Assembly: GCF_017352155.2 (NCBI RefSeq)
Contig: NZ_CP071462.1
Location: forward strand, 1,116,001-1,180,000
Direction of reading: 5' to 3'
Origin: Haloterrigena alkaliphila
GTDB lineage: Archaea > Halobacteriota > Halobacteria > Halobacteriales > Natrialbaceae
Length of the DNA: 64,000 nucleotides
Made by a program: the position numbers and the translations under genes. Positions 1 to 64,000 of the stretch are shown one piece after another. The number at the start of each line of letters is the position of its first letter. The first letter of the stretch is position 1. The notes below the pieces were generated by a model. That model had not been told where the DNA came from. It worked only from the letters and a program-made list of their open reading frames with translations, and made no database searches.

Positions 1-9
1 ATCGCCACG

Positions 10-52
10 CCCTCCCCAGCCGATTCGCTCACTCCGTTCGCTCATCCCTCGC
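10..52. repeat. Left arm of long inverted repeat flanking pdxT
   Basis: This 43-nt stretch is the reverse complement of 898-940 with two mismatches, so pdxT sits between two oppositely oriented copies. The core contains GCTCATCCCTCGC. It resembles a dispersed palindromic intergenic element rather than a transposon end, because no transposase is present. Confidence 0.75.
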
Positions 53-148
53 ACGGCTTCGTGTCGCGCTTCGCTTCTACTCAGCGCGACACAGCGCGCG
101 CCACCGCGCGTTGTCGGATCGGTCCGTATCGGTCGTCGGGGGACGCGA

Positions 149-158
149 CCTTTTTGGG
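149..158 (+). promoter_or_regulatory. TATA-like box of pdxT
   Basis: The sequence CCTTTTTGGG is centred about 28 nt before the pdxT ATG at 181. That is the spacing expected of a haloarchaeal leaderless transcript, and it supports the ATG at 181 over more upstream in-frame starts. Confidence 0.45.
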
Positions 159-180
159 AGAGCCATCCCTACCGGCGGCC

Positions 181-801
181 ATGTCACTGACCGCCGGCGT
201 CGTCGCCGTCCAGGGCGACGTCGAGGAACACGCCGCCGCCATCGAACGCGCCGCGGAGGCCCGCGGCCGCGACGTGACGGTCCGCGAGATTCGCGACGCG
301 GGGCACGTCCCCGACTGCGACCTGCTGGCGATGCCCGGCGGGGAGTCGACGACCATCTCCCGACTGGTTCACAGCGAGGGCATCGCCCCCGAAATCCGGG
401 ACCACGTCGCGGCCGGGAAACCGCTGCTCGCGACCTGCGCCGGCCTGATCGTCGCCTCGAGCGACGCGAACGACGACCGGGTCGACGAACTCGGCCTGCT
501 CGACGTGAGCGTCGAGCGCAACGCCTTCGGCCGCCAGAAGGACAGCTTCGAGGCGCCGCTCGCAGTCGACGGCCTCGAGGACCCCTATCCGGCGGTGTTC
601 ATCCGCGCGCCGGCCATCGACGACGTCGGGGGCGGGGACGCCCGGGTGCTCGCCTCGTGGGACGGCCGCCCGGTCGCCGTGAAACAGGGCCCGGTCGTCG
701 GCACCGCCTTCCACCCCGAACTGACCCCCGACAGCCGCATCCACGGGCTGGCCTTCTTCGAGAACGACGACGCGGCGGTGCCCCCGCTCGAGGACGCGTA
801 G
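181..801 (+). CDS. pdxT: Pyridoxal 5'-phosphate synthase glutaminase subunit PdxT
   Basis: This is the class I glutaminase partner of PdxS. It releases ammonia from glutamine for ribose-phosphate-dependent vitamin B6 synthesis in the cytoplasm. The 206-aa protein has the family signatures: a GGEST loop near residue 50, the nucleophile elbow TCAGL with the catalytic Cys, and a C-terminal FHPE with the His-Glu of the triad. The ATG at 181 gives the usual length and lies 28 nt after a TATA-like box. pdxS is not in the window, which is normal for haloarchaea. Assignment is firm. Confidence 0.95.
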   Translation: MSLTAGVVAVQGDVEEHAAAIERAAEARGRDVTVREIRDAGHVPDCDLLAMPGGESTTISRLVHSEGIAPEIRDHVAAGKPLLATCAGLIVASSDANDDRVDELGLLDVSVERNAFGRQKDSFEAPLAVDGLEDPYPAVFIRAPAIDDVGGGDARVLASWDGRPVAVKQGPVVGTAFHPELTPDSRIHGLAFFENDDAAVPPLEDA

Positions 802-897
802 GAGGCTCGGGGGCAGGTCGATCGGACCGGAGAACCGTATGCGGAGGCGCGCGCTGTCGGCCGACTGAGCGAAAGCGAAGTCGGGCGACGACAGTGC

Positions 898-940
898 GCG
901 AGGGATGAGCGAGCGGAGCGAGCGAATCGGCTGGGGAGGG
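898..940. repeat. Right arm of long inverted repeat flanking pdxT
   Basis: This 43-nt stretch is the reverse complement of 10-52 with two mismatches. It follows the end of pdxT by about 100 nt and is itself rich in GAGCGAGCGGAGCGAGCG-type short palindromes. Confidence 0.75.
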
Positions 941-1152
941 TGTGGAAATCCCCGTTGCCAGTGTGAGCAGCGTACTCGATTCGCACCCTCGAGTGGCGAG
1001 TACCGGCGACGTAGTGGGAGTACTGGCACGTCGTTCGGCTTCGAGGTCATCCGCGAAACTCGAGGACTGCACGAATCGCACATCGGAACGTCATCGTCGT
1101 GCATGCATTCGCGACCGGACATGTTTTCTCCCTCGCAGGCGAGGGTTACGAT

Positions 1153-1620
1153 ATGCAGGCTTCTATCGACGCCGTCCGCGTCGCGGGCACTCCGCAGGGA
1201 CCGGTTCCAGTGGTGGTCCTCGCCGTCGACGGCGAGGACGACGTGGTCCCGATCTTCATCGGATTCAACGAGGCGACGAGCATCGCCCGCGGCCTCGAGG
1301 CCGAGGACATCGGTCGCCCGCTGACCCACGACCTCCTGCTGGACGTCATGGAGGAGCTGGGAAGCCGGATCGAGCGCGTCGTCATCAACGAGATCGAACA
1401 ACGCAACGACGGGCAGGGCGGGACCTACATCGCCGACCTCCACGTCGAGACGCCCCGCGGCGAGACCGTCATCGACGCCCGACCGAGCGACTCGCTGGCG
1501 CTGGCGGCCCGGACGAACGCCGCGATCGAAGTCACCGAGGACGTCTTCGCCGACGGGCGAGACGACAGCAAGAAGTTTTCGGAACTGCAAGATATCCGCG
1601 ACGTCTCCGGTGAGATGTAA
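1153..1620 (+). CDS. Bifunctional nuclease (DUF151) family protein
   Basis: The 155-aa protein matches the BFN/DUF151 family, whose plant and bacterial members have been reported to have DNase and RNase activity. The archaeal role is unknown. The recognisable core runs from the N-terminal VVVLAVDGEDDVVPIFIG segment through EATSIA to the RPSDSLALA motif near residue 115, which is the best conserved block of the family. The ATG at 1153 is chosen because the upstream in-frame extension is not conserved-looking. Its TAA at 1618-1620 abuts the hisE ATG directly, so the two genes are probably co-transcribed. Confidence 0.88.
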   Translation: MQASIDAVRVAGTPQGPVPVVVLAVDGEDDVVPIFIGFNEATSIARGLEAEDIGRPLTHDLLLDVMEELGSRIERVVINEIEQRNDGQGGTYIADLHVETPRGETVIDARPSDSLALAARTNAAIEVTEDVFADGRDDSKKFSELQDIRDVSGEM

Positions 1621-1905
1621 ATGGACGACACGCTCGAGGAGCTGTTCGCCGTAATCGAGGATCGCAAGGAAACGCTGCCCGAGGACTCCTACACCGCCTC
1701 GCTCTTCACCCACGAGAAGGGCGAGAATGCGGTGCTCGAGAAACTCGGCGAGGAGACGACGGAACTCGTGCTCGCGGCCAAGGACGACGACGAAGACGAG
1801 ATCGCCTACGAGGCCGCCGACATCGTCTACCACCTGCTGGTCCTGCTCTCGATGAAGGACATGGACCTCGCGGACCTCGAGACGGAACTCGAGGCGCGGC
1901 GCTGA
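1621..1905 (+). CDS. hisE: Phosphoribosyl-ATP pyrophosphatase HisE
   Basis: HisE removes pyrophosphate from phosphoribosyl-ATP in the second step of histidine synthesis. The 94-aa protein is the normal length for a stand-alone HisE. It shows the all-alpha MazG-like pattern with metal-binding acidic helices (KLGEETTELVLA and EAADIVYHLLVL). It starts on the base after the stop of the DUF151 gene, which indicates translational coupling. No other his genes are nearby, as is common in haloarchaea where the pathway is scattered. Confidence 0.95.
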   Translation: MDDTLEELFAVIEDRKETLPEDSYTASLFTHEKGENAVLEKLGEETTELVLAAKDDDEDEIAYEAADIVYHLLVLLSMKDMDLADLETELEARR

Positions 1906-2509
1906 TCGTTCGCGTCAGGGCACCGATTGCTCGCGGAGCGGACTCCGACCGCCGAACGAGTCGGGATCGTCGGGTCCGACGGCGTCGAGGACCACCGTCT
2001 CAGTTCTGTCAGCCCCGCACGGATGGTAAAAGGTTTTCTATGGTACACTTCGGTGCAAAATTGAGCGCGACGACGCACTGACGGGCCGGGTCGATCCGAA
2101 CCACGTACGGCCACGAGGGAGGATACCGTAATGAGCCGGCAGGTTCGAGACCTACCTATTAGCGGCGAGAACGGTCACTCGACGTGACCGTTCGCGGCCC
2201 GAATCGTCACCGCCCACCCGATCTCCGAACGGGCCCTCGTGCTGGCGGCGTTTTTCGCCCCGACCGGGGGCGGGTTTTCCGGCCCCGACCGCGAGCCCGA
2301 ACCGGCCCCCGCACCCGGCATCGCGACCGACGGGGCGCGCGACGAGGCGGCCGAGTCGACTCGAGAGGGCGACGGCCGCCAGTGGTAAGCGGGCGGCGAA
2401 CTCGATCGACGACGCACCCGTTGGCTGCGGGTATCGCCACCGAGTGGTCGGTTTTCCCTTGCAGGCGCCCGTCACATCTTGATGCCGACGCGCGTCGGAA
2501 AACCGAGTG
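1906..2509. other. 604-nt intergenic region, no convincing gene
   Basis: I see no gene with a supported start. A frame open from 2188 to 2388 on the plus strand has Pro/Glu-rich, haloarchaeal-looking codon use but begins right after a stop and has no ATG or GTG near its beginning, so it may be a gene remnant. A perfect 10-bp inverted repeat with a 5-nt loop lies at 2169-2193. Confidence 0.4.
2169..2193. repeat. Perfect inverted repeat, 10-bp arms
   Basis: The arms GAACGGTCAC and GTGACCGTTC are separated by TCGAC. It could be a hairpin of the hisE transcript or an operator. Nothing in the sequence decides between the two. Confidence 0.6.
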
Positions 2510-2857
2510 ATGGCGCTTCAACAGATCGACCACGCGGACGACCACATGCAGGAGTGTATCGACAACTGCCTCGAGGCCGCTCAGGTCTGCGAGTGGTGTG
2601 CCGACGAGTGCGCGGGCGAGGGCGAGGGGATGGCCCGCTGCGTCCGGCTCTGCCGGGACGTCGCGGACGTCGCCTCGTTGCACGCGCGGTTCATGGCCCG
2701 CAACTCCGGCTACCACGAGGAACTGGGCGAGATCTGCGCGGACCTCTGCGAGGAGTGCGCCGAGGAGTGCGAGCAACACGACGACGACCACTGTCAGGCC
2801 TGCGCGGAGATCCTCCCGAAGTGCGCCGAGAGCTGTCGCGAGATGGCGTCGGCCTGA
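2510..2857 (+). CDS. Cysteine-rich four-helix-bundle copper-binding-like protein (DUF326)
   Basis: The 115-aa protein contains 15 cysteines arranged along predicted helices (for example QECIDNC, QVCEWCADEC, CADLCEECAEEC, CQACAEILPKC). This is the pattern of the DUF326/Csp-type four-helix copper-storage family, where inward-facing Cys bind Cu(I). There is no signal peptide, so it would be cytosolic. The ATG at 2510 is preferred to the adjacent GTG at 2507. A role in copper storage or detoxification is inferred from family only, and no copper transporter or CopY-like regulator is adjacent. Confidence 0.85.
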   Translation: MALQQIDHADDHMQECIDNCLEAAQVCEWCADECAGEGEGMARCVRLCRDVADVASLHARFMARNSGYHEELGEICADLCEECAEECEQHDDDHCQACAEILPKCAESCREMASA

Positions 2858-2899
2858 TTCGAACTAAAAAGGAATTCAAAACCGCCCTCGAGTCGCCGC

Positions 2900-3304
2900 T
2901 CAATACCGCTGGGGTTCGCTCCGGCCCGCACGGCCGGAATTGAGCGCGCCGCCGATCGCACCCGCGATGGCGCTCTCGAGGGCCATCACGACCGAGACGA
3001 CGACGGCGACGGTGAAGATGCCGAGGCCGGCAGCGCCCGAGATGGCGCCGCCGACGGGGCCGAGCGCCCAGCCGGCGATGCCGACGACGAACGCGAGCAG
3101 CAGGCCGGCGAAGATTCCGCCGAAAGCGCCGGCGAGTAGCCCGTGCCAGAAGCCGCTGCCCAGACCGCCCCCGGCGATGTAACCGGCGGCGAAGCCGCCG
3201 ATCAGGCCCGCGGCGAGTTGGCCGATCCCCGGCAGGGCGAGGCCGAACAGTCCGAGCACGGTCGCGACGAGGAAGCCGATGAACACGGCGCGCCAGTTTG
3301 TCAT
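2900..3304 (-). CDS. DUF5518-type small membrane protein
   Basis: The 134-aa protein consists almost entirely of hydrophobic, Gly/Ala-rich segments with repeated GxxxG spacing (three to four membrane helices) and a short polar C-terminus. It has the look of the haloarchaeal DUF5518 family, whose function is not known. It is convergent with the upstream DUF326 gene and divergent from NOG1. Confidence 0.75.
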   Translation of the reverse strand: MTNWRAVFIGFLVATVLGLFGLALPGIGQLAAGLIGGFAAGYIAGGGLGSGFWHGLLAGAFGGIFAGLLLAFVVGIAGWALGPVGGAISGAAGLGIFTVAVVVSVVMALESAIAGAIGGALNSGRAGRSEPQRY

Positions 3305-3434
3305 ACTAGACGGGAGGCGCCGAGCGACGATAAGAACGCGGCGCGTATACTACGACCGTTGATCAGTGGGGCGGGGTCGCCGCAGTCGCTCGGCGAATCT
3401 AGCGACCAGTACCGGTCACAGGATAACGAACGAC

Positions 3435-3441
3435 CTTTTAA
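3435..3441 (+). promoter_or_regulatory. TATA-like box of the NOG1 gene
   Basis: CTTTTAA is centred 27 nt before the ATG at 3465, fitting a leaderless mRNA and supporting that start. Confidence 0.5.
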
Positions 3442-3464
3442 GAGAGCGCGTCCTAGCCCTGCGT

Positions 3465-4460
3465 ATGATTTTCGAAGACCTTCCGACGACGCCCACGTCG
3501 GAAGAGCTGATCGACAAGGCGTTTTCGCGGGCAGCGCGGGCCGGCAAGGCCAAAGGCGGCCTCGAGGCCCAGCAGTCGATGCTGCAGACGGCGGCCAACA
3601 TCATCTCGGACAACCTCGAGAACGTCGTCACGGCGTGGCCGGACTTCGCGTACGAGGACGACGTGCATCCGTTCTACTACGAACTCGCGGACGCGATCGT
3701 CGACGTGGACGAACTTCGCCAGAGCCTCTCGGAGGTGATGTGGGCCAGCCGGAAGGCCCGAGAGATCCACGAGGAGTACCAGCCCCGCCTGCGCAAGACC
3801 GACGTTGACACCGCGCGAAAACACCGAAAACAGGCCTTCGCCCGACTGGCGGACATCGTCGAACAGGTCGACGACGAACTGCGCTACATCAACAAATCGC
3901 GCAACGACCTGCGGGATCTGCCGGAGATCGATCCCGACGAGCCGACCATCGTCGTCGCCGGCTATCCGAACGTCGGCAAGTCCTCGTTCGTCAACGACGT
4001 CACCAGCGCCCGCGGCGAGACGGCCTCCTACCCCTTCACGACGAAGGGGATCGGCCTCGGCCACTTCGAGCACGAGCACCTCCGCTACCAGCTCGTCGAC
4101 ACGCCGGGGCTGCTCGACCGTCCGCCCGAAGAGCGCAACGAGATCGAGTCCCAGGCGGTCAGCGCCATCGAGCACCTCGCCGACTGCATGCTCGTGATGA
4201 TCGATCCCAGCGGCGAGTGCGGCTACCCCCTCGCCTCGCAACTGGAGCTCCGGGACTCGATCGTCGCCCAGTTCGAGGACGTGCCCGTCCTGACCGTCGC
4301 GAACAAGGTCGATCGCCGGGAGGTCTGGGACGAAGATCTCCTCGACGAACTGAACGCCGACTACACCATGAGCGTCGAGACCGGGGAGGACGTCGATACG
4401 GTGCTCGAGGCGGCCATCGAAGCGGTCGACTACGAGCCCGAACTCCCCTTCGAGGGGTAA
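3465..4460 (+). CDS. NOG1-family GTP-binding protein
   Basis: This 331-aa GTPase matches archaeal NOG1, the homologue of a eukaryotic factor for 60S ribosomal subunit assembly. The N-terminal half is a helical NOG1_N domain (residues about 1-155). The G domain follows with G1 GYPNVGKSS, G3 DTPGLL and G4 NKVD near residue 280. The C-terminus stops soon after the G domain, as in other archaeal members. A role in large-subunit maturation is inferred from family. The start is supported by the TATA-like box at 3435. Confidence 0.93.
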   Translation: MIFEDLPTTPTSEELIDKAFSRAARAGKAKGGLEAQQSMLQTAANIISDNLENVVTAWPDFAYEDDVHPFYYELADAIVDVDELRQSLSEVMWASRKAREIHEEYQPRLRKTDVDTARKHRKQAFARLADIVEQVDDELRYINKSRNDLRDLPEIDPDEPTIVVAGYPNVGKSSFVNDVTSARGETASYPFTTKGIGLGHFEHEHLRYQLVDTPGLLDRPPEERNEIESQAVSAIEHLADCMLVMIDPSGECGYPLASQLELRDSIVAQFEDVPVLTVANKVDRREVWDEDLLDELNADYTMSVETGEDVDTVLEAAIEAVDYEPELPFEG

Positions 4461-4496
4461 CGTGGGTCGACGGCCCGATTTCGACTCGAGCACGCC

Positions 4497-4820
4497 ATGA
4501 GAGGGCCCGGAATCCTCTGGATGCTCCAGACCGCCGCCGGCCTCTCGATGGCCGGCCCGATGTTCGTCGTCGGCGTCAACTTCCTCTGGGACGGCCGTCC
4601 AGTCGCCGGAGCCGGCTTTCTCACCCTCGGTGCGCTCGCGCTGTACTTCCCGACCTACCTGCTCAACCGGATCGGCGGGCCCCGAGCGTGGATCCGCCGA
4701 CGGCTCAGTCGCACCCGCGGTGACGACGCTGGCGACGACGGCTCGCGTTCGGACTCGGACGCGGACGCCAGCACCGGCGGCTCGTCGGTCGGCCTGCTCG
4801 AGCGACTCCGCGGTCGGTAA
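4497..4820 (+). CDS. Small two-helix membrane protein, function unknown
   Basis: I do not recognise a characterised family. The 107-aa protein has two hydrophobic segments (about residues 8-28 and 38-58), then a basic stretch (RAWIRRRLSR) and an acidic, Ser/Asp-rich linker typical of haloarchaeal cytoplasmic tails. It starts 36 nt after the NOG1 stop on the same strand and may be co-transcribed with it. Confidence 0.7.
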   Translation: MRGPGILWMLQTAAGLSMAGPMFVVGVNFLWDGRPVAGAGFLTLGALALYFPTYLLNRIGGPRAWIRRRLSRTRGDDAGDDGSRSDSDADASTGGSSVGLLERLRGR

Positions 4821-4865
4821 TTGTGGCTCCAGTGAGGCGGGGGCCGCCACATTGCAGCTCTGCTA

Positions 4866-5309
4866 CTACGCGACGGTGAACTCGAGCCGATCCCGTGCGC
4901 CGTCGATTTCGACGAGGACGCGGTGATCGCCCGGCTCGAGCGACGCCGGGACCGTCAGCTCGAGCACCGACCCTTCGCGCCACGCGGTGTCCGGATACCC
5001 GAAGACCGTCGTCCCGTTCGGCTCGACGTACTCGCCGTCCAGAACGAGGTCGACGTCGGCCGGGTCGAGGGAGCCGCCGCCGACGTTCTTGACGTACAGC
5101 GTTACCTCGCTGCCGTTGTACGTCGACCCGGCCTCGGCATCGTTGACGACGTCGATTTCGGCGTCGATCGTTGCGACTTTTCTATCGCTCTCGTCCGCGG
5201 CAGATTGGGCGTACAGGCCCGTCTCCGTGACGACGACGCCGACGAACATCGTCGAGACGCTGATCACCGCGATGAACAACAGGACGTGGGTGAGGGAGAC
5301 TCTGACCAT
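4866..5309 (-). CDS. Archaellum FlaG/FlaF-like secreted protein
   Basis: The 147-aa protein has one N-terminal hydrophobic segment (about residues 8-30) with a short preceding stretch, followed by an all-beta domain with alternating VTLYVKNVG-type strands. This is the architecture of FlaF/FlaG-like archaellum stator proteins and related pilin-like proteins, which have their beta domain outside the membrane. No other archaellum gene is nearby, so it may be a stand-alone relative with a CARDB-like fold rather than a true archaellum part. Confidence 0.6.
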   Translation of the reverse strand: MVRVSLTHVLLFIAVISVSTMFVGVVVTETGLYAQSAADESDRKVATIDAEIDVVNDAEAGSTYNGSEVTLYVKNVGGGSLDPADVDLVLDGEYVEPNGTTVFGYPDTAWREGSVLELTVPASLEPGDHRVLVEIDGARDRLEFTVA

Positions 5310-5426
5310 CGGCGACGGACGACTCGAGGGGAGGACGGTCTCGGAGCGGCATAGTCCTACCGGCCGTCGGCGAGGGCCGCGGAGAAGGGCAGATGGGGAC
5401 CAGACGACGCGAGTCGCTGGTGACGG

Positions 5427-6719
5427 TCAGCGCTCGACGAGGCCGACGTATCTGATTTCGACGGCCACCTCTTCCTCGGTGTGGCGGTTGATCCGCTCGT
5501 GTAACCGATCGGCCAACTCTGGCGGCGCCTCCCCGGGCGGCCCACCGACGGTGATGACGACGCGCTCGGGGCCGAGGAACGGGTAGTTCTCGTCCATGAC
5601 CACCTCGAACTCGAGCATCTGATACGCCTCGAACTCCTCTTGCGAGAGGACCGTTGCGGTCTCTTCGCGGGCGTTCTGCTCGAACGTGGAGACGGTGTAC
5701 GACGAGTAGGAGATGGCGCCGAGGAAGACGGCGAAGACGAGGACGATCACGGCCAGTCCGAGCACCCGTCGACGGACGCGCTGTTCCGTCTCCCCGAGCG
5801 AGAACAGGTTCTCCGGCCGGTAGCCGGCCCACCACAGCGTCACGAGGCCGGCGAGGTTCACCGAGAGGACGTTGACGAACACGAGCGCGGTCGAGCCGAT
5901 GGCGGCCGAGGGCTGGCCCCACGCGATGGCGATACCGGCCGCCGCGGCGGGCGGAATCAACGCCGCGGCGATCATGACACCGACCAGCGCGACGGCGGTC
6001 CCCGTCGCGATGCTGATGATTCCCGCGACGCCGGCGCCCAGCGCGATCGCCAGCGAGAGGAGGTCGGGCGCGAGTCGTTCGGAGATTTCGCCGACCTCGC
6101 TGAGGTTGAGCCCCGGTGGAACGATGTTGGTCATCCGGACGGTCCAGGCGAACACCGCGGCCGCAGCGATCGCGAGGAGAATGCCGAGTATCTGGTAGTA
6201 GAGGCTCTCCCGGAACAGTTCCTCGTCGTCGATCACCGAGCCGACGCTCAGTCCGAGCGCCGGCCCGATCAGCGGCGCGATCACCATCGAGCCGACGACG
6301 ACCGCCGGCGAATCGAGGAAGAGGCCCGCCGTCGCGACGACGGCGCTGATGACCGTCATGATCGAGTAGACCGCGAACGTCGGCGTCAGCGAGTCGGCCT
6401 CGGACTGGAGCTCCTGCCTCGAGATCCGGTCAGTCTCGACGTCGCCGTTCTCGTACTCCTCCTTCAGGGTCTCGAAGCGCCGCGAGACGACCGTCTCCGC
6501 GTCGACGACGACCGTGTAGGCGTCCTCGTCGACGCCCGCGTCCTGCAGTTCGTCGAGGACGGGTTCGACCGCCGCGTTCGGCAGCGGAAAGTAGACAACC
6601 GCCGTATACCCCCGATTGCTCTCCTCGTCGGTCAGGACGTAGTCGATCTCTCGGTCGTCGAGCGCCTCGAGGATCGTCTCCCGCTTGCCCGTCGGCACTG
6701 TCAACTGAACGAGCCGCAC
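5427..6719 (-). CDS. DUF389 / TIGR00341 family membrane protein
   Basis: The 430-aa protein has a soluble N-terminal ferredoxin-like region (about residues 1-110), a DUF389 membrane domain of about six helices including the signature VVVGSMVIAPLIGPALGLS, and a C-terminal soluble tail (about residues 345-430). DUF389 proteins are common in archaea and actinobacteria, and their transport role is unproven. Length and order fit the haloarchaeal form. It is transcribed away from engB. Confidence 0.9.
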   Translation of the reverse strand: MRLVQLTVPTGKRETILEALDDREIDYVLTDEESNRGYTAVVYFPLPNAAVEPVLDELQDAGVDEDAYTVVVDAETVVSRRFETLKEEYENGDVETDRISRQELQSEADSLTPTFAVYSIMTVISAVVATAGLFLDSPAVVVGSMVIAPLIGPALGLSVGSVIDDEELFRESLYYQILGILLAIAAAAVFAWTVRMTNIVPPGLNLSEVGEISERLAPDLLSLAIALGAGVAGIISIATGTAVALVGVMIAAALIPPAAAAGIAIAWGQPSAAIGSTALVFVNVLSVNLAGLVTLWWAGYRPENLFSLGETEQRVRRRVLGLAVIVLVFAVFLGAISYSSYTVSTFEQNAREETATVLSQEEFEAYQMLEFEVVMDENYPFLGPERVVITVGGPPGEAPPELADRLHERINRHTEEEVAVEIRYVGLVER

Positions 6720-6750
6720 GTGAAGGGCTGAGCACTCCCGGGACTATAAC

Positions 6751-6840
6751 TTGGGGCGCTTTCGGCGCGTACTCGTCGGTATCGCCGCGCTGGCGGTCGC
6801 GTCGACGGTCGTCGGCCTCCTGCTCGTGACGGTCGTCTAG
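6751..6840 (+). CDS. Possible 29-aa membrane peptide (TTG start)
   Basis: A short frame from TTG 6751 to TAG 6838-6840 encodes a basic N-terminus (GRFRRVLVG) followed by one hydrophobic stretch ([19 protein letters not shown]). The composition is membrane-peptide-like and lies between the divergent DUF389 and engB genes. The non-ATG start and the lack of a well-placed promoter keep this tentative. Confidence 0.25.
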
Positions 6841-6861
6841 CTCGCGGGGCAAGTACCGTGC

Positions 6862-6869
6862 GTATAAAC
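6862..6869 (+). promoter_or_regulatory. TATA box of engB
   Basis: GTATAAAC is centred 28 nt before the engB ATG at 6893, fitting a leaderless transcript. Confidence 0.6.
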
Positions 6870-6892
6870 CCGCGACTCCCCTACGACGGCGT

Positions 6893-7510
6893 ATGTTCGA
6901 CACGCGACCCGACCGCGACGCCGAGGTGGCGCTCGTCGGTCGCTCGAACGTGGGCAAGTCGACGCTCATGCGCGAGCTCACCGGCCACAGCTTCGACACC
7001 GGCGGGAAACCCGGCGTCACGCGCCAGCCCAACCACTACGACTGGGCCGCCGAGGACTTCGTCGTCACCGACCTCCCCGGCTTCGGCTTCATGAGCGGCG
7101 TCGACGAGGACTACCGCGAGGAGATCAAGACGAACATCGTCCGCTACCTCGAGGAGTACGCCGAGAACGTCCTCGTCGGGATCCTGGTCGTCGACGGCAA
7201 GAGCGTCATCGACATCATCGACCGCCACTCGGGTCCCGACGAGATTCCCTACGACGTCGAGATGTTCCACTTCCTCCGGGACCTCGACATCCCCACCGTC
7301 GTCGCCGTCAACAAGATGGACAAGGTCGACGACCGCGACGAGCGTCTGAACGACCTCTGCGACCGCCTCGGCCTGCTCCCGCCGTGGAAACAGTGGCAGG
7401 AAACGATCGCCCCGATCACCGCCAAGAACGGCCAGGTCAGCAGTCTCAACGAAGCCGTCCGCACGCACCTGCACGAGCAGAATCGCGACGATCTGTTTAA
7501 ATTCTTCTAG
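6893..7510 (+). CDS. engB: GTP-binding protein EngB
   Basis: This 205-aa protein belongs to the EngB/YsxC GTPases, which assist late assembly of the large ribosomal subunit in bacteria. Visible motifs are G1 GRSNVGKS near residue 14, G3 DLPGFG near residue 63 and G4 NKMD near residue 140. The ATG at 6893 is supported by the TATA box 28 nt upstream. The gene ends just before a strong palindrome at 7530-7550. It is the second assembly-type GTPase within 4 kb, after NOG1. Confidence 0.94.
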
Positions 7511-7529
7511 AACCGAACTTTTGCTCTGC

Positions 7530-7550
7530 GGGCGCGGCGAAGCCGCGCCC
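7530..7550. terminator. Strong hairpin after engB
   Basis: Perfect 9-bp arms GGGCGCGGC and GCCGCGCCC surround a 3-nt loop. The flanks extend the symmetry imperfectly (TTTTGC on the left, GCAAAA on the right). It could end the engB transcript or the convergent acetyltransferase transcript, or be one copy of a dispersed palindromic element. A second palindrome with GCGGCGC arms follows near 7630. Confidence 0.5.
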
Positions 7551-7795
7551 TCGGCAAAACTTCGATGAAAAGCCTCTTCCCTCCGTTCCGTTCACTCGAC
7601 TCGCGGCTCGCGCCGCTCGTCTATACGCGGCGCGTAGCGCCGCGCTTTCGTTCACTTCACATCGGTCGTCGGCCCGCTCGCTCCCTTCGGTCGCTCGCGG
7701 TGTTCGTTGGAGAACAGCCTGCCCTTCCCCGGGTTGCACGACTCTCGCGATACTCGAGTCGTGCGCCCGGCCACTCGAGCGAGACACGTTCCGTC

Positions 7796-8332
7796 CTATC
7801 GCGACGGTCCGTCTTTCAATCGCGTCCGCATCCGCAAACACGCCAGCGCCACGTCGTCGCTCATCTCGAGCGAAACCGTCTCGACCCCCTCGTAGCCCCG
7901 TTGCTCGTAGAAGCCGATGGCGTTCCGCGAGGCCGTCAGGACGAGCGTCTCGAGGCCCGCCTCCCGTGCGGCCGACTCGAGGTCGGTGAGGATCGCGGTA
8001 CCGACGCCCTCGCGAGCGTGATCGGGGTGGACGTACACCGCGCCGATCTGGCCGGTCCGGTCGTCGTCGACGTCGGGAGGTTCGCAGTCGAGCAGGCCGA
8101 ATCCGATGGGATCGCCGCCGTCGCCATCGTCGCCCTCGCGTTCGGCGACGACGATCTGAAAGCCGTCTTCCTCGAGCGGGTACCGTTCCGGGTGGACGTT
8201 CGCGAGCCACGCCTCGACCTGCCGGTCGGTGTAGCCCTCGCTCCCCTCCTCGCGGATCGCGGCCGCGTGCACGTCGCTGATCGCTTCGGCGTCGTCGACG
8301 GTCGCCTCCCGGATCGTCACCTGCGGTGCCAC
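7796..8332 (-). CDS. GNAT family N-acetyltransferase
   Basis: The 178-aa protein has a complete GNAT fold: an N-terminal IREATVDDAEAI strand-helix, the acetyl-CoA loop in the region HAREGVGTAIL, and a C-terminal NAIGFYEQRGYEGV segment. The substrate is not evident. The GTG start at 8332 lies 2 nt downstream of the stop of the dehydrogenase gene, so the two are almost certainly one transcript. A start further upstream would overlap the dehydrogenase. Confidence 0.88.
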   Translation of the reverse strand: MAPQVTIREATVDDAEAISDVHAAAIREEGSEGYTDRQVEAWLANVHPERYPLEEDGFQIVVAEREGDDGDGGDPIGFGLLDCEPPDVDDDRTGQIGAVYVHPDHAREGVGTAILTDLESAAREAGLETLVLTASRNAIGFYEQRGYEGVETVSLEMSDDVALACLRMRTRLKDGPSR

Positions 8333-8334
8333 GG

Positions 8335-9264
8335 TCAGACGACGCGGTTGTGGAACGCCTCGCCGGTCCCGAGTCGCGAGACGTTCTCGCGGACGATATC
8401 GCCGACGTCGCGGAAGTAGTCTCGCGTGTAGGCCGCGCAGTGGGGCGTGACGATCACCTCGTCCATCCCCCACAGCGGCGACTCTTCGGGTAGGGGCTCC
8501 TCCTCGAAGACGTCCAGCGCCGCGCCCGCGATGGAATCGGACTCGAGGGCGTCGATCAGCGCCGGTTCGTCCACGACGGGGCCGCGTGCGACGTTGACGA
8601 AGTAGGCGTCGTCGCGCATGGTTTCGAAAACCTCGCCGTCGAATCGGTGGTGGGTCTCCTCGGTCAGCGGCACCGTGACGATCACGAATTCGACGCCCTC
8701 GATCGCCTCGAGCAGCCGATCGTCGGTATAGATCTCGTCGAAGCCCGGAACGGACTCGTCGGAGCGGCGAACGCCCCGCACCTCGAGACCGAGTCCGCCG
8801 AGGGTCTCGGCGACGCCGCGGCCGAGCGTTCCGGTGCCGACGACGCAGGCGGTCTTGCCGGGCAGCGTGAACCCGTCGTCCCACGCGGGGCGCTCCCAGC
8901 GACGCTCCGTCTGGTTCGCGACGAGGTCGTGGAGGCGCCGCGAGAACGAGAGCAGGTAGCCCGCGACCGTCTCGCCGACGCTCCGCCCGTGGATCCCCGT
9001 GCTGTTCGTCAGCACCACGCCGTTGGACTCGAACTCGTCGAACGGGAACCGATCGACGCCTGACTGGATGGAGTGGACCCACGCACACTCGAGGCAGTCC
9101 GGGTGATACTCGAGGGTGACGACCGCGTCGCGGGCCGCGATTTCGTCGTCGCCGATCACGTCGACGGTGGCCGGGAGATCGGTGAGGTAGTCCGCGAGTT
9201 CCGACGGCGGAAACACCGCCTCGACCGATTCGTGCACCCCGAGTCGCTCGAGTTCGAATTCCAT
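8335..9264 (-). CDS. D-2-hydroxyacid dehydrogenase family protein
   Basis: This 309-aa NAD(P)-dependent oxidoreductase shows the GTGTLGRG dinucleotide loop near residue 140. The catalytic set is also present: Arg in NVARGPVVDE, Glu in DVFEEEPLP and His in VTPHCAAYT. It would reduce a 2-keto acid or oxidise a D-2-hydroxy acid, but the substrate cannot be read from the sequence. It is first in a two-gene unit with the GNAT gene. Confidence 0.92.
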   Translation of the reverse strand: MEFELERLGVHESVEAVFPPSELADYLTDLPATVDVIGDDEIAARDAVVTLEYHPDCLECAWVHSIQSGVDRFPFDEFESNGVVLTNSTGIHGRSVGETVAGYLLSFSRRLHDLVANQTERRWERPAWDDGFTLPGKTACVVGTGTLGRGVAETLGGLGLEVRGVRRSDESVPGFDEIYTDDRLLEAIEGVEFVIVTVPLTEETHHRFDGEVFETMRDDAYFVNVARGPVVDEPALIDALESDSIAGAALDVFEEEPLPEESPLWGMDEVIVTPHCAAYTRDYFRDVGDIVRENVSRLGTGEAFHNRVV

Positions 9265-9339
9265 AGCGGGCGATACGCTCGAATCGGGGTTGAAGGTTTG
9301 GGCGAACGCCTATCCCGAACGCGACGTACTATTCTGGTG

Positions 9340-9483
9340 ATGGCGGACCAGGACAAACTGCAGGGATTTGGGTCGTGGAGCGGGGCCGAACTTCACGAGG
9401 AGGTACAGGGGTATCGAGACGAGTTGAAGCGTGATCTCTCGAATCGTCTCGACAGGTACAACGCTGATCGGTTCGGTGAGTGA
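9340..9483 (+). CDS. Small acidic protein, 47 aa, function unknown
   Basis: I do not recognise a function. The protein has charged, helix-prone composition (LHEEVQGYRDELKRDLSNRLDRYNADRFGE) with no Cys and no membrane segment. The ATG at 9340 follows a TATA-poor region. Its haloarchaeal amino-acid bias and clean start-stop support a real small gene. It stands alone between the dehydrogenase and NUDIX genes. Confidence 0.5.
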   Translation: MADQDKLQGFGSWSGAELHEEVQGYRDELKRDLSNRLDRYNADRFGE

Positions 9484-9639
9484 TGAAGAGCCGTATCGGT
9501 GAGACCTATCTATGAGTGAAACGGTGGTGGCTCAGTGAAAAGTCTCATCACAAGGGGCTGAGTGGGGGTAACTCTTCGTCATCGCCACCTACCGATAATA
9601 GATTTGTGTCACGCAAAAACCCCACGGACGGAGCGTGAC

Positions 9640-11043
9640 CTAGAACATCTCGCGCCAGCCCTCGAGTTCCCGCAACTCCTCGACGACGTCACTCACGTCC
9701 GCGGACTCGAGCGCCCCGCGCTCGGTCACCAGTTCATCGACGCAGTCTGCGGGCGTCACGTCGAACGTCGGGTTCACCACGTCGAGCGACGCCGGGCCGT
9801 CGTAGACCGCCGAGCGATCGCCGGACTCGAGATTTACCTCCTCGCGGGTCGAGATCTTGTCGGTGGCGGCCACGACCGTCACAGGAACGCCCTCGCGAGT
9901 GGCGGCGAGCACCAGTGCGCGGGTACCGGTCTTGTTCACCACGGAACCGTCGGGCAGCACCGTATCGGCGCCGACGACGACCCGGTCGACGTCCTCGCTC
10001 GAGAGCACGTGCGCCGCGGCCGCGTCGGTGTGGACCGCCACGGGGCAGTCGACGGCGTCGTCCGCCGCGAATTCCTCGGCCACGTCGATCCCCTCGCGCG
10101 CCGGGCGCGACTCCGCGACGAACACGCGTGAGGGGTCGCCGCCGCGAAGCGCCTCGAGGACGGTCCCGGACCGCGAGAGCGTTGCAACGGCGCCGTCGAT
10201 GCGCTCACCGGCGGTGGCCGCGGCGTCCGCGTCGGCCCCCAGCGCGCGCTCGAGGTTCGACAGCGCGGACTCGAGGACGGCCGGCGCCCCGGCAGCGGGG
10301 TCGCCGTCTGCGACGGAATCCGTCGCCTCGGCCATCGTCCGGTTGACTCGATTCCGAAGGACGGCCATCGACGGCCGGGCCTCGAGCAGTCGACGGGCGA
10401 GTTCGGCGAGTTCGTCCCACTCGTCCGCGGGGGCCGCGCCGAAATCAGCTCTCTCCGCGACGATCACGCCCGCACGGTCGCGCAGCACCTCGAGCGCCCG
10501 GATCGACAGATACGCAGCGCCGTGCTCGTCGTCGGCCGCGATCGAGCGGACGGTCGGCGCGACCCGCTCGTAAGCGGTCCACAGTTCGGGCACCGTCTCG
10601 CCGATTTCGGCTTCGGCCTCGGCCTCGAGCGCGTCGACCGCGTCGAGTCCGGACTCGAGGTCGAGCATCGCGGTCGGCGAGACCCACTCGTACTCGTCGT
10701 GTTCTTCGCTCAGTTCGATCTCGCGGGAGTCGGCGTCGAACAGGTACGAATGCACGACCCAGTCACGCCCGAGGTCGGGGTCCTCGAACTCGACCGGGCG
10801 CCCCGAGCGGACGATCGAGATGTCCTCGTCCGGCTCGAGACCCGTCTCCTCGCGGATCTCGGCGCGAACCTGCTCGTCGGGTTGCCCTTCCGCGAACCCC
10901 GAAACCCCGCCCCACTGGCCCCGATAGGTCCCGACGGCGTCGCCGCGGCGCAACAGCAGAACGTCGCCGCGATGACGGAGCAAAGCGGTGACGACGTGGT
11001 TCGAATCGTCGGTGTCGGCGTCGGCATCGGTATCGGCGCACAT
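9640..11043 (-). CDS. NUDIX domain fused to eIF2B-like (ISOCOT-fold) domain
   Basis: The protein is a two-domain fusion of 467 aa from the chosen ATG at 11043; an upstream in-frame start at 11121 would add 26 aa. The N-terminal part is a NUDIX hydrolase with the box in the GFAEGQ...REETGLE region. The C-terminal half is homologous to the eIF2B alpha/beta/delta and ribose-1,5-bisphosphate isomerase family (DCPVAVHTDAAAAH, VVVGADTVLPDGSVVNKTGT). A metabolic sugar-phosphate or nucleotide role is more likely than translation initiation, by analogy with archaeal R15P isomerases. The actual reaction is not known. Confidence 0.85.
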   Translation of the reverse strand: MCADTDADADTDDSNHVVTALLRHRGDVLLLRRGDAVGTYRGQWGGVSGFAEGQPDEQVRAEIREETGLEPDEDISIVRSGRPVEFEDPDLGRDWVVHSYLFDADSREIELSEEHDEYEWVSPTAMLDLESGLDAVDALEAEAEAEIGETVPELWTAYERVAPTVRSIAADDEHGAAYLSIRALEVLRDRAGVIVAERADFGAAPADEWDELAELARRLLEARPSMAVLRNRVNRTMAEATDSVADGDPAAGAPAVLESALSNLERALGADADAAATAGERIDGAVATLSRSGTVLEALRGGDPSRVFVAESRPAREGIDVAEEFAADDAVDCPVAVHTDAAAAHVLSSEDVDRVVVGADTVLPDGSVVNKTGTRALVLAATREGVPVTVVAATDKISTREEVNLESGDRSAVYDGPASLDVVNPTFDVTPADCVDELVTERGALESADVSDVVEELRELEGWREMF

Positions 11044-11217
11044 ACGAGAGTCGACGGGAACGCGAGAGGTGTCGTTTTCGGACCCGTTCGTCGGCGGGAC
11101 GGTGCCGGAAACGGACAGCACGGGCTGTCTCGGTCCGGTAACGGGGAGCTCGAGTGAACGGTCGCCGGATACCGCTCCTGCGCTACGGTTTTCGACCTCG
11201 AGATGCTACGCTCACCT

Positions 11218-11772
11218 ATGACCCGTATCGCGATCGTCTCCGATACGCACGTGCCCACTCGAGAGCGCGCGCTCCCGGCGTGGGTCGTCGCCGAGATCGA
11301 AGCGGCCGACCACACCATCCACGCCGGCGACTTCGAGTCGTTCGGGAGTTACGAGCGGATCGTCGACCTCGCCGACGGCGACCTGACGGCCGTTCGGGGC
11401 AACGTGGATCCGGCGACGCTCGACGTCCCGCTGACCGCCACGGTCGAGGTCGACGGCGTGACGTTCGTCGTCACTCACGGCGACGGCTCGTCCGGCGAGT
11501 GGCGCGAACGGGTCGTCGAGACGGCTCGCGAGGAAACGGCGGCGAACGCGGAACCGACGCTGGTCGCCGTCGCCGGCCACACTCACCAGGTGGTCGACAC
11601 GACCGTCGACATCGACGACCATCGCTCGGCCGGCGACCGGGGAGGGGGTGTCGATCGCGTCCGCGTGCTCAATCCGGGCAGCGCCACCGGTGCCGCTCCC
11701 ACGACCTACGAGACGATGTTCGTCGCCACCGTCCGCGACGGAACGCTCGAGGTCGAGCATCGAACCGAGTAG
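11218..11772 (+). CDS. YfcE/MJ0936-type metallophosphoesterase
   Basis: The 184-aa calcineurin-like phosphoesterase carries the metal-ligand motifs in order: SDTHV, HAGDFES, GNVD, THGD and GHTHQ. This fits the YfcE/MJ0936 single-domain class that hydrolyses phosphodiesters in vitro. The in-frame ATG at 11203 would add five non-conserved residues, so 11218 is used. The physiological substrate is unknown. Confidence 0.9.
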   Translation: MTRIAIVSDTHVPTRERALPAWVVAEIEAADHTIHAGDFESFGSYERIVDLADGDLTAVRGNVDPATLDVPLTATVEVDGVTFVVTHGDGSSGEWRERVVETAREETAANAEPTLVAVAGHTHQVVDTTVDIDDHRSAGDRGGGVDRVRVLNPGSATGAAPTTYETMFVATVRDGTLEVEHRTE

Positions 11773-11880
11773 CCGTCGTCCTCACGCCCCGCCGTCTCGT
11801 CACTCGCCGACCCGTTCCCCGCTCGTCGTGCGTCCCCCGTGAATCCGTAACTATACCCGTCTCGCGGCCAACGTGACGGC

Positions 11881-12423
11881 ATGACCGAACGCGTTACCGT
11901 ATCGCTGGACGAGGACTCGAGCGCGGCCCTCGAGACGCTGCTGGCCGAGACGGAGACGGGACAAAGCGAGGTCGTCCGGCGGGCGCTGACGTTCTACGCG
12001 GCGAACTTCGAGGCCGCGAGCGGCCGGCCCAGCGACAACTTAGAACAGTACTACCAGATGCTGACGTCGGGCGAGCACGTCCTGCTGGACGTCGATTTCC
12101 TCCACGCCTTCCTCGAGCACTGCTACGGCGGCGGCGATCCCGACCCAGAGTTCGTCGCGGCGGCCGATCGCGTCTCCGACTACCACGCCCGCGAGTACGC
12201 CGGGCGGTTCGAGCGCGTCGGCGAGTTGCTCGAGTGGCTCTCGTTCTGCGGCTTCCTCGAGGTGCGCCGGGAGGAAGGGGACGTATACCATATCGTCTTC
12301 CCCTCGGAGGCTATCCGCTGGTTCATGACCCGATTCATCGAGCGGAGCACCGTCGACATGCCCACCGAGATCGAGATCGACCGGGGCGTCTCGAAGGTGA
12401 TCGTCACCGAGCGCCCGGACTGA
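11881..12423 (+). CDS. Ribbon-helix-helix transcriptional regulator with C-terminal sensor-like domain
   Basis: The 180-aa protein starts with a typical RHH/CopG module (TERVTVSLDEDSSAALETLLAETETGQSEVVRRAL, residues 2-37). An alpha-beta domain of about 130 residues follows that recurs in haloarchaeal RHH regulators and has no clear assigned ligand. It probably binds DNA as a dimer. No adjacent target gene is obvious. The NRAMP-hydantoinase operon downstream on the same strand, 214 nt away, is a possible target. Confidence 0.82.
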   Translation: MTERVTVSLDEDSSAALETLLAETETGQSEVVRRALTFYAANFEAASGRPSDNLEQYYQMLTSGEHVLLDVDFLHAFLEHCYGGGDPDPEFVAAADRVSDYHAREYAGRFERVGELLEWLSFCGFLEVRREEGDVYHIVFPSEAIRWFMTRFIERSTVDMPTEIEIDRGVSKVIVTERPD

Positions 12424-12637
12424 CTCGAGTCCGACCGCCACCACGCCGACGGACTGATTCGAATCCGACCGTCACTCGCGGCCGACGGACTGACTGTCAC
12501 ACGAATTCGTACGGTCACACGAGTTCATACGTCTTCATACGCGAACCGGCGCCGCTCGAGCGACGCGATTCGTCGTGTGTTCGGTTCTTAACAACCCTTT
12601 TGCTCGTTTCTGATATGGATGGATGTGGACACATATC

Positions 12638-13843
12638 ATGGGTGTTGTAGACCGACTCAAGTCGATCGGACCGGGCGCACTGGTCGCGGCGGCGTTCGTC
12701 GGACCGGGGACCGTCACGACCGCGAGCGTCATCGGCGCGGAGTACGCCTACCTGCTCGTGTGGACGATCGCGTTCTCGATTCTGGCGACGATGGTGCTCC
12801 AGGAGATGAGCGCGCGACTCGGCCTGATCACGAACGAGGGACTGGGTGAAGCGTTTCGAAACGAGTTCTCGAACCCGATCGCGAGGGGCGTTACGATCAC
12901 GCTCGTCGTGAGCGCGATCGGTATCGGCACCGCGGCGTTCCAGACGGGCAACATCGTCGGCGGCGCCGCCGGACTGGCGACGATCACCGGCGTCAGCGAG
13001 AACGTCTGGGGGCCGATCATGGGGCTGGTCGCCGCCGGCCTGCTGTGGACGGGGAGCTACAAGCTGATCGAGCGGGTCTTCATCGGCCTCGTCATCGTCA
13101 TGGGGCTGGCGTTCGTGCTCAACGCGATCATCGTCCGGCCCGATCTCGCCGCGCTCGGCGGCGGCCTCGTGCCGACGATCCCGGAGGGGTCGGCGTACCT
13201 GATCGCCGGCCTCATCGGGACCACCGTCGTCGGCTACAACCTGTTCCTGCACGCGAGCACCGTTCAGGAGCGCTGGGACGACGCCGACGACCTCGCGGCG
13301 TGTCGCACCGACACGATCGCGATGGTCGCCGTCGGCGGCCTCATCACCACCGCGATCGTCGTCACCGCAGCCGCGGTGTTCCCCGAGGGGACCCAGATCG
13401 CCGACGTCGGCGAGATGGCCGACCAGCTCGAGCCCGTCTTCGGCGGCTACGCGCTGACGTTCTTCGCGATCGGCCTCTTCGCGGCGGGCTTTACGAGTGC
13501 GATGAGCGCGCCGCTGGCCGGCGCCTACGCCACCGCCGGCGCGCTGGGCTGGGAGCGCGACCTGACGTCGACCCGATTCCGGGCGATCTGGCTGACGATC
13601 CTCGGCGTCGGCATCGTCTTCTCCGCGCTGGACTACAACCCCGTCGAGGTCATCGTCTTCGCGCAGGTCGCCAACGGCCTCCTGTTGCCGATTCTGGCGG
13701 TCTTCCTCATCTACGCGATGAACAACGACGACCTGCTGGGCGAGTACACGAACAGCCCCCTCCAGAACGTGCTGGGCGGCCTCGTCACGCTCGTCGTCGT
13801 CGGTATCGGCCTCCGAACGCTCTACGACGTGTTACTTCTCTGA
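12638..13843 (+). CDS. NRAMP-like transporter lacking the metal-binding signatures
   Basis: The 401-aa protein has about eleven membrane helices with an overall NRAMP pattern. However, the helix-1 DPGN metal motif is replaced (VGPGTVTTAS) and the helix-6 MPHN motif is replaced (GTTVVGYNLFLHAS). It therefore probably does not carry Mn2+ or Fe2+ in the classical way. The gene is followed 4 nt later by hyuA-type and then hyuB-type genes. The arrangement recalls Bacillus ycsG beside the 5-oxoprolinase genes, so uptake of a lactam, hydantoin or related amide is inferred. ATG 12638 is preferred over ATG 12623. Confidence 0.85.
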   Translation: MGVVDRLKSIGPGALVAAAFVGPGTVTTASVIGAEYAYLLVWTIAFSILATMVLQEMSARLGLITNEGLGEAFRNEFSNPIARGVTITLVVSAIGIGTAAFQTGNIVGGAAGLATITGVSENVWGPIMGLVAAGLLWTGSYKLIERVFIGLVIVMGLAFVLNAIIVRPDLAALGGGLVPTIPEGSAYLIAGLIGTTVVGYNLFLHASTVQERWDDADDLAACRTDTIAMVAVGGLITTAIVVTAAAVFPEGTQIADVGEMADQLEPVFGGYALTFFAIGLFAAGFTSAMSAPLAGAYATAGALGWERDLTSTRFRAIWLTILGVGIVFSALDYNPVEVIVFAQVANGLLLPILAVFLIYAMNNDDLLGEYTNSPLQNVLGGLVTLVVVGIGLRTLYDVLLL

Positions 13844-13847
13844 TCGA

Positions 13848-15986
13848 ATGAACGATTCAAACGGACACGACGCGAATTCGAACGCGACCACCGTGAACGC
13901 GACTACCGAACTGCACGGCAACGAACTGCGAACCGACGGCGGCCGGCTCGCGTCCGACGGCGCCACCCGGATCGGCGTCGACGTCGGCGGCACGTTCACC
14001 GACGTCGCCCTCTCCGTCGACGACGACCTCGTCACCGCGAAAGTGCCGAGCACCGATCCGCAGCACGTCGGCGTCCTCGACGGCCTCCGGAAGGCCTGCG
14101 ACGACGCGGGAATCGACCCCGCGGAGATCGACGAGTTCGCGCACGCGATGACCGTCTCGGTCAACGCCCTGCTCGAGCGCGGCGGGGCGCGGACGGCGCT
14201 GGTGACGACCGAGGGGTTCCGGGACGTCCTCGAGATCGGCCGGCAGGACCGGCCCGATCTGTACGACCTCGAGGCCGAGAAACCCGAGCCGCTGGTCCCC
14301 CGCGAGTTGCGCTTCGAGGTCGACGAGCGGACGACGGGCGCGGGCCTCGAGCGGCCGGTCGACGAAGCCGAGATCCGCGACCTCGCGGCCACGCTGCGCG
14401 AGCGCGACGTCGAAGCGGTCGCGATCTGTCTGCTCCACGCCTACGCCGACCCCGCAAACGAGCGCGTCGTCGCCGAGACGCTGCGCGAGGAACTCGACGT
14501 GCCGATCTCGGCCTCCCACGAGGTGCTCGCGGAGTTCCGCGAGTTCGAGCGCACGTCGACGACGGCGGTCGACGCGTACGTTCGCCCGGCGATCGACGAC
14601 TACGTCGGTCGGCTGGTCGACGAGGCCGAGGCGGCGGGGATTCCGGCGCCGCGGATCATGCAGGCCAACGGCGGCATCGCCGACCCGGAGACGGTCCGCG
14701 AACACGCTGTGACGACGACGCTGTCAGGTCCTGCGGCGGGCGTCGTCGGCGCGGCCGCGACCGTGGACGACGCCGACCTCGCCGGGCTCGTCACCTTCGA
14801 CATGGGCGGGACCTCGAGCGACGTGAGCCTCGTCCGTGACGGCGGGGCGGAGCGGACGACCGACGCAGAGATCGACGGCCTGCCGATCCGGACCCCGATG
14901 GTCGACGTGAACACCGTCGGCGCGGGCGGCGGCTCGATCGCCTGGGTCGACGCCGGTGGCGCGCTCCGGGTCGGCCCCGAATCGTCGGGCGCCGATCCCG
15001 GTCCCGCCTGCTACGGCCGCGGCGGCACCGATCCCACCGTCACCGACGCGAACGTCGTTCTGGGCTACATCGGCCCCGAGACCGCGCTGGGCGGCGAGAT
15101 GACGCTGGACGTCGACGCCGCCCGCGAGGCCCTCGAGCGACTCGCCGACGAGGCCGGTCTCGACGGGGCGCTCGAGGCAGCGCAGGGGGTCTACCGCGTG
15201 GCGAACGCGACGATGACGCGGACGATCCGCTCGGTGACGGTCGAGCGGGGCCACGACCCCCGCGAGTTCGCCCTGGTGGCCTTCGGCGGCGCGGGCCCGA
15301 TGCACGCCGCGTCGCTGGCCGGCTCGCTCGAGGTCGACCGCGTCGTCGTTCCGCGGCCGGGCGGCGTGCTCTCGGCCTTCGGCCTGCTCGCGGCCGACGA
15401 GAGCTACGACGCCGTCCGCACCGTCGGCGTCGATCTCGCGGAGGCGGCGCCAGCGGACCTCGAGGCCGTCTACGACGACCTCGTCGCGGACGTGCTCGCG
15501 GACGCCTCCGACCGGGACGCGGCGCGCGTCGAGCGCGCGGCCGACTGTCGCTACGCGGGCCAGAGCTTCGAGTTGACCGTTCCCGCCGACGAATCGTTCG
15601 ACCCGGCGGCGGTCGCGGAGCGCTTCCACGACGCCCACGAGCGTGCCTACGGCTACGCGATGGACGAATCGATCGAGGTCGTCAACCTCCGGGCGACGGC
15701 GACCATCCCGGGGACCGAACCGAGCATCCGCCACGAAGGGGCCGACGAGAGCGCGGCCCGTCTCGGGACGCGGGACGCCTACTTCCCCGAGACCGGTTCC
15801 GAGCCGCTCGAGACGACCGTCTACGACCGGGACCGACTGCCGTCGGGAGCCACGGTCGACGGGCCGGCGATCCTCGAGCAGGCTGAAAGCACCACCGTCG
15901 TCCCGCCGGCGTGGGCGGGCGAGATCCTCGCGGACGGAACGCTCGCGATGACGCGAGACCCCGACAGTCAGGAGGGAGACCGATGA
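13848..15986 (+). CDS. Hydantoinase/oxoprolinase family protein, subunit A (HyuA-type)
   Basis: The 712-aa protein is the ATPase subunit of the ATP-dependent hydantoinase/5-oxoprolinase/acetone-carboxylase superfamily. The phosphate-binding loop IGVDVGGTFTDVAL lies near residue 42, a second nucleotide motif FDMGGTSSDVSL near residue 315, and GPMHA near residue 485. A polar 40-residue N-terminal extension rich in Asn and Thr is unusual. The gene overlaps the subunit B start by 4 nt (ATGA), so the two subunits are made together. The substrate may be a hydantoin, oxoproline or a similar cyclic amide. Confidence 0.92.
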   Translation: MNDSNGHDANSNATTVNATTELHGNELRTDGGRLASDGATRIGVDVGGTFTDVALSVDDDLVTAKVPSTDPQHVGVLDGLRKACDDAGIDPAEIDEFAHAMTVSVNALLERGGARTALVTTEGFRDVLEIGRQDRPDLYDLEAEKPEPLVPRELRFEVDERTTGAGLERPVDEAEIRDLAATLRERDVEAVAICLLHAYADPANERVVAETLREELDVPISASHEVLAEFREFERTSTTAVDAYVRPAIDDYVGRLVDEAEAAGIPAPRIMQANGGIADPETVREHAVTTTLSGPAAGVVGAAATVDDADLAGLVTFDMGGTSSDVSLVRDGGAERTTDAEIDGLPIRTPMVDVNTVGAGGGSIAWVDAGGALRVGPESSGADPGPACYGRGGTDPTVTDANVVLGYIGPETALGGEMTLDVDAAREALERLADEAGLDGALEAAQGVYRVANATMTRTIRSVTVERGHDPREFALVAFGGAGPMHAASLAGSLEVDRVVVPRPGGVLSAFGLLAADESYDAVRTVGVDLAEAAPADLEAVYDDLVADVLADASDRDAARVERAADCRYAGQSFELTVPADESFDPAAVAERFHDAHERAYGYAMDESIEVVNLRATATIPGTEPSIRHEGADESAARLGTRDAYFPETGSEPLETTVYDRDRLPSGATVDGPAILEQAESTTVVPPAWAGEILADGTLAMTRDPDSQEGDR

Positions 15987-17617
15987 CGGAGAACGCCACC
16001 GAGTCCGACGGTATCGACCCGATCACCCTCGAGGTGCTGCGCAACCAACTCGAGAGCGTCGCGGAGGAGATGGGCCAGACCCTGATCCGCGGCGCCTACT
16101 CCCCCAATATCAAGGAGCGCCGCGACTGCTCGACGGCGTTGTTCGACGCCGACGGGCGAATGATCGCCCAGGCGGAGCACATTCCGGTCCACCTGGGCGC
16201 GATGCCCGCCGCCGTGGAGGCCGTCCTCGAGCACGATCCGAAGCCCGGCGACGTGTTCGTGCTCAACGACCCGTTCGCGGGCGGGACGCACCTGCCGGAC
16301 GTAACGATGGTGTCGCCGATCGCGCCCGACGGCGAAATCGTCGGCTACGCCGTCTCGCGGGCCCATCACGCCGACGTCGGCGGGATGACCCCCGGGAGCA
16401 TGCCGGCCGGCGCGCAGGAGATCTACCAGGAGGGGCTGCGGCTCCCGCCGACGCGACTCGTCGAGGGCGGCGAGCCCTGCGAGGACGTCCGCTCGCTCGT
16501 CCTCGCGAACGTCCGGAACCCGAGCGAGCGGAAGGCCGACCTGCGCGCACAGCAGGCCGCGAACGAGCGCGCCGAGGAGCGACTCGCCGCCCTCTTCGAC
16601 GAACACGGCCGCGAGACCGTCCTCGCGGGGTTCGACGCCGTGATCGACTACTCCCGCGAGCGGATCGAGAGCGAGATCGCGGCGCTGCCCGACGGCACCT
16701 ACGAGGCGACGGACGTCCTCGAGGGCGACGGCGTGACCGACGAGGACGTCGAGATTTCGGTCGCGGTGACGGTCGACGGCGAGGCCATCGACGTCGACTT
16801 CGCGGGAACCGCCGACCAGGTCGCGGGGAACCTCAACGCGCCGGTGGCGGTCGCCGAGAGCGCGGTCTACTTCGTCGTGCGCTGTATCACCGACCCCGGG
16901 ATCCCGCCGAATCACGGCTGTTACGACCCCGTGAGCGTCCACGCGCCCGAGGGGTCGCTGCTGAACCCGGAGCCGCCGGCCGCCGTGGTCGGCGGCAACG
17001 TCGAGACCAGCCAGCGCGTGACCGACGTGGTCTTCACCGCGCTCGCGGGAGCGGCGCCCGACCGCGTGCCGGCGCAGGGTCAGGGGACGATGAACAACCT
17101 GACCATCGGGGCCCGCGACGGCTCCTTCACCTACTACGAGACCATCGGCGGCGGCTTCGGCGCTCGAGCCGACCGCGACGGGATGGACGGCGTCCAGGTG
17201 GGGATGACGAACACGCTCAACACGCCGATCGAATCCCTCGAGAACGAGTACCCGCTACGGGTCGAGCGCTACGCGCTCCGGCCCGACAGCGGCGGTCGCG
17301 GCCGGTACCGCGGCGGACTGGGACTCGAGCGATCGGTCACCGTCGAGCAACCGGCCACGGTGTCGCTGCTGACCGAGCGCCGGCGCCATGCGCCGAAGGG
17401 CGTCGCGGGCGGCGAGAACGGCGCCACCGGCGAGAACCTGATCGACGGCGAGGCGGTCGCCGCGAAGACGACCGTCGACGTCGAGCGCGGGACGACCGTG
17501 ACCGTCCGGACGCCCGGCGGCGGCGGCCACGGCGACCCCGACGAGCGGGACGAGGCGGCGCTCGAGGGTGACCGAGCGTCCGGAAAGCGAACCGAACCCG
17601 CGGAGGAGGAGAGTTAA
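15983..17617 (+). CDS. Hydantoinase/oxoprolinase family protein, subunit B (HyuB-type)
   Basis: The 544-aa protein is the partner that carries out ring opening after subunit A activates the substrate with ATP. Family features visible are [25 protein letters not shown]-type segments near residue 45, the [13 protein letters not shown] block near residue 130, and the late [12 protein letters not shown] segment. Its start overlaps hyuA by 4 nt and its stop is 3 nt before the next gene, a tight operon. The preceding NRAMP-like gene probably supplies substrate. Confidence 0.92.
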
Positions 17618-17620
17618 CGG

Positions 17621-18373
17621 ATGGCGTCCGATACGGACGAGCCCGCCGACGTGGGCGGCTGGCTGGGACTGATCGTCCCCTCCTCGAACGCGACGGCCGA
17701 ACCGGAGTTTCGGCGCGCGCTCCCCGACGGAATCACCGTGCACAGCGCGCGAATGGAACTCGAGTCGGTGACCGTCGACGAACTCGACGCGATGAGCGAC
17801 GACGCGGCGCGGGCGGCCCGACTGCTCGGCCACGCCGACGTCGACGCGGTCGCCTACGCCTGCACGACCGGCAGCCTCATCCACGGGCCGGGGTTCGACG
17901 CCGAACTCGAGGAGCGACTCGCCGACGCGGCCGGCGTCCCCGCCGTCGCGACCGCCCGCTCGGTCGTCCGCGCCCTCGAGGCGCTCGAGGCCGACCGGAT
18001 CGCGGTCGTCACGCCCTACACCGCCGCGCTCGACGCGAAGGAACGGGAGTTCCTCGCGGCCGCCGGATTCGACGTCGCGTCGATCGACGGCCGGGGACTC
18101 GAGGCGAACACGGCGATCGGGGCACTGACACCCGACGACGCGGTCCGGCAGGTGCTCGATCACGTCGACGGTGCGGCCGCCGACGACCTCGACGCCGTCT
18201 TCGTCTCCTGTACGAACTACCGGTCGCTGGCCGCGATCGAGCGCCTCGAGTCGAAACTCGGGGTCCCGGTGATCACGAGCAACGGCGCGTCGCTGTGGGA
18301 CGTCTGCGGCGTTTCGGGGCTCGAGGGCGATCTCGACGGGCTCGGGACGCTGCTCGAGTGCGAGCGGTCGTAG
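17621..18373 (+). CDS. Maleate isomerase / Asp-Glu-hydantoin racemase family protein
   Basis: The 250-aa protein belongs to the two-cysteine superfamily that includes maleate cis-trans isomerase, arylmalonate decarboxylase and hydantoin racemase. Both candidate catalytic cysteines are present: Cys81 in ACTTGS and Cys197 in VSCTNYR, and VPSSNATAEPEF near residue 20 fits the maleate isomerase group. As the fourth gene of the operon it may racemise the hydantoin substrate or isomerise a dicarboxylate product. Sequence alone does not decide between these. Confidence 0.85.
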   Translation: MASDTDEPADVGGWLGLIVPSSNATAEPEFRRALPDGITVHSARMELESVTVDELDAMSDDAARAARLLGHADVDAVAYACTTGSLIHGPGFDAELEERLADAAGVPAVATARSVVRALEALEADRIAVVTPYTAALDAKEREFLAAAGFDVASIDGRGLEANTAIGALTPDDAVRQVLDHVDGAAADDLDAVFVSCTNYRSLAAIERLESKLGVPVITSNGASLWDVCGVSGLEGDLDGLGTLLECERS

Positions 18374-18475
18374 TCGCCGGACGACAGAGGATCACCTCGC
18401 GAGGGGAGAACCGGTGTCACGAACGAGCCAGGTCACGAACGAGGCGCTCGAGCACTGGGCGATACCCGCTCGCGT

Positions 18476-18808
18476 TCACTCCCGTAGATACCCCACGAGT
18501 CGATCGACCGCGTCGTCTAGCGGAGCGCTCCGAGTCCGGCCGAACCAGTCGAGAATATCGTCGTGAGACAGTGAGACGACCTCCTAGGGAACGAGAGAGC
18601 TGTCTTTCGGCAATCCGCCGTCGAGAAAATCTCCGTCAGTGAGCGGAATCGTTTCGTCGTACCACGTTCGCGTCGTGAGCGTGATTGCGACGTACTGGTC
18701 ACCGTCGAACGGATGAGCCGTCGTGTTGACGATCGCGAACGGCCGACGCGGCTTCTCTTCGTTGAACGGATCGCCGGCCTCGACGACGTCTCCGCGTTCG
18801 TATTTCAT
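18476..18808 (-). pseudogene. PemK/MazF-like toxin interrupted by an amber codon
   Basis: The frame starts at ATG 18808 (KYERGDVVEAGDPF, AIVNTTAHPFDG, YVAITLTTRTW) and reads 74 codons to a TAG at 18584-18586. It then continues in the same frame for 35 further codons (EVVSLSHDDILDWFGRTR) to TGA at 18476-18478. The family usually has VPWEV here, so a single G-to-A change of a Trp codon would explain the stop. The ATG overlaps the stop of the upstream winged-helix gene as ATGA. The truncated protein may be inactive, which would leave the pair without a working toxin. Confidence 0.75.
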
Positions 18809-19176
18809 CCCTCGTCCTCCCTCCGCTCGCTCGGATGACATGCATCGGCGCCGGCCTCCCGCCACGCGTCCATATCCTCCGCACCGAGTTGGTTGTCGAG
18901 TGCCTCGAGACTTCGACGCAGATCGACGGCGGAACGAATGCGCTGTGGATCGCCGGCAGCCCAGTACGGCGGCTTGTGTCGAACCAGATTCCGCTCCTTC
19001 AATCGGCTGAGGACCGCGCTGACGGCGTTCGGATCGATCCCCGTCGAATCGGCGATCTCCTGACGCCTGAACGCCTTCTCGTCGTTCGAAACGAGAAAGG
19101 AGACGATTCGCTCCGCCTGAGTCCGCTCCGCTTCGAACTCCGTCTCTCGTTCGAAGGTATCGATATCGATCGGCAT
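18805..19176 (-). CDS. Winged-helix regulator, putative antitoxin partner of the PemK-like gene
   Basis: The 123-aa protein begins MPIDIDTFERETEFE and contains a MarR-like helix-turn-helix (SNDEKAFRRQEIADSTGIDPNAVSAVLSRLKERNLV, about residues 25-62) followed by a wing and an acidic tail. It overlaps the toxin ATG by 4 nt, the arrangement of haloarchaeal HTH-PemK pairs. The upstream region is AT-rich (CATATGTCTGTTTTCG). Its N-terminus resembles that of the regulator at 57299. Confidence 0.8.
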   Translation of the reverse strand: MPIDIDTFERETEFEAERTQAERIVSFLVSNDEKAFRRQEIADSTGIDPNAVSAVLSRLKERNLVRHKPPYWAAGDPQRIRSAVDLRRSLEALDNQLGAEDMDAWREAGADACHPSERREDEG

Positions 19177-19317
19177 ATGTCTGTTTTCGTATTTGGAGAG
19201 TATGTTTGTTTTCCTCGTTTGTGTCTTTGTTGCGGTCCCGCGCGGCCCGTGATGGAGGCAAGACCGCTCTCCATCGGTTTCGATCAACCTTTTGCCGGCG
19301 CCTCCGCATCCCCGAGT

Positions 19318-20088
19318 ATGGAACTCGACCCAGTGACGGGCCTACCCGAGGTCCGTCCCGGCGACGACATCGCCGAACTCGTCGCGGAGCGGGCGGACCT
19401 CGAGGCCGGCGACGTGCTCACCGTCGCCAGCACGATCGTCTCGAAGGCCGAGGGCCGGACGGCGGACCTCGAGGAGTACCCCGTCAGCGGCCGGGCACAG
19501 GAGATCGCCGACCGGATCGCCGAGATCGCCGGCGAGGAGAAGGACCCGCGGTTCGCGCAGGCGGTGCTCGACGAGAGCGCGGAACTGCTGATCGACGCGC
19601 CGTTCCTGCTGGCCGAGACGCGCTTCGGCCACATCTGCCCGAACGCGGGGATCGACCGCTCGAACGTGCCCGACCACGATATTCTCTTGCTCCCCCGCAA
19701 GCCCAGCGAGAGCGCCGAGCGGATCCGCGCGGGACTCGAGGAACGCGGAGTCGAAGACGTCGCGGTGGTCGTCACGGACACCTGCGGGCGGCCGTTCCGC
19801 CACGGCCAGACCGGCGTCGCCATCGGCTGGGCGGGGATGCCCGCGAGCCGGGACTGGCGCGGCGAGGCGGACCGCGACGGACACGAACTCGGCGTCACCG
19901 TCCAGTCGGTGGTCGACGAACTCGCCGCCGCGGCGAACCTCGTGACCGGCGAGGGCGCCGGCGGCGTCCCCGCGGTGGCCGTCCGCGACTGGGCGTTCGG
20001 CGACCACGAGGGAAGCGACGAACTCTTCCGCGCCGTGGAGGACGACCTCGTCCGCGAGGCGCTTCGGGAGTGGAAGTTCGACGGGTGA
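19318..20088 (+). CDS. cofE: Coenzyme F420-0:L-glutamate ligase CofE
   Basis: CofE adds L-glutamates to F420-0 with GTP, producing the coenzyme form used by F420-dependent oxidoreductases. The 256-aa protein is of standard archaeal length and shows the family blocks PGDDIAELV, STIVSKAEGR, FGHICPNAGIDRSN, DTCGRPFRHGQTGVAIG and TGEGAGGVPAV. ATG 19318 follows an AT-rich stretch. An F420-dependent Mer-like reductase lies 1 kb downstream on the same strand. Confidence 0.95.
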   Translation: MELDPVTGLPEVRPGDDIAELVAERADLEAGDVLTVASTIVSKAEGRTADLEEYPVSGRAQEIADRIAEIAGEEKDPRFAQAVLDESAELLIDAPFLLAETRFGHICPNAGIDRSNVPDHDILLLPRKPSESAERIRAGLEERGVEDVAVVVTDTCGRPFRHGQTGVAIGWAGMPASRDWRGEADRDGHELGVTVQSVVDELAAAANLVTGEGAGGVPAVAVRDWAFGDHEGSDELFRAVEDDLVREALREWKFDG

Positions 20089-20120
20089 ACTGAAGGCCGG
20101 CGCGGTGGTACGCCGCGGCG

Positions 20121-20933
20121 ATGGACGCGACCGATCCGGCGTACGGGTGCCGCCGCTGCGGCCAGCGGTTGTCGCGGCGGGGCGGTGAGCTATCCTGTCC
20201 CGACTGCGGGGAAACGATCCCGATCGCGGACGGGATTCCGCGCTTCCCGGTCCCCGACGGCGTGGGCGAGTCGTCGCACGAGACGTTCTTCGATCGACTG
20301 GCGCCGATCTACGAGACGCCGATCTGGTTCCGGCCGCTGTATCGCTTCCTCGGCGGGGCGGCCGCGCCGCGGGACGACCGCTCGATGATCGCGTCGATGC
20401 TCGACCTCGAGACCGGAGCCGAGACCACGATCACGGACGACCCCGACGCGCCGACCGTGCTCGACGTCGCCTGCGGCACGGGCCGAGTCGCCCGGCACGT
20501 CGCGGCCGACGCCGGGTTCGTCCTCGGGGTCGACATCTCCGCGGGAATGCTCGAGCGAGCGCGGCGGTACGCCGCTCGAGACGGAAGTAGCAATATCGCG
20601 TTCGCGCGGATGAGCGCCGATCGGCTGTGGCTCGAGGCGGACGCCTTCGACCGGGTGGCCTGCTGCTGGGCGCTGCACGTCCTCCCGGACGTCGCCGCGG
20701 CGCTGGCGGAGGCCCACCGCGTCCTGCGACCCGGGGGTCGGTTCGTCGGGACGACGATCGTCGCCGAGTACGTCCTCGACGCGGCGCCGGTTCGGGCGGT
20801 CGCGCGACGGGCGGTCGGCGCGGAGCCGTTCGACGTCGATGATCTCCGAAATCACCTCCGGAAAGCGGGGTTCTCGTCGCTCGAGTTCGACCGCCGCGGC
20901 GCGGCGCTGTTCTTCCGGGCGCGCGCCGAGTGA
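20121..20933 (+). CDS. Class I SAM-dependent methyltransferase with zinc-ribbon N-terminus
   Basis: The 270-aa protein begins with a four-Cys zinc ribbon (CRRCGQRL...CPDCGETIP, residues about 9-33), continues with a short linker, and then has a Rossmann methyltransferase core with motif I VLDVACGTGRVARHVA near residue 114 and the acidic GVDISAGML. The pairing resembles Trm112-like N-termini seen in some small-molecule or RNA methyltransferases. The substrate is unknown. It sits 32 nt after cofE and may be co-transcribed. Confidence 0.87.
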   Translation: MDATDPAYGCRRCGQRLSRRGGELSCPDCGETIPIADGIPRFPVPDGVGESSHETFFDRLAPIYETPIWFRPLYRFLGGAAAPRDDRSMIASMLDLETGAETTITDDPDAPTVLDVACGTGRVARHVAADAGFVLGVDISAGMLERARRYAARDGSSNIAFARMSADRLWLEADAFDRVACCWALHVLPDVAAALAEAHRVLRPGGRFVGTTIVAEYVLDAAPVRAVARRAVGAEPFDVDDLRNHLRKAGFSSLEFDRRGAALFFRARAE

Positions 20934-21113
20934 CCTTCTGCTCCCGTCCCCGACGACCGCGACGTCGGCCACCATCGCCGGTGACGGTGGGCTTTTCACC
21001 GCGCTGGCCGACCCTGCGGACATGAATCGAGACGCGAGACCGGGGCGACCAGCGAGGCGCTCCGAGAGAGGCGCGAGCGCCTCCGGCCAGCACGAGACGC
21101 GGGGGATCGGCGA

Positions 21114-22148
21114 ATGAGCGGGACGGACTCGAGCGCGAACGGCTCGAGCGACGACGCGACCTGGGCCATCGAACTCACGCCCGAACACCCGCCCGATCGC
21201 GTCGCCGGACTGGCAGCGCTCGCGGAGGAGGAGGGGTTCGACGTCGCGTTCGCGAGCAGCCACTACTTCAACCGCGACCCGTTCGTCGTGCTCTCGCGGA
21301 TGGCCGACGCGACCAATGAGATTCGGCTGGGACCAGGGGTCGTCAACCCCTACGAGACACACCCCGTCAAACTCGCCGCACAAGTGGCGACGATCGACGA
21401 GATCAGCGACGGCCGGGCCGTCTTCGGCGTTGGCGCCGGCGACCGTTCCTCGCTGTCCAATCTCGGCGTCGACCGCGACCGACCGCTTCGGCGGGTCCTC
21501 GAGACGTTCGAACTCGCGCGGGACCTCTGGGCCGGCGAGACGGTCACCCACGAGGGGGCGTTCACCGCGCGGGACGCCTCGCTGAACCTCGAGCCAGCTG
21601 GCGAGATCCCGGTCTACGTCGGCGCGCAAGGCCCGCACATGCTCCGAATGAGCGCCAAGCGCGCCGACGGCGTCCTGATCAACGCCGCGCACCCGCGGGA
21701 CCTCGAGTGGGCCGTCAGCCAGATCGAGCAGGGGTTAGCGGAACGGCCCGACGAGGCTGGGGAGTTCGAGTCGCTGGCCTTCGCGAGCGTGAGCGTCGCC
21801 GGAGACGAGACGGCGGCGCGAGAAGCCGCACGGCCGCCGGTCGCGTTCATCGTCGGCGGCGCGGCCGACCCCGTCCTCGAGCGCCACGGTATCGACCGCG
21901 AGGCCGCTGGCGACGTGAGCGCGGCCCTCGAGCGCGGGGACCTGAACGAGGCATTCGGCCACGTTACCCCCGAGATGATCGACGCGTTCTGCATCGCCGG
22001 GACGACCGAGACGGTCGCCGAGCGCTTCGAAGCGGCGCTCGAGCACGTCGACGGCATCGTCGTCGGTTCGCCGCTGGGGCCGGACCTCGAGGATGCGATC
22101 GAACGCGCGAGCGAGGCGCTGGCCGAGGCGACGGGCGACGCCGCGTGA
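21114..22148 (+). CDS. mer: F420-dependent 5,10-methylenetetrahydromethanopterin reductase-like (Mer)
   Basis: The 344-aa protein is a luciferase-like F420 enzyme with the TIM-barrel landmarks of Mer: PDRVAGLAALAEEEGFDVAFASSHY near residue 25, LGPGVVNPYETHPV near 75, AVFGVGAGDRSSL and VYVGAQGPHM. In haloarchaea, which lack methanogenesis, this enzyme is thought to act in one-carbon folate metabolism. A close relative with another F420 substrate cannot be excluded. Nearby cofE fits the cofactor need. Confidence 0.9.
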   Translation: MSGTDSSANGSSDDATWAIELTPEHPPDRVAGLAALAEEEGFDVAFASSHYFNRDPFVVLSRMADATNEIRLGPGVVNPYETHPVKLAAQVATIDEISDGRAVFGVGAGDRSSLSNLGVDRDRPLRRVLETFELARDLWAGETVTHEGAFTARDASLNLEPAGEIPVYVGAQGPHMLRMSAKRADGVLINAAHPRDLEWAVSQIEQGLAERPDEAGEFESLAFASVSVAGDETAAREAARPPVAFIVGGAADPVLERHGIDREAAGDVSAALERGDLNEAFGHVTPEMIDAFCIAGTTETVAERFEAALEHVDGIVVGSPLGPDLEDAIERASEALAEATGDAA

Positions 22149-22173
22149 GCGGGGAGCGGGGAGCGGGCCGAAC

Positions 22174-22374
22174 TCAACTCGAGCTCGGGGAGAAGAGGCT
22201 GACGACGGCGCCGAGCGTGAGGGCCCCGAAGACGGCCACCGAGAAGACGATCAGGACCGCGCCGACCAGGACGAGCAGCGGCGCGAGGCCCTCGCCCATC
22301 GCGACGTCGGAGAAGAGGGTGACCATCTCGGTGAGGTTGTCCACGACGACGTTCAGCGGTGTAACGGTATCCAT
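22174..22374 (-). CDS. Small membrane protein, 66 aa, function unknown
   Basis: The protein has one long hydrophobic segment (GLAPLLVLVGAVLIVFSVAVFGALTLGAVV in two parts, about residues 29-60) after a short polar N-terminus. No family is recognised. It is convergent with mer, ending 25 nt from it, and its start faces the zinc-ribbon gene at 22499. Confidence 0.6.
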   Translation of the reverse strand: MDTVTPLNVVVDNLTEMVTLFSDVAMGEGLAPLLVLVGAVLIVFSVAVFGALTLGAVVSLFSPSSS

Positions 22375-22498
22375 GCGTGGGGGTTGTCACCGATGATACT
22401 TGGCCGTGCCGGTCCCGCGTCGCGATCCGGTCACCCTGACGGCGCGCCCAACACGAGCGGTCGATGCGACTAAGCCGCCGGCGGTTCTACGCTCTCGC

Positions 22499-22885
22499 GT
22501 GACCGACGACTCGACGCTTTCGGATTTCCTGCCGTCGGCCGAGACGGACGAGGCAGCAGAACGGCGCTCGCCCGGGAGCGGAGCGTCCATCGATTCGGAC
22601 GGCGCCGATTCGGGCGACGGCGATGTGGCTGTCGATACCGACGCCACGAACGCTACCGACGCCAATGTTGATGCCGACGCCGATGTCGATGCCAACGCCG
22701 ATGCCGCCGACGGTGATTCGACGGCGCCAACCGACGGAACCTCGCCGACGGCACCCGCAACCGGCGACACGGGGCTCTCGACGTACGCCTGGGGCTCGTA
22801 CACCTGCGCTCGCTGCGACGGCGAGACCGACCGCGTCTGGCGTGCCGACGACGCGTTCGTCTGTCCAGACTGCAAACCCTGGTAA
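22499..22885 (+). CDS. DUF7573-like protein with C-terminal zinc ribbon
   Basis: The 128-aa protein has a short N-terminal DSTLSDFLPS motif, an Asp/Ala-rich low-complexity middle with DADVDANADA-type repeats, and a C-terminal zinc ribbon YTCARCDGETDRVWRADDAFVCPDC. This layout matches a haloarchaeal family I recall as DUF7573; its function is not known. The GTG at 22499 is chosen because the N-terminal motif begins there, and the in-frame upstream stretch is basic and unlike the family. Confidence 0.75.
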   Translation: MTDDSTLSDFLPSAETDEAAERRSPGSGASIDSDGADSGDGDVAVDTDATNATDANVDADADVDANADAADGDSTAPTDGTSPTAPATGDTGLSTYAWGSYTCARCDGETDRVWRADDAFVCPDCKPW

Positions 22886-22946
22886 TCGGCTCCGACAGCG
22901 CCTGCGGGACCGGTATTCGAGGCCTGCAAGCGAGTGCCCTCCCGAA

Positions 22947-22954
22947 GCTTTATG
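22947..22954 (+). promoter_or_regulatory. TATA-like box of the cold-shock gene
   Basis: GCTTTATG is centred about 31 nt before the ATG at 22982, consistent with a leaderless or nearly leaderless mRNA. Confidence 0.5.
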
Positions 22955-22981
22955 TCTTCTTCGCGGTTCTATAGAACTGCA

Positions 22982-23176
22982 ATGGCGAAAGGTACGGTCG
23001 CATTCTTCAACGACACTGGCGGTTACGGATTCATCGAAACTGAGGACGCGGACGACGACGTGTTCTTCCACATGGAGGACATCGGCGGGCCTGACCTCGA
23101 GGAGGGGCAGGAACTCGAGTTCGACATCGAGGAGGCCGAGAAGGGGCCGCGCGCGACGAACGTCGAGCGCCTGTAA
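22982..23176 (+). CDS. Cold-shock domain protein
   Basis: The 64-aa protein is a single cold-shock domain that binds single-stranded RNA or DNA. Both RNP motifs are present in slightly varied form: GGYGFIE (RNP1-like, near residue 13) and DVFFHM (RNP2-like, near residue 27). The strongly acidic surface is typical for halophiles. It stands alone with its own promoter. Confidence 0.95.
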   Translation: MAKGTVAFFNDTGGYGFIETEDADDDVFFHMEDIGGPDLEEGQELEFDIEEAEKGPRATNVERL

Positions 23177-23413
23177 GCGGATCCGTGGAGAGGTATCGTT
23201 CTCTGACCGTTAGCCGGGTAGCGACGGCGTTCGCCGTCGCCCGCGACGCAGTCGAGTCGACGGGTCGTCGACGCCGACCCGCGCGCGGCGTCGGACGTCT
23301 CCTCGCCCGGTGGGTGTCAGCTGCCTGGTTTGACACAACAAATATATTCCGGAGCCGCGGATAACGGACTGATACGTGAATCGACCGGTCCCCGCTTCCC
23401 GACGTATTCGAGC

Positions 23414-24388
23414 ATGACTGACGCCAATCCGCCCCCGCCGACCGGTAGCACAACGACGAGTGAGTCCCTCGAGGTATCGACCGTCGCCGAGCTCTGTGCC
23501 GATATCGAAGCCAACGTCGCCGAGGTGATCGTCGGCCACGAGGACGCCATCGAACACGTCGTCACCGCCGTCCTCGGGCGCGGCCACGTCCTGCTCGACG
23601 ACGTCCCCGGCGTCGGCAAGACGATGCTCGCCCGCTCGATCGCCACCTCCGTCGACTGTTCGTTCCGGCGGATCCAGTTCACCCCCGATCTCCTCCCGAC
23701 CGACGTCACGGGCGTCAACGTCTTCAACCAGAAGAGCCGCGAGTTCGAGTTCCAGCCCGGCCCCGTCTTCGGGAACATCGTGCTCGGGGACGAGATCAAC
23801 CGCGCACCGCCCAAAACGCAGTCGGCGCTGCTCGAGGCCATGGCGGAACGCCAGGTCACCGTCGACGGCGACACCCGCGAGCTGCCCGACCCGTTCACGG
23901 TCATCGCGACCCAGAACGCGACCGAGCCCAATCGCACCTACGACCTGCCGCTGGCCGAACTCGACCGGTTCATGAAGAAACTCCGGCTGGGCTACCCCGA
24001 GCCCGACGAGGAGGTCGAACTCCTCGGCCGGACGGTCGGCGACCACCCGATCGAGTCGCTCGAGTCGGTCACCGACCGCGAGACGCTCGTCGCCGCCCGC
24101 GAGACCGTCGCAAATATTCGCGTCGAGCGACCGGTCCGAGAGTACGCGACTCGACTCGCAGGGTACACCCGCGAACACGCCACCATCGGCGTCAGCCCCC
24201 GCGGAACGATCGCGCTCCTGCAGGCCGCGCAGGCGCGGGCCGCCGCCGACGGACGCGACTACGTGATTCCGGACGACCTCCGGACGGAGGCCCCCGTCGT
24301 CCTCCCCCACCGGATCAAGACGAACGACCGCGAGCGCGACGGGCAGACGGTCGTCGAGAACGCCCTCGAGCACGTCCCCGTCGAGTGA
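23414..24388 (+). CDS. MoxR-type AAA+ ATPase
   Basis: The 324-aa ATPase has Walker A VPGVGKTML near residue 60, Walker B LGDEINRAPPKTQ near residue 120, and the MoxR lid region ending with a helical domain. MoxR proteins act as chaperones for the VWA/DUF58 partner encoded next. The ATG at 23414 fits the family; an AT-rich stretch (AAATATATT) near 23340 is the likely promoter. The gene overlaps the spacing of the DUF58 start (TGACCATG) and heads a three-gene operon. Confidence 0.93.
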   Translation: MTDANPPPPTGSTTTSESLEVSTVAELCADIEANVAEVIVGHEDAIEHVVTAVLGRGHVLLDDVPGVGKTMLARSIATSVDCSFRRIQFTPDLLPTDVTGVNVFNQKSREFEFQPGPVFGNIVLGDEINRAPPKTQSALLEAMAERQVTVDGDTRELPDPFTVIATQNATEPNRTYDLPLAELDRFMKKLRLGYPEPDEEVELLGRTVGDHPIESLESVTDRETLVAARETVANIRVERPVREYATRLAGYTREHATIGVSPRGTIALLQAAQARAAADGRDYVIPDDLRTEAPVVLPHRIKTNDRERDGQTVVENALEHVPVE

Positions 24389-24390
24389 CC

Positions 24391-25539
24391 ATGCGCCTGA
24401 CGCTTCGCGGCTGGACGGCCGTCGCCGTCGTCGCGGCCGCGATGGCGCTGGCCTGGCAGTACGGTCCCCGGGCGCTGAACGCCATCGTGGCGCCGCTGGT
24501 CGTCGTGCTGGCCGCCGGTCTGGTGACGACCGTCCGGATCGACCGTCCAACGGTCAGGCGGACCCCCGTCGCCGCGGGCTTCGTCGGCGAGCGGCGCCGG
24601 GTCGAGGTCGAAATCGAGACCGGATCGGCCGTCGCCGCGACCGTCCGGGACGCCGTCGCCGACGGCTGTACGGTTCTCGAACCCGATACGGGCGGAACGA
24701 GCGGCGCCGAAACGGGCGGGAGAGTCGCCACCGAAACGGCCGGAACCGTCGAAATCGACGGCGACGGACGCCCGGTCCTGATAACGACGCTCGAGGGCGA
24801 CGACCGATTCGTCTACGACGTCCGACTCGAGGGCCGCGGCGAACACCGGCTCGGCCCCCTGACGATCACCGTCAGCGACGTCCTCGGCCTCGTCGAGCGT
24901 CGGTTCGCGTACGACGAGACGAGGACCGTCATCGGCTATCCGATCGTCCGCGACCTCCGAGCCGGCCCCGACGACGAACTCGAGGCCTTCCTCGAGGCCA
25001 TCGAGGGTCGCGACCGCGAGGCGTTCGACCACCTGCGGGAGTACCAGCGCGGCGACTCCCTGCGGGACGTCCACTGGAAGTCCGCCGCCAAACGGCCGGA
25101 CGCCGACCTCGTCGTCACGGAGTACACCGCCGACGAGGAGACCGGCTCCGTCACCGTCGCCGCCGAGAGTGCCACCGCCCGGGACGACGAACTGGCGACG
25201 GCCGCCGCGAGCGTCGCGACCTACCTGCTCGAGGCCGGCGTGGACGTCGGCGTCTCGCTTCCGGAACGGGAGTTCGGGGCCGGGGCGGGGCGGGAACACC
25301 ACCGCGACGTGCTGGCGGCGCTGGCGACCTACGACGGCGGCGACCTCGACGATCGGCGGCGGGAACGGGCGGACGTGCTGGTCCGGGCCGATTCCGAGGG
25401 GACGCGGGTGATCGTCGACGGACGGGCGGTCCCGTTCGACCGACTCGCCGCCGGTCGCAACGACGGACGACAGTCGGGAGACGCCGGATCGACGGATCAA
25501 CGCCGACCGGACGGCGGGAAGCCGGGGGTGATGGCGTGA
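24391..25539 (+). CDS. DUF58 domain protein
   Basis: The 382-aa protein has two adjacent N-terminal membrane helices (about residues 8-45), a beta-rich domain, and the DUF58 core with REYQRGDSLRDVHWKSAAK near residue 220. A C-terminal VWA-like segment follows. With MoxR upstream and a transglutaminase-like protein downstream it forms the conserved MoxR-DUF58-TGase set, thought to act in envelope protein maturation. It overlaps the next gene by 4 nt. Confidence 0.9.
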   Translation: MRLTLRGWTAVAVVAAAMALAWQYGPRALNAIVAPLVVVLAAGLVTTVRIDRPTVRRTPVAAGFVGERRRVEVEIETGSAVAATVRDAVADGCTVLEPDTGGTSGAETGGRVATETAGTVEIDGDGRPVLITTLEGDDRFVYDVRLEGRGEHRLGPLTITVSDVLGLVERRFAYDETRTVIGYPIVRDLRAGPDDELEAFLEAIEGRDREAFDHLREYQRGDSLRDVHWKSAAKRPDADLVVTEYTADEETGSVTVAAESATARDDELATAAASVATYLLEAGVDVGVSLPEREFGAGAGREHHRDVLAALATYDGGDLDDRRRERADVLVRADSEGTRVIVDGRAVPFDRLAAGRNDGRQSGDAGSTDQRRPDGGKPGVMA

Positions 25540-27863
25540 GCAACTCGAAGACGCACGCTGGCGATCGGACGGTTGCGGTCGGGTCGACCGACGCGATCGG
25601 GCCCGACACGTTTCGGCTGCTCGCGTGCTGTTGCGTGCTGGTCCTGACGGCGTCGTACGTGAGCGTGTTGCGCGAGGTGACCCGGGTCGTCGGCGGCACC
25701 GATTCGCTGTTCGCGCTCGTGGGCGTCACGCTCGTCGCGGCGACGCTGCTCGCGTGGACGATCCGGCCCCGGACCGCGGCGGTCCTCGCGGTCGTCGCGG
25801 CGACGGTCGGCTTCGCCTACTACCTCGAGAGCAGCGGGGTGGGCGTCGGCGTCGCGCTCTCGGCGAGCGGTTCGCTCGTCACGGACACGCTGGCGCTGGT
25901 GAGCGGCCTACCGCTGTTGCGCATGGTCGAGGCGGGCGTTTGGGCGCTCGCGTTCGCCCCCGCACCCGTCTTCCTCTCGTGGTATCTAGCCCTGCGGGGA
26001 CGGTACGGACTCGCCGTCGTCCCCGGCAGTGCCGCGCTCGTCTTCCTCGTGTTGACCGGCGACGCCGAAACCGCGATCACCCTGCTGGGCACGCTGGCAG
26101 CCATCGGCGCCGTCGGCTTCGGCGAACTCGAGCGACGGGGCGGGTCGGTCGCGCAGGCGGACCTGCTGGCGGTCCTGTTCGCGCTGATCATCGTCCTCTC
26201 GCTGTCGATCACGTTCGTCCCCGGCGGCACCGGACGGGCGCAGTTCGACAGCGCCGAACCCGGCACGCTCGAGGGAACTATCGACTACACCGCCGAGCGG
26301 TCGGGAATCGGCGGATCGGTCGAACTCTCACCCGAAGTACGGTTTACGGTTCAGTCCGAACGGCCGTCGTACTGGCGGACGGGCGTCTACGACCGGTTCA
26401 CCGGCGACGAGTGGGTCCGAACGGGCGACCACAGGCGGTCACTGGACGCCCTCTCGGAGCCCCCCGGCGAGTACGACCGGGTCGAGCAGATCGTCACCGC
26501 CGAAACCGACCTCGGCGTGATGCCCGCGGCCCCCCACCCCATCGCCGTCGACGGCGAGCTCGCCCAGCACACGGAGGTCTCCCGGTACGGGGGGATTCAG
26601 CCCGCGACGCCAGTCCTCGAGGGCGACAGCTACGCCGTCGAGAGCGCGGTCATCGACCCCGACGCCCAGAGACTGCGCGTCGCGGGGACGAACTACCCCG
26701 ACGGACTCGCCAGCGACTTCGACTACTTCCAGACGCCCGAAGGGCTCTCGAGCGAGTTCGAGCGGCGCACCGACGAGATCACCGCCGACGCCGACAACCC
26801 GTACGACGAGGCGGTCGCCATCGAATCACACCTCCGGACGTCGAAGGAGTACTCGCTCGAGGTCGACCGCCCCGACGGGAACGTCGCCGAGGCATTCCTG
26901 CTCGAGATGGAGGAGGGCTACTGCGTCTACTTCGCGACGACGATGGTCCAGATGCTCCGCGCGGAGGATATCCCCGCCCGCTACGTCACCGGCTACACGA
27001 CCGGCCAGCAGATCGGCGAGGACGAGTACCTCGTCCGCGGGACCGACGCCCACGCCTGGGTCGAGGTCTACTTCCCCGACCACGGCTGGGTCAGCTTCGA
27101 TCCGACGCCCGCCTCCTCGCGTGCGGACGTCCACACCGACCGCGTCGAGCAGGCGCGCTCGGCGGGCAACGAGGACGTCGACACCGACTCGAGCGCGGAC
27201 GAGCCGCTCTCCGAACCGAACGACGAGGGACCCAGCGATCCGGATGAGCCGGTCGATCCCGGTGAGAACGGAGATCCCGCCGAGAACGGAACCGACCCCG
27301 GTTCCGACGACCCGAACGGGACCAACGGGTCGGACCGAAACGGCAGCGACCCGCCGGGGACCGGCTCCGAGTTGCCGGGTTCCGAGAGCGATTCGGACGA
27401 CGACGAGGGCTACTGGTCCGCGTTCGTCGAGTTCCTGTCGAACTCGCAGGACGCGCTCGCCATCGCCCTCGTCGTCCTCGTCGGAGTCGTCGCGAGCGTC
27501 CACCGGACGGCGGCGACGAGGCGACTGCGTCGCCGACTCGGCCGCTACTGGCAACGGCCGACCGACGATCCCGACCGCGACGTCGAGCGCGCGACGCGTC
27601 GCCTCGAGCGCCTGCTGGCCGACGAGTACCGGCCGCGCCGCCGCTCGGAGTCGATCCGAAGCTACCTCGAGTCGCTGGCCGACGAGCCGGAGCGGTCGCT
27701 CGATCCGCGGGCGATGGCGGTGCTCGAGCGCTACGAACGGGCGGTCTACGGCGGCGGCGTGGATCGAGCCGAGGCCGACGAGGCCATCGAGATCGTCGAC
27801 GATCTCGCCCGAGAGCGACTTCCGGTGGTCGGTCGGCGGCGGAACTCAGACGGACTGCTGTAG
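25536..27863 (+). CDS. Transglutaminase-like membrane protein (DUF3488/DUF4129 type)
   Basis: The 775-aa protein has about six N-terminal helices (residues 25-225), a large extracellular transglutaminase-core domain and a low-complexity Pro/Asp/Gly/Asn linker (about 540-615). One more helix (about 640-660) and a cytosolic DUF4129-like tail follow. The Cys-His-Asp triad is visible as EGYCVYFATTM, DAHAWVEVYF and SFDPTP. The GTG start at 25536 overlaps the DUF58 stop. It probably cleaves or crosslinks envelope peptides together with the MoxR-DUF58 pair, but no substrate is known. Confidence 0.92.
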   Translation: MSNSKTHAGDRTVAVGSTDAIGPDTFRLLACCCVLVLTASYVSVLREVTRVVGGTDSLFALVGVTLVAATLLAWTIRPRTAAVLAVVAATVGFAYYLESSGVGVGVALSASGSLVTDTLALVSGLPLLRMVEAGVWALAFAPAPVFLSWYLALRGRYGLAVVPGSAALVFLVLTGDAETAITLLGTLAAIGAVGFGELERRGGSVAQADLLAVLFALIIVLSLSITFVPGGTGRAQFDSAEPGTLEGTIDYTAERSGIGGSVELSPEVRFTVQSERPSYWRTGVYDRFTGDEWVRTGDHRRSLDALSEPPGEYDRVEQIVTAETDLGVMPAAPHPIAVDGELAQHTEVSRYGGIQPATPVLEGDSYAVESAVIDPDAQRLRVAGTNYPDGLASDFDYFQTPEGLSSEFERRTDEITADADNPYDEAVAIESHLRTSKEYSLEVDRPDGNVAEAFLLEMEEGYCVYFATTMVQMLRAEDIPARYVTGYTTGQQIGEDEYLVRGTDAHAWVEVYFPDHGWVSFDPTPASSRADVHTDRVEQARSAGNEDVDTDSSADEPLSEPNDEGPSDPDEPVDPGENGDPAENGTDPGSDDPNGTNGSDRNGSDPPGTGSELPGSESDSDDDEGYWSAFVEFLSNSQDALAIALVVLVGVVASVHRTAATRRLRRRLGRYWQRPTDDPDRDVERATRRLERLLADEYRPRRRSESIRSYLESLADEPERSLDPRAMAVLERYERAVYGGGVDRAEADEAIEIVDDLARERLPVVGRRRNSDGLL

Positions 27864-27982
27864 GTCAGTTCCGGAGCAACCGCGACTCGTCCTGCGGTTG
27901 CTCCGGTAACTCGTTCCAGCAACCCGTCAGACCCGTCGGTCACTCAAAAAGAACCACACGACGGCATGTAGGTCCCGATAGT

Positions 27983-27990
27983 GTTTAATA
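27983..27990 (+). promoter_or_regulatory. TATA-like box of the SUI1 gene
   Basis: GTTTAATA is centred about 29 nt before the ATG at 28016, fitting a leaderless mRNA. Confidence 0.55.
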
Positions 27991-28015
27991 TGGCCGATTC
28001 GTACCATGGAACGTA

Positions 28016-28309
28016 ATGTCGGAAGTCTGCTCGACGTGCGGGCTGCCCGAGGAACTCTGCGTCTGCGAGGACGTGGCCAAGGGACAACAGCAACTCAACA
28101 TCCGCATTGACGAGCGCAGATACGGTAAAGAGGTAACGATCGTCGAAGGATTCGATCCGAAGGACGTCGACCTGGACAGTCTGTCGTCGGATCTCAAGTC
28201 CAAGTTCGCCTGCGGTGGGACCGTCGAGGACGGTCAGATCGAACTTCAGGGCAATCACACCGGCCGCATCGAGGACTTCCTTCGGGACCGCGGCTTCAAC
28301 GTCGCCTGA
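28016..28309 (+). CDS. Translation initiation factor aIF1 (SUI1)
   Basis: The 97-aa protein is the archaeal homologue of eIF1/SUI1, which sits near the ribosomal P site and secures start-codon choice. An N-terminal Cys motif ([13 protein letters not shown], residues 5-17) precedes the SUI1 fold ([31 protein letters not shown]). The length is standard for archaea. Confidence 0.95.
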
Positions 28310-28737
28310 CTCAGCCCGCCGATGCGCTGAGACGACTTCCGAACCCCACGGCCGTCGGCGCGTATCGCCTCGCGAGCGACTCCGTTCTTCACCACTCTCG
28401 AGCCACCGGTTCGACGAACGGGACCGACCAGCCGCGCCTCGGTACAAAAAGTCCCTGTTCTTCGAGCGAACGGAGCTATCCGTGAGCGGGGACACGTCTC
28501 ACTCGGCGGCGTGTCGGATCCTCGTTCCGATGGCATCCGGCCGATCGAGACGTTCGCGACCGTCGCCGTCTCGCCCGCGATCGGACCGTCGCGGTACCAC
28601 TCACCGACCGCGTTTCGATCCCGATCGCACCCACACGATCACCAGCTACCGGGGGCCTCGCCCCACTTTCGCCGCGACCGCTCGCCACCGGCGCACCCCA
28701 CTACTCGAGTGAGCGCGGCGTCGACCCGGTCGACGCG
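28310..28737. other. 428-nt intergenic region, nothing recognised
   Basis: Open frames on both strands here encode basic, Arg/Ser-rich sequences unlike the acidic neighbours and have no supported starts. I see no RNA gene or strong palindrome. Confidence 0.4.
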
Positions 28738-29103
28738 TCAGAAGGGGGATTCGGCGTTCGCCGATTCGTCCGCGTCGTCCTCGCTACCGACGAGGCCGAA
28801 CTTCATTCCGTACTTGTCGAGGCCGCCTTCCATGCTCTCGACCGTCGCGTCGGCGGTGCCCTCGTAGGACCCGATGAGCTGGGCCGCCTGCACGCTGGCC
28901 TTGCCGTGGGGGCAGACCGTCACGATGTGCTCCTCGCCCTCGAGTTCGTCGACGCGACTGGTCAGTTCGTGAAACGGGATGTTCTCGCTGTCGGGAATGC
29001 GGCTGTACTCGAAGCTCTGCTCGTCGCGGATGTCGACGACGCGGACGTCCGCGCCGTCCTCGAGGAGGTCCTTGACCTCGTCGGGGGAGATTTCGCCGTC
29101 CAT
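28738..29103 (-). CDS. Rhodanese-like domain protein
   Basis: The 121-aa protein is a single rhodanese domain with the active-site loop VTVCPHGKAS containing the catalytic Cys near residue 77, and VRVVDIRDEQSFEYSRIPDSENIP near residue 20 as the CDC25-like N-terminal block. It may transfer sulfane sulfur. The ATG at 29103 gives the usual domain boundary; an upstream in-frame start at 29139 would add a non-conserved segment. Confidence 0.9.
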   Translation of the reverse strand: MDGEISPDEVKDLLEDGADVRVVDIRDEQSFEYSRIPDSENIPFHELTSRVDELEGEEHIVTVCPHGKASVQAAQLIGSYEGTADATVESMEGGLDKYGMKFGLVGSEDDADESANAESPF

Positions 29104-29209
29104 CACACCCGGATTGGGACGCGGACAGAATAAGACCACGGGTCATTCCCGCTGGCAGCGTCGCGGATCGTACGGACCGCCGACGTCGGCGACCGAGGTC
29201 GGCGGCGCC

Positions 29210-29842
29210 TCAGAGCAGTCCGTCCTCCTTCGCCAGCAACAGCGCCGTCAGCGTCGAGTCGTTCGCCGGCTGCTCGCGGGCCCGCTCGAGGGCCTCCTCG
29301 ACGGGCACCGTCGTCACCTCGAGGAACTCGTTGCTATCGAGTTCGCGCTCGCCGACCTCGAGTCCCTCGGCGAAGACGACGCCCCGGTCGTGGCGGAGGA
29401 CGCCGGTCGCGACCGCGTACTCCTGGAGTAGCGCGGTGCTCGAGGGGCGAAACCCGGTCTCCTCCTCGAGTTCGCGCGTCGCCGCCCGCGTGTAGGACTC
29501 GCCGTCCTCGACGATCCCGGCGGGGAGCTCGAGGTGGGTCTCGCGGATCGTCGGCCGGAACTGTTCGACGAACAGGAGGTGGTTGCCGTCGTCCCCGGAG
29601 GTCGTCTCGCCGCTATCATCGCCGATGGCGGTGACGAGACCGCCGTCGATCCGGGCGACGATCACGACCGCCGGCGGCAGGTCGGCCCAGTAGTACCGCT
29701 TCTCGCTGCCGTCGGGCTGCTCGAGCAGGTCGAAGCCGCCGTCGTACCAGGGCGTCTCGTACTCGGTCACTTCCTCGCGGAGCGCCCACTCCGCAGGGAC
29801 GCCGGACGCGTCGAGTTCGTCGGACTCGTCGGATGCCGTCAT
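29210..29842 (-). CDS. NUDIX hydrolase, ADP-ribose pyrophosphatase-like
   Basis: The 210-aa protein carries a NUDIX box with the form GIVEDGESYTRAATREL followed by EEETGF, preceded by the ELPAG motif characteristic of ADP-ribose pyrophosphatases. It would hydrolyse a nucleoside diphosphate-linked substrate. The N-terminal 40 residues include an aromatic block (ETPWYDGGFDLLEQPDG) as in the ADPRase subfamily. It appears to be transcribed alone. Confidence 0.9.
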   Translation of the reverse strand: MTASDESDELDASGVPAEWALREEVTEYETPWYDGGFDLLEQPDGSEKRYYWADLPPAVVIVARIDGGLVTAIGDDSGETTSGDDGNHLLFVEQFRPTIRETHLELPAGIVEDGESYTRAATRELEEETGFRPSSTALLQEYAVATGVLRHDRGVVFAEGLEVGERELDSNEFLEVTTVPVEEALERAREQPANDSTLTALLLAKEDGLL

Positions 29843-29903
29843 CGAGGGATGCTGTCGGCCTCGAGCCGGTAATAGCTGCCGTTCGGCGGTTCGCTCGAGC
29901 AGC

Positions 29904-30332
29904 TTACTGGGGCTCTGTCTCGACCGGATCGGTGACGTCGAGCCACGTGAGCTCAGTACCGATTCGTTTCAACCCGCTATCATGGGTCCACAGACGGGAT
30001 ACGTCGTGTCGGTCCATCGCTGCGAGGACCGTCGCATCGCGACCACCGATTCCACTGTGCGGGTACTCCCGAAGGATGTCCGTCGCCGTCTCGACGTCTC
30101 GCTGCGTTAGTTCCGCTACGAGCACGTCTTCGAGACCGTGAAACTGGGCTATCAGTTTATTCGGCTGCGAGTGTTGCGTGTGGAGATAGTGAACGACTTC
30201 CATCTGGAGAACGGTGGTCGTGAACAACGGTTCGTCTTCGAGAATGGGAGTTAGTACGGGGGTTACGACCTCGTTTTCGGCGAGTGTTTGATCGAAATAG
30301 TATATCCAAACGTTCGCGTCGAAACAGTGCAT
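29904..30332 (-). CDS. vapC: VapC-like PIN-domain toxin
   Basis: The 142-aa protein is a PIN-domain ribonuclease. The four acidic metal ligands are in place: Asp5 in CFDANVWI, Glu in LQMEVVHYL, Asp in GGRDATVLAA and Asp in LWTHDSGL. It begins 2 nt after the stop of the AbrB-type antitoxin gene, so the pair is one transcript. Toxin function by RNA cleavage is inferred from family. Confidence 0.9.
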   Translation of the reverse strand: MHCFDANVWIYYFDQTLAENEVVTPVLTPILEDEPLFTTTVLQMEVVHYLHTQHSQPNKLIAQFHGLEDVLVAELTQRDVETATDILREYPHSGIGGRDATVLAAMDRHDVSRLWTHDSGLKRIGTELTWLDVTDPVETEPQ

Positions 30333-30334
30333 CG

Positions 30335-30610
30335 TTACGATTCCTTCGGGAGATCAGACGTCCAATCGGCTTTGAGATCCTCCGGAGAGACATCCGGTGC
30401 GTCGTCTGCTTTCGACTCGGCAGTGATACATCCCTGCATCGATTCGATGAATTTTGACCGAGACACGCGCGGCCGAACGACAACTGTTCCCTCGTCTACT
30501 TCGATACGAACTTGTTCACCGGACTCTAGATTCAGTTGCTCGCGAATTCGTAGAGGTATCGTTATTCGGCCTTTTTCGTCGATTCGTCGATCCTCACCGT
30601 CTACGCTCAT
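30335..30610 (-). CDS. vapB: AbrB-type antitoxin, VapB partner
   Basis: The 91-aa protein has an N-terminal swapped-hairpin AbrB/SpoVT DNA-binding domain (RRIDEKGRITIPLRIREQL, EQVRIEVDEGTVVVRPRV, residues about 6-46) and a C-terminal acidic tail that should wrap the PIN toxin. The ATG at 30610 is preferred over an in-frame start 9 nt upstream because it is the usual domain boundary. A 16-bp palindrome starts 4 nt upstream and is a likely autoregulatory site. Confidence 0.9.
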   Translation of the reverse strand: MSVDGEDRRIDEKGRITIPLRIREQLNLESGEQVRIEVDEGTVVVRPRVSRSKFIESMQGCITAESKADDAPDVSPEDLKADWTSDLPKES

Positions 30611-30613
30611 ATA

Positions 30614-30629
30614 TCCCACTACAGTGGGA
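30614..30629. promoter_or_regulatory. Candidate operator of vapBC
   Basis: The arms TCCCACT and AGTGGGA are separated by AC, a perfect palindrome just before the vapB start and downstream of an AT-rich stretch (GATTTTCC on the minus strand). AbrB-type antitoxins usually repress their own operon at such sites. Confidence 0.55.
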
Positions 30630-30648
30630 ACGGGGAAAATCTTTCCGC

Positions 30649-31059
30649 CTATACCAGTTCCCGATACAGCTGGCCGAACGCCTGCCGTCGGAGGGTCGCG
30701 ACCGCCGCGTCCTCCTCGTTCTGGAAGGTCGCGGCGACGGCCGCGTCCTCGGGACCGGCGTGCCAGACGACGCGCTCGACGTTCTCGCTCCCGACGACCG
30801 TGACCTCGCCGTCGTACTCCGCTCGCCAGTCCTCGAACTCCTCGCGGGTCCCGACGCGGACCTCGAGCAGGCTCGCGAACAGGGCGTCGCGGGCGGTCTC
30901 GACGACCGCCCCGGTGACGCGGTCGTCGTACTCCTCGCGGTCGAATTCCATGGCTTTGGCGACCTCCCGGACGACGGTCTGGGCCGCGGGGCCGACCTCC
31001 TCGTAGCGCTCGCTGGCCGCAGCGGCCGACGTCGGCGCGAACGTCCCGACAGTGTGCAT
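30649..31059 (-). CDS. DUF5809 family protein
   Basis: The 136-aa protein (MHTVGTFAPTSAAAASERYEE start) matches a haloarchaeal family I recall as DUF5809. It is an alpha-beta protein with no catalytic motif that I can name. It lies directly downstream of the DUF5810-type gene on the same strand with about 20 nt between them. The two are usually neighbours, which suggests a joint but unknown role. Confidence 0.75.
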   Translation of the reverse strand: MHTVGTFAPTSAAAASERYEEVGPAAQTVVREVAKAMEFDREEYDDRVTGAVVETARDALFASLLEVRVGTREEFEDWRAEYDGEVTVVGSENVERVVWHAGPEDAAVAATFQNEEDAAVATLRRQAFGQLYRELV

Positions 31060-31079
31060 ACCTCGAGTGTTCGCGGTAG

Positions 31080-31511
31080 TCAGTTACCAGTTTCGCGTTC
31101 GGGCGAGTCGGTCCCGTCGTCGGCGGACTCGCCGTCGCTCTCCGATTCGTCGCCGGTCGGCTCCTGCATCTGCCGAGTCAGTTCCCGCGCTTCCTCGAGG
31201 GCGCTCTCGGCCTCGGCGGTCAACGAACCGCGACCGAGTCCGCGGCTCTGGCGGGCCAGCCCCTCCTCGAGGCCGCCCGGTCGGCCGTGGTCGTGTCCCG
31301 CCTCGTCGAACTCGGGCGTCTCGATTTCGGGGGCGTACCGGCTGACGATCTCGCCCAGCTCCTCGGGGTTGCAGTCGCTCCAGTCGGGGGCGTGCTCCTC
31401 GAGCCACTCGCGGTGGTCCTCGCGGCCCAGCGAGGCGGTGATCGCGAGGTGGTTCGCGAGGTGCGCCGCGTCGGCCTGTTCGGCGTCGCAGACGGGGCAA
31501 GCGTATCCCAT
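31080..31511 (-). CDS. DUF5810 family zinc-finger-like protein
   Basis: The 143-aa protein starts MGYACPVCDAEQADAAHLANH, a C2H2-like metal site (CPVC followed by two His), then helices and an acidic, disordered C-terminus. It fits the haloarchaeal family recalled as DUF5810. The ATG at 31511 is chosen because the zinc motif begins there; an upstream extension to 31610 would be basic and unlike the family. Confidence 0.78.
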   Translation of the reverse strand: MGYACPVCDAEQADAAHLANHLAITASLGREDHREWLEEHAPDWSDCNPEELGEIVSRYAPEIETPEFDEAGHDHGRPGGLEEGLARQSRGLGRGSLTAEAESALEEARELTRQMQEPTGDESESDGESADDGTDSPERETGN

Positions 31512-31610
31512 GCGCGCGGCTACGGGCGCCCGCGGTAAAACGTCGGCGTCCCGCCTCGTGGACCGGCGTCCCGCCCTGTGGACCACGGGAAACGGCCGAG
31601 CGCCACTCAA

Positions 31611-32090
31611 TCACTCGAATTTGCGCATCATCACGATGGCGTCCTCGCCGTCCCCGTAGTAGCCGGGAACGCGCCGGAAGGGTTCGAAGCCGAACTGGCG
31701 GTAGAGGCGCTTCGCACGGTCGTTCGACCGTCTGACCTCGAGTTTGACCGTGTCGGCGCCGTGGGCGGCGAGCACCGCCAGCGCCCGGCGGAGTAGCGAC
31801 GTGCCGACGCCCAGCCCGCGCCGCTCGGGGTGGACGGCGACGTCCTTGATGTGGCCGAGGTACCGACCGAAGTTCCGGTTCACGGTGCCGACGACGTAGC
31901 CGACGACCTCGCCGCTCTCGACGGCGACGAGAAAGGCGGGTTCGCCGAGGTACTGGTCGAACGCGTCGTACGGCCAGGGCTGGGGAAACGACTCGTTCTC
32001 GATCCGGACGACCGCGAGCAGATCCGCGCGCTCGGCCGGACGGATCGAGACCCCGTCGTCACCGCCCGCCCCGGGAACCGGCGTTGTCAC
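31611..32090 (-). CDS. rimI: Ribosomal protein S18-alanine N-acetyltransferase RimI-like
   Basis: The 159-aa GNAT enzyme resembles archaeal RimI/Ard1, which acetylates protein N-termini. Visible are IENESFPQPWPYDAF near residue 30, the acetyl-CoA loop HPERRGLGVGTSLL near 88, and the C-terminal NDRAKRLYRQFGFEPFRRVPGYY. The FPQPW and VPGYY motifs favour N-terminal acetylation over small-molecule targets. Confidence 0.9.
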   Translation of the reverse strand: MTTPVPGAGGDDGVSIRPAERADLLAVVRIENESFPQPWPYDAFDQYLGEPAFLVAVESGEVVGYVVGTVNRNFGRYLGHIKDVAVHPERRGLGVGTSLLRRALAVLAAHGADTVKLEVRRSNDRAKRLYRQFGFEPFRRVPGYYGDGEDAIVMMRKFE

Positions 32091-32227
32091 ACCCGTCCCT
32101 TGCGGCCGAGCGATAAAAGAAGTAGCGTCGTCCCGCCAAACCTGTCCACACCGCGTTACGTGTCGACGCCGTCGGTATCCGTCTCGGCGCGGTCGTCGTC
32201 GTCGATATCAGTCGTCGACGACGAGAA

Positions 32228-32722
32228 TCACTCCGCGGGAATCGCATCCATCTCGAACTCCTCGGTGAGTTCCGTCAGTTCCTCCAGGGCGTCCTGTTCC
32301 TCCCGGAGGTTCTCCTCGAGCAGGTCGGCGGCGTCGCCCATCCCAAGCTGGTCGGCCAGCGGGATCAGGTTGCCGTAAGCACCGATCTCGTAGTGCTCGG
32401 TCTTCTCCGCGGCCGCCATGTTGTGGTAGTCCATGACCTCCTGGGAGGGATCCATCGCGGTGAACTCCTCGTACTCCTCGAGCAGCCCCTCGATGCCCTC
32501 ACACTCCTCCTTCTCCGGCGGCTCGCCGAACATCTCGAAGACCTCCTCGAGGCGGTCGATCTGCCCTTCCGTCTCCTCGCGGTGGTCGGCGAACGCCTGT
32601 GCGATCTCCTCGCGCTCGGTGTTGTTCTCGAGTTCCTCGAGCGCGTCGAGTAACTGGTGCTCGGCGTGGTAGATGTCTTCGAGGCCGTGTTCGAACAGAT
32701 CCTGGATGGTTTCCATGCTCAT
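32228..32722 (-). CDS. DUF892 (YciE-like) ferritin-fold protein
   Basis: The 164-aa, all-helical and strongly acidic protein is a DUF892/YciE family member. It has metal-ligand-type Glu/His pairs (DIYHAEHQLL near residue 17, AAAEKTEHYEIGAYG near residue 105). Family members bind iron or manganese in a ferritin-like bundle and are often stress-related. The TGA stop lies only about 50 nt from a run of repeats in the intergenic space. Confidence 0.88.
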   Translation of the reverse strand: MSMETIQDLFEHGLEDIYHAEHQLLDALEELENNTEREEIAQAFADHREETEGQIDRLEEVFEMFGEPPEKEECEGIEGLLEEYEEFTAMDPSQEVMDYHNMAAAEKTEHYEIGAYGNLIPLADQLGMGDAADLLEENLREEQDALEELTELTEEFEMDAIPAE

Positions 32723-32836
32723 GATCCAGGCGAGCGTTCGCCAGCGCCGCGAAAAAATCGCCAGCCTGCGACGGCAGGCGCGCTCGAGCGCCTCAGTGTC
32801 GCTCCTCGATCCCTCGCTCGCCGTCTCGCGCTCGCG

Positions 32837-33124
32837 TCACTCCTCCGCCCGCACGTCCTCGACGCGGTCGGCGTGTTTCTCGAGGTCGGTCGCCAGCGCC
32901 CGCGCCTGCTCCGGGGCCAGCTCGAGGTCAGTCATGTGCTGGGGCAGGTGCTCCTCCGAGCGGTTGTCGAGCTCGAGTTGCAGGTGCACGCAGTCAGGAT
33001 CGTCTCGATCGGCGGTCGCGTTCACGACGGCGACCGACTCCCACTCGAAGTCCTGCCCCGTCGCGACGGCTTCGACGTAGTCCAGCGTCGTCCACCCGGT
33101 GACCGAGATCAGTCGGTTTGACAT
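32837..33124 (-). CDS. DUF6360 family protein
   Basis: The 95-aa protein (NRLISVTGWTTLDYVEAV start, VHLQLELDNRSEEHLPQHMTDLELAPEQ middle) matches a short haloarchaeal family I recall as DUF6360. The beta strands and acidic helices suggest a small single domain. No function can be read. Confidence 0.72.
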   Translation of the reverse strand: MSNRLISVTGWTTLDYVEAVATGQDFEWESVAVVNATADRDDPDCVHLQLELDNRSEEHLPQHMTDLELAPEQARALATDLEKHADRVEDVRAEE

Positions 33125-33842
33125 ACATCGACGCTCGCACCGGGGCTACTTAGGCGCCGTGACAGGAGCCGACGGCGATCCGTCGATCCGACCGGTTCGA
33201 GCCGTACAGCCGACACGACAGCCCCGGCGAACGGGCGAGACGACGACCGTGATCGACCAGGTCTCGGAGCCCGATCCGGTGACGCGACCCGATTTCTCGG
33301 TGCCCCTCCTACCGGCCGTTTTTGCCGCGAGTATCGGGCGCAGCGACGAGTATCCGGCATCCGCCACAGACACTGCGTTCGAATCACTGTACAGGCAGTT
33401 CGCGCGTTCCGACTTCCCCTCGGGACTGTCCACCGCAGCCCATCACTGCGCTCGAGTCGACTGTCGGACCCCGACGAGAGTCCGTTTCGACGGCGCGAAC
33501 TTGCCGTCGCGGCTCGTCTCCCGATCGAGGGGACCGCTCGGCTCGACCCACAGGCGACCGTTCACGCCCGGATCCGGCTCCAGCGACTCGCCGCGTTTGC
33601 AGTGCCTCGAGATGTTCCGCGTTCGTTCGATCGTCCTCGTTCCTGATCACTCCCGTTTCGCGACGAGTTCGACGGACAACACTCGATCCATGACGGCCGC
33701 ACCTGTGAAAATCACCGGACTACGGTGTGACTCGAGTGTTCGACGTGTCAGAGATAGCGGCAGCACTAACCTGTAGGACCGAGCACGGGTATCGCTTGCA
33801 GCCGTGGCGATACTTATACGCTCGCCGTTCGAAAGGGTATCC
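33125..33842. other. 718-nt intergenic region, nothing recognised
   Basis: A long plus-strand open frame here (33099-33776) encodes a basic Arg/Ser/Pro-rich sequence that does not look haloarchaeal. I see no RNA gene, repeat or supported start. Confidence 0.45.
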
Positions 33843-33989
33843 ATGACTGACGCGGCCGAATGCAAACCAGAAGCGGTCGACCACGAGCAGGAAGCGGACG
33901 AACGCGACGATGCCCACCTCGACGACATCGAGGAGGGGGCCGGCTGCACGGAAATCTGGGAGCATCTCGCCGAGAAGCGAAACGAGTGA
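33843..33989 (+). CDS. Small acidic protein, 48 aa, function unknown
   Basis: The protein is very acidic and contains two Cys (AAECKPE, GAGCTEIWEHLAEKRNE). It starts at ATG 33843 about 30 nt after an AT-rich stretch (ACTTATACG), which looks like a leaderless promoter. No family is recognised. It is followed by the gene at 34042 on the same strand. Confidence 0.6.
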   Translation: MTDAAECKPEAVDHEQEADERDDAHLDDIEEGAGCTEIWEHLAEKRNE

Positions 33990-34041
33990 GCGGTTCGCCA
34001 CGGTAGCGCCTTTTTTGGCACTCAAGCCCGTACTGCGGATA

Positions 34042-34737
34042 ATGACCGACAATCGGCCCGGAGACCGTTCGCGTCGCCGTCGCGCAGAGAGGCGATCGAT
34101 TCCGACGGACCGCGAATCGCCCGTCGGAGAACCAGTAATCCGGGGCGACGAATCGGTTGCCGGGACGCGCGCCCGTGAGGCCGTCCAGTTCGATCCCGAC
34201 GACCCGGAGAGCCTCGCGGACGCGGCCGAGACCGTCCGCGAGTTCGCCAGCGGCGCGACTAACGACGATCACCTCTACATGTTGCGCGGTGCCGCGGCCT
34301 GTGCCGCTCTCGTTCGCGGCGAAGGATCGTACAAGGCTGCGGCCGAACGCGCGGGCGGCGACGCGACGGTTTCGTTCATTCGGAAGTGGGCCCGCGTTCA
34401 CGACCTCCCGCGATCGGTCCGCAAACAGGTCGCGCTCGGGCAGATCGCGCCGACGGCCGCCAAACACATCGCTCGCGTCGGCGGCGAAGCGCGCCATCTT
34501 CTCGCCTGGGCTACCCTCGACGGCGAGCTCACCGTCCGCGAGGTCCGCAGCGTCGCCAGTGCCACCAACGACGGCACCCCGATCGAACAGGCACTGGCCG
34601 ATCACGGCGTCGTCCTCGGCCAACTTGAGCTGACACTCTCCCCTGCGACGTACCGTAATCTCCGACGTCGCGCATCTATCGACGGCGTCGAACCAGGGGA
34701 ACTCGTCAGCGAAGCCCTTGAACAGTACTTCGACTGA
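34042..34737 (+). CDS. Haloarchaeal HTH protein, ParB-HTH-like, function unknown
   Basis: The 231-aa protein has a disordered basic N-terminus (GDRSRRRRAERR) and a helical core. The core contains VRGEGSYKAAAERAGGDATVSFIRKWARVHDLPRSVRKQVALGQIAPTAAKHIARV split over residues about 90-150, which resembles the helix-turn-helix of ParB/KorB proteins. A short C-terminal RHH-like segment (PATYRNLRRRASIDGVEPGELVSEALEQYF) follows. It probably binds DNA or RNA. It ends about 105 nt before tRNA-Lys. Confidence 0.7.
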   Translation: MTDNRPGDRSRRRRAERRSIPTDRESPVGEPVIRGDESVAGTRAREAVQFDPDDPESLADAAETVREFASGATNDDHLYMLRGAAACAALVRGEGSYKAAAERAGGDATVSFIRKWARVHDLPRSVRKQVALGQIAPTAAKHIARVGGEARHLLAWATLDGELTVREVRSVASATNDGTPIEQALADHGVVLGQLELTLSPATYRNLRRRASIDGVEPGELVSEALEQYFD

Positions 34738-34809
34738 TTGTCGGATCGATTCGGCTCCAATCGAACGACACAGCGTCGCCTGACGGCGTCGGATCGACGA
34801 AGAAAGAAA

Positions 34810-34818
34810 CGTTTAACC
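34810..34818 (+). promoter_or_regulatory. TATA-like box of tRNA-Lys
   Basis: CGTTTAACC lies about 30 nt before the mature 5' end of tRNA-Lys, the usual position for an archaeal tRNA promoter. Confidence 0.45.
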
Positions 34819-34844
34819 ATCGTTCGCCGGAAGTAGCATTCAGA

Positions 34845-34918
<74 letters not shown>

Positions 34919-35017
34919 CTTTCCTGTCGCGAACAACTTCGTGAGCGACAGGTAACGGATCCGGAGCGATTTGAACGCAGGGAGGGCGCGCGCAGCGAAG
35001 CGAGCACGTCCGACCGT

Positions 35018-35043
35018 GTGTTCAAATCGCGCCCGGCCCGCTT
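35018..35043 (+). repeat. tRNA-Lys 3'-end repeat, copy 2
   Basis: This is a 26-nt identical copy of 34896-34921. It is followed, as after copy 1, by CGAACAACTTCGTGAG (35050 region) and by an inverted TTCAAATCGC core at 35082-35091, so the repeat unit is about 122-132 nt. Confidence 0.85.
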
Positions 35044-35149
35044 GTGCGACGAACAACTTCGTGAGGAGCAAAGCGGCTATAGCGATTTGAAGTAGACGAG
35101 TCGCAGTCCGCGAGCGAGCGCAGCGAGCGAACCGGAACGTCTCGGAGTA

Positions 35150-35173
35150 GTTCAAATCGCGCCCAGCATGCTT
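35150..35173 (+). repeat. tRNA-Lys 3'-end repeat, degenerate copy 3
   Basis: GTTCAAATCGCGCCC is retained and then diverges (AGCATGCTT instead of GGCCCGCTT). It marks a third, older unit of the same tandem series. Confidence 0.7.
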
Positions 35174-35329
35174 CTGCGCTACTCATTCACACGAGGAGTG
35201 AACGTAGCTGTTGCTCACGAAGTGAGTTATGACAGTAACGACGGTTCGGACTCGAACTCTAGAAGCTCGCTGTTCGCTGCAATCGAACCGATCGGTTCGC
35301 GTTCGCTCTCGACGAAGTGACGCTCAGAA

Positions 35330-35347
35330 AAGCCAAGGGCCGGATTT
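35330..35347 (+). other. attL of the integrated element (tRNA-Cys 3'-end copy)
   Basis: AAGCCAAGGGCCGGATTT is identical to 62525-62542, where it forms the 3' end of tRNA-Cys (minus strand). Here it is an isolated fragment 41 nt before the integrase gene. Reading leftward from it, the flank CTTTTCTGAGC looks like the original T-rich end of the tRNA-Cys transcript. Confidence 0.88.
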
Positions 35348-35387
35348 CAGGTGGAAGCATACAAGCCAAGACGTTCTGGGGAGTAAT

Positions 35388-36716
35388 ATGGCTAACGCCG
35401 ATCCACGCGAAGAAGTCGACACCTTGCGGAAGCGGTTAGAGGGGAGTGGCGAGGATCGACGGTACGTTCAATTCGACGTAGACAGGCACCACCTGTTGAA
35501 AATGTCCGACAACATTCGTCTCACTCCGAGCCAAATTGGGGAGCACAGGCACCTGAAGCTTCTACGGCATTGCACACGAATGGCGCAAGTTTCGACGCCG
35601 CCTTCTATCGAAGATTTCGAGGACAACGACGAAGCCGTTGATGCTGGTGTCGAAAACAACGATGATGTAGATAGGCTCCTTGAGGAGCATGGTCTCCTCG
35701 GTCTCGCCCTTGAGTATCGTGCCGCCGCCGAAGCAATTGTGAGATGGATCCACAACGAGTATACGAACGAGCATACCAACCAGGATTACCGGACCGCGTT
35801 ACGCTCATTTGGCCGCTATCGGCTCAAGAGAGATGAGCCGCCAGAAAGTCTCCACTGGATCCCGACGGGAACGAGTAACGATTTCAACCCAGTTCCTTCG
35901 GAGCGTGATCTACTGCGGTTCGAGGAAGACATCCAGCCGATGTTGGATGCATGTCGGAACCCTCGTGACCGTGCCCTGATCGCAGTTCAATTCGAGGCGG
36001 GTCTGCGAGGGGGAGAACTTTGGAACCTCCGAATCGGCGATATCTTTGATTCGGATCACTCGGTCGGGATCCATTCGGATGGCAAGAGAGGTGAGAAACC
36101 GGTGCATCTCATTATGTCGGTTCCGTATCTCCAAAAATGGCTAAACGAACACCCCACTGGTGACGACGATCAAGCTTACCTGTGGACGAAACTTGATAGC
36201 CCAGGACGTCCGTCTCGGAGTACCTGGTACGGTTATTTCAAGGGGCCGGCAAAGCGGGCTGGCGTAACAAAGGACGTACACCCGACGAATCTCCGGAAAT
36301 CAAACACACGGTGGCTGATCAAGCTTGGTATGTCGACAGCTCGGATTGAGGATCGACAAGGGCGAAAACGTGGTAGCGAACATACCGCCCGCTACTTAGC
36401 TCGGTTCGGCGCCGAATCGAATGAGCGAGCCTACGCCAAGCTTCACGGTATTGAGGTTGATGAGGAGGAGGACGAGAACGAGGTCGGTCCTGTGGAATGT
36501 CCGCGGTGTCACAGAGAGACACCGCGCCACGAGGACTTTTGTGTCTGGTGCCATCACGCCCTTTCCTTCGAGGCGACTGAAGACGTTGATAATCTCCAAG
36601 ACGACATGTTCACAGCTGCTGGAGAAGCCGACGAAAGCCAGTTCAATGATCTGGAGGAAGCCCGCCGGCTCATCAGCGAGAACCCAGCGTTACGTCGTGT
36701 GTTATTGAACGAGTAG
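35388..36716 (+). CDS. Tyrosine-type site-specific integrase with C-terminal zinc ribbon
   Basis: The 442-aa protein has a helical N-terminal core-binding region (about residues 60-185) and a tyrosine recombinase catalytic domain. Likely catalytic residues are Arg in FEAGLRGGELWNLRI, the HxxR box in HPTNLRKSNTRWL, and Tyr in GSEHTARYLARFG. A zinc ribbon (CPRCHRETPRHEDFCVWC, about residues 370-390) and an acidic tail follow, as in other haloarchaeal integrases. It lies 41 nt inside attL and should integrate and excise the element at tRNA-Cys. ATG 35388 is chosen for the TAATATGG context and family length. Confidence 0.92.
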   Translation: MANADPREEVDTLRKRLEGSGEDRRYVQFDVDRHHLLKMSDNIRLTPSQIGEHRHLKLLRHCTRMAQVSTPPSIEDFEDNDEAVDAGVENNDDVDRLLEEHGLLGLALEYRAAAEAIVRWIHNEYTNEHTNQDYRTALRSFGRYRLKRDEPPESLHWIPTGTSNDFNPVPSERDLLRFEEDIQPMLDACRNPRDRALIAVQFEAGLRGGELWNLRIGDIFDSDHSVGIHSDGKRGEKPVHLIMSVPYLQKWLNEHPTGDDDQAYLWTKLDSPGRPSRSTWYGYFKGPAKRAGVTKDVHPTNLRKSNTRWLIKLGMSTARIEDRQGRKRGSEHTARYLARFGAESNERAYAKLHGIEVDEEEDENEVGPVECPRCHRETPRHEDFCVWCHHALSFEATEDVDNLQDDMFTAAGEADESQFNDLEEARRLISENPALRRVLLNE

Positions 36717-36717
36717 T

Positions 36718-36885
36718 TCAGTCCCCGTTTTCGCTTTCCTCAAGATGGTTCAGCGCGTTCTCGAAGTAGGGAGCTATCGGTAGGTCCGAGTCCGCGAGCC
36801 GTTCGAATAGCTCGCGGTGTTCGTCGATGATCTTGTTGACATCGGTGGGCTCCGTGGACCCGTTGGTGGCCGGTCCATTATTCAT
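36718..36885 (-). CDS. Small acidic protein, 55 aa, convergent with the integrase
   Basis: The frame from ATG 36885 to TGA 36718-36720 encodes a 55-aa acidic, helical protein (PTDVNKIIDEHRELFERL, LPIAPYFENALNHLEE). Its stop lies 1 nt from the integrase stop on the other strand. Such small genes often accompany haloarchaeal integrases, so an excisionase-like or regulatory role is possible but unproven. Confidence 0.65.
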   Translation of the reverse strand: MNNGPATNGSTEPTDVNKIIDEHRELFERLADSDLPIAPYFENALNHLEESENGD

Positions 36886-37769
36886 CCCGATCACCCTTAG
36901 GTGTCCTATTCAGGTGGTGCGATAAGCCAGGCCATCGTCGCAAGGAAGGCAAAGGATGGGTAACTGCTACTAGAGCTCTTCGAGCTGACCAACAAGTCAA
37001 CCCACTCCACGCCTTACGTTGCGGAGTATCCGTGCACTTGATTCGTCGTTGATCCGACCCTGTCGGATGACTCAGCCAGTATCGACACCTTGTCCGAAAA
37101 CTGCACCACGACGAACAGATGTTGGGGGCTCCTTGACGGTGGCTACACGGCTGCGGTAACTCCTCTATCCAGGATCCAGCCAACTGGAAACATCGGTGGC
37201 GGAAACGTAGATATCTCCATCCGTGAGGCAGGAGATCGTGGCAACGTACCCTACAGAAACACCGATTTGTCTGTTTCCGTAATTGGCTACCAGCGTGTCG
37301 GGATTGGTGTAGTTCGTATTGGTGAGTGTGTGTCGTGAATCGTGTTAGATCCATTCTTCGTCCAAGTTTGAACGGACTGCATGATCCCGAGTCGAAAACC
37401 GACGAATCTCTGCACAACAGTTTAGACTTTTGCGACGAAATATGGCACTACGGGCCTCGGTATCACTGGTCCGTGTACTTGTCTCGAGCACCTGCGGCCA
37501 TCCCGGCCAAAGGAACTGGGTCGCAGGTGCCGAGCAGTCCAATTTCATTGCTCCGTCATTGTGTCCTGTCTTCGTTGATCTCCCCAACTCGTATGTTCTA
37601 TTTCCCTCTGAGCTGCGTACTCGATCAGAGGTGGGATCCAGTATCGGGCACACCGATGTTAGTCGGGATCCTTTCTCGAGCATCGTTGTCTCGTACGGTA
37701 CAGTAGATACAACGAGCGGAGCCGTTAAATGCCTACGTGTTAAGTAGTAGTTCGTCGAAAACCTACGAA
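36886..37769. other. 884-nt region of apparent gene debris
   Basis: No intact gene is convincing. On the minus strand 37165-37344 encodes about 60 protein-like residues (NYTNPDTLVANYGNRQIGVSVGY is part of it) with no start and stops at both ends, so it may be a fragment of a lost gene. The longer open frames on both strands here are Cys/Arg/His-rich and unlike haloarchaeal proteins. Confidence 0.4.
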
Positions 37770-38492
37770 ATGGACGGGCCAATTGTACCAGATGACCTGC
37801 TTGAGCGCGCCGAGGGACACGAGACTCTATCGGACCTTCTTGAGAATGAAACTAAGATAATCGACATTCTCGAGGAGCACGCGGGAGATGATGGCGGATT
37901 TACAAAGATAGAGATACACTCTGACGGGGTTGAACTGAAGAAGGAACCGCGAGGAATTCTTTCGCATCCGGATCGAGAATATCTCTGGGGGTTCCGTGAG
38001 TACCAACATCCACAATCCGAATCAAATCGGAAGAAGGAAATCCGTGAGCGGGTTGGATATGGTCTCAAGGACTTCATCTATCTCGATCAGTTCCTCGACG
38101 ACGAAGAGCGAGAAAGGATCTTCCAAGAAGAGTTCGACGAGGAAGAACTCCAAGACAGCATAACGTCATTAGTGGCATTTGTCTATCTTGGCCTCCAACA
38201 AGACGAAGCTTGGTTTGAAGAGCTCTTAGAACGTGGAATCCTTCACGGTGCAAATAGTGAGACGCAGGAACGGGGGGCTGGCGAAGCGACTGACGTGACT
38301 GTCTCAATCGATATCGAATACAACCCCGACGTCGAAAGCCTCACCCAACGGCTGAAAGATGGTGATCATCTTACCCCGGCCGAAATCGGTGTTTTGGCAC
38401 GGGCTGGGGAGCTCGACCCGAGCGACTTAGAGAGGCTAGAAGACACCAAAAGCCCGTCCACCCCGATGACTTTTCAGGTCGAGAGAGATTAG
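37770..38492 (+). CDS. Acidic protein, 240 aa, function unknown
   Basis: I do not recognise a family. The protein is acidic and helical, with EDELEEH-like charged stretches (DDEERERIFQEEFDEEELQDSITSL near residue 110). The C-terminal part (VTVSIDIEYNPDVESLTQRLKDGDHLTPAEIGVLARAG) resembles a small helical module of the kind seen in regulators. The ATG at 37770 gives the most haloarchaeal-like start. It is surrounded by debris on both sides and belongs to the element cargo. Confidence 0.65.
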   Translation: MDGPIVPDDLLERAEGHETLSDLLENETKIIDILEEHAGDDGGFTKIEIHSDGVELKKEPRGILSHPDREYLWGFREYQHPQSESNRKKEIRERVGYGLKDFIYLDQFLDDEERERIFQEEFDEEELQDSITSLVAFVYLGLQQDEAWFEELLERGILHGANSETQERGAGEATDVTVSIDIEYNPDVESLTQRLKDGDHLTPAEIGVLARAGELDPSDLERLEDTKSPSTPMTFQVERD

Positions 38493-38586
38493 GGTGATGG
38501 CGAGGAATAACGGTAGTTCGAGAGAAAGCAATCGGTGCAACCCTCTGCGGGTCAGTACTCGAAAGTCCAGATCATTCTACAGCGTC

Positions 38587-38828
38587 CGTGAGATAACATT
38601 AACCGTCGCTCTCAATACGTCGTCTACTGCCGGAGACCTTGCGGATGAACTCGAGTGTTCGTGACGGACGGTGAGCCGCGTGCTCGCCCGGTTCGCCGAC
38701 ATCCGCTATCTGGACGGGACGAGACAAAGAACGACGTGGTGAACGAGTACCAGATACGCGAGGATCCAGGCTCCGACAATGTCGACCTTCCCGACTTCGT
38801 CCTTGAGGACGACCGGACGAGACGCTAC
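38587..38828 (+). pseudogene. Relic of a winged-helix C-terminal domain
   Basis: One frame reads VALNTSSTAGDLADELECS, a stop, then TVSRVLARFADIRYLDG. A shift into another frame continues DETKNDVVNEYQIREDPG and VDLPDFVLED. Together this follows the order of the C-terminal winged helix of the primase-like protein (RNVLANLTNLGYLKRDEANPG, YTLTEDPGTGEADW). At least one stop and one frameshift separate the parts, so it is a decayed copy. Confidence 0.6.
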
Positions 38829-39261
38829 TCCAAGAATACTATACGTGGAATGTCCGGGTGAGTTCCCAAGAATCGGGCGCTGATAGCTCGACCCAGTGAT
38901 CCGGGACGATGTTACCCGCTCCCGGGGCGATCGCGGCAGGGTTTCCACCCGGCTAACTCCGTCTATACGGGTTCTGTCCGGGTACATTAGCCCTCGAAAC
39001 CCAGCGACGGCTCTAACCTCCCAATATTCGCCGAACAGGCCGACGCGGATCATTTTCAGCCGCCCTCTGAGGAAGCTACTAAGATGGTGTACCTCCGCGC
39101 CAGAATTGTCAGAATCACAGTATAGATATTATCTTTGTAAATACCCAATCAGGAGACGGCACAGGGGTGATCTCTCCAAGGGTTTGTTAAAGCCAATTGA
39201 CTAATGATCTTCCCTCCCGTATAGAGAGTGGATGTCCCATCCCACCTCACAGAAATTTGGT

Positions 39262-39558
39262 ATGAGCGAAGAAAAAGAAACTTTCGCGAGAGCGATCGAG
39301 TACTTATTATTCAAGAGGCAGGGCTCGTACGAGCCAGAAGCTGAAACTCGAGACGACAGGCCGGAGCTGACGGTCCTCGGGTCACCAACGTACAACCTGG
39401 AACAAAACGAGATGTATCTCGACTCGGTTGGTCCTGATGAGGCGCCGTACGTCCTGGTGTTCGATTTTGACGAGCAGACGGTGGGCCACGCTTACGGCAC
39501 CTATGAAGATCAACAGTTCCCAGGCACCGTAACGAATATCCATTTCCCCGAGGACTGA
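39262..39558 (+). CDS. Small acidic protein, 98 aa, function unknown
   Basis: The protein has a helical N-terminus (EEKETFARAIEYLLFKRQGSY) and a beta-rich C-terminal part (YVLVFDFDEQTVGHAYGTY). No family is recognised. ATG 39262 is preferred because the preceding in-frame ten residues are not acidic. It is the last gene before CRISPR array 1, ending 53 nt from the most degenerate repeat. Confidence 0.6.
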   Translation: MSEEKETFARAIEYLLFKRQGSYEPEAETRDDRPELTVLGSPTYNLEQNEMYLDSVGPDEAPYVLVFDFDEQTVGHAYGTYEDQQFPGTVTNIHFPED

Positions 39559-39611
39559 ATTCATAAACTATTTCCAGTAGTTAACAACAATTTCTTTTCA
39601 TTGTGAAGGTC

Positions 39612-42600
39612 TATACCTGTTGAACACCCTGTTTCTCGTCGCCTCGACGCGACCTCGAGCACGTGGGACTCGGCGACCGACACGTTTCAATTCGATGCTG
39701 GGTTTCTCCGTTGCCTCGACCGAACATTTCCGAAACACCGCGTTCGACCGCAATGGTGTTACAATCCCGCGCTGGGTTTCTACGTCGCCTCGACCCGTCT
39801 TCCCGGAGTCCTTGACCATCGTGACGGTGAGTTTCAATCCCGTGCTGGGTTTCTATGGCGTCTCGACACAACGGAGACGATCCTCGAACTGCTCCCGATG
39901 TTGTTTCAATCCCGGACTGGGTTTATAGGTCATCTCGACTGTTTGAGCCGCCGGCTCAGCAGATGTTGGACATTGTGTTTCAGTCCTGTGGGGGTTTCTA
40001 CGTCGTCTCGACCGTCGCGATCGGCCAGCTACTCGGAGGGCTGTGACCATGTTTCAATCCTGTGCTGGGTTTCTACGTCGTCTCGACTTTCGGACGCGAC
40101 CGGGTGGGTGATCCACCGGATGTTTCAATCCCGTGGTGGGTTTCTACGCCGTCTGGACGCGATCTCGTCGGCTGTGGAAAGGACAAGGTGGCGGAGTTTC
40201 AATCCCGAGCTGGGTTTCTACGCCATCTCGACCGGATGCCGTTCGAGGGAAACCAGAACTGTCGTTCGGTGTTTCAATCCCGTGGGGGGTTTCTACGCCG
40301 TCTCGACGCGGCGGTATCCGATCGATCTCGAGTACCCGATGGTGTTTCAATCCCGTGCTGGGTTTCTACGCCGTCTCGACACGCATTTGACCTGGGCGGC
40401 ATCCTCGAGATGGAGTTTCAATCCTGTTCTGGGTTTCTACATCGTCTCGAGCGAAATCATGCATCGGGACGTCGACTGGCTCACACGGTTTCAATCCCGT
40501 ACTGGGTTTCTACGCCGTCTCGACCGACGACGATGGAGCCGTAGTGCCCGAGGCGGAAGTTTCAATCCCGTGGTGGGTTTCTACGCCGTCTCGACCGACG
40601 ACGATGGAGCCGTAGTGCCCGAGGCGGAAGTTTCAATCCCGTGCTGGGTTTCTACGCCGTCTCGACCCCGTGTCGAAATTTTTCACGACCGCCGAATCCA
40701 TCGGGTTTCAATCCCGTGGTGGGTTTCTCCGTCGTCTCGACAGCACAATGAGACGAGACGACATTAGAGGGATTCCCCGTTTCAATCCCATTGGGGGTTT
40801 CTCCCTCGCTTCGACACGACGTCAAGTTCTTCGACGACCTCGTCAACTTCGAGTTTCAATCCCGTGGTGGGTTTCTCCCTCGCTTCGACTGGACCCAGTT
40901 GTTGACCGTCTCGACCGACTGCATGTTTCAATCCCGTGGTGAGTTTCTCCCTCGCTTCGACCGGTCGACCGCTGGGATATGCCGGTCTACCGCTTGTTTC
41001 AATCCCGTGCTGGGTTTCTACGTCGTCTCGAGGTCGAGATGACGATAATACACACGCGAGACAGAACGCGTTTCAATCCCGTACTGGGTTTCTACGCCGT
41101 CTCGACATCACGAACCAGATCCCCGCGGGCGTAATCGCTTCCTCGTTTCAATCCCGTGGTGGGTTTCTCTGTCGCCTCGACACGCCTGAACCCGCTCAGC
41201 CGCCCTGAGAGACCTCTCTTGGTTTCAGTCCCGTGCTGGGTTTCTCCGTCGCCTCGACCGGGCGCGGCGCGGTGGGAGCGTAAGCATAATTGCGTTTCAA
41301 TCCTGTGCGGGTTTCTCCGTCGTCTCGACTCCACGTTCCGGGCGCCGCTGCGCGGCGCCGGGCTTTGTTTCAATCGCGAGATGGGTTTTCTCCATCGTCT
41401 CGACCTCATCGAGACCGGCGTCGGACTGGCGACGTTCATGTTTCAACCCCGTGGCGGGTTTCTCTGTCGTCTCGACTCAGCGCCTCGCGACCCTCTTGGG
41501 GGTCACACTGTTTCAATCCCGGGGGGTTTCTACGTCGCCTCGACAGATGATCGAGATGTGGTCGAACACGACGATCGACGTTTCAATCCCGAGCTGGGTT
41601 TCTACGTCGTCTCGACGCTTCCACCGCGTTCGCGTAGTTGGCGATCGCCTCGTTTCAATCCCGTGCTGGGTTTCTACGTCGCCTCGACTCTCGGAAAGCC
41701 GACCAGTGGCGTCGATACCATGAGTTTCAATCCCGTGGTGGGTTTCTCCGTCGTCTCGACTCTATCCACATAATTGGGATTAGTCCGGGACCTCGTTTCA
41801 ATCTCGTGGTGGGATTCTACGTCGCCTCGATGTACCGAGGCCGGGGCCGAGAAGCGCACGTCCGAGGTTTCAATCCCGTGGTGGGTTTCTACGCCGTCTC
41901 GACCCGTCGACGCCGACCGTCTGGTCGTACGTGTGCAGGTCGTTTTAATCCCGTGGTGGGTTTCTATGCCGTCTCGACACCCGCTTCGCGTGAGCGGTCG
42001 GACGCGATTGTGATGTTTCAATCCGGTGGGAGGTTTCTACGTCGTCTCGACCAATGAGCACGGTGTGCCCGGACTCGATGTCGTTGTTTCAATCCCGTGC
42101 TGGGTTTCTACGTCGCCTCGACCCGTAGTGGATAGCGACGACCGGAGCGCCGAGTACCATGTTTCAATCCCGTGCTGGGTTTCTACGTCGCCTCGACCGT
42201 CGAGAACTGCGATTGCCCGTGCACCTGCGGGTTTCAATCCCGTGCTGGGTTTCTACGTCGTCTCGACGGCCCACGCCGTCCGCGGCGTGTTCGAACACGA
42301 CCATGTTTCAATCCCGTGGTGGGTTTCTCCGTCGCCTCGACGGTGCGGGGCGTATTTGTTCGCCACCGGACACCAGTTTCAATCCCGTGGTGGGTTTCTC
42401 CGTCGCCTCGACGGATCACGAGCGCGTTGGACTGGCGTACGCTGAGTTTCAATCCCGTGGTGGGTTTCTACGCCGTCTCGACCCGACGACGCGGTCCCGT
42501 ATCTGTTCGTGTTCGACGATTTTCAATCCCGTACTGGGTTTCTACGTCGCCTCGACGAACGCACTCTCACGCGAGCGGGTTGTGATGGACCGTTTCAATC

Positions 42601-42991
42601 CCGTACTGGGTTTCTACGTCGCCTTGACAACCACTATTACGCCGGGGCGGGTAAAACGAACCAATTTCAATCCCGTGGCGAGTTTCTACGTCGTCCCGAC
42701 TGAGCCAACATCCCAACCAGTCAAGAACCATGTTGTTTTAATCCCGTGGTGGGTTTCTCCGTCGCCTCGACGTCTCCGGCCACGTTGTACATCACACCGC
42801 GGGCCATGTTTCAATCCCGTGGTGGGTTTCTCCGTCGCCTCGACGTCTCCGGCCACGTTGTACATCACACCGCGGGCCATGTTTCAATCCCGTGCTGGGT
42901 TTCTCCCTCGCTTCGACGTGTCGTCGTGATCGGCGTCACCGTCACCGTCGTACAGTTTCAATCCCGTGCTGGGTTTCTCCCTCGCTTCGAC
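39612..42991 (-). CRISPR. CRISPR array 1, about 47 repeats, transcribed leftward
   Basis: The repeats are 37 nt. On the minus strand they begin GTCGAGACGACGTAGAAA and end GGGATTGAAAC, giving the 8-nt ATTGAAAC handle. Spacers are 34-38 nt. I count 47 repeats including degenerate ones at 39612, 39684 and 39758, so the trailer is on the left and the leader on the right. Two spacers are tandemly duplicated (40525-40558 with 40596-40629; 42772-42807 with 42845-42880). Five repeats carry a CTCCCTCGCTTCGAC variant end. Confidence 0.97.
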
Positions 42992-43104
42992 AGGCGGTGA
43001 AATACCCCTAAGAGGCCAAATAAAGCTTTTTCTTGCCGTGAGAACTCAAATAGAGTTCGTGAATCCTTGCTATACACAGGTATAAAGAGGTCCACGAATT
43101 TGGA
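42992..43104 (-). promoter_or_regulatory. Leader of CRISPR array 1
   Basis: This AT-rich stretch between the last repeat and the csa3-like stop contains, on the minus strand, TTCGTGGACC at 43098-43089, 98 nt before the first repeat. The same decamer stands 99 nt before the first repeat of array 2. The repeat-proximal TTTCACCGCCT also resembles AAATCACCCCCT of leader 2. Confidence 0.75.
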
Positions 43105-43740
43105 TCACTGGAGACGAAGTCGTCCACCGAGCGTCAACCGCACTTCTCGTGTTTTCTTTGCTTTCTGGGTCCGGACAAGGTTTGCTTCCTCGAGTTTGTC
43201 GAGATGGCGACCGACAGTACTCCGGGCCTTTCCGGTTGACTCGGCGATGGACGGTAGTGTTGCCTCCTCATCCAATTCACCCACTGCCTGTAATGTCTCG
43301 TCGGCAACCTCTGGAACACGATCCATAAGGTTCGGGAGAGACAGTTCCCGCACTTTCTGATCGGTATCTCGAAATTGAAACACTTGGTCGATTAGATTCG
43401 GACGTGAGATGGCTGCGACAGTAAAGGGGAGAAACACCTCGCGTGGTCCTCCGTCAAAATTGAGGATAACCTGTCCATTGGCGGCTTCAATCACATCAAC
43501 GCATTCGAGTACTGCTGTTTCGAACGAATCGTGATCGATTGCTTCGGTCACAACTGTCGTATCTGGTCCCAGTTCACGGACTGTCTGTCGGACATCCTGG
43601 ATCGCATCCTTACTCTGCTCCTTCTCGTCCTCAAGCGGACGGAGTAGCACGACGGTGTCATCGGCGTCAATACCGTTATTCAGTATCGGCCGCATCACAC
43701 GTGTGCTGTGATATCCGATAGTTGAGATATACGTTCGCAT
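43105..43740 (-). CDS. csa3: Csa3-like CARF-winged-helix regulator
   Basis: The 211-aa protein has an N-terminal CARF-type Rossmann domain (MRTYISTIGYHSTRVMRPIL start, DTVVLLRP, VILNFDGGPREVFLPFTVAA) and a C-terminal MarR-like winged helix (STGKARSTVGRHLDKLEEANLV, about residues 165-190). CARF domains bind cyclic oligonucleotides or related ligands, and Csa3 proteins regulate cas genes or arrays. It is divergent from cas6, with a palindrome between the two starts. Confidence 0.85.
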   Translation of the reverse strand: MRTYISTIGYHSTRVMRPILNNGIDADDTVVLLRPLEDEKEQSKDAIQDVRQTVRELGPDTTVVTEAIDHDSFETAVLECVDVIEAANGQVILNFDGGPREVFLPFTVAAISRPNLIDQVFQFRDTDQKVRELSLPNLMDRVPEVADETLQAVGELDEEATLPSIAESTGKARSTVGRHLDKLEEANLVRTQKAKKTREVRLTLGGRLRLQ

Positions 43741-43763
43741 GCAGATAAATCGGAAGTGTACTT

Positions 43764-43778
43764 GCAAAACAGTTTTGC
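43764..43778. promoter_or_regulatory. Palindromic candidate operator between csa3 and cas6
   Basis: The perfect palindrome GCAAAAC-A-GTTTTGC lies 24 nt upstream of the csa3 start and 135 nt upstream of cas6. A further half-site-like TGCAAAC follows at about 43789. It is the natural target for the adjacent regulator. Confidence 0.6.
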
Positions 43779-43912
43779 TGCACCGAAATGCAAACGACAA
43801 CCAACGATACCACTCTACCAAAAACATCTCAATACTGCGAAAAGAATCAAGTGTAATGCGTTCCCAAGTAGCCGTGTGAAACGACAGAGACTATCCGAAT
43901 CGGGTGCAGAAT

Positions 43913-44761
43913 ATGCGCCACGTTGACTTAACACTCGAGCCGCGGGATAGTTTCCCTGTCCCAACCTCAAACGGCTATCAGGTGTACGGAGCGCTGCTAT
44001 CTTCGCTGGACGAATCCTCGTCAACAGTGAGCCAACGGCTCCACGATTCGTCTATTGGCAGTCTCCACAACAGTGGGCTACTGGGCTCTTTTTCGGGAAG
44101 TGATCGCCGCCACCACAAGCAGGTCGACAAGGATGAACATTACGACCTGCGTCTCGGGGTGACTGACGCTGATGATCAAGAAGTATTCGAGGCACTCGCA
44201 GAAGCGTTCGTCTTTGGTGGCGACTCGTTGGAGTTAGCCGACGGAGAGTTCGTCGTTGCGGACTTCGCTAGTACGAACGCGACGCATGAGGAACTACTAA
44301 CCGACGCAGCGGCTGTCGTCGACGACCTTCCGCCGGATTTCGAGATCGAGATGCGATTTCGAACTCCGACCTGCATCCGGGAAGCAGACGAGATTACCGC
44401 TATGTTCCCCGCGAGAGGGACCGTTTTCCGCTCGCTCCTTCGGAAGTGGAACAAGACCGTGCCAGAGGAGCAGGCAAACGAACTCGAGCTCGGACTCGTA
44501 CGCGAGGACTTCGAGGCAAACCTGATCGAGAAGCCTGACGAGCACGCCTACGACACAGACGTGATAATGGTCAACCGCGGCGAGGATGGGAAACCGATTC
44601 TCCGGCAGGGATTCCTCGGCTCGTGTACGTATAAGTTCAAAGACGCGAGCGAGGCAGTTCGGACAGCGACGACGGCATTGGCGTCGTTTGCGGAGTTCGG
44701 CGGCGTTGGGAGTTCCGTTGCGCGTGGCTGTGGCTATACGGAGGTGAAAATCAACTCATGA
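43913..44761 (+). CDS. cas6: CRISPR endoribonuclease Cas6
   Basis: Cas6 cuts the repeat transcript to leave the 8-nt ATTGAAAC handle. The 282-aa protein has two ferredoxin-like halves and the C-terminal Gly-rich loop typical of the family (EFGGVGSSVARGCGYTEV, about residues 262-279), preceded by GFLGSCTYKF. ATG 43913 is chosen over an in-frame GTG 9 nt earlier. The stop overlaps the cas10d start by 4 nt, so cas6 heads the operon. Confidence 0.9.
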   Translation: MRHVDLTLEPRDSFPVPTSNGYQVYGALLSSLDESSSTVSQRLHDSSIGSLHNSGLLGSFSGSDRRHHKQVDKDEHYDLRLGVTDADDQEVFEALAEAFVFGGDSLELADGEFVVADFASTNATHEELLTDAAAVVDDLPPDFEIEMRFRTPTCIREADEITAMFPARGTVFRSLLRKWNKTVPEEQANELELGLVREDFEANLIEKPDEHAYDTDVIMVNRGEDGKPILRQGFLGSCTYKFKDASEAVRTATTALASFAEFGGVGSSVARGCGYTEVKINS

Positions 44762-47700
44762 TCGGTGATATCATCGAGGAAGTGACGGCGAGCGACGATA
44801 CACAGGAACTCACCGCCTCCGAAGAGGTCTATCTCGACTTCCGGCGGCGTATCGAACCGGGCCTCTTCGATGCGGGATATGACCTGCTGCCCGCGAAGAG
44901 TCGCACACATACGAGTCGTATAACCAACGAACCGTTTACCGATCAGAGTCTCCGCCAGCACCTCCTAACCGGTCCAGCCTTCGCCGCCCGCGTAAACGCG
45001 GCGCTCCGGCAACTCGACCCCGATAACGCGCTTTCGGACGGCGAACTCTTCAATGCGATGTGTCTGGCTGCGGTCCACGACGTCCACAAGGACCGCCCCG
45101 GTCAACAGCGCCGTCGTGAGCAGCCCCGCGGCGTCGAGTCTGAAGACAAGGATGTCACCGAGGCTGAAATCAAGCGAGTTGTCGAGACACTTGACCTTCC
45201 TGTCGGTAGTGATCATCCCGACATCGAAGACTACCATGCGAGTGCTCTCGCCGCCGAAACCCAGAGCGGGCGCCACCGGAGCGCCACCAGCCGGATGTTC
45301 TTTGGGAAAATGCGACACTGGGTTCGCCTGATGGACGCCGCTGCGGGCCTCGATTCACCAACTTCCCACGGGCGAATCGAGGGAAAAATAGCGAAGATAT
45401 CCGAGGCCGTCGCGTTCCGCTATCACGAACTCGGCGACACGAAAGGCATCGCGACGAATCTACTCAACCGCTATATTGCCGATCAGATCGAGTCCGACGA
45501 GACGGTCTTGCTCGCCTTCTTCACCGAAGGCGCCCTCTATCTTGCCGACACGGACAGTGAAACTGGAATTGAAACCGTCTATGCGGTGCCTGATGACGCG
45601 GCTATCGATACCGAACTCGAACAGCTTGCCCCGGACTTCACGGATGCGATCGTCAATTCGAATCCTGCGCTCGCGAGCGAGCAGTCGCTGCGAAGTAGCT
45701 TAGACGACGGGCAGTGGGCCCGAGGGTACCTCTCCGTGCCACCACTCCTCTACCTCTTTGCGGATATCGAACACATATTCGCGGCCGTCAAAGCAGATGT
45801 CAAAGACCGCGTCACCCGGGGAAGTGGCGAAGTGGACCAGTACAGTATCTACGAGCGGGCCGTGAAGTTCTCTGTCGCGTCGGGGCTCATTGACGCTCCA
45901 CCAAAGAACCACGTAAAAGCTCAGACGCTGGGGATCTTCCTCGGAACGGTGTATCGAGAACTCCTCTACGACAAACGCACCGGACTAACCCCTGAGGATA
46001 CCCGGGCTGCGAGACGCGATATTGCAACAGCGATGAACGTGCCCGAAGCAGGCGAGCTACTGCTCCAGGAGTTAGACGATGCCGTTATCACCGAGGAGTC
46101 GCTTTCCGGGGCAGCCGTCGAAGCACTCGCTGAGTATTTCGAAACAGACACCGAGTCGATCCGTGATGATCTCTTGAGCGGTGTCCTCTCGAAACAACTG
46201 CGGGTCGAAACCGTCGTCATTTCTCTGTGCTATCTGGACCACGAGGACCGGATGGAACAGCCACTAGGTACTATTCTCGACACCGCGTACGACGATGTCT
46301 TCAACTACTATCACGAATGGCAGTCCCACTGGGATGACGCCCGCGGTGACCTATGGGACGACGAATGGCCTCCGGAGCGCAAGCACGAACAGTTCCAGAC
46401 CGAACTCCTCGGGAACCTGCCAGCGGCTCTCTCCTACTATGTGCGACGATACCTCACTGTCGATGGCGAGCAATATCCGCACCCTGCGTTCGGAGAAAAA
46501 TACGACGAGTATACGCGGGGTTCGCAACCACGTGTCTGCCTATTGTGCAACGACCAACTCGTCGGAGAGCGCAAAGCGCTCTCACAGTTCAAAACGAAGG
46601 AGGGCCAGATCGGACGGTCGCTTACCTTCACACACCAGAAACCGGTCTCGCCAGAACACGACAGCCCGAATAGCGTCGTTTGTGAAATGTGCAACTTGGA
46701 GCTGACACTCCGGAACGCGACTCACAGTCCGGACACCGATCAGGACGAACTCTACGTGTTCACGGCACCGGACTACTTCCATATTCCTGCAGATGTCGCG
46801 ATTGCAGAGCGGCTACACTCGCATTTGACGACGAACTCCGGTGCCATCGCACAGCAGGCGGCAGCGCTCGTGACGGGGCAGCCCGAACACCGATCAGACG
46901 CTCGAAAAATCGTGTTAGAGGTCTTGGACAACGATATCGAGGACTTCCAACAGGACATCCTGAACTACGACAGCGGCTACACGGGCGGGAACGCGGTCGG
47001 CGTATTTCGCCTCGACACGCCGGTACGCCCGAACAGTAGTAACGAACTCACACGGGTGCCCCGCTGGATCGTTGCTATCTATACGAGCGTGCTCTTTGCG
47101 TGGCTCACCGGATCACGCATCCTCCTGACCGATTCACCGTTCCCGACGACCGATTTCGACGAGTTCAACGGCACCGTCCACTGCGAGGGCGTTCCTGGTC
47201 CGGTCGATCGTCACCTCGAGACAGATCTGACGATCGCGTCGCTACGTGATCTCAAGGGGCCCGATGAACACACCCTGCAGCGCCATTTCGCCCCCTACGA
47301 AACCGGGGCGCAGGATGTCCTCTATCAGCAGAGCGAAGTGGATGACGCGGAGTCACCCCCCGTCGACACCCCTCAGACGCTCACCATTACCACCCAACTT
47401 GGCGCCGCGCTGTATCGTCAGAGTGCGTTGCTGTACCTGACGAACCGGCGCTATGACTACGACCTACAACGACTCAAGACGCTGGTTGAACGGCTCCCAC
47501 AACCATTCCCGGGCGCACAAACGACACTCACCGGGCGAACCGCAGATCAACTCACGGATCTACCCGGTCAGTTCGGCGCCCGCGTGCTGGATACGCTTAC
47601 CCACCCACACATGCGAAACACGTTCATAGACCTCGCGGACGACGGCTTCGAGATCGTCAGTCCCGGCAAAGGTGCATCAAACTACGAGTACGGCCGCCTG

Positions 47701-48054
47701 TTCCGAACAGCGTGTGAATCCCTCTCGGATTCGCTGACGCGGAACACAACCCGCGACGAACTCGTCGAAATTGTCGCCGGAAAAGTGATGGCCGATGGGC
47801 GACGGGCGCGGCAGAATCATGGCAACCCCGAATACGCCGACGAGAAATACATTCGGGAGCCCGCTCGTTCATTCGCGCGCACGTTCGTTGATGATGTCTT
47901 CTACGGCATTTGTGACAGCGACTTCTATGAGCTGCGCCGCCAAGAAAACTCCCTCGCCGCCGGCTACAACGCGGCGATGCGCGAACGCGAACAGGAGTTC
48001 TTTGACAATCTAGACGACAGCAACGACGACGAAATTACAACGGAGGCCAACTAA
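44758..48054 (+). CDS. cas10d: Type I-D large subunit Cas10d (Csc3)
   Basis: The 1098-aa protein is the signature of type I-D. An N-terminal HD nuclease region is visible with His107-Asp108 in LAAVHDVHKD and His68 in RQHLLTG. In I-D this domain cleaves target DNA because the helicase lacks an HD. A four-Cys zinc motif (CLLC near residue 592, CEMC near 641) sits in the palm-like part, and no GGDD cyclase motif is seen. It is translationally coupled to cas6. Confidence 0.93.
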   Translation: MIGDIIEEVTASDDTQELTASEEVYLDFRRRIEPGLFDAGYDLLPAKSRTHTSRITNEPFTDQSLRQHLLTGPAFAARVNAALRQLDPDNALSDGELFNAMCLAAVHDVHKDRPGQQRRREQPRGVESEDKDVTEAEIKRVVETLDLPVGSDHPDIEDYHASALAAETQSGRHRSATSRMFFGKMRHWVRLMDAAAGLDSPTSHGRIEGKIAKISEAVAFRYHELGDTKGIATNLLNRYIADQIESDETVLLAFFTEGALYLADTDSETGIETVYAVPDDAAIDTELEQLAPDFTDAIVNSNPALASEQSLRSSLDDGQWARGYLSVPPLLYLFADIEHIFAAVKADVKDRVTRGSGEVDQYSIYERAVKFSVASGLIDAPPKNHVKAQTLGIFLGTVYRELLYDKRTGLTPEDTRAARRDIATAMNVPEAGELLLQELDDAVITEESLSGAAVEALAEYFETDTESIRDDLLSGVLSKQLRVETVVISLCYLDHEDRMEQPLGTILDTAYDDVFNYYHEWQSHWDDARGDLWDDEWPPERKHEQFQTELLGNLPAALSYYVRRYLTVDGEQYPHPAFGEKYDEYTRGSQPRVCLLCNDQLVGERKALSQFKTKEGQIGRSLTFTHQKPVSPEHDSPNSVVCEMCNLELTLRNATHSPDTDQDELYVFTAPDYFHIPADVAIAERLHSHLTTNSGAIAQQAAALVTGQPEHRSDARKIVLEVLDNDIEDFQQDILNYDSGYTGGNAVGVFRLDTPVRPNSSNELTRVPRWIVAIYTSVLFAWLTGSRILLTDSPFPTTDFDEFNGTVHCEGVPGPVDRHLETDLTIASLRDLKGPDEHTLQRHFAPYETGAQDVLYQQSEVDDAESPPVDTPQTLTITTQLGAALYRQSALLYLTNRRYDYDLQRLKTLVERLPQPFPGAQTTLTGRTADQLTDLPGQFGARVLDTLTHPHMRNTFIDLADDGFEIVSPGKGASNYEYGRLFRTACESLSDSLTRNTTRDELVEIVAGKVMADGRRARQNHGNPEYADEKYIREPARSFARTFVDDVFYGICDSDFYELRRQENSLAAGYNAAMREREQEFFDNLDDSNDDEITTEAN

Positions 48055-48055
48055 C

Positions 48056-49051
48056 ATGGATATCGACGCATTCACCGACGCAATCGCAAGTGGTACTGTG
48101 GAAGAAATTAAGAACACGCGCCAGAACCGCCGGACCCACATCCAGGTCCTGCGAGAGGTAACAGCGCCCGCCCGCTTCACAACGGATGGCGAGCGCGGGA
48201 ACACCATGACTGTTCGAATGGGCCGCCCCGGTGAGGACACCGTTGAGACGCGAGCCGTTGATCTGTTCTACCGCAAACAGCCCGGCGCCGAGCGACGGAC
48301 CGCGAAAAGCTTGCAACGCGACGTGCTAGGTGGGGAATCCGAACCGTGCAAAGAAGATCGCATGCACCCTAACGACATGCGCCAGAACACGCCCGAGAGT
48401 GTGCTTTTCGGAAGTGCTGCGGGCAACCAGGGAGTGAGCCAGCGGAGTCGCGTCTACTACAACTCGGCATACTCACTGCGTGATGCCTCGGTCACACTCC
48501 AGCAGAACACCCAGACAGCGGCCGGCGATGAAACACGACAGGAAGCTGCTGAAGGACAGGGCACGTGGACGCCAGACTTTGTCCGACCCGGCACGATGTT
48601 CCCCAGCATCGTCACGCTGGATAGCGCACTCCCCGAAGAAGTCCTCTTCGTGCTTGCAGTACTTGACCGAACGAATCACTACGGTGCCGGCGAAACGCGT
48701 GGAGGAAACGTTACGAACCACGTCCTCGGTGTATACGCAGGGCACGACGAAGGACCGGCGAATTTGGAGGTCGCTCGTGAGACGGTCGCTGAACTCACCG
48801 GCGACGAGTTCGCACACGCAAGTGACGTCGTAGAGGCGTCGACACTGCCACTAAGCGACGTCAAAGAAGCAATTATTGGTGCCTACGACCACATTATCGA
48901 GACTCGCGGTCTCGAATTTGATGTCGTCTCTGAGTCAGAGGTTGGCGAGGTGCTGACAGCCCTCCGGGATGAGGAAACACTTCACGATGTCATGAGCGAC
49001 CAGCTTGACGCCGTCGAAGACTACGTCAGTCGCGCACCCGGCGGTGACTAA
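48056..49051 (+). CDS. csc2: Type I-D backbone subunit Csc2 (Cas7-type)
   Basis: The 331-aa protein is the Cas7-like RNA-binding backbone of the type I-D effector. Landmarks are NRRTHIQVLREVTAPARFTT near the N-terminus, TPESVLFGSAAGNQGVSQRSRVYYNSAYSL in two parts near residue 120-145, and NHYGAGETRGGNVTNH near 205. It begins 1 nt after the cas10d stop and ends 2 nt before csc1. Confidence 0.92.
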   Translation: MDIDAFTDAIASGTVEEIKNTRQNRRTHIQVLREVTAPARFTTDGERGNTMTVRMGRPGEDTVETRAVDLFYRKQPGAERRTAKSLQRDVLGGESEPCKEDRMHPNDMRQNTPESVLFGSAAGNQGVSQRSRVYYNSAYSLRDASVTLQQNTQTAAGDETRQEAAEGQGTWTPDFVRPGTMFPSIVTLDSALPEEVLFVLAVLDRTNHYGAGETRGGNVTNHVLGVYAGHDEGPANLEVARETVAELTGDEFAHASDVVEASTLPLSDVKEAIIGAYDHIIETRGLEFDVVSESEVGEVLTALRDEETLHDVMSDQLDAVEDYVSRAPGGD

Positions 49052-49053
49052 CC

Positions 49054-49770
49054 ATGCCTTCGGAGTCTATCTACGGCATCAACATCGAGCTCACCCTGCA
49101 GGATAGTTTCTACTACGCTTCGCGGGAAGCGGGTGAGACCTTCCTCACGCGGCCCCTGGTGATGCACACAGCGCTGTACTATGCGCTAGGTCTTTTCCCG
49201 TCAGCGTTCCGGATCGCCGAACACACACCCCACTACGTAACCCATCGCGACGCCTCCAAGTTCGGGAACGAGGTATATCTCTTCCCCGGGGTCGCGAGCA
49301 ACGAGCCGTCCTACACCACACGTCGGTTCGCCGTGAAGCCCGATGAGTTCCGCCAAGCCAGCGAGCGGGGTTCGGCGAACTTCAAGGAGACGGGCCACAT
49401 GAAAATGATCGATCCCGGAATCACGTTCCGAACGTACGCGATCTGTGACGACAAAGCGACTCGAGATACAGTATTGGACGAGTTGCCTCTGTATGCACGC
49501 ATCGGAAAGAAACTCAGTCTCGCCCGCGTCACAACCGACCCATTCGAAGCCCCGATTCAGGAAGGGAGTTTCGAGCTCTCACATCCGATCGCCGATCTCG
49601 ATATCGACCGCTCGACCTACACGATCGAGGGCGGATTAGAATGGGAGCGTATGAACCCGGTCGACCTCATCACAGGCGCCGACCTCGCGGGACCGCATTT
49701 CGAGTTCGGGGACGACAATCCACAGGCGTTCCCCAGTGACCTGCGATTCCTCGATACTGCTGAGGCATAA
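49054..49770 (+). CDS. csc1: Type I-D subunit Csc1 (Cas5-type)
   Basis: The 238-aa protein fits Csc1, the Cas5-like subunit that caps the 5' handle of the crRNA. It begins with a ferredoxin-like strand (IYGINIELTLQDSFYYASREAG), has HTALYYALGLFPS and a Gly-rich loop further on, and ends with GGLEWERMNPVDLI. It abuts cas3' with no gap (TAA then ATG). Confidence 0.88.
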   Translation: MPSESIYGINIELTLQDSFYYASREAGETFLTRPLVMHTALYYALGLFPSAFRIAEHTPHYVTHRDASKFGNEVYLFPGVASNEPSYTTRRFAVKPDEFRQASERGSANFKETGHMKMIDPGITFRTYAICDDKATRDTVLDELPLYARIGKKLSLARVTTDPFEAPIQEGSFELSHPIADLDIDRSTYTIEGGLEWERMNPVDLITGADLAGPHFEFGDDNPQAFPSDLRFLDTAEA

Positions 49771-52002
49771 ATGGCGGACTCGAATTTTGGCGAATTGTTC
49801 AGCGCCACGCGAACGCTTGCGGGCGCCCATATGCCCGGGAAGCATACAGACGAGTACTTCCCGCTAGAAGAGAACTATGCCGACCAACACCAACTCCGGA
49901 TGCGGGACGCCATTTTGGACGACGACATTGACGTCGTCGGAAACGTGAATCCAACCGGAAGCGGTAAGACGCTCTCGTGGCTCGCCCCGACGATCCGGAG
50001 CGGAGAGGCCGGCGAGGGGTGGATCGTCCTCGCAACCTACCCGACCAGAGCTCTGATCGATGACCAGGTACAGTCGATTCGAGCGCGCTTCGAACAGTAC
50101 TACAGCGCAGTGTGGCCTCCTCGTCGCGATGGACACACGCTTCGAGAGACCGATTCGGGTGCCGTGATAGATACCGGTGACAACAGCTTTCCCCTGACCG
50201 ACCGGGTCCGCTCAATCACTGGCGAGGACACTATCGGGCGGCTGACCGGTACAGTATTTATGGAGGCCTTCGAGCATGCCAGATCAGCCTCGCGGGCCGG
50301 TGTGCCGACGGTAATCCTAACCACACCAGACATGCTCTCTGTGCTCGCGACGGACCGAGTCAAATCACGGGACGCGGGCCAGTTCCCCGGGCTTGTCGAT
50401 TCGATTGTCGTCGACGAGTTCCACCTATCGAATCCGCGGGGGAAGCGATTGCTGCCCTTCCACCTCGATGTGTATATGCAGTTGACCGACCAGCGGTTTT
50501 TGGACACGCTAGTCTTCCTTTCGGCGACGCCAGACGCTCAAGTGATCGACCAGCTCGGGAACGCATTTACGACAGAGATTATTGGACCCGACGCCGTGTC
50601 GACAGCCGTAGCAACAGGAGCACCAGCTACCCGGGAGATCCTCCCCGAAACACCATTCCATATCGAGACCCGACAGATGTTCTCGAATGGTGAATGGCTC
50701 GCTGATGAAGCCGGTACACTCCTAGAATGGCACGCCGGTGATGTGGGGCAGACCGTCGCTATCGTCGATAGCGTACGGGAAGTTGAGATACTCACGAACG
50801 CACTCCAAGCTGTCGCACCCGATGACCTGACCGTTGGCGCAGTGTCTGGATGGCATGGTGACAATCATCAAGCGACGATCGACGACGCTGATATCGTCGT
50901 CGGAAACAGTGCGCTCGAGGTCGGTGTCGATTTCGACGCGATTGGGCGCTTAGTTTGTACAGCATATGAGGCGAACAGTGCGATTCAGCGGATCGGCCGG
51001 ATGCGAGCCCGAGCAGGCATTGATACTCAGGAAATTGCAGTCATTACCTCTGAGGATGCCCATACAGAACTCCTTGCACAGTGTGAACAGGACCAGATCT
51101 CCCGGGATGCCCTTCAGACAGCGTTCCGAGAGAGCATTAGCGAAACGACCGCGGCGCCGTACTATGAACTCCTCTGTGCCGCCTATACGCGCTACCTCTG
51201 GGAGTACGCCGACGAACCGCTCCGCGAGCGTGTCACACCACAGGAAGGGTTGTATCCGGAGATCGTTCGTGATCACTTCACCGAACGGCTTGCTCGATTG
51301 CCCAACAGTGTCGTAAACATGGACGCGCTATGGGACGAGTTAGAGGAAACCCTCGAGACGTACAGGATGCATTACCGTGATGGTGGCGCTTGGGCACTCT
51401 TCGAGGAAATGCACGACTACCGACCCGGATCGCTGTCAGCACTGATTCTCGACTGTACGGACAGCGATCAGTTCTACAAGGAGTACCAACTCGGGTACGT
51501 ACTCCGCTACGGTACCGGACGGTTCGTGTCCAACAACATCGGGCTTTCGGCGGTGTTCAAAGATGCGCACGGGCGTCAACCGACGGACGACGAACTCGCC
51601 CATCTACGAAAGATCGATCGTCGGGCTGCCGGGCGGATGATACTCACCGGCACGCAATCGGAAGCCCGATCGTATACTATTGAAGCGTTCAATCAAGCAG
51701 CAACATGGCGCAAGCAAGCAAACAGCGAGTCTGCAGCGGGATGTTTTCCACGACGACTTACAAAAGGTAGGATCGAGATCACAAAGGGGTACCTGAAAGG
51801 CGTAGACCATATCGACATCGCAGGCGATGTACTCGCTCAATACACGCCGGTAGGGCCATATGAAGCCAGGGAATGCTATCATTTGGGTCCGTTCGGTAAT
51901 GTACTCCCTCTTACAGAACACGACTCACTCGCGTTGTGGCAGGACGCGACCCTAGTGCATGCTCGGCTCATATCTGATTGGATGATGGAACGGGACAGCT
52001 AA
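49771..52002 (+). CDS. cas3': Type I-D Cas3' helicase
   Basis: The 743-aa SF2 helicase has Walker A NPTGSGKTLSW near residue 62, the DEFH box IVVDEFHLSN near 214, motif III LSATPD near 250, and motif VI AIQRIGRMRARAG near 410. No HD domain is present, as expected in type I-D where the nuclease is on Cas10d. It unwinds target DNA for the effector. Its start directly follows csc1, so interference genes form one operon of five with cas6. Confidence 0.93.
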   Translation: MADSNFGELFSATRTLAGAHMPGKHTDEYFPLEENYADQHQLRMRDAILDDDIDVVGNVNPTGSGKTLSWLAPTIRSGEAGEGWIVLATYPTRALIDDQVQSIRARFEQYYSAVWPPRRDGHTLRETDSGAVIDTGDNSFPLTDRVRSITGEDTIGRLTGTVFMEAFEHARSASRAGVPTVILTTPDMLSVLATDRVKSRDAGQFPGLVDSIVVDEFHLSNPRGKRLLPFHLDVYMQLTDQRFLDTLVFLSATPDAQVIDQLGNAFTTEIIGPDAVSTAVATGAPATREILPETPFHIETRQMFSNGEWLADEAGTLLEWHAGDVGQTVAIVDSVREVEILTNALQAVAPDDLTVGAVSGWHGDNHQATIDDADIVVGNSALEVGVDFDAIGRLVCTAYEANSAIQRIGRMRARAGIDTQEIAVITSEDAHTELLAQCEQDQISRDALQTAFRESISETTAAPYYELLCAAYTRYLWEYADEPLRERVTPQEGLYPEIVRDHFTERLARLPNSVVNMDALWDELEETLETYRMHYRDGGAWALFEEMHDYRPGSLSALILDCTDSDQFYKEYQLGYVLRYGTGRFVSNNIGLSAVFKDAHGRQPTDDELAHLRKIDRRAAGRMILTGTQSEARSYTIEAFNQAATWRKQANSESAAGCFPRRLTKGRIEITKGYLKGVDHIDIAGDVLAQYTPVGPYEARECYHLGPFGNVLPLTEHDSLALWQDATLVHARLISDWMMERDS

Positions 52003-52206
52003 GCGTGAATCCTGACGAAGCGATATCTCTGACCTCCTGCAGATCAACACCGTGTCCCTCAGCGGCAATCCGTCGATCACGAACAATAAGTCGAAATAGG
52101 ATGCGTGGTTCGTCCGTGGACACTGCATGGCGGGCGAGACGGTCATACTTGCACCGGATCAAGCCGAAGGAACGACTTGAGAGGGCGAACTCTCGGAGGA
52201 ACCCTC
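52003..52206. other. 204-nt region between cas3' and the cas1 remnant
   Basis: This is where cas4 often lies, but I find no cysteine cluster or other Cas4 motif on either strand. Open frames here are short and basic. It may be the decayed end of a lost gene. Confidence 0.4.
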
Positions 52207-52337
52207 ATGAAAGAAATCGAAGTGATGTTCGAAGACTCGGTCGTCTACGTCACGACGCAGGGTTCGCAGGTGCGTATCGATGGCGGTCAGGTCGTCATCT
52301 GTTAGAGGACTACCACGCCTTAGAGGTGATCCGATGA
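52207..52337 (+). pseudogene. cas1: cas1 remnant with internal deletion
   Basis: From ATG 52207, preceded by GGAGGAACCCTC, the frame reads a Cas1-type N-terminus (EDSVVYVTTQGSQVRIDGG) for 32 codons and stops at TAG 52303-52305. In the next frame 52302-52337 reads LEDYHALEVIR and a TGA overlapping the cas2 ATG, which may be the true C-terminus. That would mean about 290 codons are missing from the integrase core, with no active-site Glu/His remaining. Confidence 0.75.
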
Positions 52338-52605
52338 GACTTGCCGTAACGTACGACGTAAGCAACGACACTAACCGGCGGCATGTGTACCGAACGCTGG
52401 AACGGTACGGCGCCTGGCGACAGTACAGCGTTTTCGAATTGGAGATCACGAAACGCGAGGCGTAGAACTCGAGGATGAACTCGAAGAGCACCTTAATCCG
52501 AGCGACGGTGATCGAATCCGGCTCTACCGACTATGTGATGCGTGTCTCGATGCGACAACCGATATCGGGGATGAACCTCCAGATGAGCAGTCAAACGTGA
52601 TTTAG
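52334..52605 (+). pseudogene. cas2: cas2 with frameshift
   Basis: From ATG 52334 the frame encodes MRLAVTYDVSNDTNRRHVY and YGAWRQYSVFELEITKREA, then stops at TAG. After a one-base shift the next frame continues VELEDELEEHLNPSDGDRIR and LYRLCDACLDATTDIGD to TAG 52603-52605. Both halves are clearly Cas2, so a single indel near 52462 breaks the gene. A sequencing error is the only other easy explanation. Confidence 0.85.
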
Positions 52606-52721
52606 GAACAATCTTCGTGGACCCTTTTGAAGTATCTGTACGGTGGGAGTCTACGAAGTAGCGCTGTATTCTCAACGGTAGAGAGGAAGTTATAGGTGCT
52701 TTTAGTCCGAAATCACCCCCT
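52606..52721 (+). promoter_or_regulatory. Leader of CRISPR array 2
   Basis: The region starts just after the cas2 remnant and holds TTCGTGGACC at 52614-52623, 99 nt before the first repeat, the same element and distance as in leader 1. It ends AAATCACCCCCT next to the repeat. Confidence 0.75.
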
Positions 52722-54633
52722 GTCGAGACGACGTAGAAACCCAGCACGGGATTGAAACACCATCTCCTGCTGGCGCCCCGTACTGGAACGCTGCTGTCGA
52801 GACGACGTAGAAACCCAGCACGGGATTGAAACTGGCAGACATGGCTATGGGATCCCGGCGCGCTGTGAGTCGAGACGACGTAGAAACCCAGCACGGGATT
52901 GAAACTCGTCCAACTGTCGGGGTCGATCGACGGCGCCGGCACGTCGAGACGACGGAGAAACCCAGCACGGGATTGAAACGACAACGAGAAGTGGCCGAAA
53001 GCAGATCTCCTCGACGTCGAGACGACGTAGAAACCCAGCACGGGATTGAAACGTGAGGCTCAGCACGACGATCACGATGACGAGCGTCGTCGAGACGACG
53101 GAGAAACCCAGCACGGGATTGAAACACCGTGGCCGTCCACGTAGTACGCCGTCCGCTTGGTCGAGACGACGGAGAAACCCAGCACGGGATTGAAACTTCC
53201 GACTCGGTCACTTCGGGTCGTTGGCCGTCGAGTCGAGACGACGTAGAAACCCAGCACGGGATTGAAACTACACACACGGTCGCGTGACGCGGTAGAACGT
53301 CGTGTCGAGACGACGTAGACACCCAGCACGGGATTGAAACTTCATCACCGGCTTGTCCGCTGGACCACGGATCCTCTGTCGAGACGACGTAGAAACCCAG
53401 CACGGGATTGAAACCCCTCGGTGGCGACGCGCATGTTCATGCTACGCTGCAGTCGAGACGACGTAGAAACCCACCACGGGATTGAAACAGATCGGCTGCC
53501 TGTCTGAGATTTGGCGTGAGTTGAGTCGAGACGACGTAGAAACCCACCACGGGATTGAAACAACCGGAAACCCGGGTCGGCTTGCAGACCCCCCCAGTCG
53601 AGACGACGGAGAAACCCACCACGGGATTGAAACAACCGGAAACCCGGGTCGGCTTGCAGACCCCCCCAGTCGAGACGACGGAGAAACCCACCACGGGATT
53701 GAAACCCCCAGGACTTGCCAGTACCGGATTGGCCGATAAGTCGAGACGACGTAGAAACCCACCACGGGATTGAAACTATCTCGGCTACGGGCCGATCGTG
53801 TCGCTCGTGGGAGGTCGAGACGACGTAGAAATCCAGCACGGGATTGAAACATGGCCGAGATCGAGGGGCCGGTGCTCGCCGTCCTGTCGAGACGACGTAG
53901 AAACCCACCACGGGATTGAAACAGGTACAGTCCGGCGAGGGGGATTATCGGGCTGTCCGTCGAGACGACGGAGAAACCCACCACGGGATTGAAACGTGAT
54001 ATTCTCGCCGCCGATATCGGTATGCGAAAACGGTCGAGGCGACAGAGAAACCCACCACGGGATTGAAACGAGAAGGTCACCGACCCACAGACCGCCAAAG
54101 AGATGGGGTCGAGACGGCGTAGAAACCCAGTACGGGATTGAAACTGCCGGTCGACCAGCCTCGAGAGCCGCTTACGAGCGCGTCGAGACAACGTAGAAAC
54201 CCAGCGCGGGATTGAAATGTACAGTTCGCGCGGCCACCGTTCTGTTCCACGTAGGTCGAGACGACGTAGAAACCCAGCACGGGATTGAAACGACACCCGA
54301 GCCGACCTCTCGTATCTCGGCGAGGTCGAGACGACGGAGAAACCCACCACGGGATTGAAACGGAATTCAGTCGGGGATACGCTCGGGGCGTTCGTCGGTC
54401 GAGACGACGTAGAAAAACACTCAGGTCAGCCTGAATCGTCGGCGAATAGTTGATGTCAGGACGATGTAGAAACCCAGTACGGGATTGAAACACCTAGGGG
54501 GTGACACTCAACGAGGATCTGGGGATCGTCGAGGCGATGTAGAAACCTACCACGGGATTGAAACACGACACAATGGTAGTGCAGGTTCCACACGAGGTCA
54601 AGGCGACGTAGAAAACAAGCGCGGAGTTAAAAC
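52722..54633 (+). CRISPR. CRISPR array 2, about 27 repeats, transcribed rightward
   Basis: The repeats are 37 nt, begin GTCGAGACGACGTAGAAA and end GGGATTGAAAC, in the same family as array 1. I count 27 including degenerate ones at 54398 (truncated), 54455, 54528 and 54597, which marks the right end as trailer. The first ten repeats carry CCCAGCACGG, while most later ones carry CCCACCACGG. One spacer is duplicated in tandem (53562-53596 and 53634-53668). Spacers are about 35-37 nt. Confidence 0.97.
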
Positions 54634-54709
54634 ATTCTACTGTCGCTACTATTTTGGAGGATGTGGCGATTTCTTGACTGATCCTCCGGTCGATGGACTC
54701 GAATTCGGA

Positions 54710-55522
54710 TCATTCGTCAATGTTCAGTTCGTCACGTACAATATTGCGGATCCGCTCGTCAAGATCGCGGTTGTCCTTGTCGATATCGAGCGTGGGCAGC
54801 GGTCCAAAGTTGTCAATCGCCGCCTCTACACGCTCATCATCGTGCTCACCGTACAGGTACATCTGCCGACGATCATCGTTATTGTAGAGGTCTGTGAGCG
54901 TTGAGCGGGGAATGCCAGAGTCCGCGGCAACCTGTCGCTTACTCTCGCCGCTATCGACTCTCTCGAGGGCGTGACGGACGTTTAGGAACTCTTCTGGGTC
55001 GACGTGGAGCCGACTATCGTCACCGACGTAGAAGCCGCGTGGTGGCTTCGACGTCCATTTTCCCTCCCGCTGCGCGGCACGGATACCCGAATTGATCCGC
55101 TCCAGTTTCTGTTGGTGCTCGATCTTCGCGAGATCGCCCATGATGTTCGCGATCATCGTGTAGACCGTCTGCTGGAGCGCCGGATCGTCGACTCGAATCG
55201 ACAATCCAACGTCGAGGCTCTCGATGCCAGTCTCGTTCTCGAGGGCGTGCTGGATGAACTCGTGAATCTCGGTCGGTCCCAGACGGGAAAGACGGCTAAT
55301 CTCGTGGACGACGACCACGTCGTACTCGTCGGCAGCTATCGCGTCCCAGAGGCGCTGGTATTCGTCCCCACCGATCTTATCGGCGCCGGAAACAATGTCA
55401 GCGTACTCGTCGGTATCGTCGATATCGGGATAGTTTGAATCGAGATGGTCGCGGCATTCGTGCAACTGACGCTCTAGATCTTGGTCGGCCGTCGAAACGC
55501 GGGCATAGATGGCGGCTTTCAC
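54710..55522 (-). CDS. Serine recombinase (resolvase/invertase family)
   Basis: The 270-aa protein has a resolvase N-terminal catalytic domain with Ser10 in YARVSTADQDLERQ and the Arg motif in EISRLSRLGPTEI near residue 80. A helical middle follows (AKIEHQQKLERINSGIRAAQREGKW) and then a C-terminal helix-turn-helix (SKRQVAADSGIPRSTLTDLYNN, about residues 195-216). It may resolve or invert DNA within the element. It lies directly beyond the trailer of array 2, with no obvious recombination site recognised. Confidence 0.92.
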   Translation of the reverse strand: MKAAIYARVSTADQDLERQLHECRDHLDSNYPDIDDTDEYADIVSGADKIGGDEYQRLWDAIAADEYDVVVVHEISRLSRLGPTEIHEFIQHALENETGIESLDVGLSIRVDDPALQQTVYTMIANIMGDLAKIEHQQKLERINSGIRAAQREGKWTSKPPRGFYVGDDSRLHVDPEEFLNVRHALERVDSGESKRQVAADSGIPRSTLTDLYNNDDRRQMYLYGEHDDERVEAAIDNFGPLPTLDIDKDNRDLDERIRNIVRDELNIDE

Positions 55523-55729
55523 GGCTACTTATTCGTCACCACGGAGTCAACTTAAACCCACCTGGGTATTCGTCAGGGTGTGCAAAAGGTGTACCTTCTC
55601 GACACCCCCTCTGAAGACAGCCGAGTATTAGATACTGAGGATCTCGCCGGAGATTAGAGCAGATCCTATCTAAACAACCGTTCATTTGTTAAGAACGTTT
55701 TTCAACTCTTAGTGTAATCGGTAGATAGA

Positions 55730-56785
55730 ATGGCTACAGACTATCCAGCAGATTGGGATCGACGTCGGAAGCAGGTCTATCAACGAGATGGATATAGCTG
55801 CCAAAACTGTGGTGCATCAGGTGGACCAGACGGGAATACGGAGTTACATGCGCACCATGTTGTTCCCAAAAGTAAAGGAGGATCCCACAAAACAACGAAT
55901 CTAGTTACTGTCTGTAAGAAGTGTCATGAAGCAATTCATGGAAACGGGACTGCGCCTTCGTTCAAGGCCCAACTGTCTACTGAGCAGGAAGCTTATGCGA
56001 CGATCCAACAAGCTACGGTCCCTTTCAATCAACTCGAGCAACGCTTTGAACTGATTTCAAAGGGAGAGTATAGTGATTCAAGCTCAGAAGATGCTATAAT
56101 GGAGACGATCTATTTGGCATTTGAGGCAAAGAAGCAAGTTGCTCAGGTCGCCTCTTCTGAGGTCTTAGAGAGTCTATCAGAAGGTGAGAGCAGTGTGATC
56201 AGAAGATGGATATCTACTGCTCAGGAAATGATAGGGCTGTATATTGAGATAGTTGGACTACTAACGGATGGGACTGAAGAACCACAATGTACTGAGTGTG
56301 GTGAGATAATCGGGCACGATGATGATTTCTGTCGAGGTTGCGGAGCTAAACTCTCAGATGAGCAGTTCAAGGATAGCAAATCTGCCGCTATCGATGAAGA
56401 GAAGTTAGATAATAAATTCGAGAGGTTCGATAAATATAGATACGAATTTAACGAGGTCGGGTTAGAAGTTACCGCAGCAATGGCGTATAACGCGGGTAGG
56501 AATATCACGGCCCCGTGGGATCATTGCCCTAATTGTGGGAAAGGGAGAACCGTCCTAGAGAACGATAAAGGGGAGGTACTTTGCCTATTCTGCAACGCAA
56601 GGTGGGAGAAGCGCCGGAAAAAATGGGCAATGCACCGTGGTGAATTGGAAGGGGAGAAAAAATCGAAAGGAGAGTGGGATGAAATCTGCCGTGAGAGCGC
56701 AGCGCAATTCGAAAATTTGGATTGGGAGCAGAAGGCGGAACTCGTAGACACAAATATTGAGGAGTTACAACGAGACTTTACCTAA
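55730..56785 (+). CDS. HNH endonuclease with additional zinc ribbons
   Basis: The 351-aa protein begins with a zinc-stabilised HNH nuclease (CQNCGASGG, LHAHHVVPKSKGGSH, NLVTVCKKCHEAIHG, residues about 23-65). A helical middle with a four-Cys ribbon follows (CTECGEII, FCRGCGAKL near residue 185) and then a second ribbon (CPNCGKGRT, CLFCNARW near residue 265). It is clearly more AT-rich than its surroundings and less acidic, suggesting recent transfer. It could be a homing, restriction or defence nuclease. Confidence 0.85.
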   Translation: MATDYPADWDRRRKQVYQRDGYSCQNCGASGGPDGNTELHAHHVVPKSKGGSHKTTNLVTVCKKCHEAIHGNGTAPSFKAQLSTEQEAYATIQQATVPFNQLEQRFELISKGEYSDSSSEDAIMETIYLAFEAKKQVAQVASSEVLESLSEGESSVIRRWISTAQEMIGLYIEIVGLLTDGTEEPQCTECGEIIGHDDDFCRGCGAKLSDEQFKDSKSAAIDEEKLDNKFERFDKYRYEFNEVGLEVTAAMAYNAGRNITAPWDHCPNCGKGRTVLENDKGEVLCLFCNARWEKRRKKWAMHRGELEGEKKSKGEWDEICRESAAQFENLDWEQKAELVDTNIEELQRDFT

Positions 56786-57298
56786 GAGCTTTTTCACCTG
56801 TTTTACCCGTGATCTTGGAGTTTCCTAATCTAACAGAGTAGCAAACCGGATTCACACCTAACACTTTCGCCGATCATCTGTGTCCGCCCGATTAGACCAC
56901 GTATAGTATTGGTTTAGAGCAGCGTTGTTCTAGCTGACTCTCTAGGAAGCATGACTTGAAAAGTTCCACCCCACCAACGCTAGGGTTGTTCCGGACACGG
57001 TATTCGTTTGCAACACCGTTTTTCGTCTCGTGCCCGTAGAAATACCCGAGGTCGACGAAGCCGGTGAACACTTGATGGATCGCCTGCCGCAAACGATCGA
57101 TACGTCAACACGACTGCCGGCAGTGAACAACCGGCTGCAGTACTCCAAGGCCACCGCTGGCATGCCTGCTACGATCACTGGACTCTAGCAATTTTGGCAT
57201 ATGGATAGATATCTGGAGGGTTTTCTAATACGAAATAGAAACATAACCCGTATTAGAATACTTATTACAATGTGATCAGGTCAGATCTGTAGCTTTGT
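56786..57298. other. 513-nt region with a winged-helix relic and AT-rich promoter
   Basis: Its left part holds a decayed fragment on the minus strand (separate entry). The right part (about 57180-57298) is AT-rich and should contain the promoter of the regulator at 57301. No intact gene is seen. Confidence 0.45.
56900..57180 (-). pseudogene. Second relic of a winged-helix C-terminal domain
   Basis: One minus-strand frame reads AGMPAVALEYCSRLF and continues after a shift as FVDLGYFYGHETKNGVANEYR, matching the wing and tail of the domain at the C-terminus of the primase-like protein and of the relic at 38587. No start or full domain remains. Confidence 0.55.
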
Positions 57299-57300
57299 AT

Positions 57301-57637
57301 GCCAATTGACATTGAATCATACCGTCAGATAAACACCCTCACCAATGAGGAACAAATCGTCGCATTTCTATTTGAGCATCGAGATAAAGCGTATAAAGCA
57401 GCAGAGATTGCAGAGAGAACAGGCATCAGCAAAGGGTGTACGTCTAAACGTCTAACAGTCCTTCGGAAGATGGGTATTGTTTCCAACAAGACCCTGTATT
57501 GGACAATTGACGATCCAATTAAGGCCTTAGACTATCTTCAAGATAAAGAGATAGTAGAAATTACGTCCCAAGCTGCCCTTGGAGATTTTCAAACATCAGA
57601 TCCCAGAACAAACGAACAAACGATGACGAACGGTTAG
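57301..57637 (+). CDS. Winged-helix (MarR-like) regulator
   Basis: The 112-aa protein starts MPIDIESYRQINTLTNEEQ at about 57299 and has a helix-turn-helix (EHRDKAYKAAEIAERTGISKGCTSKRLTVLRKMGIV, about residues 25-60) followed by a beta wing and an acidic tail. Its start and layout resemble the chromosomal regulator at 18805. The region is AT-rich. It may regulate the primase-like gene, which is convergent with it and ends 78 nt away. Confidence 0.8.
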
Positions 57638-57714
57638 GAGACGAATAGCTGCGTTGGTGAGAAAGATACCGTCGGCTAACGACACCGAGGCGTGCACCTA
57701 ACTACTGGAGCAGA

Positions 57715-60700
57715 CTACCCGCTCGATGCTATGTTGGGCGGCTTGCCAAGGATGGCCGACGAACAGATCACGGGTGTCGGCGGCGCAATTGCACCAGCGG
57801 AAACACCTCCCTCCCGCGTCACCAGGAAATTCCACGTATAGTTAACACACATACGCGGGTTTTCCGCCTCTTCATCGATCTCAAGGTCGACCTCCGACCA
57901 ATCGGCCTCACCTGTACCAGGGTCCTCGGTAAGTGTGTAAGCGTGCGCCGTTCCAGGGTTGGCCTCGTCGCGCTTGAGATAGCCAAGGTTGGTCAGGTTC
58001 GCAAGGACATTTCGAATCGTGCGCCGGGTATAGTCGTCCTCCATACGCTCGTAAACCTCGCCAGAAGAGAACTGGCCATGCCCCAACTTGCGGGCAGTCT
58101 TAGCGACGGCGAGTGTCGCTTTCGAGTGGGCACTGACAACCGAAGCTTCGGCAACGACCGGTAGATCGTCGCGAAGAGCCGAAGTGTGGGTAAAGACGAC
58201 CGTCGGCTCATCGGATCGGCCAAAGCGAAGGGCGGCCTGCATCGTCTGATCTTTGAGCATATGATCGCGGTAGTCGTTCGCGATCTCACCACCGTAGTCG
58301 AGACTATTCCCGTGGCCGGTACGCTCAACTTCCTCGCCGGCGAGAGCTGCCCACTTCTCGACGACCTGATCGCCGAAGTGCTGCACGCCGAGGATCGCAC
58401 CAACGTTCCGCTCGCCGAGGGCATCGCTGCCGGTCACGTTGAGATAGTGATCGACGACATTGGCCCGATTCTCGAGGTCATCGCCGAGATACTCGCGTGC
58501 TTTCTTGGTAGTGATCACGGCGGGTTCTTCGTCATACTTCTCGCAAGCAGCATCGAGGACGGCAAGCGGCCCGCCGAAGTTGTTGCCGTCCAAGTCTCCG
58601 CCGTAGGTATTGATGTTCCTGCTCGTCTGGACAACCCTCGTGTTCATCGTCTGCTCGAGGAACCGACGGCGATCACCCGCAGTGTCGTGGACGTCCCGAC
58701 GCTCGGCGTCGCGGCCGATCGCTAGTCGCCAGAGTTTCGGTCGAGCGGTCGCGTCGAGACCGATCAGTGGGCACTTCTCGCCGCCTCGCGCGACGAACTC
58801 CGGCGGGTTGTGGACGATAGCGCCGTGGTGGTTCCGGTCGACGATGACCGTAGCACCGGCGTGCGTGACGCGCTTTAGGTTCGTACCGGCCTCGCGGTCG
58901 AGGGAATACTCCATAGTAGTAATATCGCTCCCGTCGCCGATCGCGCCGGCGAGGAGTAGCCAAGCACGCGGATGGGCATACCCGTCCTCGGAAAAGACAG
59001 CGAGCTCGCGACACCCCTCACTCCCACCCTCAAGAGCGGTTGCTGCCGCCTTAACGAGATCGCTGGCGTCGCGGCATTCGCGGACAGCCTCTGTGGCCGC
59101 CTGGACCAGTTTCTCAAGGTCACCGGCGATAGGGAGCTCAGCGTCGAGTTCGTCGGGAGCGAGGTCGATGTCGATCGCCTCGTAGCCGGACAGGTCGTTG
59201 CCCGCTTGGCCTTCAGTGAACGACGCCTCGGTCGCGCTCTCGAGTGCACTGGTCAGGCGATCGGTGATGCAATCCTCAACGTCGTTGAGCACGCCGTACA
59301 CCTCGATGGGATCGGCACCGAGACGCTCAGCTGCCTGGCGCTCGCCATAGACGGCATTTGTTGCCTCCTCGGCGCGGTCCTTCGCCGTCTCAACGGCGTC
59401 ACGAGCGTTTCCGAGTGTATCGACGGGAAGCTCGGTCGGAAGGTCGGTCAGGTCAAGGAGCGCTGTCTCGAGGTCTTGCAGGACTTTCACTCCTCCGCAA
59501 AGACCGCGCATATCCTCAAGAACATCCTCAGCGGCGTCGATCGCATCAATTGCACCGGTGGCAGCTCGGAGACGAGCTACGGTTGCATGAATTTGTGGGA
59601 GATCGCTTGCCTCGCCGTCGAGCCACGCCGATACCCAAGAATCATCGGCGAGGTTCGCGTCCAAGAGACTCTCGACGTCACCAACGTCATCGGTAAGGCA
59701 GCTGGCGAGCCAGGTCGCGTGATCGCGCCAGGCCTCGCCGTAACCGTTGGCGTATTCGAGGCCGGGGAACTCGTCGATGACCACGGCGCGGGGGCGCGTT
59801 ATCTGATCGCCGTTCTCGTTTCTGCCGTACCAGGTCCGGGCACTTTCGACGTGTGCGTGGCCGTGGCCGCCAATGAGAAGATCGATCGGCGCGTCGGGAT
59901 CCGTCAGCCGTTCCCAGGCGCGGCTATACTCGCAGTCTCCGCTCTCCTGACAGGGGAGCTCCTCGCCGAACAGCGCGGTGGCATGGATATGTATCTCGGC
60001 GGGAGTGTGGCCCAGTGCTCGTGCGGTTTGAATGACGAGCCGCCAAGCGTCGCCGTACTCGCCGTTCGCAGTGGGGCAGCTCCCACGTTCGAGTTCGGCA
60101 CCGTCATCGGCCGCCTCCTCGTCACTCTTGGGGTCGAGAGGTGCTTCGACGACGCTGAGGAGCGCGTCGCGGTCCTTGAGAAGTGTCTTGTCCTGCTCGC
60201 GAACGGCACAGACGGCCTCAACAAGCGCCGCGTCGTCGACGCGGTTCTTGGCCAACACGGGGAGATGGGCAAAGCTCACGCCAGTCTCGCGAGCGTACTC
60301 GACGGCTTGCTCTTTGAGCTCGTTGCGCCCGGCCAAATAGGTCGTCGGGTTCTCCTCGGCGGCTTTGATCGCCGAGTAGGTTTTTCCGAGTGCCGGGAGT
60401 GTGGTAACGAGCTGGGCACGATCGCGAACTGTCCCGGCGTCCAACAGGAGTTCCTCGACGCGATCACGTGCCTCTTCGAGCGTCTCAATACCGATTTCAG
60501 CGCTCGCATCGTCGAGAACGCGAGCGGCCGGGGGGAGAACTGCGACGTGCTCAAGGAGCGTGGCACACCACTTGGGCAGTGGAGCGCCGTAGTCCTCCCG
60601 AGCCAAGGTATAGGCGCGCTTGAACGCCTCCCCCCGGAGCCGTTCACCCTCGTCGTCGAGTAGGTCGTTCTCGAGAGCGATGAACTCGAGCGGAGAGAAG

Positions 60701-62406
60701 GATACCTCGTGCTCGACACACCAAAAGCCGCGTCCGTAGCCGGCAAGAACGCGCTCACCGCTATCGCTTTCTTCCCAGACAGGATTGATCTTCGCGGTCG
60801 CCGTGCCGATCGGGTTCTCGACGGTGACGGTCGACTTAGCCCGCTCGAGAACGAGCTCGGGGTCGAGTTGACTGACGGCACCGAAGACGTAGCTCGTGTT
60901 ATCGGTGAGCGCCGTCTCGTCGAGATACTTCGGGAGTGGAGCGCCGTACTTCTCCCGGGCCAGCTCGTAGCCGCGAGTGTACTCCTGATAGGTGGCGCCC
61001 TCCTCTGGCGAGGTTACCATCTCCTCGGTGGTCGCGACAGCGAGGGCTACGTCGCCAGCATCTTCGAGCGTCTCGACAGGCTTCTCGAGGTCGGAGGGTT
61101 GGACAGCCCGCGCGGCCCGCACGGCGTCGTCGGGATCAACGATGACCGCCTGATCGAGAAGGTCGCGCGGGTCGTCCTTCTCTTCGACGTATTTGGGGAT
61201 CGGCGCGCCCGCCTCACGAGCCTTGGTGACGGTTTCCCTGAACTCCGCGCCTTCAAGCGGATGCCACGGTTTCGAGATGATCCCTTGCTCGGCAGCGAAC
61301 AGGCTCAATAGACTGAATGCGTGGCCCGTCTTATGGTCGTGAAAGACAGGTTCGCCCGGCGGACGGTGGAGGCTGTCGCCCCCGCTACTCGGTCGGTAGC
61401 TCGACGGGTCCCACTTCTCCCAGCCCGTCGCGTCTGTTCCGACCTGTCGGGTACAGAGTGGGAGGTCGCTCGGCCGTAGTTGCTCGATCGCGTAGAAGAC
61501 GTCTCGGACATCGTCAGTCGTTTCGTCACCGGTCGCACTGGGTTCATAGTCGTCGAGCTCCGGCCGTTCGCGGTCCGTATCGTACCCTTCGATATCGTGC
61601 TTATCCGCTTCGGGAACGCGCTCCTCGAGCAGTGCCTTTAGCTCCTCTTCATCCCACGGGTTGACCTCGAGTGGCGTTCCGGGAACATGCTCGCCAGTTA
61701 CGACACAGACACGCTTGCCGTCGTAGATTTCGATCTCCGGGACGTCCTCGTTTGTGCCCCAGGGCTCGTCGTCGATGGCGAACTTCGCTTGCTTGTACCC
61801 GGTCGGGAGTTTGCCTACGTAGAGCGCGTGAACGCCGCTCCCGGACGTCGAAACGTCGGCGTATGTGATACCCAACCGCTTGAGGACGGCGACAAATTGG
61901 GGATGTACCTCGCCACTCTTGGGACATCGGACGTCGTCGCCGTCGATGAACGCGAACGGATCTGGGTCGTCGGTATACGGGTCATCTTCCCGTTCGAGGA
62001 TCGCTATATGGCCATCTACCCGTGGGTCGGTCTCTACCCATTCGTCGACGGTCGCTTTGTTCGCCCAGTTCTCCGCGTTGCTCCACTTCCGAGAGTTGTT
62101 CCACGGCGCCCAAGGCATCTTGTCCTGACGGGCCATCCAGAAGTCGCGCTTTTCCCAAGCGGGTGGCCAGACGTTGGTCTCGGGAGCAGTGAACTCAGCA
62201 CCGTCCCACCCTTCACCCTGGCCGCCTGACTCGTCTGTCCCTGCCTCTGGGATTTGAACACCTACTTCGGTCTCCCGGCTGCCGCTTTTGGCGTCGGTGT
62301 CCGCGGGAAGGTGCTGGGCGCAAAGGCTCCCGGGACTAGTCGGGTCAACAGCCTCGCGATCGCAATGCGGGAGCGTACACTGCCGGGCGGGCGGCACCAC
62401 CGTCAT
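57715..62406 (-). CDS. Giant primase-helicase-like replication protein
   Basis: The 1563-aa protein has an N-terminal Cys/His zinc site (CTLPHCDREA, SLCAQH) and an archaeo-eukaryotic primase-type domain with FIDGDDV near residue 155, STSGSGVHALYV near 188 and IEIYDGKRVCVVTG near 230. A P-loop LPALGKTYSAIKA lies near 670 and a Walker B-like VIDEFPG near 878, and a winged helix (TRRTIRNVLANLTNLGYL) near 1455. This is the layout of primase-helicases of plasmids and integrated elements, so it probably starts replication of the excised form. It lies just inside attR. Confidence 0.82.
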   Translation of the reverse strand: MTVVPPARQCTLPHCDREAVDPTSPGSLCAQHLPADTDAKSGSRETEVGVQIPEAGTDESGGQGEGWDGAEFTAPETNVWPPAWEKRDFWMARQDKMPWAPWNNSRKWSNAENWANKATVDEWVETDPRVDGHIAILEREDDPYTDDPDPFAFIDGDDVRCPKSGEVHPQFVAVLKRLGITYADVSTSGSGVHALYVGKLPTGYKQAKFAIDDEPWGTNEDVPEIEIYDGKRVCVVTGEHVPGTPLEVNPWDEEELKALLEERVPEADKHDIEGYDTDRERPELDDYEPSATGDETTDDVRDVFYAIEQLRPSDLPLCTRQVGTDATGWEKWDPSSYRPSSGGDSLHRPPGEPVFHDHKTGHAFSLLSLFAAEQGIISKPWHPLEGAEFRETVTKAREAGAPIPKYVEEKDDPRDLLDQAVIVDPDDAVRAARAVQPSDLEKPVETLEDAGDVALAVATTEEMVTSPEEGATYQEYTRGYELAREKYGAPLPKYLDETALTDNTSYVFGAVSQLDPELVLERAKSTVTVENPIGTATAKINPVWEESDSGERVLAGYGRGFWCVEHEVSFSPLEFIALENDLLDDEGERLRGEAFKRAYTLAREDYGAPLPKWCATLLEHVAVLPPAARVLDDASAEIGIETLEEARDRVEELLLDAGTVRDRAQLVTTLPALGKTYSAIKAAEENPTTYLAGRNELKEQAVEYARETGVSFAHLPVLAKNRVDDAALVEAVCAVREQDKTLLKDRDALLSVVEAPLDPKSDEEAADDGAELERGSCPTANGEYGDAWRLVIQTARALGHTPAEIHIHATALFGEELPCQESGDCEYSRAWERLTDPDAPIDLLIGGHGHAHVESARTWYGRNENGDQITRPRAVVIDEFPGLEYANGYGEAWRDHATWLASCLTDDVGDVESLLDANLADDSWVSAWLDGEASDLPQIHATVARLRAATGAIDAIDAAEDVLEDMRGLCGGVKVLQDLETALLDLTDLPTELPVDTLGNARDAVETAKDRAEEATNAVYGERQAAERLGADPIEVYGVLNDVEDCITDRLTSALESATEASFTEGQAGNDLSGYEAIDIDLAPDELDAELPIAGDLEKLVQAATEAVRECRDASDLVKAAATALEGGSEGCRELAVFSEDGYAHPRAWLLLAGAIGDGSDITTMEYSLDREAGTNLKRVTHAGATVIVDRNHHGAIVHNPPEFVARGGEKCPLIGLDATARPKLWRLAIGRDAERRDVHDTAGDRRRFLEQTMNTRVVQTSRNINTYGGDLDGNNFGGPLAVLDAACEKYDEEPAVITTKKAREYLGDDLENRANVVDHYLNVTGSDALGERNVGAILGVQHFGDQVVEKWAALAGEEVERTGHGNSLDYGGEIANDYRDHMLKDQTMQAALRFGRSDEPTVVFTHTSALRDDLPVVAEASVVSAHSKATLAVAKTARKLGHGQFSSGEVYERMEDDYTRRTIRNVLANLTNLGYLKRDEANPGTAHAYTLTEDPGTGEADWSEVDLEIDEEAENPRMCVNYTWNFLVTREGGVSAGAIAPPTPVICSSAILGKPPNIASSG

Positions 62407-62480
62407 GTCGAGGACCTCCGCTGTGAAGTGAGTGGGGGTCGTAGAGAGACACTGTTACAACTACGAGGAAATGGTATCCC

Positions 62481-62505
62481 CCAACAACAGCGCGGTCGCT
62501 GTTGG
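62481..62505. repeat. Imperfect inverted repeat between primase-like gene and tRNA-Cys
   Basis: CCAACAACAGCG and CGCTGTTGG pair with one bulge. It may be an operator of the primase-like gene or a weak terminator for the rRNA operon. No T-run follows it in the leftward direction. Confidence 0.4.
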
Positions 62506-62524
62506 ATTGTTAGGAAATTGGTAT

Positions 62525-62542
62525 AAGCCAAGGGCCGGATTT
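62525..62542 (+). other. attR of the integrated element (inside tRNA-Cys)
   Basis: AAGCCAAGGGCCGGATTT is identical to attL at 35330-35347. Here it covers the 3' acceptor strand and part of the T arm of the intact tRNA-Cys, so integration kept the tRNA functional. Confidence 0.88.
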
Positions 62543-62601
62543 GAACCGGCGGTGGGCGGCTCTGCAGGCCGCTGCGTTCGGCCGGACTCTGCCACCTTGG
62601 C
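62526..62601 (-). tRNA. tRNA-Cys (anticodon GCA)
   Basis: The 76-nt minus-strand cloverleaf has acceptor GCCAAGG pairing with CCTTGGC, anticodon arm GCGGC-CTGCAGA-GCCGC with anticodon GCA, and T arm with GGTTCAAATCC. The discriminator is T and no CCA is encoded. It follows 5S rRNA as in other haloarchaeal rRNA operons, and its 3' end is the integration site. Confidence 0.96.
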
Positions 62602-62782
62602 GCAGTCGTTCCTTGTCACTGCGGTCGTTTAAGCATAGCGGTACGGCACAATCGTTACGCTACGACTGTACCGTCCGAAAATATGAATATCCGAGCGAGC
62701 GCCGCTGCTCGTCGGGCGAAAAACTGGGGACGCCTCCGAGTGACGGAGCCGTCCCTGCTGAGTAGTGAAATGGAGTATGAAT

Positions 62783-62904
62783 AGGTGGCGGCGAATCGGG
62801 TCTCCCAGAGGCTCGCGCACTCCAGTACTCACCGAAACGCAGGCGGGCTTATCTTCCGTGTTCGGGATGGGTACGGGAGGAACCCCGCCGCTGTGGCCGC
62901 CGAA
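62783..62904 (-). rRNA. 5S ribosomal RNA
   Basis: The minus strand reads the haloarchaeal 5S pattern: GGCGGCCACAGCGGCGGGG near the 5' end, CCCATCCCGAACACGG loop, GATAAGCCCGCC and GTACTGGAGTGCGCGAGCC near the 3' half. The ends are estimated from the terminal helix (GGCGG with CCGCC) and may be off by a few bases. Confidence 0.9.
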
Positions 62905-63044
62905 CGCCGATCAACGGAATCGAACCGTCGCCATACCAATATCGGTCTCGGCTAGTGTCTCGTGTCTCTGACCGTTGTGTACGTGTAGTCCAGTTTGCGT
63001 CCGGACCCGTTCACCGCGTCACGGATCCAATGCGATTGTAGTAT

Positions 63045-64000
<956 letters not shown>

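Follow-up and report, generated by a model that had tools for sequence, protein, structure and literature searches.

A haloarchaeal hyuAB operon headed by an Nramp-related transporter without metal ligands, a putative carrier of 5-oxoproline

Several transporters related to the Nramp (Slc11) family lack its canonical motifs. EleNRMT is one of them and carries both Mg2+ and Mn2+. A further group, known as PxpT, YcsG (MntG) or PxpG, has an Nramp-related fold without DPGN or MPH, and adjoins a 5-oxoprolinase gene. In C. glutamicum, pxpT is required for growth on 5-oxoproline (pyroglutamate) and can be complemented in trans, and its deletion leaves growth on glucose normal while abolishing growth on 5-oxoproline (PMC13274462). 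Overexpression of B. subtilis YcsG resulted in higher cell Mn2+, and the protein was named a Mn2+ importer (PMC10448178). An "orphan" outgroup of the Slc11/Nramp family was also named in 2023, with no function given there (PMC10606218). As regards the enzymes, PxpABC is an established 5-oxoprolinase unrelated to HyuAB (PMC8453981). The compound itself is a compatible solute accumulated by halophilic methanotrophs (PMC13274462). Here, we describe an operon of Haloterrigena alkaliphila, found in a window of 64,000 nucleotides, that associates an Nramp-related protein with hyuAB. Among the papers searched, none linked Nramp with hydantoinase.

The operon and its upstream region

The transporter, hyuA, hyuB and racemase-family genes are all located on the plus strand, with overlaps or gaps of 3-4 nt between reading frames (Table 1). 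Both the ORFs and the Pfam domains thus bear out the tight packing of hyuA, hyuB and a two-Cys isomerase/racemase gene given in a preliminary description of this locus.

Table 1. Coordinates of the operon and upstream elements, as positions in the window
Feature	Position	Strand	Evidence
RHH/CopG-family regulator, 180 aa, uncharacterised C-terminal half	11881..12423	+	Pfam RHH_1
Five tandem repeats TTCATACG/TCACACG, candidate operator	12497..12541	+	Sequence
TTAACAACCCTTTTG, conserved promoter-like element	12588..12602	+	Recurrence in upstream regions
Nramp-related transporter, GPGT clade	12623..13843, alternative start 12638	+	ORFs, Pfam, alignment, tree, structure model
hyuA, ATP-dependent hydantoinase/oxoprolinase large subunit	13848..15986	+	Pfam Hydantoinase_A and Hydant_A_N
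hyuB, metal-site subunit	15983..17617	+	Pfam Hydantoinase_B, 705 bits
AMDase/maleate isomerase/Asp-Glu racemase family gene	17621..18373	+	Pfam Amdase/Asp_Glu_race; two catalytic-type Cys

The operon encodes the HyuA and HyuB domains of the ATP-dependent lactamase family. The HyuB metal site is kept, the CapB ligands D41/H99/D102/H124 (PMC8453981) corresponding to D48/H103/D106/H128. The two domains and the metal tetrad are common to CapAB caprolactamase, N-methylhydantoinase and 5-oxoprolinase; with the CapA and CapB models, the operon proteins score about 516 and 292 bits, far under the cut-offs of 1000. Enzymes of the HyuAB family open hydantoins, caprolactam and oxoproline alike. For the operon HyuAB, NCBIfam and PDB matches were equally close to caprolactamase, N-methylhydantoinase and oxoprolinases, and sequence comparison did not separate hydantoin, caprolactam and oxoproline specificity. 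The last gene of the operon likely encodes a racemase or isomerase, with two catalytic-type cysteines (C81 and C197) that align with those of maleate isomerase; 38 of 40 haloarchaeal copies retain both.

Of 51 haloarchaeal loci, 42 have an RHH regulator gene no more than about 1.2 kb ahead of the transporter; none was present next to the 19 hyuAB loci taken from haloarchaea that have no such transporter. Between this gene and the transporter, TTCATACG/TCACACG repeats recur every 9-10 bp (at 12497, 12506, 12515, 12524 and 12534). Among 52 upstream regions, TTCAYAY was found in 45 (shuffled mean 5.5) and paired TCAYAY in 28 (shuffled mean 0.2), and these tandem repeats may be the operator bound by the RHH protein. 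The TTAACAACCCTTTTG element, for which a promoter role is suggested, recurs at about equal distance in many of these regions.

An Nramp-related clade with GPGT in place of DPGN

The preliminary description recognised an NRAMP-type topology with VGPGTVTT in TM1 and VGYN in TM6, which is confirmed by a Pfam Nramp (PF01566) match of 329.5 bits and by alignment with the D. radiodurans Nramp, where GPGT stands in place of DPGN and VVGY in place of VMPH. All side-chain metal ligands of DraNramp are replaced (D56 by G, N59 by T, M230 by V and H232 by Y), as are the TM3 proton-path positions D131 (Q) and E134 (N). Similar residues characterise a whole GPGT clade, with E or Q, and N, in TM3 and mostly V(P/G)Y in TM6, here VGY. 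Since the GPG of TM1 and the YN of TM6 are invariant in an alignment of 48 sequences, the motif change is not due to chance. The predicted structure (pLDDT 90) adopts the LeuT/Nramp fold, with TM-scores of 0.8-0.87 to Nramp structures.

The phylogeny of this branch, proposed earlier as a check together with its gene neighbours, was run as a quick tree with long branches, which places the transporter in a large GPGT clade, the sister group of the true Nramps. Canonical Nramp/MntH proteins (DraNramp and BfraNramp) resemble it in fold (TM-score about 0.8-0.85), length and sister position, but differ by the metal-ligand and proton-path residues that are replaced here. EleNRMT, also Nramp-related, gave the top structural TM-score (0.87), but has DAGG (TM1) and APW (TM6) motifs absent from the window transporter and forms a separate branch.

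YcsG-type sequences also form a separate branch (100% support), the GPGT clade being nearer to canonical Nramps. In the tree, they were represented by proteins from plasmids and Alkalihalobacillus, identified as YcsG-type by an adjacent pxpA and, mostly, a YcsI-type gene as well; B. subtilis YcsG itself, for which the PDB has only an integrative model that the fold search detected and the sequence search did not, was left out. PxpT/YcsG/PxpG proteins share with the GPGT clade the TM1 GPG and a TM3 GN, and differ by their GPGF and VGGY motifs and by their linkage to pxpABC, often with a YcsI-type putative hydro-lyase, rather than to HyuAB. The branch was pxpA-linked in the five plasmid loci read and in Alkalihalobacillus. 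The precedent first invoked for this locus, ycsG beside 5-oxoprolinase genes, is right and backed by C. glutamicum genetics (PMC13274462), with ycsG on a branch of its own.

The GPGT clade appears to correspond to the "orphan" Slc11 outgroup, judging from the residues named for the latter: Y and N four residues apart in h3, V and Y in h6, and T (PMC10606218). The clade consensus, YExGN and TVVPYN, matches these substituents; the window transporter's own family differs by F for Y in h3.

Genomic neighbourhoods in haloarchaea and bacteria

The transporter was detected in 112 of the 391 haloarchaea sampled and was directly followed by hyuA-hyuB in 49 of 51 loci examined. HyuB of the hyuAB type occurs in 111 of the 112 carriers versus 157 of the 279 other haloarchaea (Fisher p 3e-21; 391 genomes), and the only carrier without it (G099) has PxpA. 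In haloarchaeal genomes lacking the transporter, HyuAB was solitary in 19/19 loci, with no transporter, regulator or racemase, a distribution compatible with uptake being an addition to a housekeeping lactamase. A test for mutual exclusion between PxpA and HyuAB gave no sign of it in haloarchaea, both being present in 29 of 36 PxpA-bearing genomes, and no GPGT-clade transporter adjoined the haloarchaeal pxpA loci examined. As HyuAB is also encoded where the transporter is absent, and in some genomes together with PxpA, 5-oxoproline is a substrate that we infer for the haloarchaeal enzyme. At one locus of genome G011 (L058), creatininase-family and carbamoylase genes lie beside a 55% identical transporter; these were rejected as a HyuAB replacement, the same HyuAB being encoded elsewhere in G011.

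Among 80 bacterial loci of the GPGT clade, 33 had pxpA, pxpB and pxpC close to the transporter, in Bacteroidota, Bacillota, Pseudomonadota and Actinomycetota. Two others, both Bacteroidota, had a fused HyuA-HyuB of 1252 aa, for which NCBIfam models did not separate oxoprolinase from hydantoinase. In about half of the 80 loci, mostly gammaproteobacterial, no lactamase adjoined the transporter; where the linkage was absent, 17 of 18 gammaproteobacterial genomes encoded PxpA at another place. The possibility, raised in the preliminary description, that neighbours in other genomes are unrelated to amide hydrolysis was checked: hyuAB (haloarchaea), pxpABC (many bacteria) and the fused HyuA-HyuB are all of the ATP-dependent lactam-opening type. 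Since PxpABC is unrelated to HyuAB, dissimilar enzymes of common chemistry substitute for one another next to this transporter. On the tree, the nearest bacterial relatives of the haloarchaeal transporter are pxpABC-linked.

Proposed function and alternative readings

The occurrence of the same transporter branch beside unrelated 5-oxoproline-opening enzymes in many bacteria points to 5-oxoproline import. We propose, with a probability of roughly 0.6, that the transporter carries a cyclic amide, most likely 5-oxoproline, for uptake and breakdown by HyuAB. The scheme is conditional in its substrate and transport direction, in the coupling ion, and in what it says of stereochemistry and regulation. 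The transporter would be a secondary carrier of LeuT fold with a TM1/TM6 site devoid of metal ligands, and would take an organic anion instead of Mn2+ or Fe2+, most likely 5-oxoproline or a close cyclic amide imported as food. HyuA would use ATP to activate the lactam for hydrolysis by the metal-bound HyuB; with 5-oxoproline as substrate, the product would be glutamate. Whichever stereoisomer of substrate or product is not used is probably converted by the racemase-family protein, and operon expression is probably under control of the RHH protein via the tandem TTCATACG repeats. Extending 5-oxoproline transport to the whole GPGT clade, across bacteria and archaea, is a proposition to which we give even odds.

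The organic amide first suggested was a lactam or a hydantoin; the lactam-opening neighbours support such a cargo, and the absence of the carbamoylase family from 30 of 112 carriers points to the lactam, 5-oxoproline. An unlikely alternative is that, in haloarchaea, this branch transports a different cyclic amide (5-substituted hydantoin, imide or other lactam) and HyuAB differs accordingly in specificity, with a hydantoin racemase as the last product of the operon. HyuA/HyuB with a racemase recalls bacterial hydantoin clusters, HyuAB matches caprolactamase and N-methylhydantoinase as closely as oxoprolinases, and the 29 haloarchaea with both HyuAB and PxpA suggest that these may not share one substrate. 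Yet the operon has no carbamoylase, and TIGR01879 (N-carbamoyl-amino-acid hydrolase family), which one would expect hydantoin utilisation to require, is absent genome-wide in 30 of 112 carriers and shows no association with transporter presence (p 0.12); the pxpABC linkage of the nearest bacterial relatives also argues against another amide.

Less probable still, yet a serious alternative, is the import of a divalent metal (Mn2+, Mg2+ or Zn2+) to supply HyuB and, in bacteria, PxpA. NRMT is a case of metal transport despite loss of the motifs, PxpA is probably metal-dependent, HyuB keeps its D/H/D/H site (PMC8453981), and YcsG raised Mn2+ (PMC10448178). Against this, every side-chain metal ligand has been exchanged for a neutral residue, most HyuAB-bearing haloarchaea do without the transporter, it would be unusual for a single enzyme to have its own metal importer, and loss of pxpT in C. 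glutamicum affects growth on 5-oxoproline and not on glucose (PMC13274462). Export of the lactam or its product, or a sensor role, is very improbable: direction is unreadable from sequence and 5-oxoproline also arises in cells from glutamine and glutamate, but pxpT mutants no longer grow on external 5-oxoproline (PMC13274462) and the haloarchaeal transporter is packed in an operon with the breakdown enzyme.

Nramp-like 5-oxoproline carriers as such have already been proposed; what would be new is a substrate for the GPGT clade, apparently the "orphan" one. RefSeq labels GPGT-clade proteins "Nramp family divalent metal transporter", and if the clade carries 5-oxoproline, hundreds of proteins are misannotated as metal transporters. 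Independent comparative evidence would also be gained on the published disagreement about YcsG (Mn2+ or 5-oxoproline). The nearest relatives of Nramps would then move an organic anion, the metal site having arisen, or been lost, at the split, and a sister group that does not carry metals could serve as reference for studying the origin of Nramp metal selectivity. For the haloarchaea themselves, 5-oxoproline import would suggest how many of them feed on pyroglutamate.

Organization and distribution of the haloarchaeal module

The window derives from the 4.27-Mb genome of a haloarchaeon (G000), in which the four genes of the operon lie head to tail, separated by gaps of 3-4 nt or overlapping by 4 nt (see the table). 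Tandem TTCATACG-type repeats were strongly enriched upstream of the transporter among haloarchaeal upstream regions and are candidate operators, to which the RHH regulator may bind. Pairs resembling the two small genes on the opposite strand occupy the same position downstream of hyuB in two other loci (L232 and L238).

Coordinates of the features in the window and of related genes elsewhere in G000
Feature	Location	Strand	Remarks
Five tandem TTCATACG/TCACACG repeats	window 12497-12541		recur every 9-10 bp; precede the transporter gene; conserved among haloarchaea
Nramp-related transporter, hyuA, hyuB, arylmalonate decarboxylase/maleate isomerase/racemase family gene (in this order)	window 12623-18373	+	
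Helix-turn-helix-like and PemK/MazF-like (KYERGDVVEAGDPFNEEKP...) proteins	window 18584-19309	-	possible toxin-antitoxin pair
Four further HyuB copies	C2:38891, 48844, 156288, 167664		second contig, 285 kb
Sole carbamoylase match of the genome	C2:123095		same contig as the further HyuB copies
Three further Nramp paralogues (L002, L003, L004)	C1:2287235, 3263922, 151747		just 109-120 bits to Pfam Nramp

A protein search detected the transporter, clearly set apart from other Nramp paralogues, in 112 of the 391 sampled Halobacteria and 37 of 86 genera. Among 51 transporter loci fetched across haloarchaeal genera, hyuA and hyuB directly follow the transporter in 49, whereas one locus (L089) has them close by in inverted orientation and one (L058) lacks them; in 42 loci an RHH regulator lies upstream at a distance of up to about 1.2 kb, and 39 have a racemase-family gene. 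The same module occurs on named plasmid records of Haloferax, Haloarcula, Haladaptatus, Halocatena, and Halorussus; in Natrononativus only the regulator and transporter are present. The HyuB subfamily is more widespread (268/391 genomes), being found in 111 of the 112 carriers of the transporter versus 157 of the 279 other genomes (p 3e-21; one carrier with a partial HyuB match, G006, was scored positive on the strength of its locus reading). The regulator and racemase-family gene were missing from 19 of 19 hyuAB loci in genomes without the transporter. Thus, hyuAB is a common two-gene unit, with which transporter, regulator, and racemase travel as an add-on.

L058 (genome G011) encodes the most divergent haloarchaeal member (55%), adjoined by the racemase-family gene, beyond which a creatininase-family gene is followed by a carbamoylase gene in convergent orientation, with HyuAB elsewhere in the genome. 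This transporter may have a different substrate.

Structure, phylogeny, and bacterial neighbourhoods of the transporter

The preliminary description had identified an NRAMP-like transporter lacking metal motifs, and alignment to D. radiodurans Nramp confirmed this loss: metal ligands D56, N59, M230, and H232 are replaced by G, T, V, and Y, and proton-path D131 and E134 by Q and N. The best structural matches of a confident AlphaFold2 model (pLDDT 90) are Nramps, with LeuT-fold amino acid carriers and Mhp1 next; the predicted protein is thus folded like an intact carrier. LeuT-fold carriers draw on backbone partners where TM1 and TM6 are unwound (PMC5809530), and by analogy the backbone of the neutral, glycine-rich TM1 GPGT could hold a carboxylate. 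The L002 paralogue, with FGAGS and VYWPN motifs, is likewise devoid of metal residues.

In a maximum-likelihood tree (quick search), all GPGT proteins fell within a single clade (98%) that adjoined the canonical Nramps (84%) and was distinct from YcsG-type (100%), NRMT (100%), and other Nramp-related sequences; the deep branching order is unsure because several outgroup branches are long. This clade agrees in its residues with the 'orphan' outgroup described for Slc11 (PMC10606218). Haloarchaeal transporters were a single clade (99%), grouping weakly (82%) with those of the Bacillota Alkalihalobacillus algicola and Natroniella acetigena, both linked to pxpABC.

Scanning GTDB genomes with the family alignment yielded at least 591 stretches encoding transporter relatives, of which the best 80 served for neighbourhood counts. 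In 33 of these 80, pxpA, pxpB, and pxpC adjoin the transporter gene or lie no more than about 5 kb away, mostly at +1, +2, and +3, the hosts being Bacteroidota, Bacillota, Gammaproteobacteria, and one Streptomyces. In two Bacteroidota the transporter stands beside a HyuA-HyuB fusion of 1252 aa, and two loci are haloarchaeal with hyuAB. The locus had been described as a hydantoinase operon, and lactam-opening enzymes do adjoin the transporter in haloarchaea (hyuAB) and many bacteria (pxpABC), with no neighbour of either type in 43 of the best 80 loci, nearly all gammaproteobacterial. PxpA is encoded elsewhere in 17 of 18 genomes from the latter group, which is consistent with a 5-oxoproline link but weakly so, PxpA being common in bacteria. 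In the tree, the transporters of the two fused-HyuAB loci fell among those of pxpABC-linked Bacteroidota (97%), just as the haloarchaeal clade grouped with pxpABC-linked Bacillota, so that the neighbouring enzymes were probably exchanged at least twice around a retained transporter. A. algicola (G433) has both Nramp-related branches (L152 and L192), each with its own pxp gene set, and is a natural place to compare them.

Candidate substrate

Three facts converge on the probable import of a cyclic amide: the lactam-opening enzymes that adjoin this one transporter clade, PxpABC and HyuAB-family enzymes, are non-homologous (PMC8453981); a second Nramp-related branch, YcsG/PxpT, is likewise tied to PxpA, and genetically to growth on 5-oxoproline (PMC13274462); and the metal site is gone. 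Metal supply to the lactamase subunits is a live rival, as these subunits need metals (PMC8453981) and cellular Mn2+ rose in B. subtilis when YcsG was overexpressed (PMC10448178). The co-occurrence of HyuAB and PxpA in 29 haloarchaea also leaves room for a HyuAB substrate other than 5-oxoproline.

Gene content favours 5-oxoproline over hydantoins as the putative transporter substrate, because hydantoin opening gives N-carbamoyl amino acids, yet TIGR01879, the sole carbamoylase family searched, was not found in 30 of the 112 carriers, including four of the six genomes of the window's genus. YcsG operons have a parallel to the racemase-family gene in their YcsI-type 'putative hydro-lyase'. As YcsI relatives include a D-glutamate cyclase, both proteins may, by analogy, handle D-forms.

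Paraphyletic Nramp-related groups were described as uncharacterised except for EleNRMT and MntG (PMC12873925). An Nramp-like 5-oxoproline carrier has already been proposed for the YcsG/PxpT branch, pxpT being required for growth on 5-oxoproline and complemented in trans (PMC13274462). In the open-licence literature, we found no paper tying the GPGT branch, archaea, or HyuAB to 5-oxoproline carriage.

What the first reader, a model, noticed from the sequence alone, without database searches (positions are those of the whole stretch)
35330..62542. A 27.2-kb integrated element bounded by tRNA-Cys att repeats carries a whole CRISPR-Cas system
Seen: an identical 18-bp sequence (AAGCCAAGGGCCGGATTT) at 35330-35347 and 62525-62542. 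The right copy is the 3' end of an intact tRNA-Cys and the left copy is an isolated fragment 41 nt from a tyrosine integrase. Between them lie the integrase, a resolvase, a primase-helicase-like protein, an HNH protein and a type I-D CRISPR-Cas locus with two arrays. Known: tyrosine integrases commonly use tRNA 3' ends and restore the tRNA. Inferred: the CRISPR system moves as cargo of an integrative element able to replicate after excision.
Basis: partly seen in the sequence, partly recalled or inferred. Interest (0 to 1): 0.92.

Follow-up and report, generated by a model that had tools for sequence, protein, structure and literature searches.

The report
CRISPR island built on virus ends
A salt-loving archaeon carries, in one tRNA gene, a 27-kb integrated element with the integrase and replication gene of a tailed-virus family but CRISPR immunity genes where the virus particle genes would be; the machinery for learning new targets is broken, so its immune memory looks frozen.

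Summary
The site is real. The 18-bp repeat is exact and occurs only at these two places in the genome at up to one mismatch; four of five congeners have a ~0.5-kb empty tRNA-Lys/tRNA-Cys site. Full-length relatives of the integrase bracket 40-59-kb tailed proviruses at the same tRNA-Cys in five other genera; four carry the same primase at the other end. The window element shares little but integrase and primase with them; CRISPR-Cas stands where virion genes would be.

It is not a 'whole' system: cas4 and cas1 are remnants, cas2 is frameshifted, and no Cas1 was found in the genome. Repeats are strongly diverged, 35 of 45 and 12 of 26 distinct, against 1-3 in fourteen arrays of relatives. A divergent I-D effector set sits inside a canonical frame. 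Four of 68 spacers have credible targets: one in the terminase of a tRNA-Cys provirus, three in 69-80-kb plasmids or contigs.

Excision, transfer and interference are untested. Adaptation-less provirus CRISPR is known for type I-B (PMC12596717): a new variant.

The parts
34845..34919 (+). tRNA-Lys(ttt), left flank marker of the site
   Evidence: next to tRNA-Cys in the empty sites of 4 congeners
35330..35347 (+). att repeat, left (isolated copy of the tRNA-Cys 3' end)
   Evidence: its 13-bp core AGCCAAGGGCCGG ends 45-57 nt before the integrase start in the 6 full-length relatives and 45 nt here
35357..35368 (+). possible degenerate arm-type site (GCATACAAGCCA; 9 of 12 to the family's CCTTACAATCCA at the same spacing)
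   Evidence: read by eye
35388..36716 (+). tyrosine integrase, 442 aa, C-terminal zinc ribbon
37737..38492 (+). unknown protein (239-251 aa)
   Evidence: no match in PADLOC, NCBIfam, Pfam, PHROGs
39232..39558 (+). unknown protein (108 aa)
   Evidence: no match in the same four libraries
39684..42991 (-). CRISPR array 1: 46 repeats of 37 nt (45 scored), 45 spacers, leader on the right; 35 distinct repeats among the 45 scored
43105..43827 (-). csa3 (CARF-HTH regulator)
   Evidence: CARF3 2.6e-82; 83% to G117
43904..44761 (+). cas6d
   Evidence: 2.7e-123; 91% to G117 over 265 aa
44758..48054 (+). cas10d with HD motif; divergent
   Evidence: 6e-52; at most 33% over partial stretches to 7 family relatives, 39% full length to G382
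48056..49051 (+). cas7d (csc2), divergent clade
49054..49770 (+). cas5d (csc1), divergent clade
49771..52002 (+). cas3d helicase, Walker A, DEFH and QRIGR motifs present
52004..52192 (+). cas4 remnant (C-terminal third, in-frame stops; 35-44% identity, the weakest of the three)
52207..52302 (+). cas1 remnant (first ~31 codons; most of the rest deleted)
   Evidence: 87% over 31 aa to G071 Cas1
52334..52605 (+). cas2, frameshifted into two parts
52722..54633 (+). CRISPR array 2: 26 repeats plus one truncated, 26 spacers, leader on the left; 12 distinct repeats of 26
54710..55522 (-). small serine recombinase (resolvase/invertase type)
55730..56785 (+). HNH nuclease with zinc ribbons
57299..57637 (+). 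winged-helix DNA-binding protein
57715..62406 (-). primase-helicase-like replication protein, 1563 aa; homologous to the protein at the same end of four tRNA-Cys proviruses
62502..62514 (+). arm-type site TTGGATTGTTAGG, as in the relatives but for one base
   Evidence: read by eye
62525..62542 (+). att repeat, right (3' end of tRNA-Cys plus 1 nt)
62526..62601 (-). tRNA-Cys(gca), intact

Best explanation
A tyrosine-integrase element integrated by recombination at the 3' end of tRNA-Cys (shown by the repeat and the empty sites). It was built on the two ends of a haloarchaeal tailed provirus, integrase at one end and primase at the other (shown), with virion genes gone and a type I-D CRISPR-Cas locus in their place (shown). 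The CRISPR locus is a chimera: a canonical csa3-cas6 and cas2-leader-array frame with a divergent cas10d-cas7-cas5-cas3 module swapped in (shown by tree conflict). Adaptation is dead: cas4 and cas1 reduced to stubs, cas2 frameshifted, no Cas1 found in the genome (shown). The intact effector genes probably still process crRNAs and cut matching DNA (inferred from intact motifs and from conservation of the CCC/GGG hairpin and 5' handle in otherwise drifting repeats). The fixed memory would then protect cell and element against relatives of its own virus family and against 69-80-kb plasmids (targets shown, interference inferred). Whether it still excises is open.
For: Unique exact repeat. Four of five congeners have an empty site of 502-577 bp from tRNA-Lys through tRNA-Cys; the window's flanks joined in a script give 562 bp against 27,757 bp occupied. 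Cas10d was not found in any of the 5 congeners. Full-length integrase relatives (67-71%) occur in 6 of the other 124 family genomes. In 5 of these 6 the core and tRNA-Cys bracket a 40-59-kb island beside tRNA-Lys; in the sixth (G057) no tRNA gene is found on the contig. The primase is at the tRNA-Cys end in 4 of these 5. Those 5 hold terminase and/or portal genes. Of the proteins predicted in the seven other islands by a simple ORF caller, only integrase and primase match the window island, apart from one weak 55-aa hit in the HNH gene. Adaptation remnants; Cas1 0 of 1 in the genome, while 7 of 7 other family genomes with Cas10d have Cas1 about 4.5 kb away. Trees of nine loci: Cas6 joins G117 (100/99); Cas7, Cas5 and Cas3 join G382 against the 7 others (100/100). 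Repeat divergence against 14 arrays of 7 relatives (repeated with each array's own repeat). Stem plus handle changed in 16 of 588 cells, loop in 38 of 210, array 1. Targets; reversed-spacer control 0 hits.
Against: No excision or transfer shown. The left arm site is degenerate. Only 4 of 68 unique spacers have a credible target, none of the 25 unique ones in array 2 (B02 and B05 reach 7-8 mismatches in 36, not counted). The terminase spacer A44 is the second-oldest in array 1, so it may predate the arrival on this element. Repeat variants recur at a few two-state sites (positions 7, 10, 13, 23), so recombination between repeats, not decay alone, may explain part of the divergence. The tree tool warned of long branches for Cas7, Cas5 and Cas3. 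The cas2 frameshift could be a sequencing error; the cas1 deletion could not easily be one. The divergent Cas7 was not found in viral contigs.
Confidence: 0.78

Rival explanations
1. A dead provirus remnant that later collected a CRISPR locus by recombination. Nothing in it is mobile any more, and the CRISPR locus is only parked between the old ends. This differs from the best explanation only in present mobility, which that leaves open, so the two odds overlap.
For: No virion genes recognised; left arm site degenerate; decayed cas4-cas1-cas2; primase GC 62% against 55-58% for integrase, cas genes and arrays, so parts may differ in age or source.
Against: Integrase (442 aa) and primase (1563 aa) are full open frames; the repeat is 18 bp, against 14-16 bp in the three relatives measured, though the left copy in L260 also reads to 18; ends and orientation are those of the proviruses.
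Confidence: 0.4
2. A virus satellite: integrase plus primase replicate it after excision, and a tailed helper of the same tRNA-Cys family packages it.
For: Integrase and primase without virion genes is the gene set of P4-like satellites (recalled); helper-type proviruses with the same ends exist.
Against: No packaging or helper-sensing gene recognised; spacer A44 matches the terminase of a provirus of that group; helper dependence not testable here.
Confidence: 0.12
3. An ancestral chromosomal CRISPR locus that lies by chance between two tRNA genes.
For: None found; I did not examine whether the I-D loci of relatives lie on mobile elements.
Against: Empty sites in 4 of 5 congeners and no Cas10d found in any of the 5; GC step; att repeat.
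Confidence: 0.02
4. Adaptive outsourcing: the arrays are still fed by a Cas1-Cas2 in trans.
For: Proposed for adaptation-less type I-B proviral systems (PMC12596717, abstract and passages); G382, with the same effector clade, has one Cas1 elsewhere.
Against: No Cas1 found in this genome or in the 5 congeners; diverged repeats even at the leader end of array 1.
Confidence: 0.05

Closest known systems
[quoted passage not shown]
   Same: Haloarchaeal, integrated element of viral origin, effector genes without a working cas1-cas2-cas4, spacers against other mobile elements
   Different: Here type I-D; no virion genes recognised in the element; cas4-cas1-cas2 still visible as remnants; divergent effector module; strongly diverged repeats; ends shared with tRNA-Cys proviruses
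[quoted passage not shown]
   Same: Haloarchaeal provirus with CRISPR-Cas and two arrays
   Different: Type I-B, identical 30-bp repeats, 74 and 61 spacers, head-tailed provirus (passages read)
Haloarchaeal tailed proviruses at tRNA-Cys (G018, G097, G074, G054, G055)
   Same: Integrase family, att core, tRNA site, orientation, and in four of five the primase at the far end
   Different: They carry terminase, portal or tail genes, and none of the window's Cas proteins has a match in the stretches read
Canonical haloarchaeal type I-D loci (G117, G071, G077 and four more family genomes)
   Same: csa3-cas6 in front, cas2-leader-array behind, two arrays, 37-nt repeat
   Different: They keep Cas1 (7 of 7) and near-identical repeats; their effector proteins are about 20-41% identical to those here
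G382 type I-D locus (L279)
   Same: Same divergent effector clade (Cas7 56%, Cas10d 37%); cas4 not found and only the last 52 residues of cas1 left
   Different: cas2 complete by alignment, a Cas1 elsewhere in the genome, no match to this integrase or primase on its contig

Membership tests
tRNA-targeted tyrosine-integrase element | direct repeat formed by the tRNA 3' end at both ends | tested here: met
tRNA-targeted tyrosine-integrase element | tyrosine integrase next to one att site | tested here: met
tRNA-targeted tyrosine-integrase element | empty site in close relatives | tested here: met
   4 of 5 congeners; the fifth (G001) holds another element at the same tRNA
tRNA-targeted tyrosine-integrase element | excision giving attP and attB | not testable with these tools
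   no reads; att arm patterns found nothing in viral contigs
Haloarchaeal tailed provirus | terminase, portal, capsid and tail genes | tested here: not met
   7 island proteins scanned against PHROGs: the only structural label is an HNH-domain hit to phrog_4581, named terminase small subunit (5e-9), over residues 8-72 of the HNH protein; provirus proteins other than integrase and primase do not match, one weak HNH hit apart
Haloarchaeal tailed provirus | integrase and primase at the two ends as in the family | tested here: met
Virus satellite | own integration and replication genes, no virion genes | tested here: met
Virus satellite | packaged by a helper | not testable with these tools
   none
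Type I-D CRISPR-Cas | Cas10d with HD domain, Csc1, Csc2, Cas3', Cas6 | tested here: met
   (HD by motif only)
Type I-D CRISPR-Cas | working cas4-cas1-cas2 | tested here: not met
   remnants only; no Cas1 found in genome
Adaptation-deficient proviral type I-B system | subtype I-B | tested here: not met
   I-D by PADLOC profiles
Adaptation-deficient proviral type I-B system | effector genes present, adaptation genes lost | tested here: met

The most novel reading that the evidence does not exclude
A CRISPR-armed, virion-less relative of a tailed virus family that competes for one tRNA-Cys site: it keeps the virus's own integrase and primase, has shed both virion genes and adaptation, and carries a fixed guide against the terminase of that virus group, so it would hold the shared site and destroy superinfecting cousins or a helper it does not need. 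The effector swap and the loss of cas1, seen also in G382, would mark a type I-D lineage specialised for frozen memory on mobile DNA.
Probability: 0.15. Interest if true: 0.85.

Novelty: new variant of a known kind. Interest (0 to 1): 0.62.

Why it matters
It shows a type I-D effector system without working adaptation on the ends of a tailed-virus family, at a site where relatives carry the full virus, and it gives one spacer that matches the packaging gene of such a virus. It makes two questions directly testable: whether mobile elements use fixed CRISPR memory to defend an integration site, and how long an array stays useful once acquisition is gone. Repeat drift that spares the hairpin and handle would be a read-out of selection for interference alone.

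Tried and rejected
Spacer targets in the phage collection: none for array 1; for array 2 only weak matches (E 0.01 to 0.6, 25 records), among them a 43-bp, 86% match to Halorubrum pleomorphic virus 9 near spacer B16 that I do not count. The whole-genome searches with the arrays scored at most two stretches a genome, their lists were cut, and most rows are matches between repeats, so the target census is incomplete; the A44 hit in G097 came from a local scan, not from them. Not counted as targets: A01 at 8 of 37, A07 at 9 of 37, A16 and A22 at 8 of 35, B02 and B05 at 7-8 of 36, and a 39-bp match to a Natronococcus plasmid that straddles a repeat. A15 also matches a 70.9-kb Natrinema pallidum plasmid.

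PAM: the 5' flanks of the 8 protospacers at up to 6 mismatches end in GCC, GCG, GCG, GCG, AAC, GCG, CCC and GCG; this is mixed with codon context and too few to name a PAM.

attP in viral contigs: two patterns, no match. IMG/VR 3300046060_000085 has integrase at one end and primase at the other, but it ends in or at genes, so it says nothing about a circle. The divergent Cas7 was not found in viral contigs. No closer home for the effector module than G382 was found among 391 genomes of the class, the own one included. The plasmids hit by A15, A19 and A06 may be pR1SE-like vesicle plasmids: PMC10818511 reports homologs of six pR1SE proteins in H. turkmenica and H. xanaduensis, but names neither plasmid in its main text, pR1SE itself is not held, and I leave this open.

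First form of the repeat control took relatives' repeats by likeness to the window's repeat, which could hide variants; repeated with each array's own repeat it gave again 1-3 distinct repeats in all 14 arrays.

Papers: PMC12596717 abstract, outline, passages and two sections; PMC11705971 passages; PMC10818511 passages and one section; all others search listings only. That I know of no type I-D system on a haloarchaeal provirus chassis in print rests on the searches, in an open-licence library only.
Full report
The observation. The 18-bp repeat is at the stated coordinates without mismatch and nowhere else in the genome at up to one mismatch. The right copy is the 3' end of tRNA-Cys, behind the 5S and 23S rRNA genes. 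The integrase ATG is at 35388; the longer frame in the ORF list runs upstream through the att copy. GC falls from 68.0% in the left flank to 56.6% in the island.

Empty site. All five congeners hold the left-flank gene and tRNA-Lys at 83-85% DNA identity. In four (G002-G005) tRNA-Cys follows after 352-427 bp; the interval from tRNA-Lys through tRNA-Cys is 502-577 bp, and the window's two flanks joined at the repeat give 562 bp. In the fifth, G001, a different element with a 45-49% integrase sits at the same site, with its own copy of the core, and carries TmtA-, DpdA/DpdJ- and MkoA-like genes. The window's genus includes Haloterrigena turkmenica DSM 5511: a contig of G005 has the length of its plasmid pHTUR05, and a spacer match lies at the same coordinates in both.

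The chassis. Among 125 family genomes, six besides the window's have a full-length relative of the integrase at 67-71%. I took the DNA around all six plus G001. In G018, G097, G074, G054 and G055 the core lies just before the integrase and again in tRNA-Cys, bracketing 40-59 kb; on the G057 contig no tRNA gene was found. The primase lies at the tRNA-Cys end in G018, G097, G074 and G055; none matched in G054. In an alignment with three of them its identity is 28-34% over the chain, best over the N-terminal 350-390 residues. Virion genes were found in these islands: terminase, portal, head and tape measure in G018, terminase and portal in G097 and G055, portal in G074, terminase in G054; I scanned ten proteins of G018 and nine of the other four in these two calls. 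The terminases fall into different PHROGs (phrog_2, phrog_38), so the two ends go with changing middles. From the window island only integrase and primase match their predicted proteins, apart from a weak 55-aa hit in the HNH gene. An IMG/VR contig of 39.4 kb has the integrase (76%) at one end and the primase at the other. Inverted arm-type sites flank the core in the relatives (left CCTTACAATCCA, right TGGATTGTAAGG); the window keeps the right one but for one base, and the left one in 9 of 12 bases at the same spacing (read by eye).

The CRISPR locus is not whole. Effector genes are complete and typed I-D; HD in Cas10d and the helicase motifs in Cas3 are present. Between cas3 and array 2 lie a weak cas4 C-terminal remnant with in-frame stops, the first ~31 codons of cas1, a deletion of most of the rest, and a frameshifted cas2. 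Cas1 was not found in this genome, nor in the five congeners. All seven other family genomes with Cas10d have Cas1 about 4.5 kb from it.

The effector module was exchanged. DNA of 42991-44733 (leader, csa3, cas6) is 78% identical to the I-D locus of G117, and 52301-52760 (cas2, leader, first repeat) 85%; the effector genes between do not align as DNA to any of the eight loci compared, one 54-bp stretch to G071 apart. Trees of nine loci agree: Cas6 puts the window with G117 (100/99), Cas7, Cas5 and Cas3 put it with G382 of another family, against the seven others (100/100) (the tool warns of long branches for Cas7, Cas5 and Cas3; Cas10d was not put in a tree). G382 was the only near match of Cas10d among 391 genomes of the class (39%; the next are 24-33% over parts). 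In its locus cas4 was not found and only the last 52 residues of cas1 are left, though cas2 is complete by alignment and there is a Cas1 elsewhere. Two losses with different breakpoints in one effector clade are suggestive, but two cases prove no rule.

Diverged repeats. Array 1 has 35 distinct repeats among 45 scored, array 2 12 among 26; fourteen arrays in seven relatives have 1-3 each, with the commonest repeat making up 67-100% (the same with each array's own repeat as query; several of these arrays run off the fetched stretch). In array 1 (42 repeats; 3 with indels dropped) the hairpin stem and 8-nt handle changed in 16 of 588 cells, the loop in 38 of 210; in array 2 8 of 364 against 14 of 130. 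Halves of the repeat do not differ as much (0.097 and 0.068 in array 1, 0.043 and 0.045 in array 2). I read this as loss of renewal with continued selection for crRNA processing. The cells are not independent, and recurrent two-state sites suggest shuffling among repeats too.

Targets. 71 spacers, 68 unique. Four have credible matches, all in array 1. A44 matches the terminase gene of the G097 tRNA-Cys provirus with 2 mismatches in 36 (terminase by PHROGs 5.5e-43), and 27 of 65 IMG/VR loci fetched with that terminase at up to 8 mismatches, 12 of them at up to 4; those loci were chosen by homology, so the number shows how conserved the site is. In the other islands read, A44 had no match within 9 mismatches. 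A19 matches G100 (Natrinema sp. DC36 plasmid), G004 and G049 (H. xanaduensis pHALXA03) with 1, 2 and 2 mismatches in 35; A15 matches G049, G100 and G103 with 4, 6 and 6 in 38, in a protein with relatives on 11 plasmid records; A06 matches pHTUR05 with 5 in 35. Reversed spacers gave no match. No self-target showed: the own-genome rows listed are the arrays themselves (4 of 5 rows seen, 5 of 5; at most two stretches scored). A44 is the second-oldest spacer of array 1, so it may have been acquired before the locus joined this element.

Reading. Shown: an integrated element on provirus ends, a chimeric I-D locus with dead adaptation, and fixed spacers against a relative of the chassis virus and against plasmids. 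Inferred: working interference. Open: excision, replication after excision, transfer. Proviral CRISPR-Cas without adaptation is known for type I-B in haloarchaea (PMC12596717); the type, the virion-less chassis, the visible decay, the effector exchange and the repeat pattern are what is new here.

Noticed in passing
window 34893-34921, 35015-35043, 35145-35173: The 3' end of tRNA-Lys is repeated downstream of the gene (97% and 72%); the first repeat is shared with the empty site of G003, so it is older than the island.
   Followed up: partly
L116, L115, L126 (G001 contig C22): The same tRNA-Cys site in a congener holds another integrase and large defence genes (TmtA-, DpdA/DpdJ-, MkoA-like).
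   Followed up: partly
G015, G071, G117; G399, G330, G402, G262: The C-terminal ~140 aa of Cas10d matches in a separate short frame, as if the small subunit were a gene of its own.
   Followed up: no
L106, L107 (G054): A tRNA-Cys provirus carries HmaC-like and BrxH/PbeA-like genes, so this chassis can carry other defence cargo.
   Followed up: no
G015:C1 552 kb and 613 kb: Two copies of a type I-D locus in one genome, about 61 kb apart.
   Followed up: no
window 40528-40670, 42734-42879, 53524-53667: Three spacer-repeat units are tandemly duplicated.
   Followed up: partly
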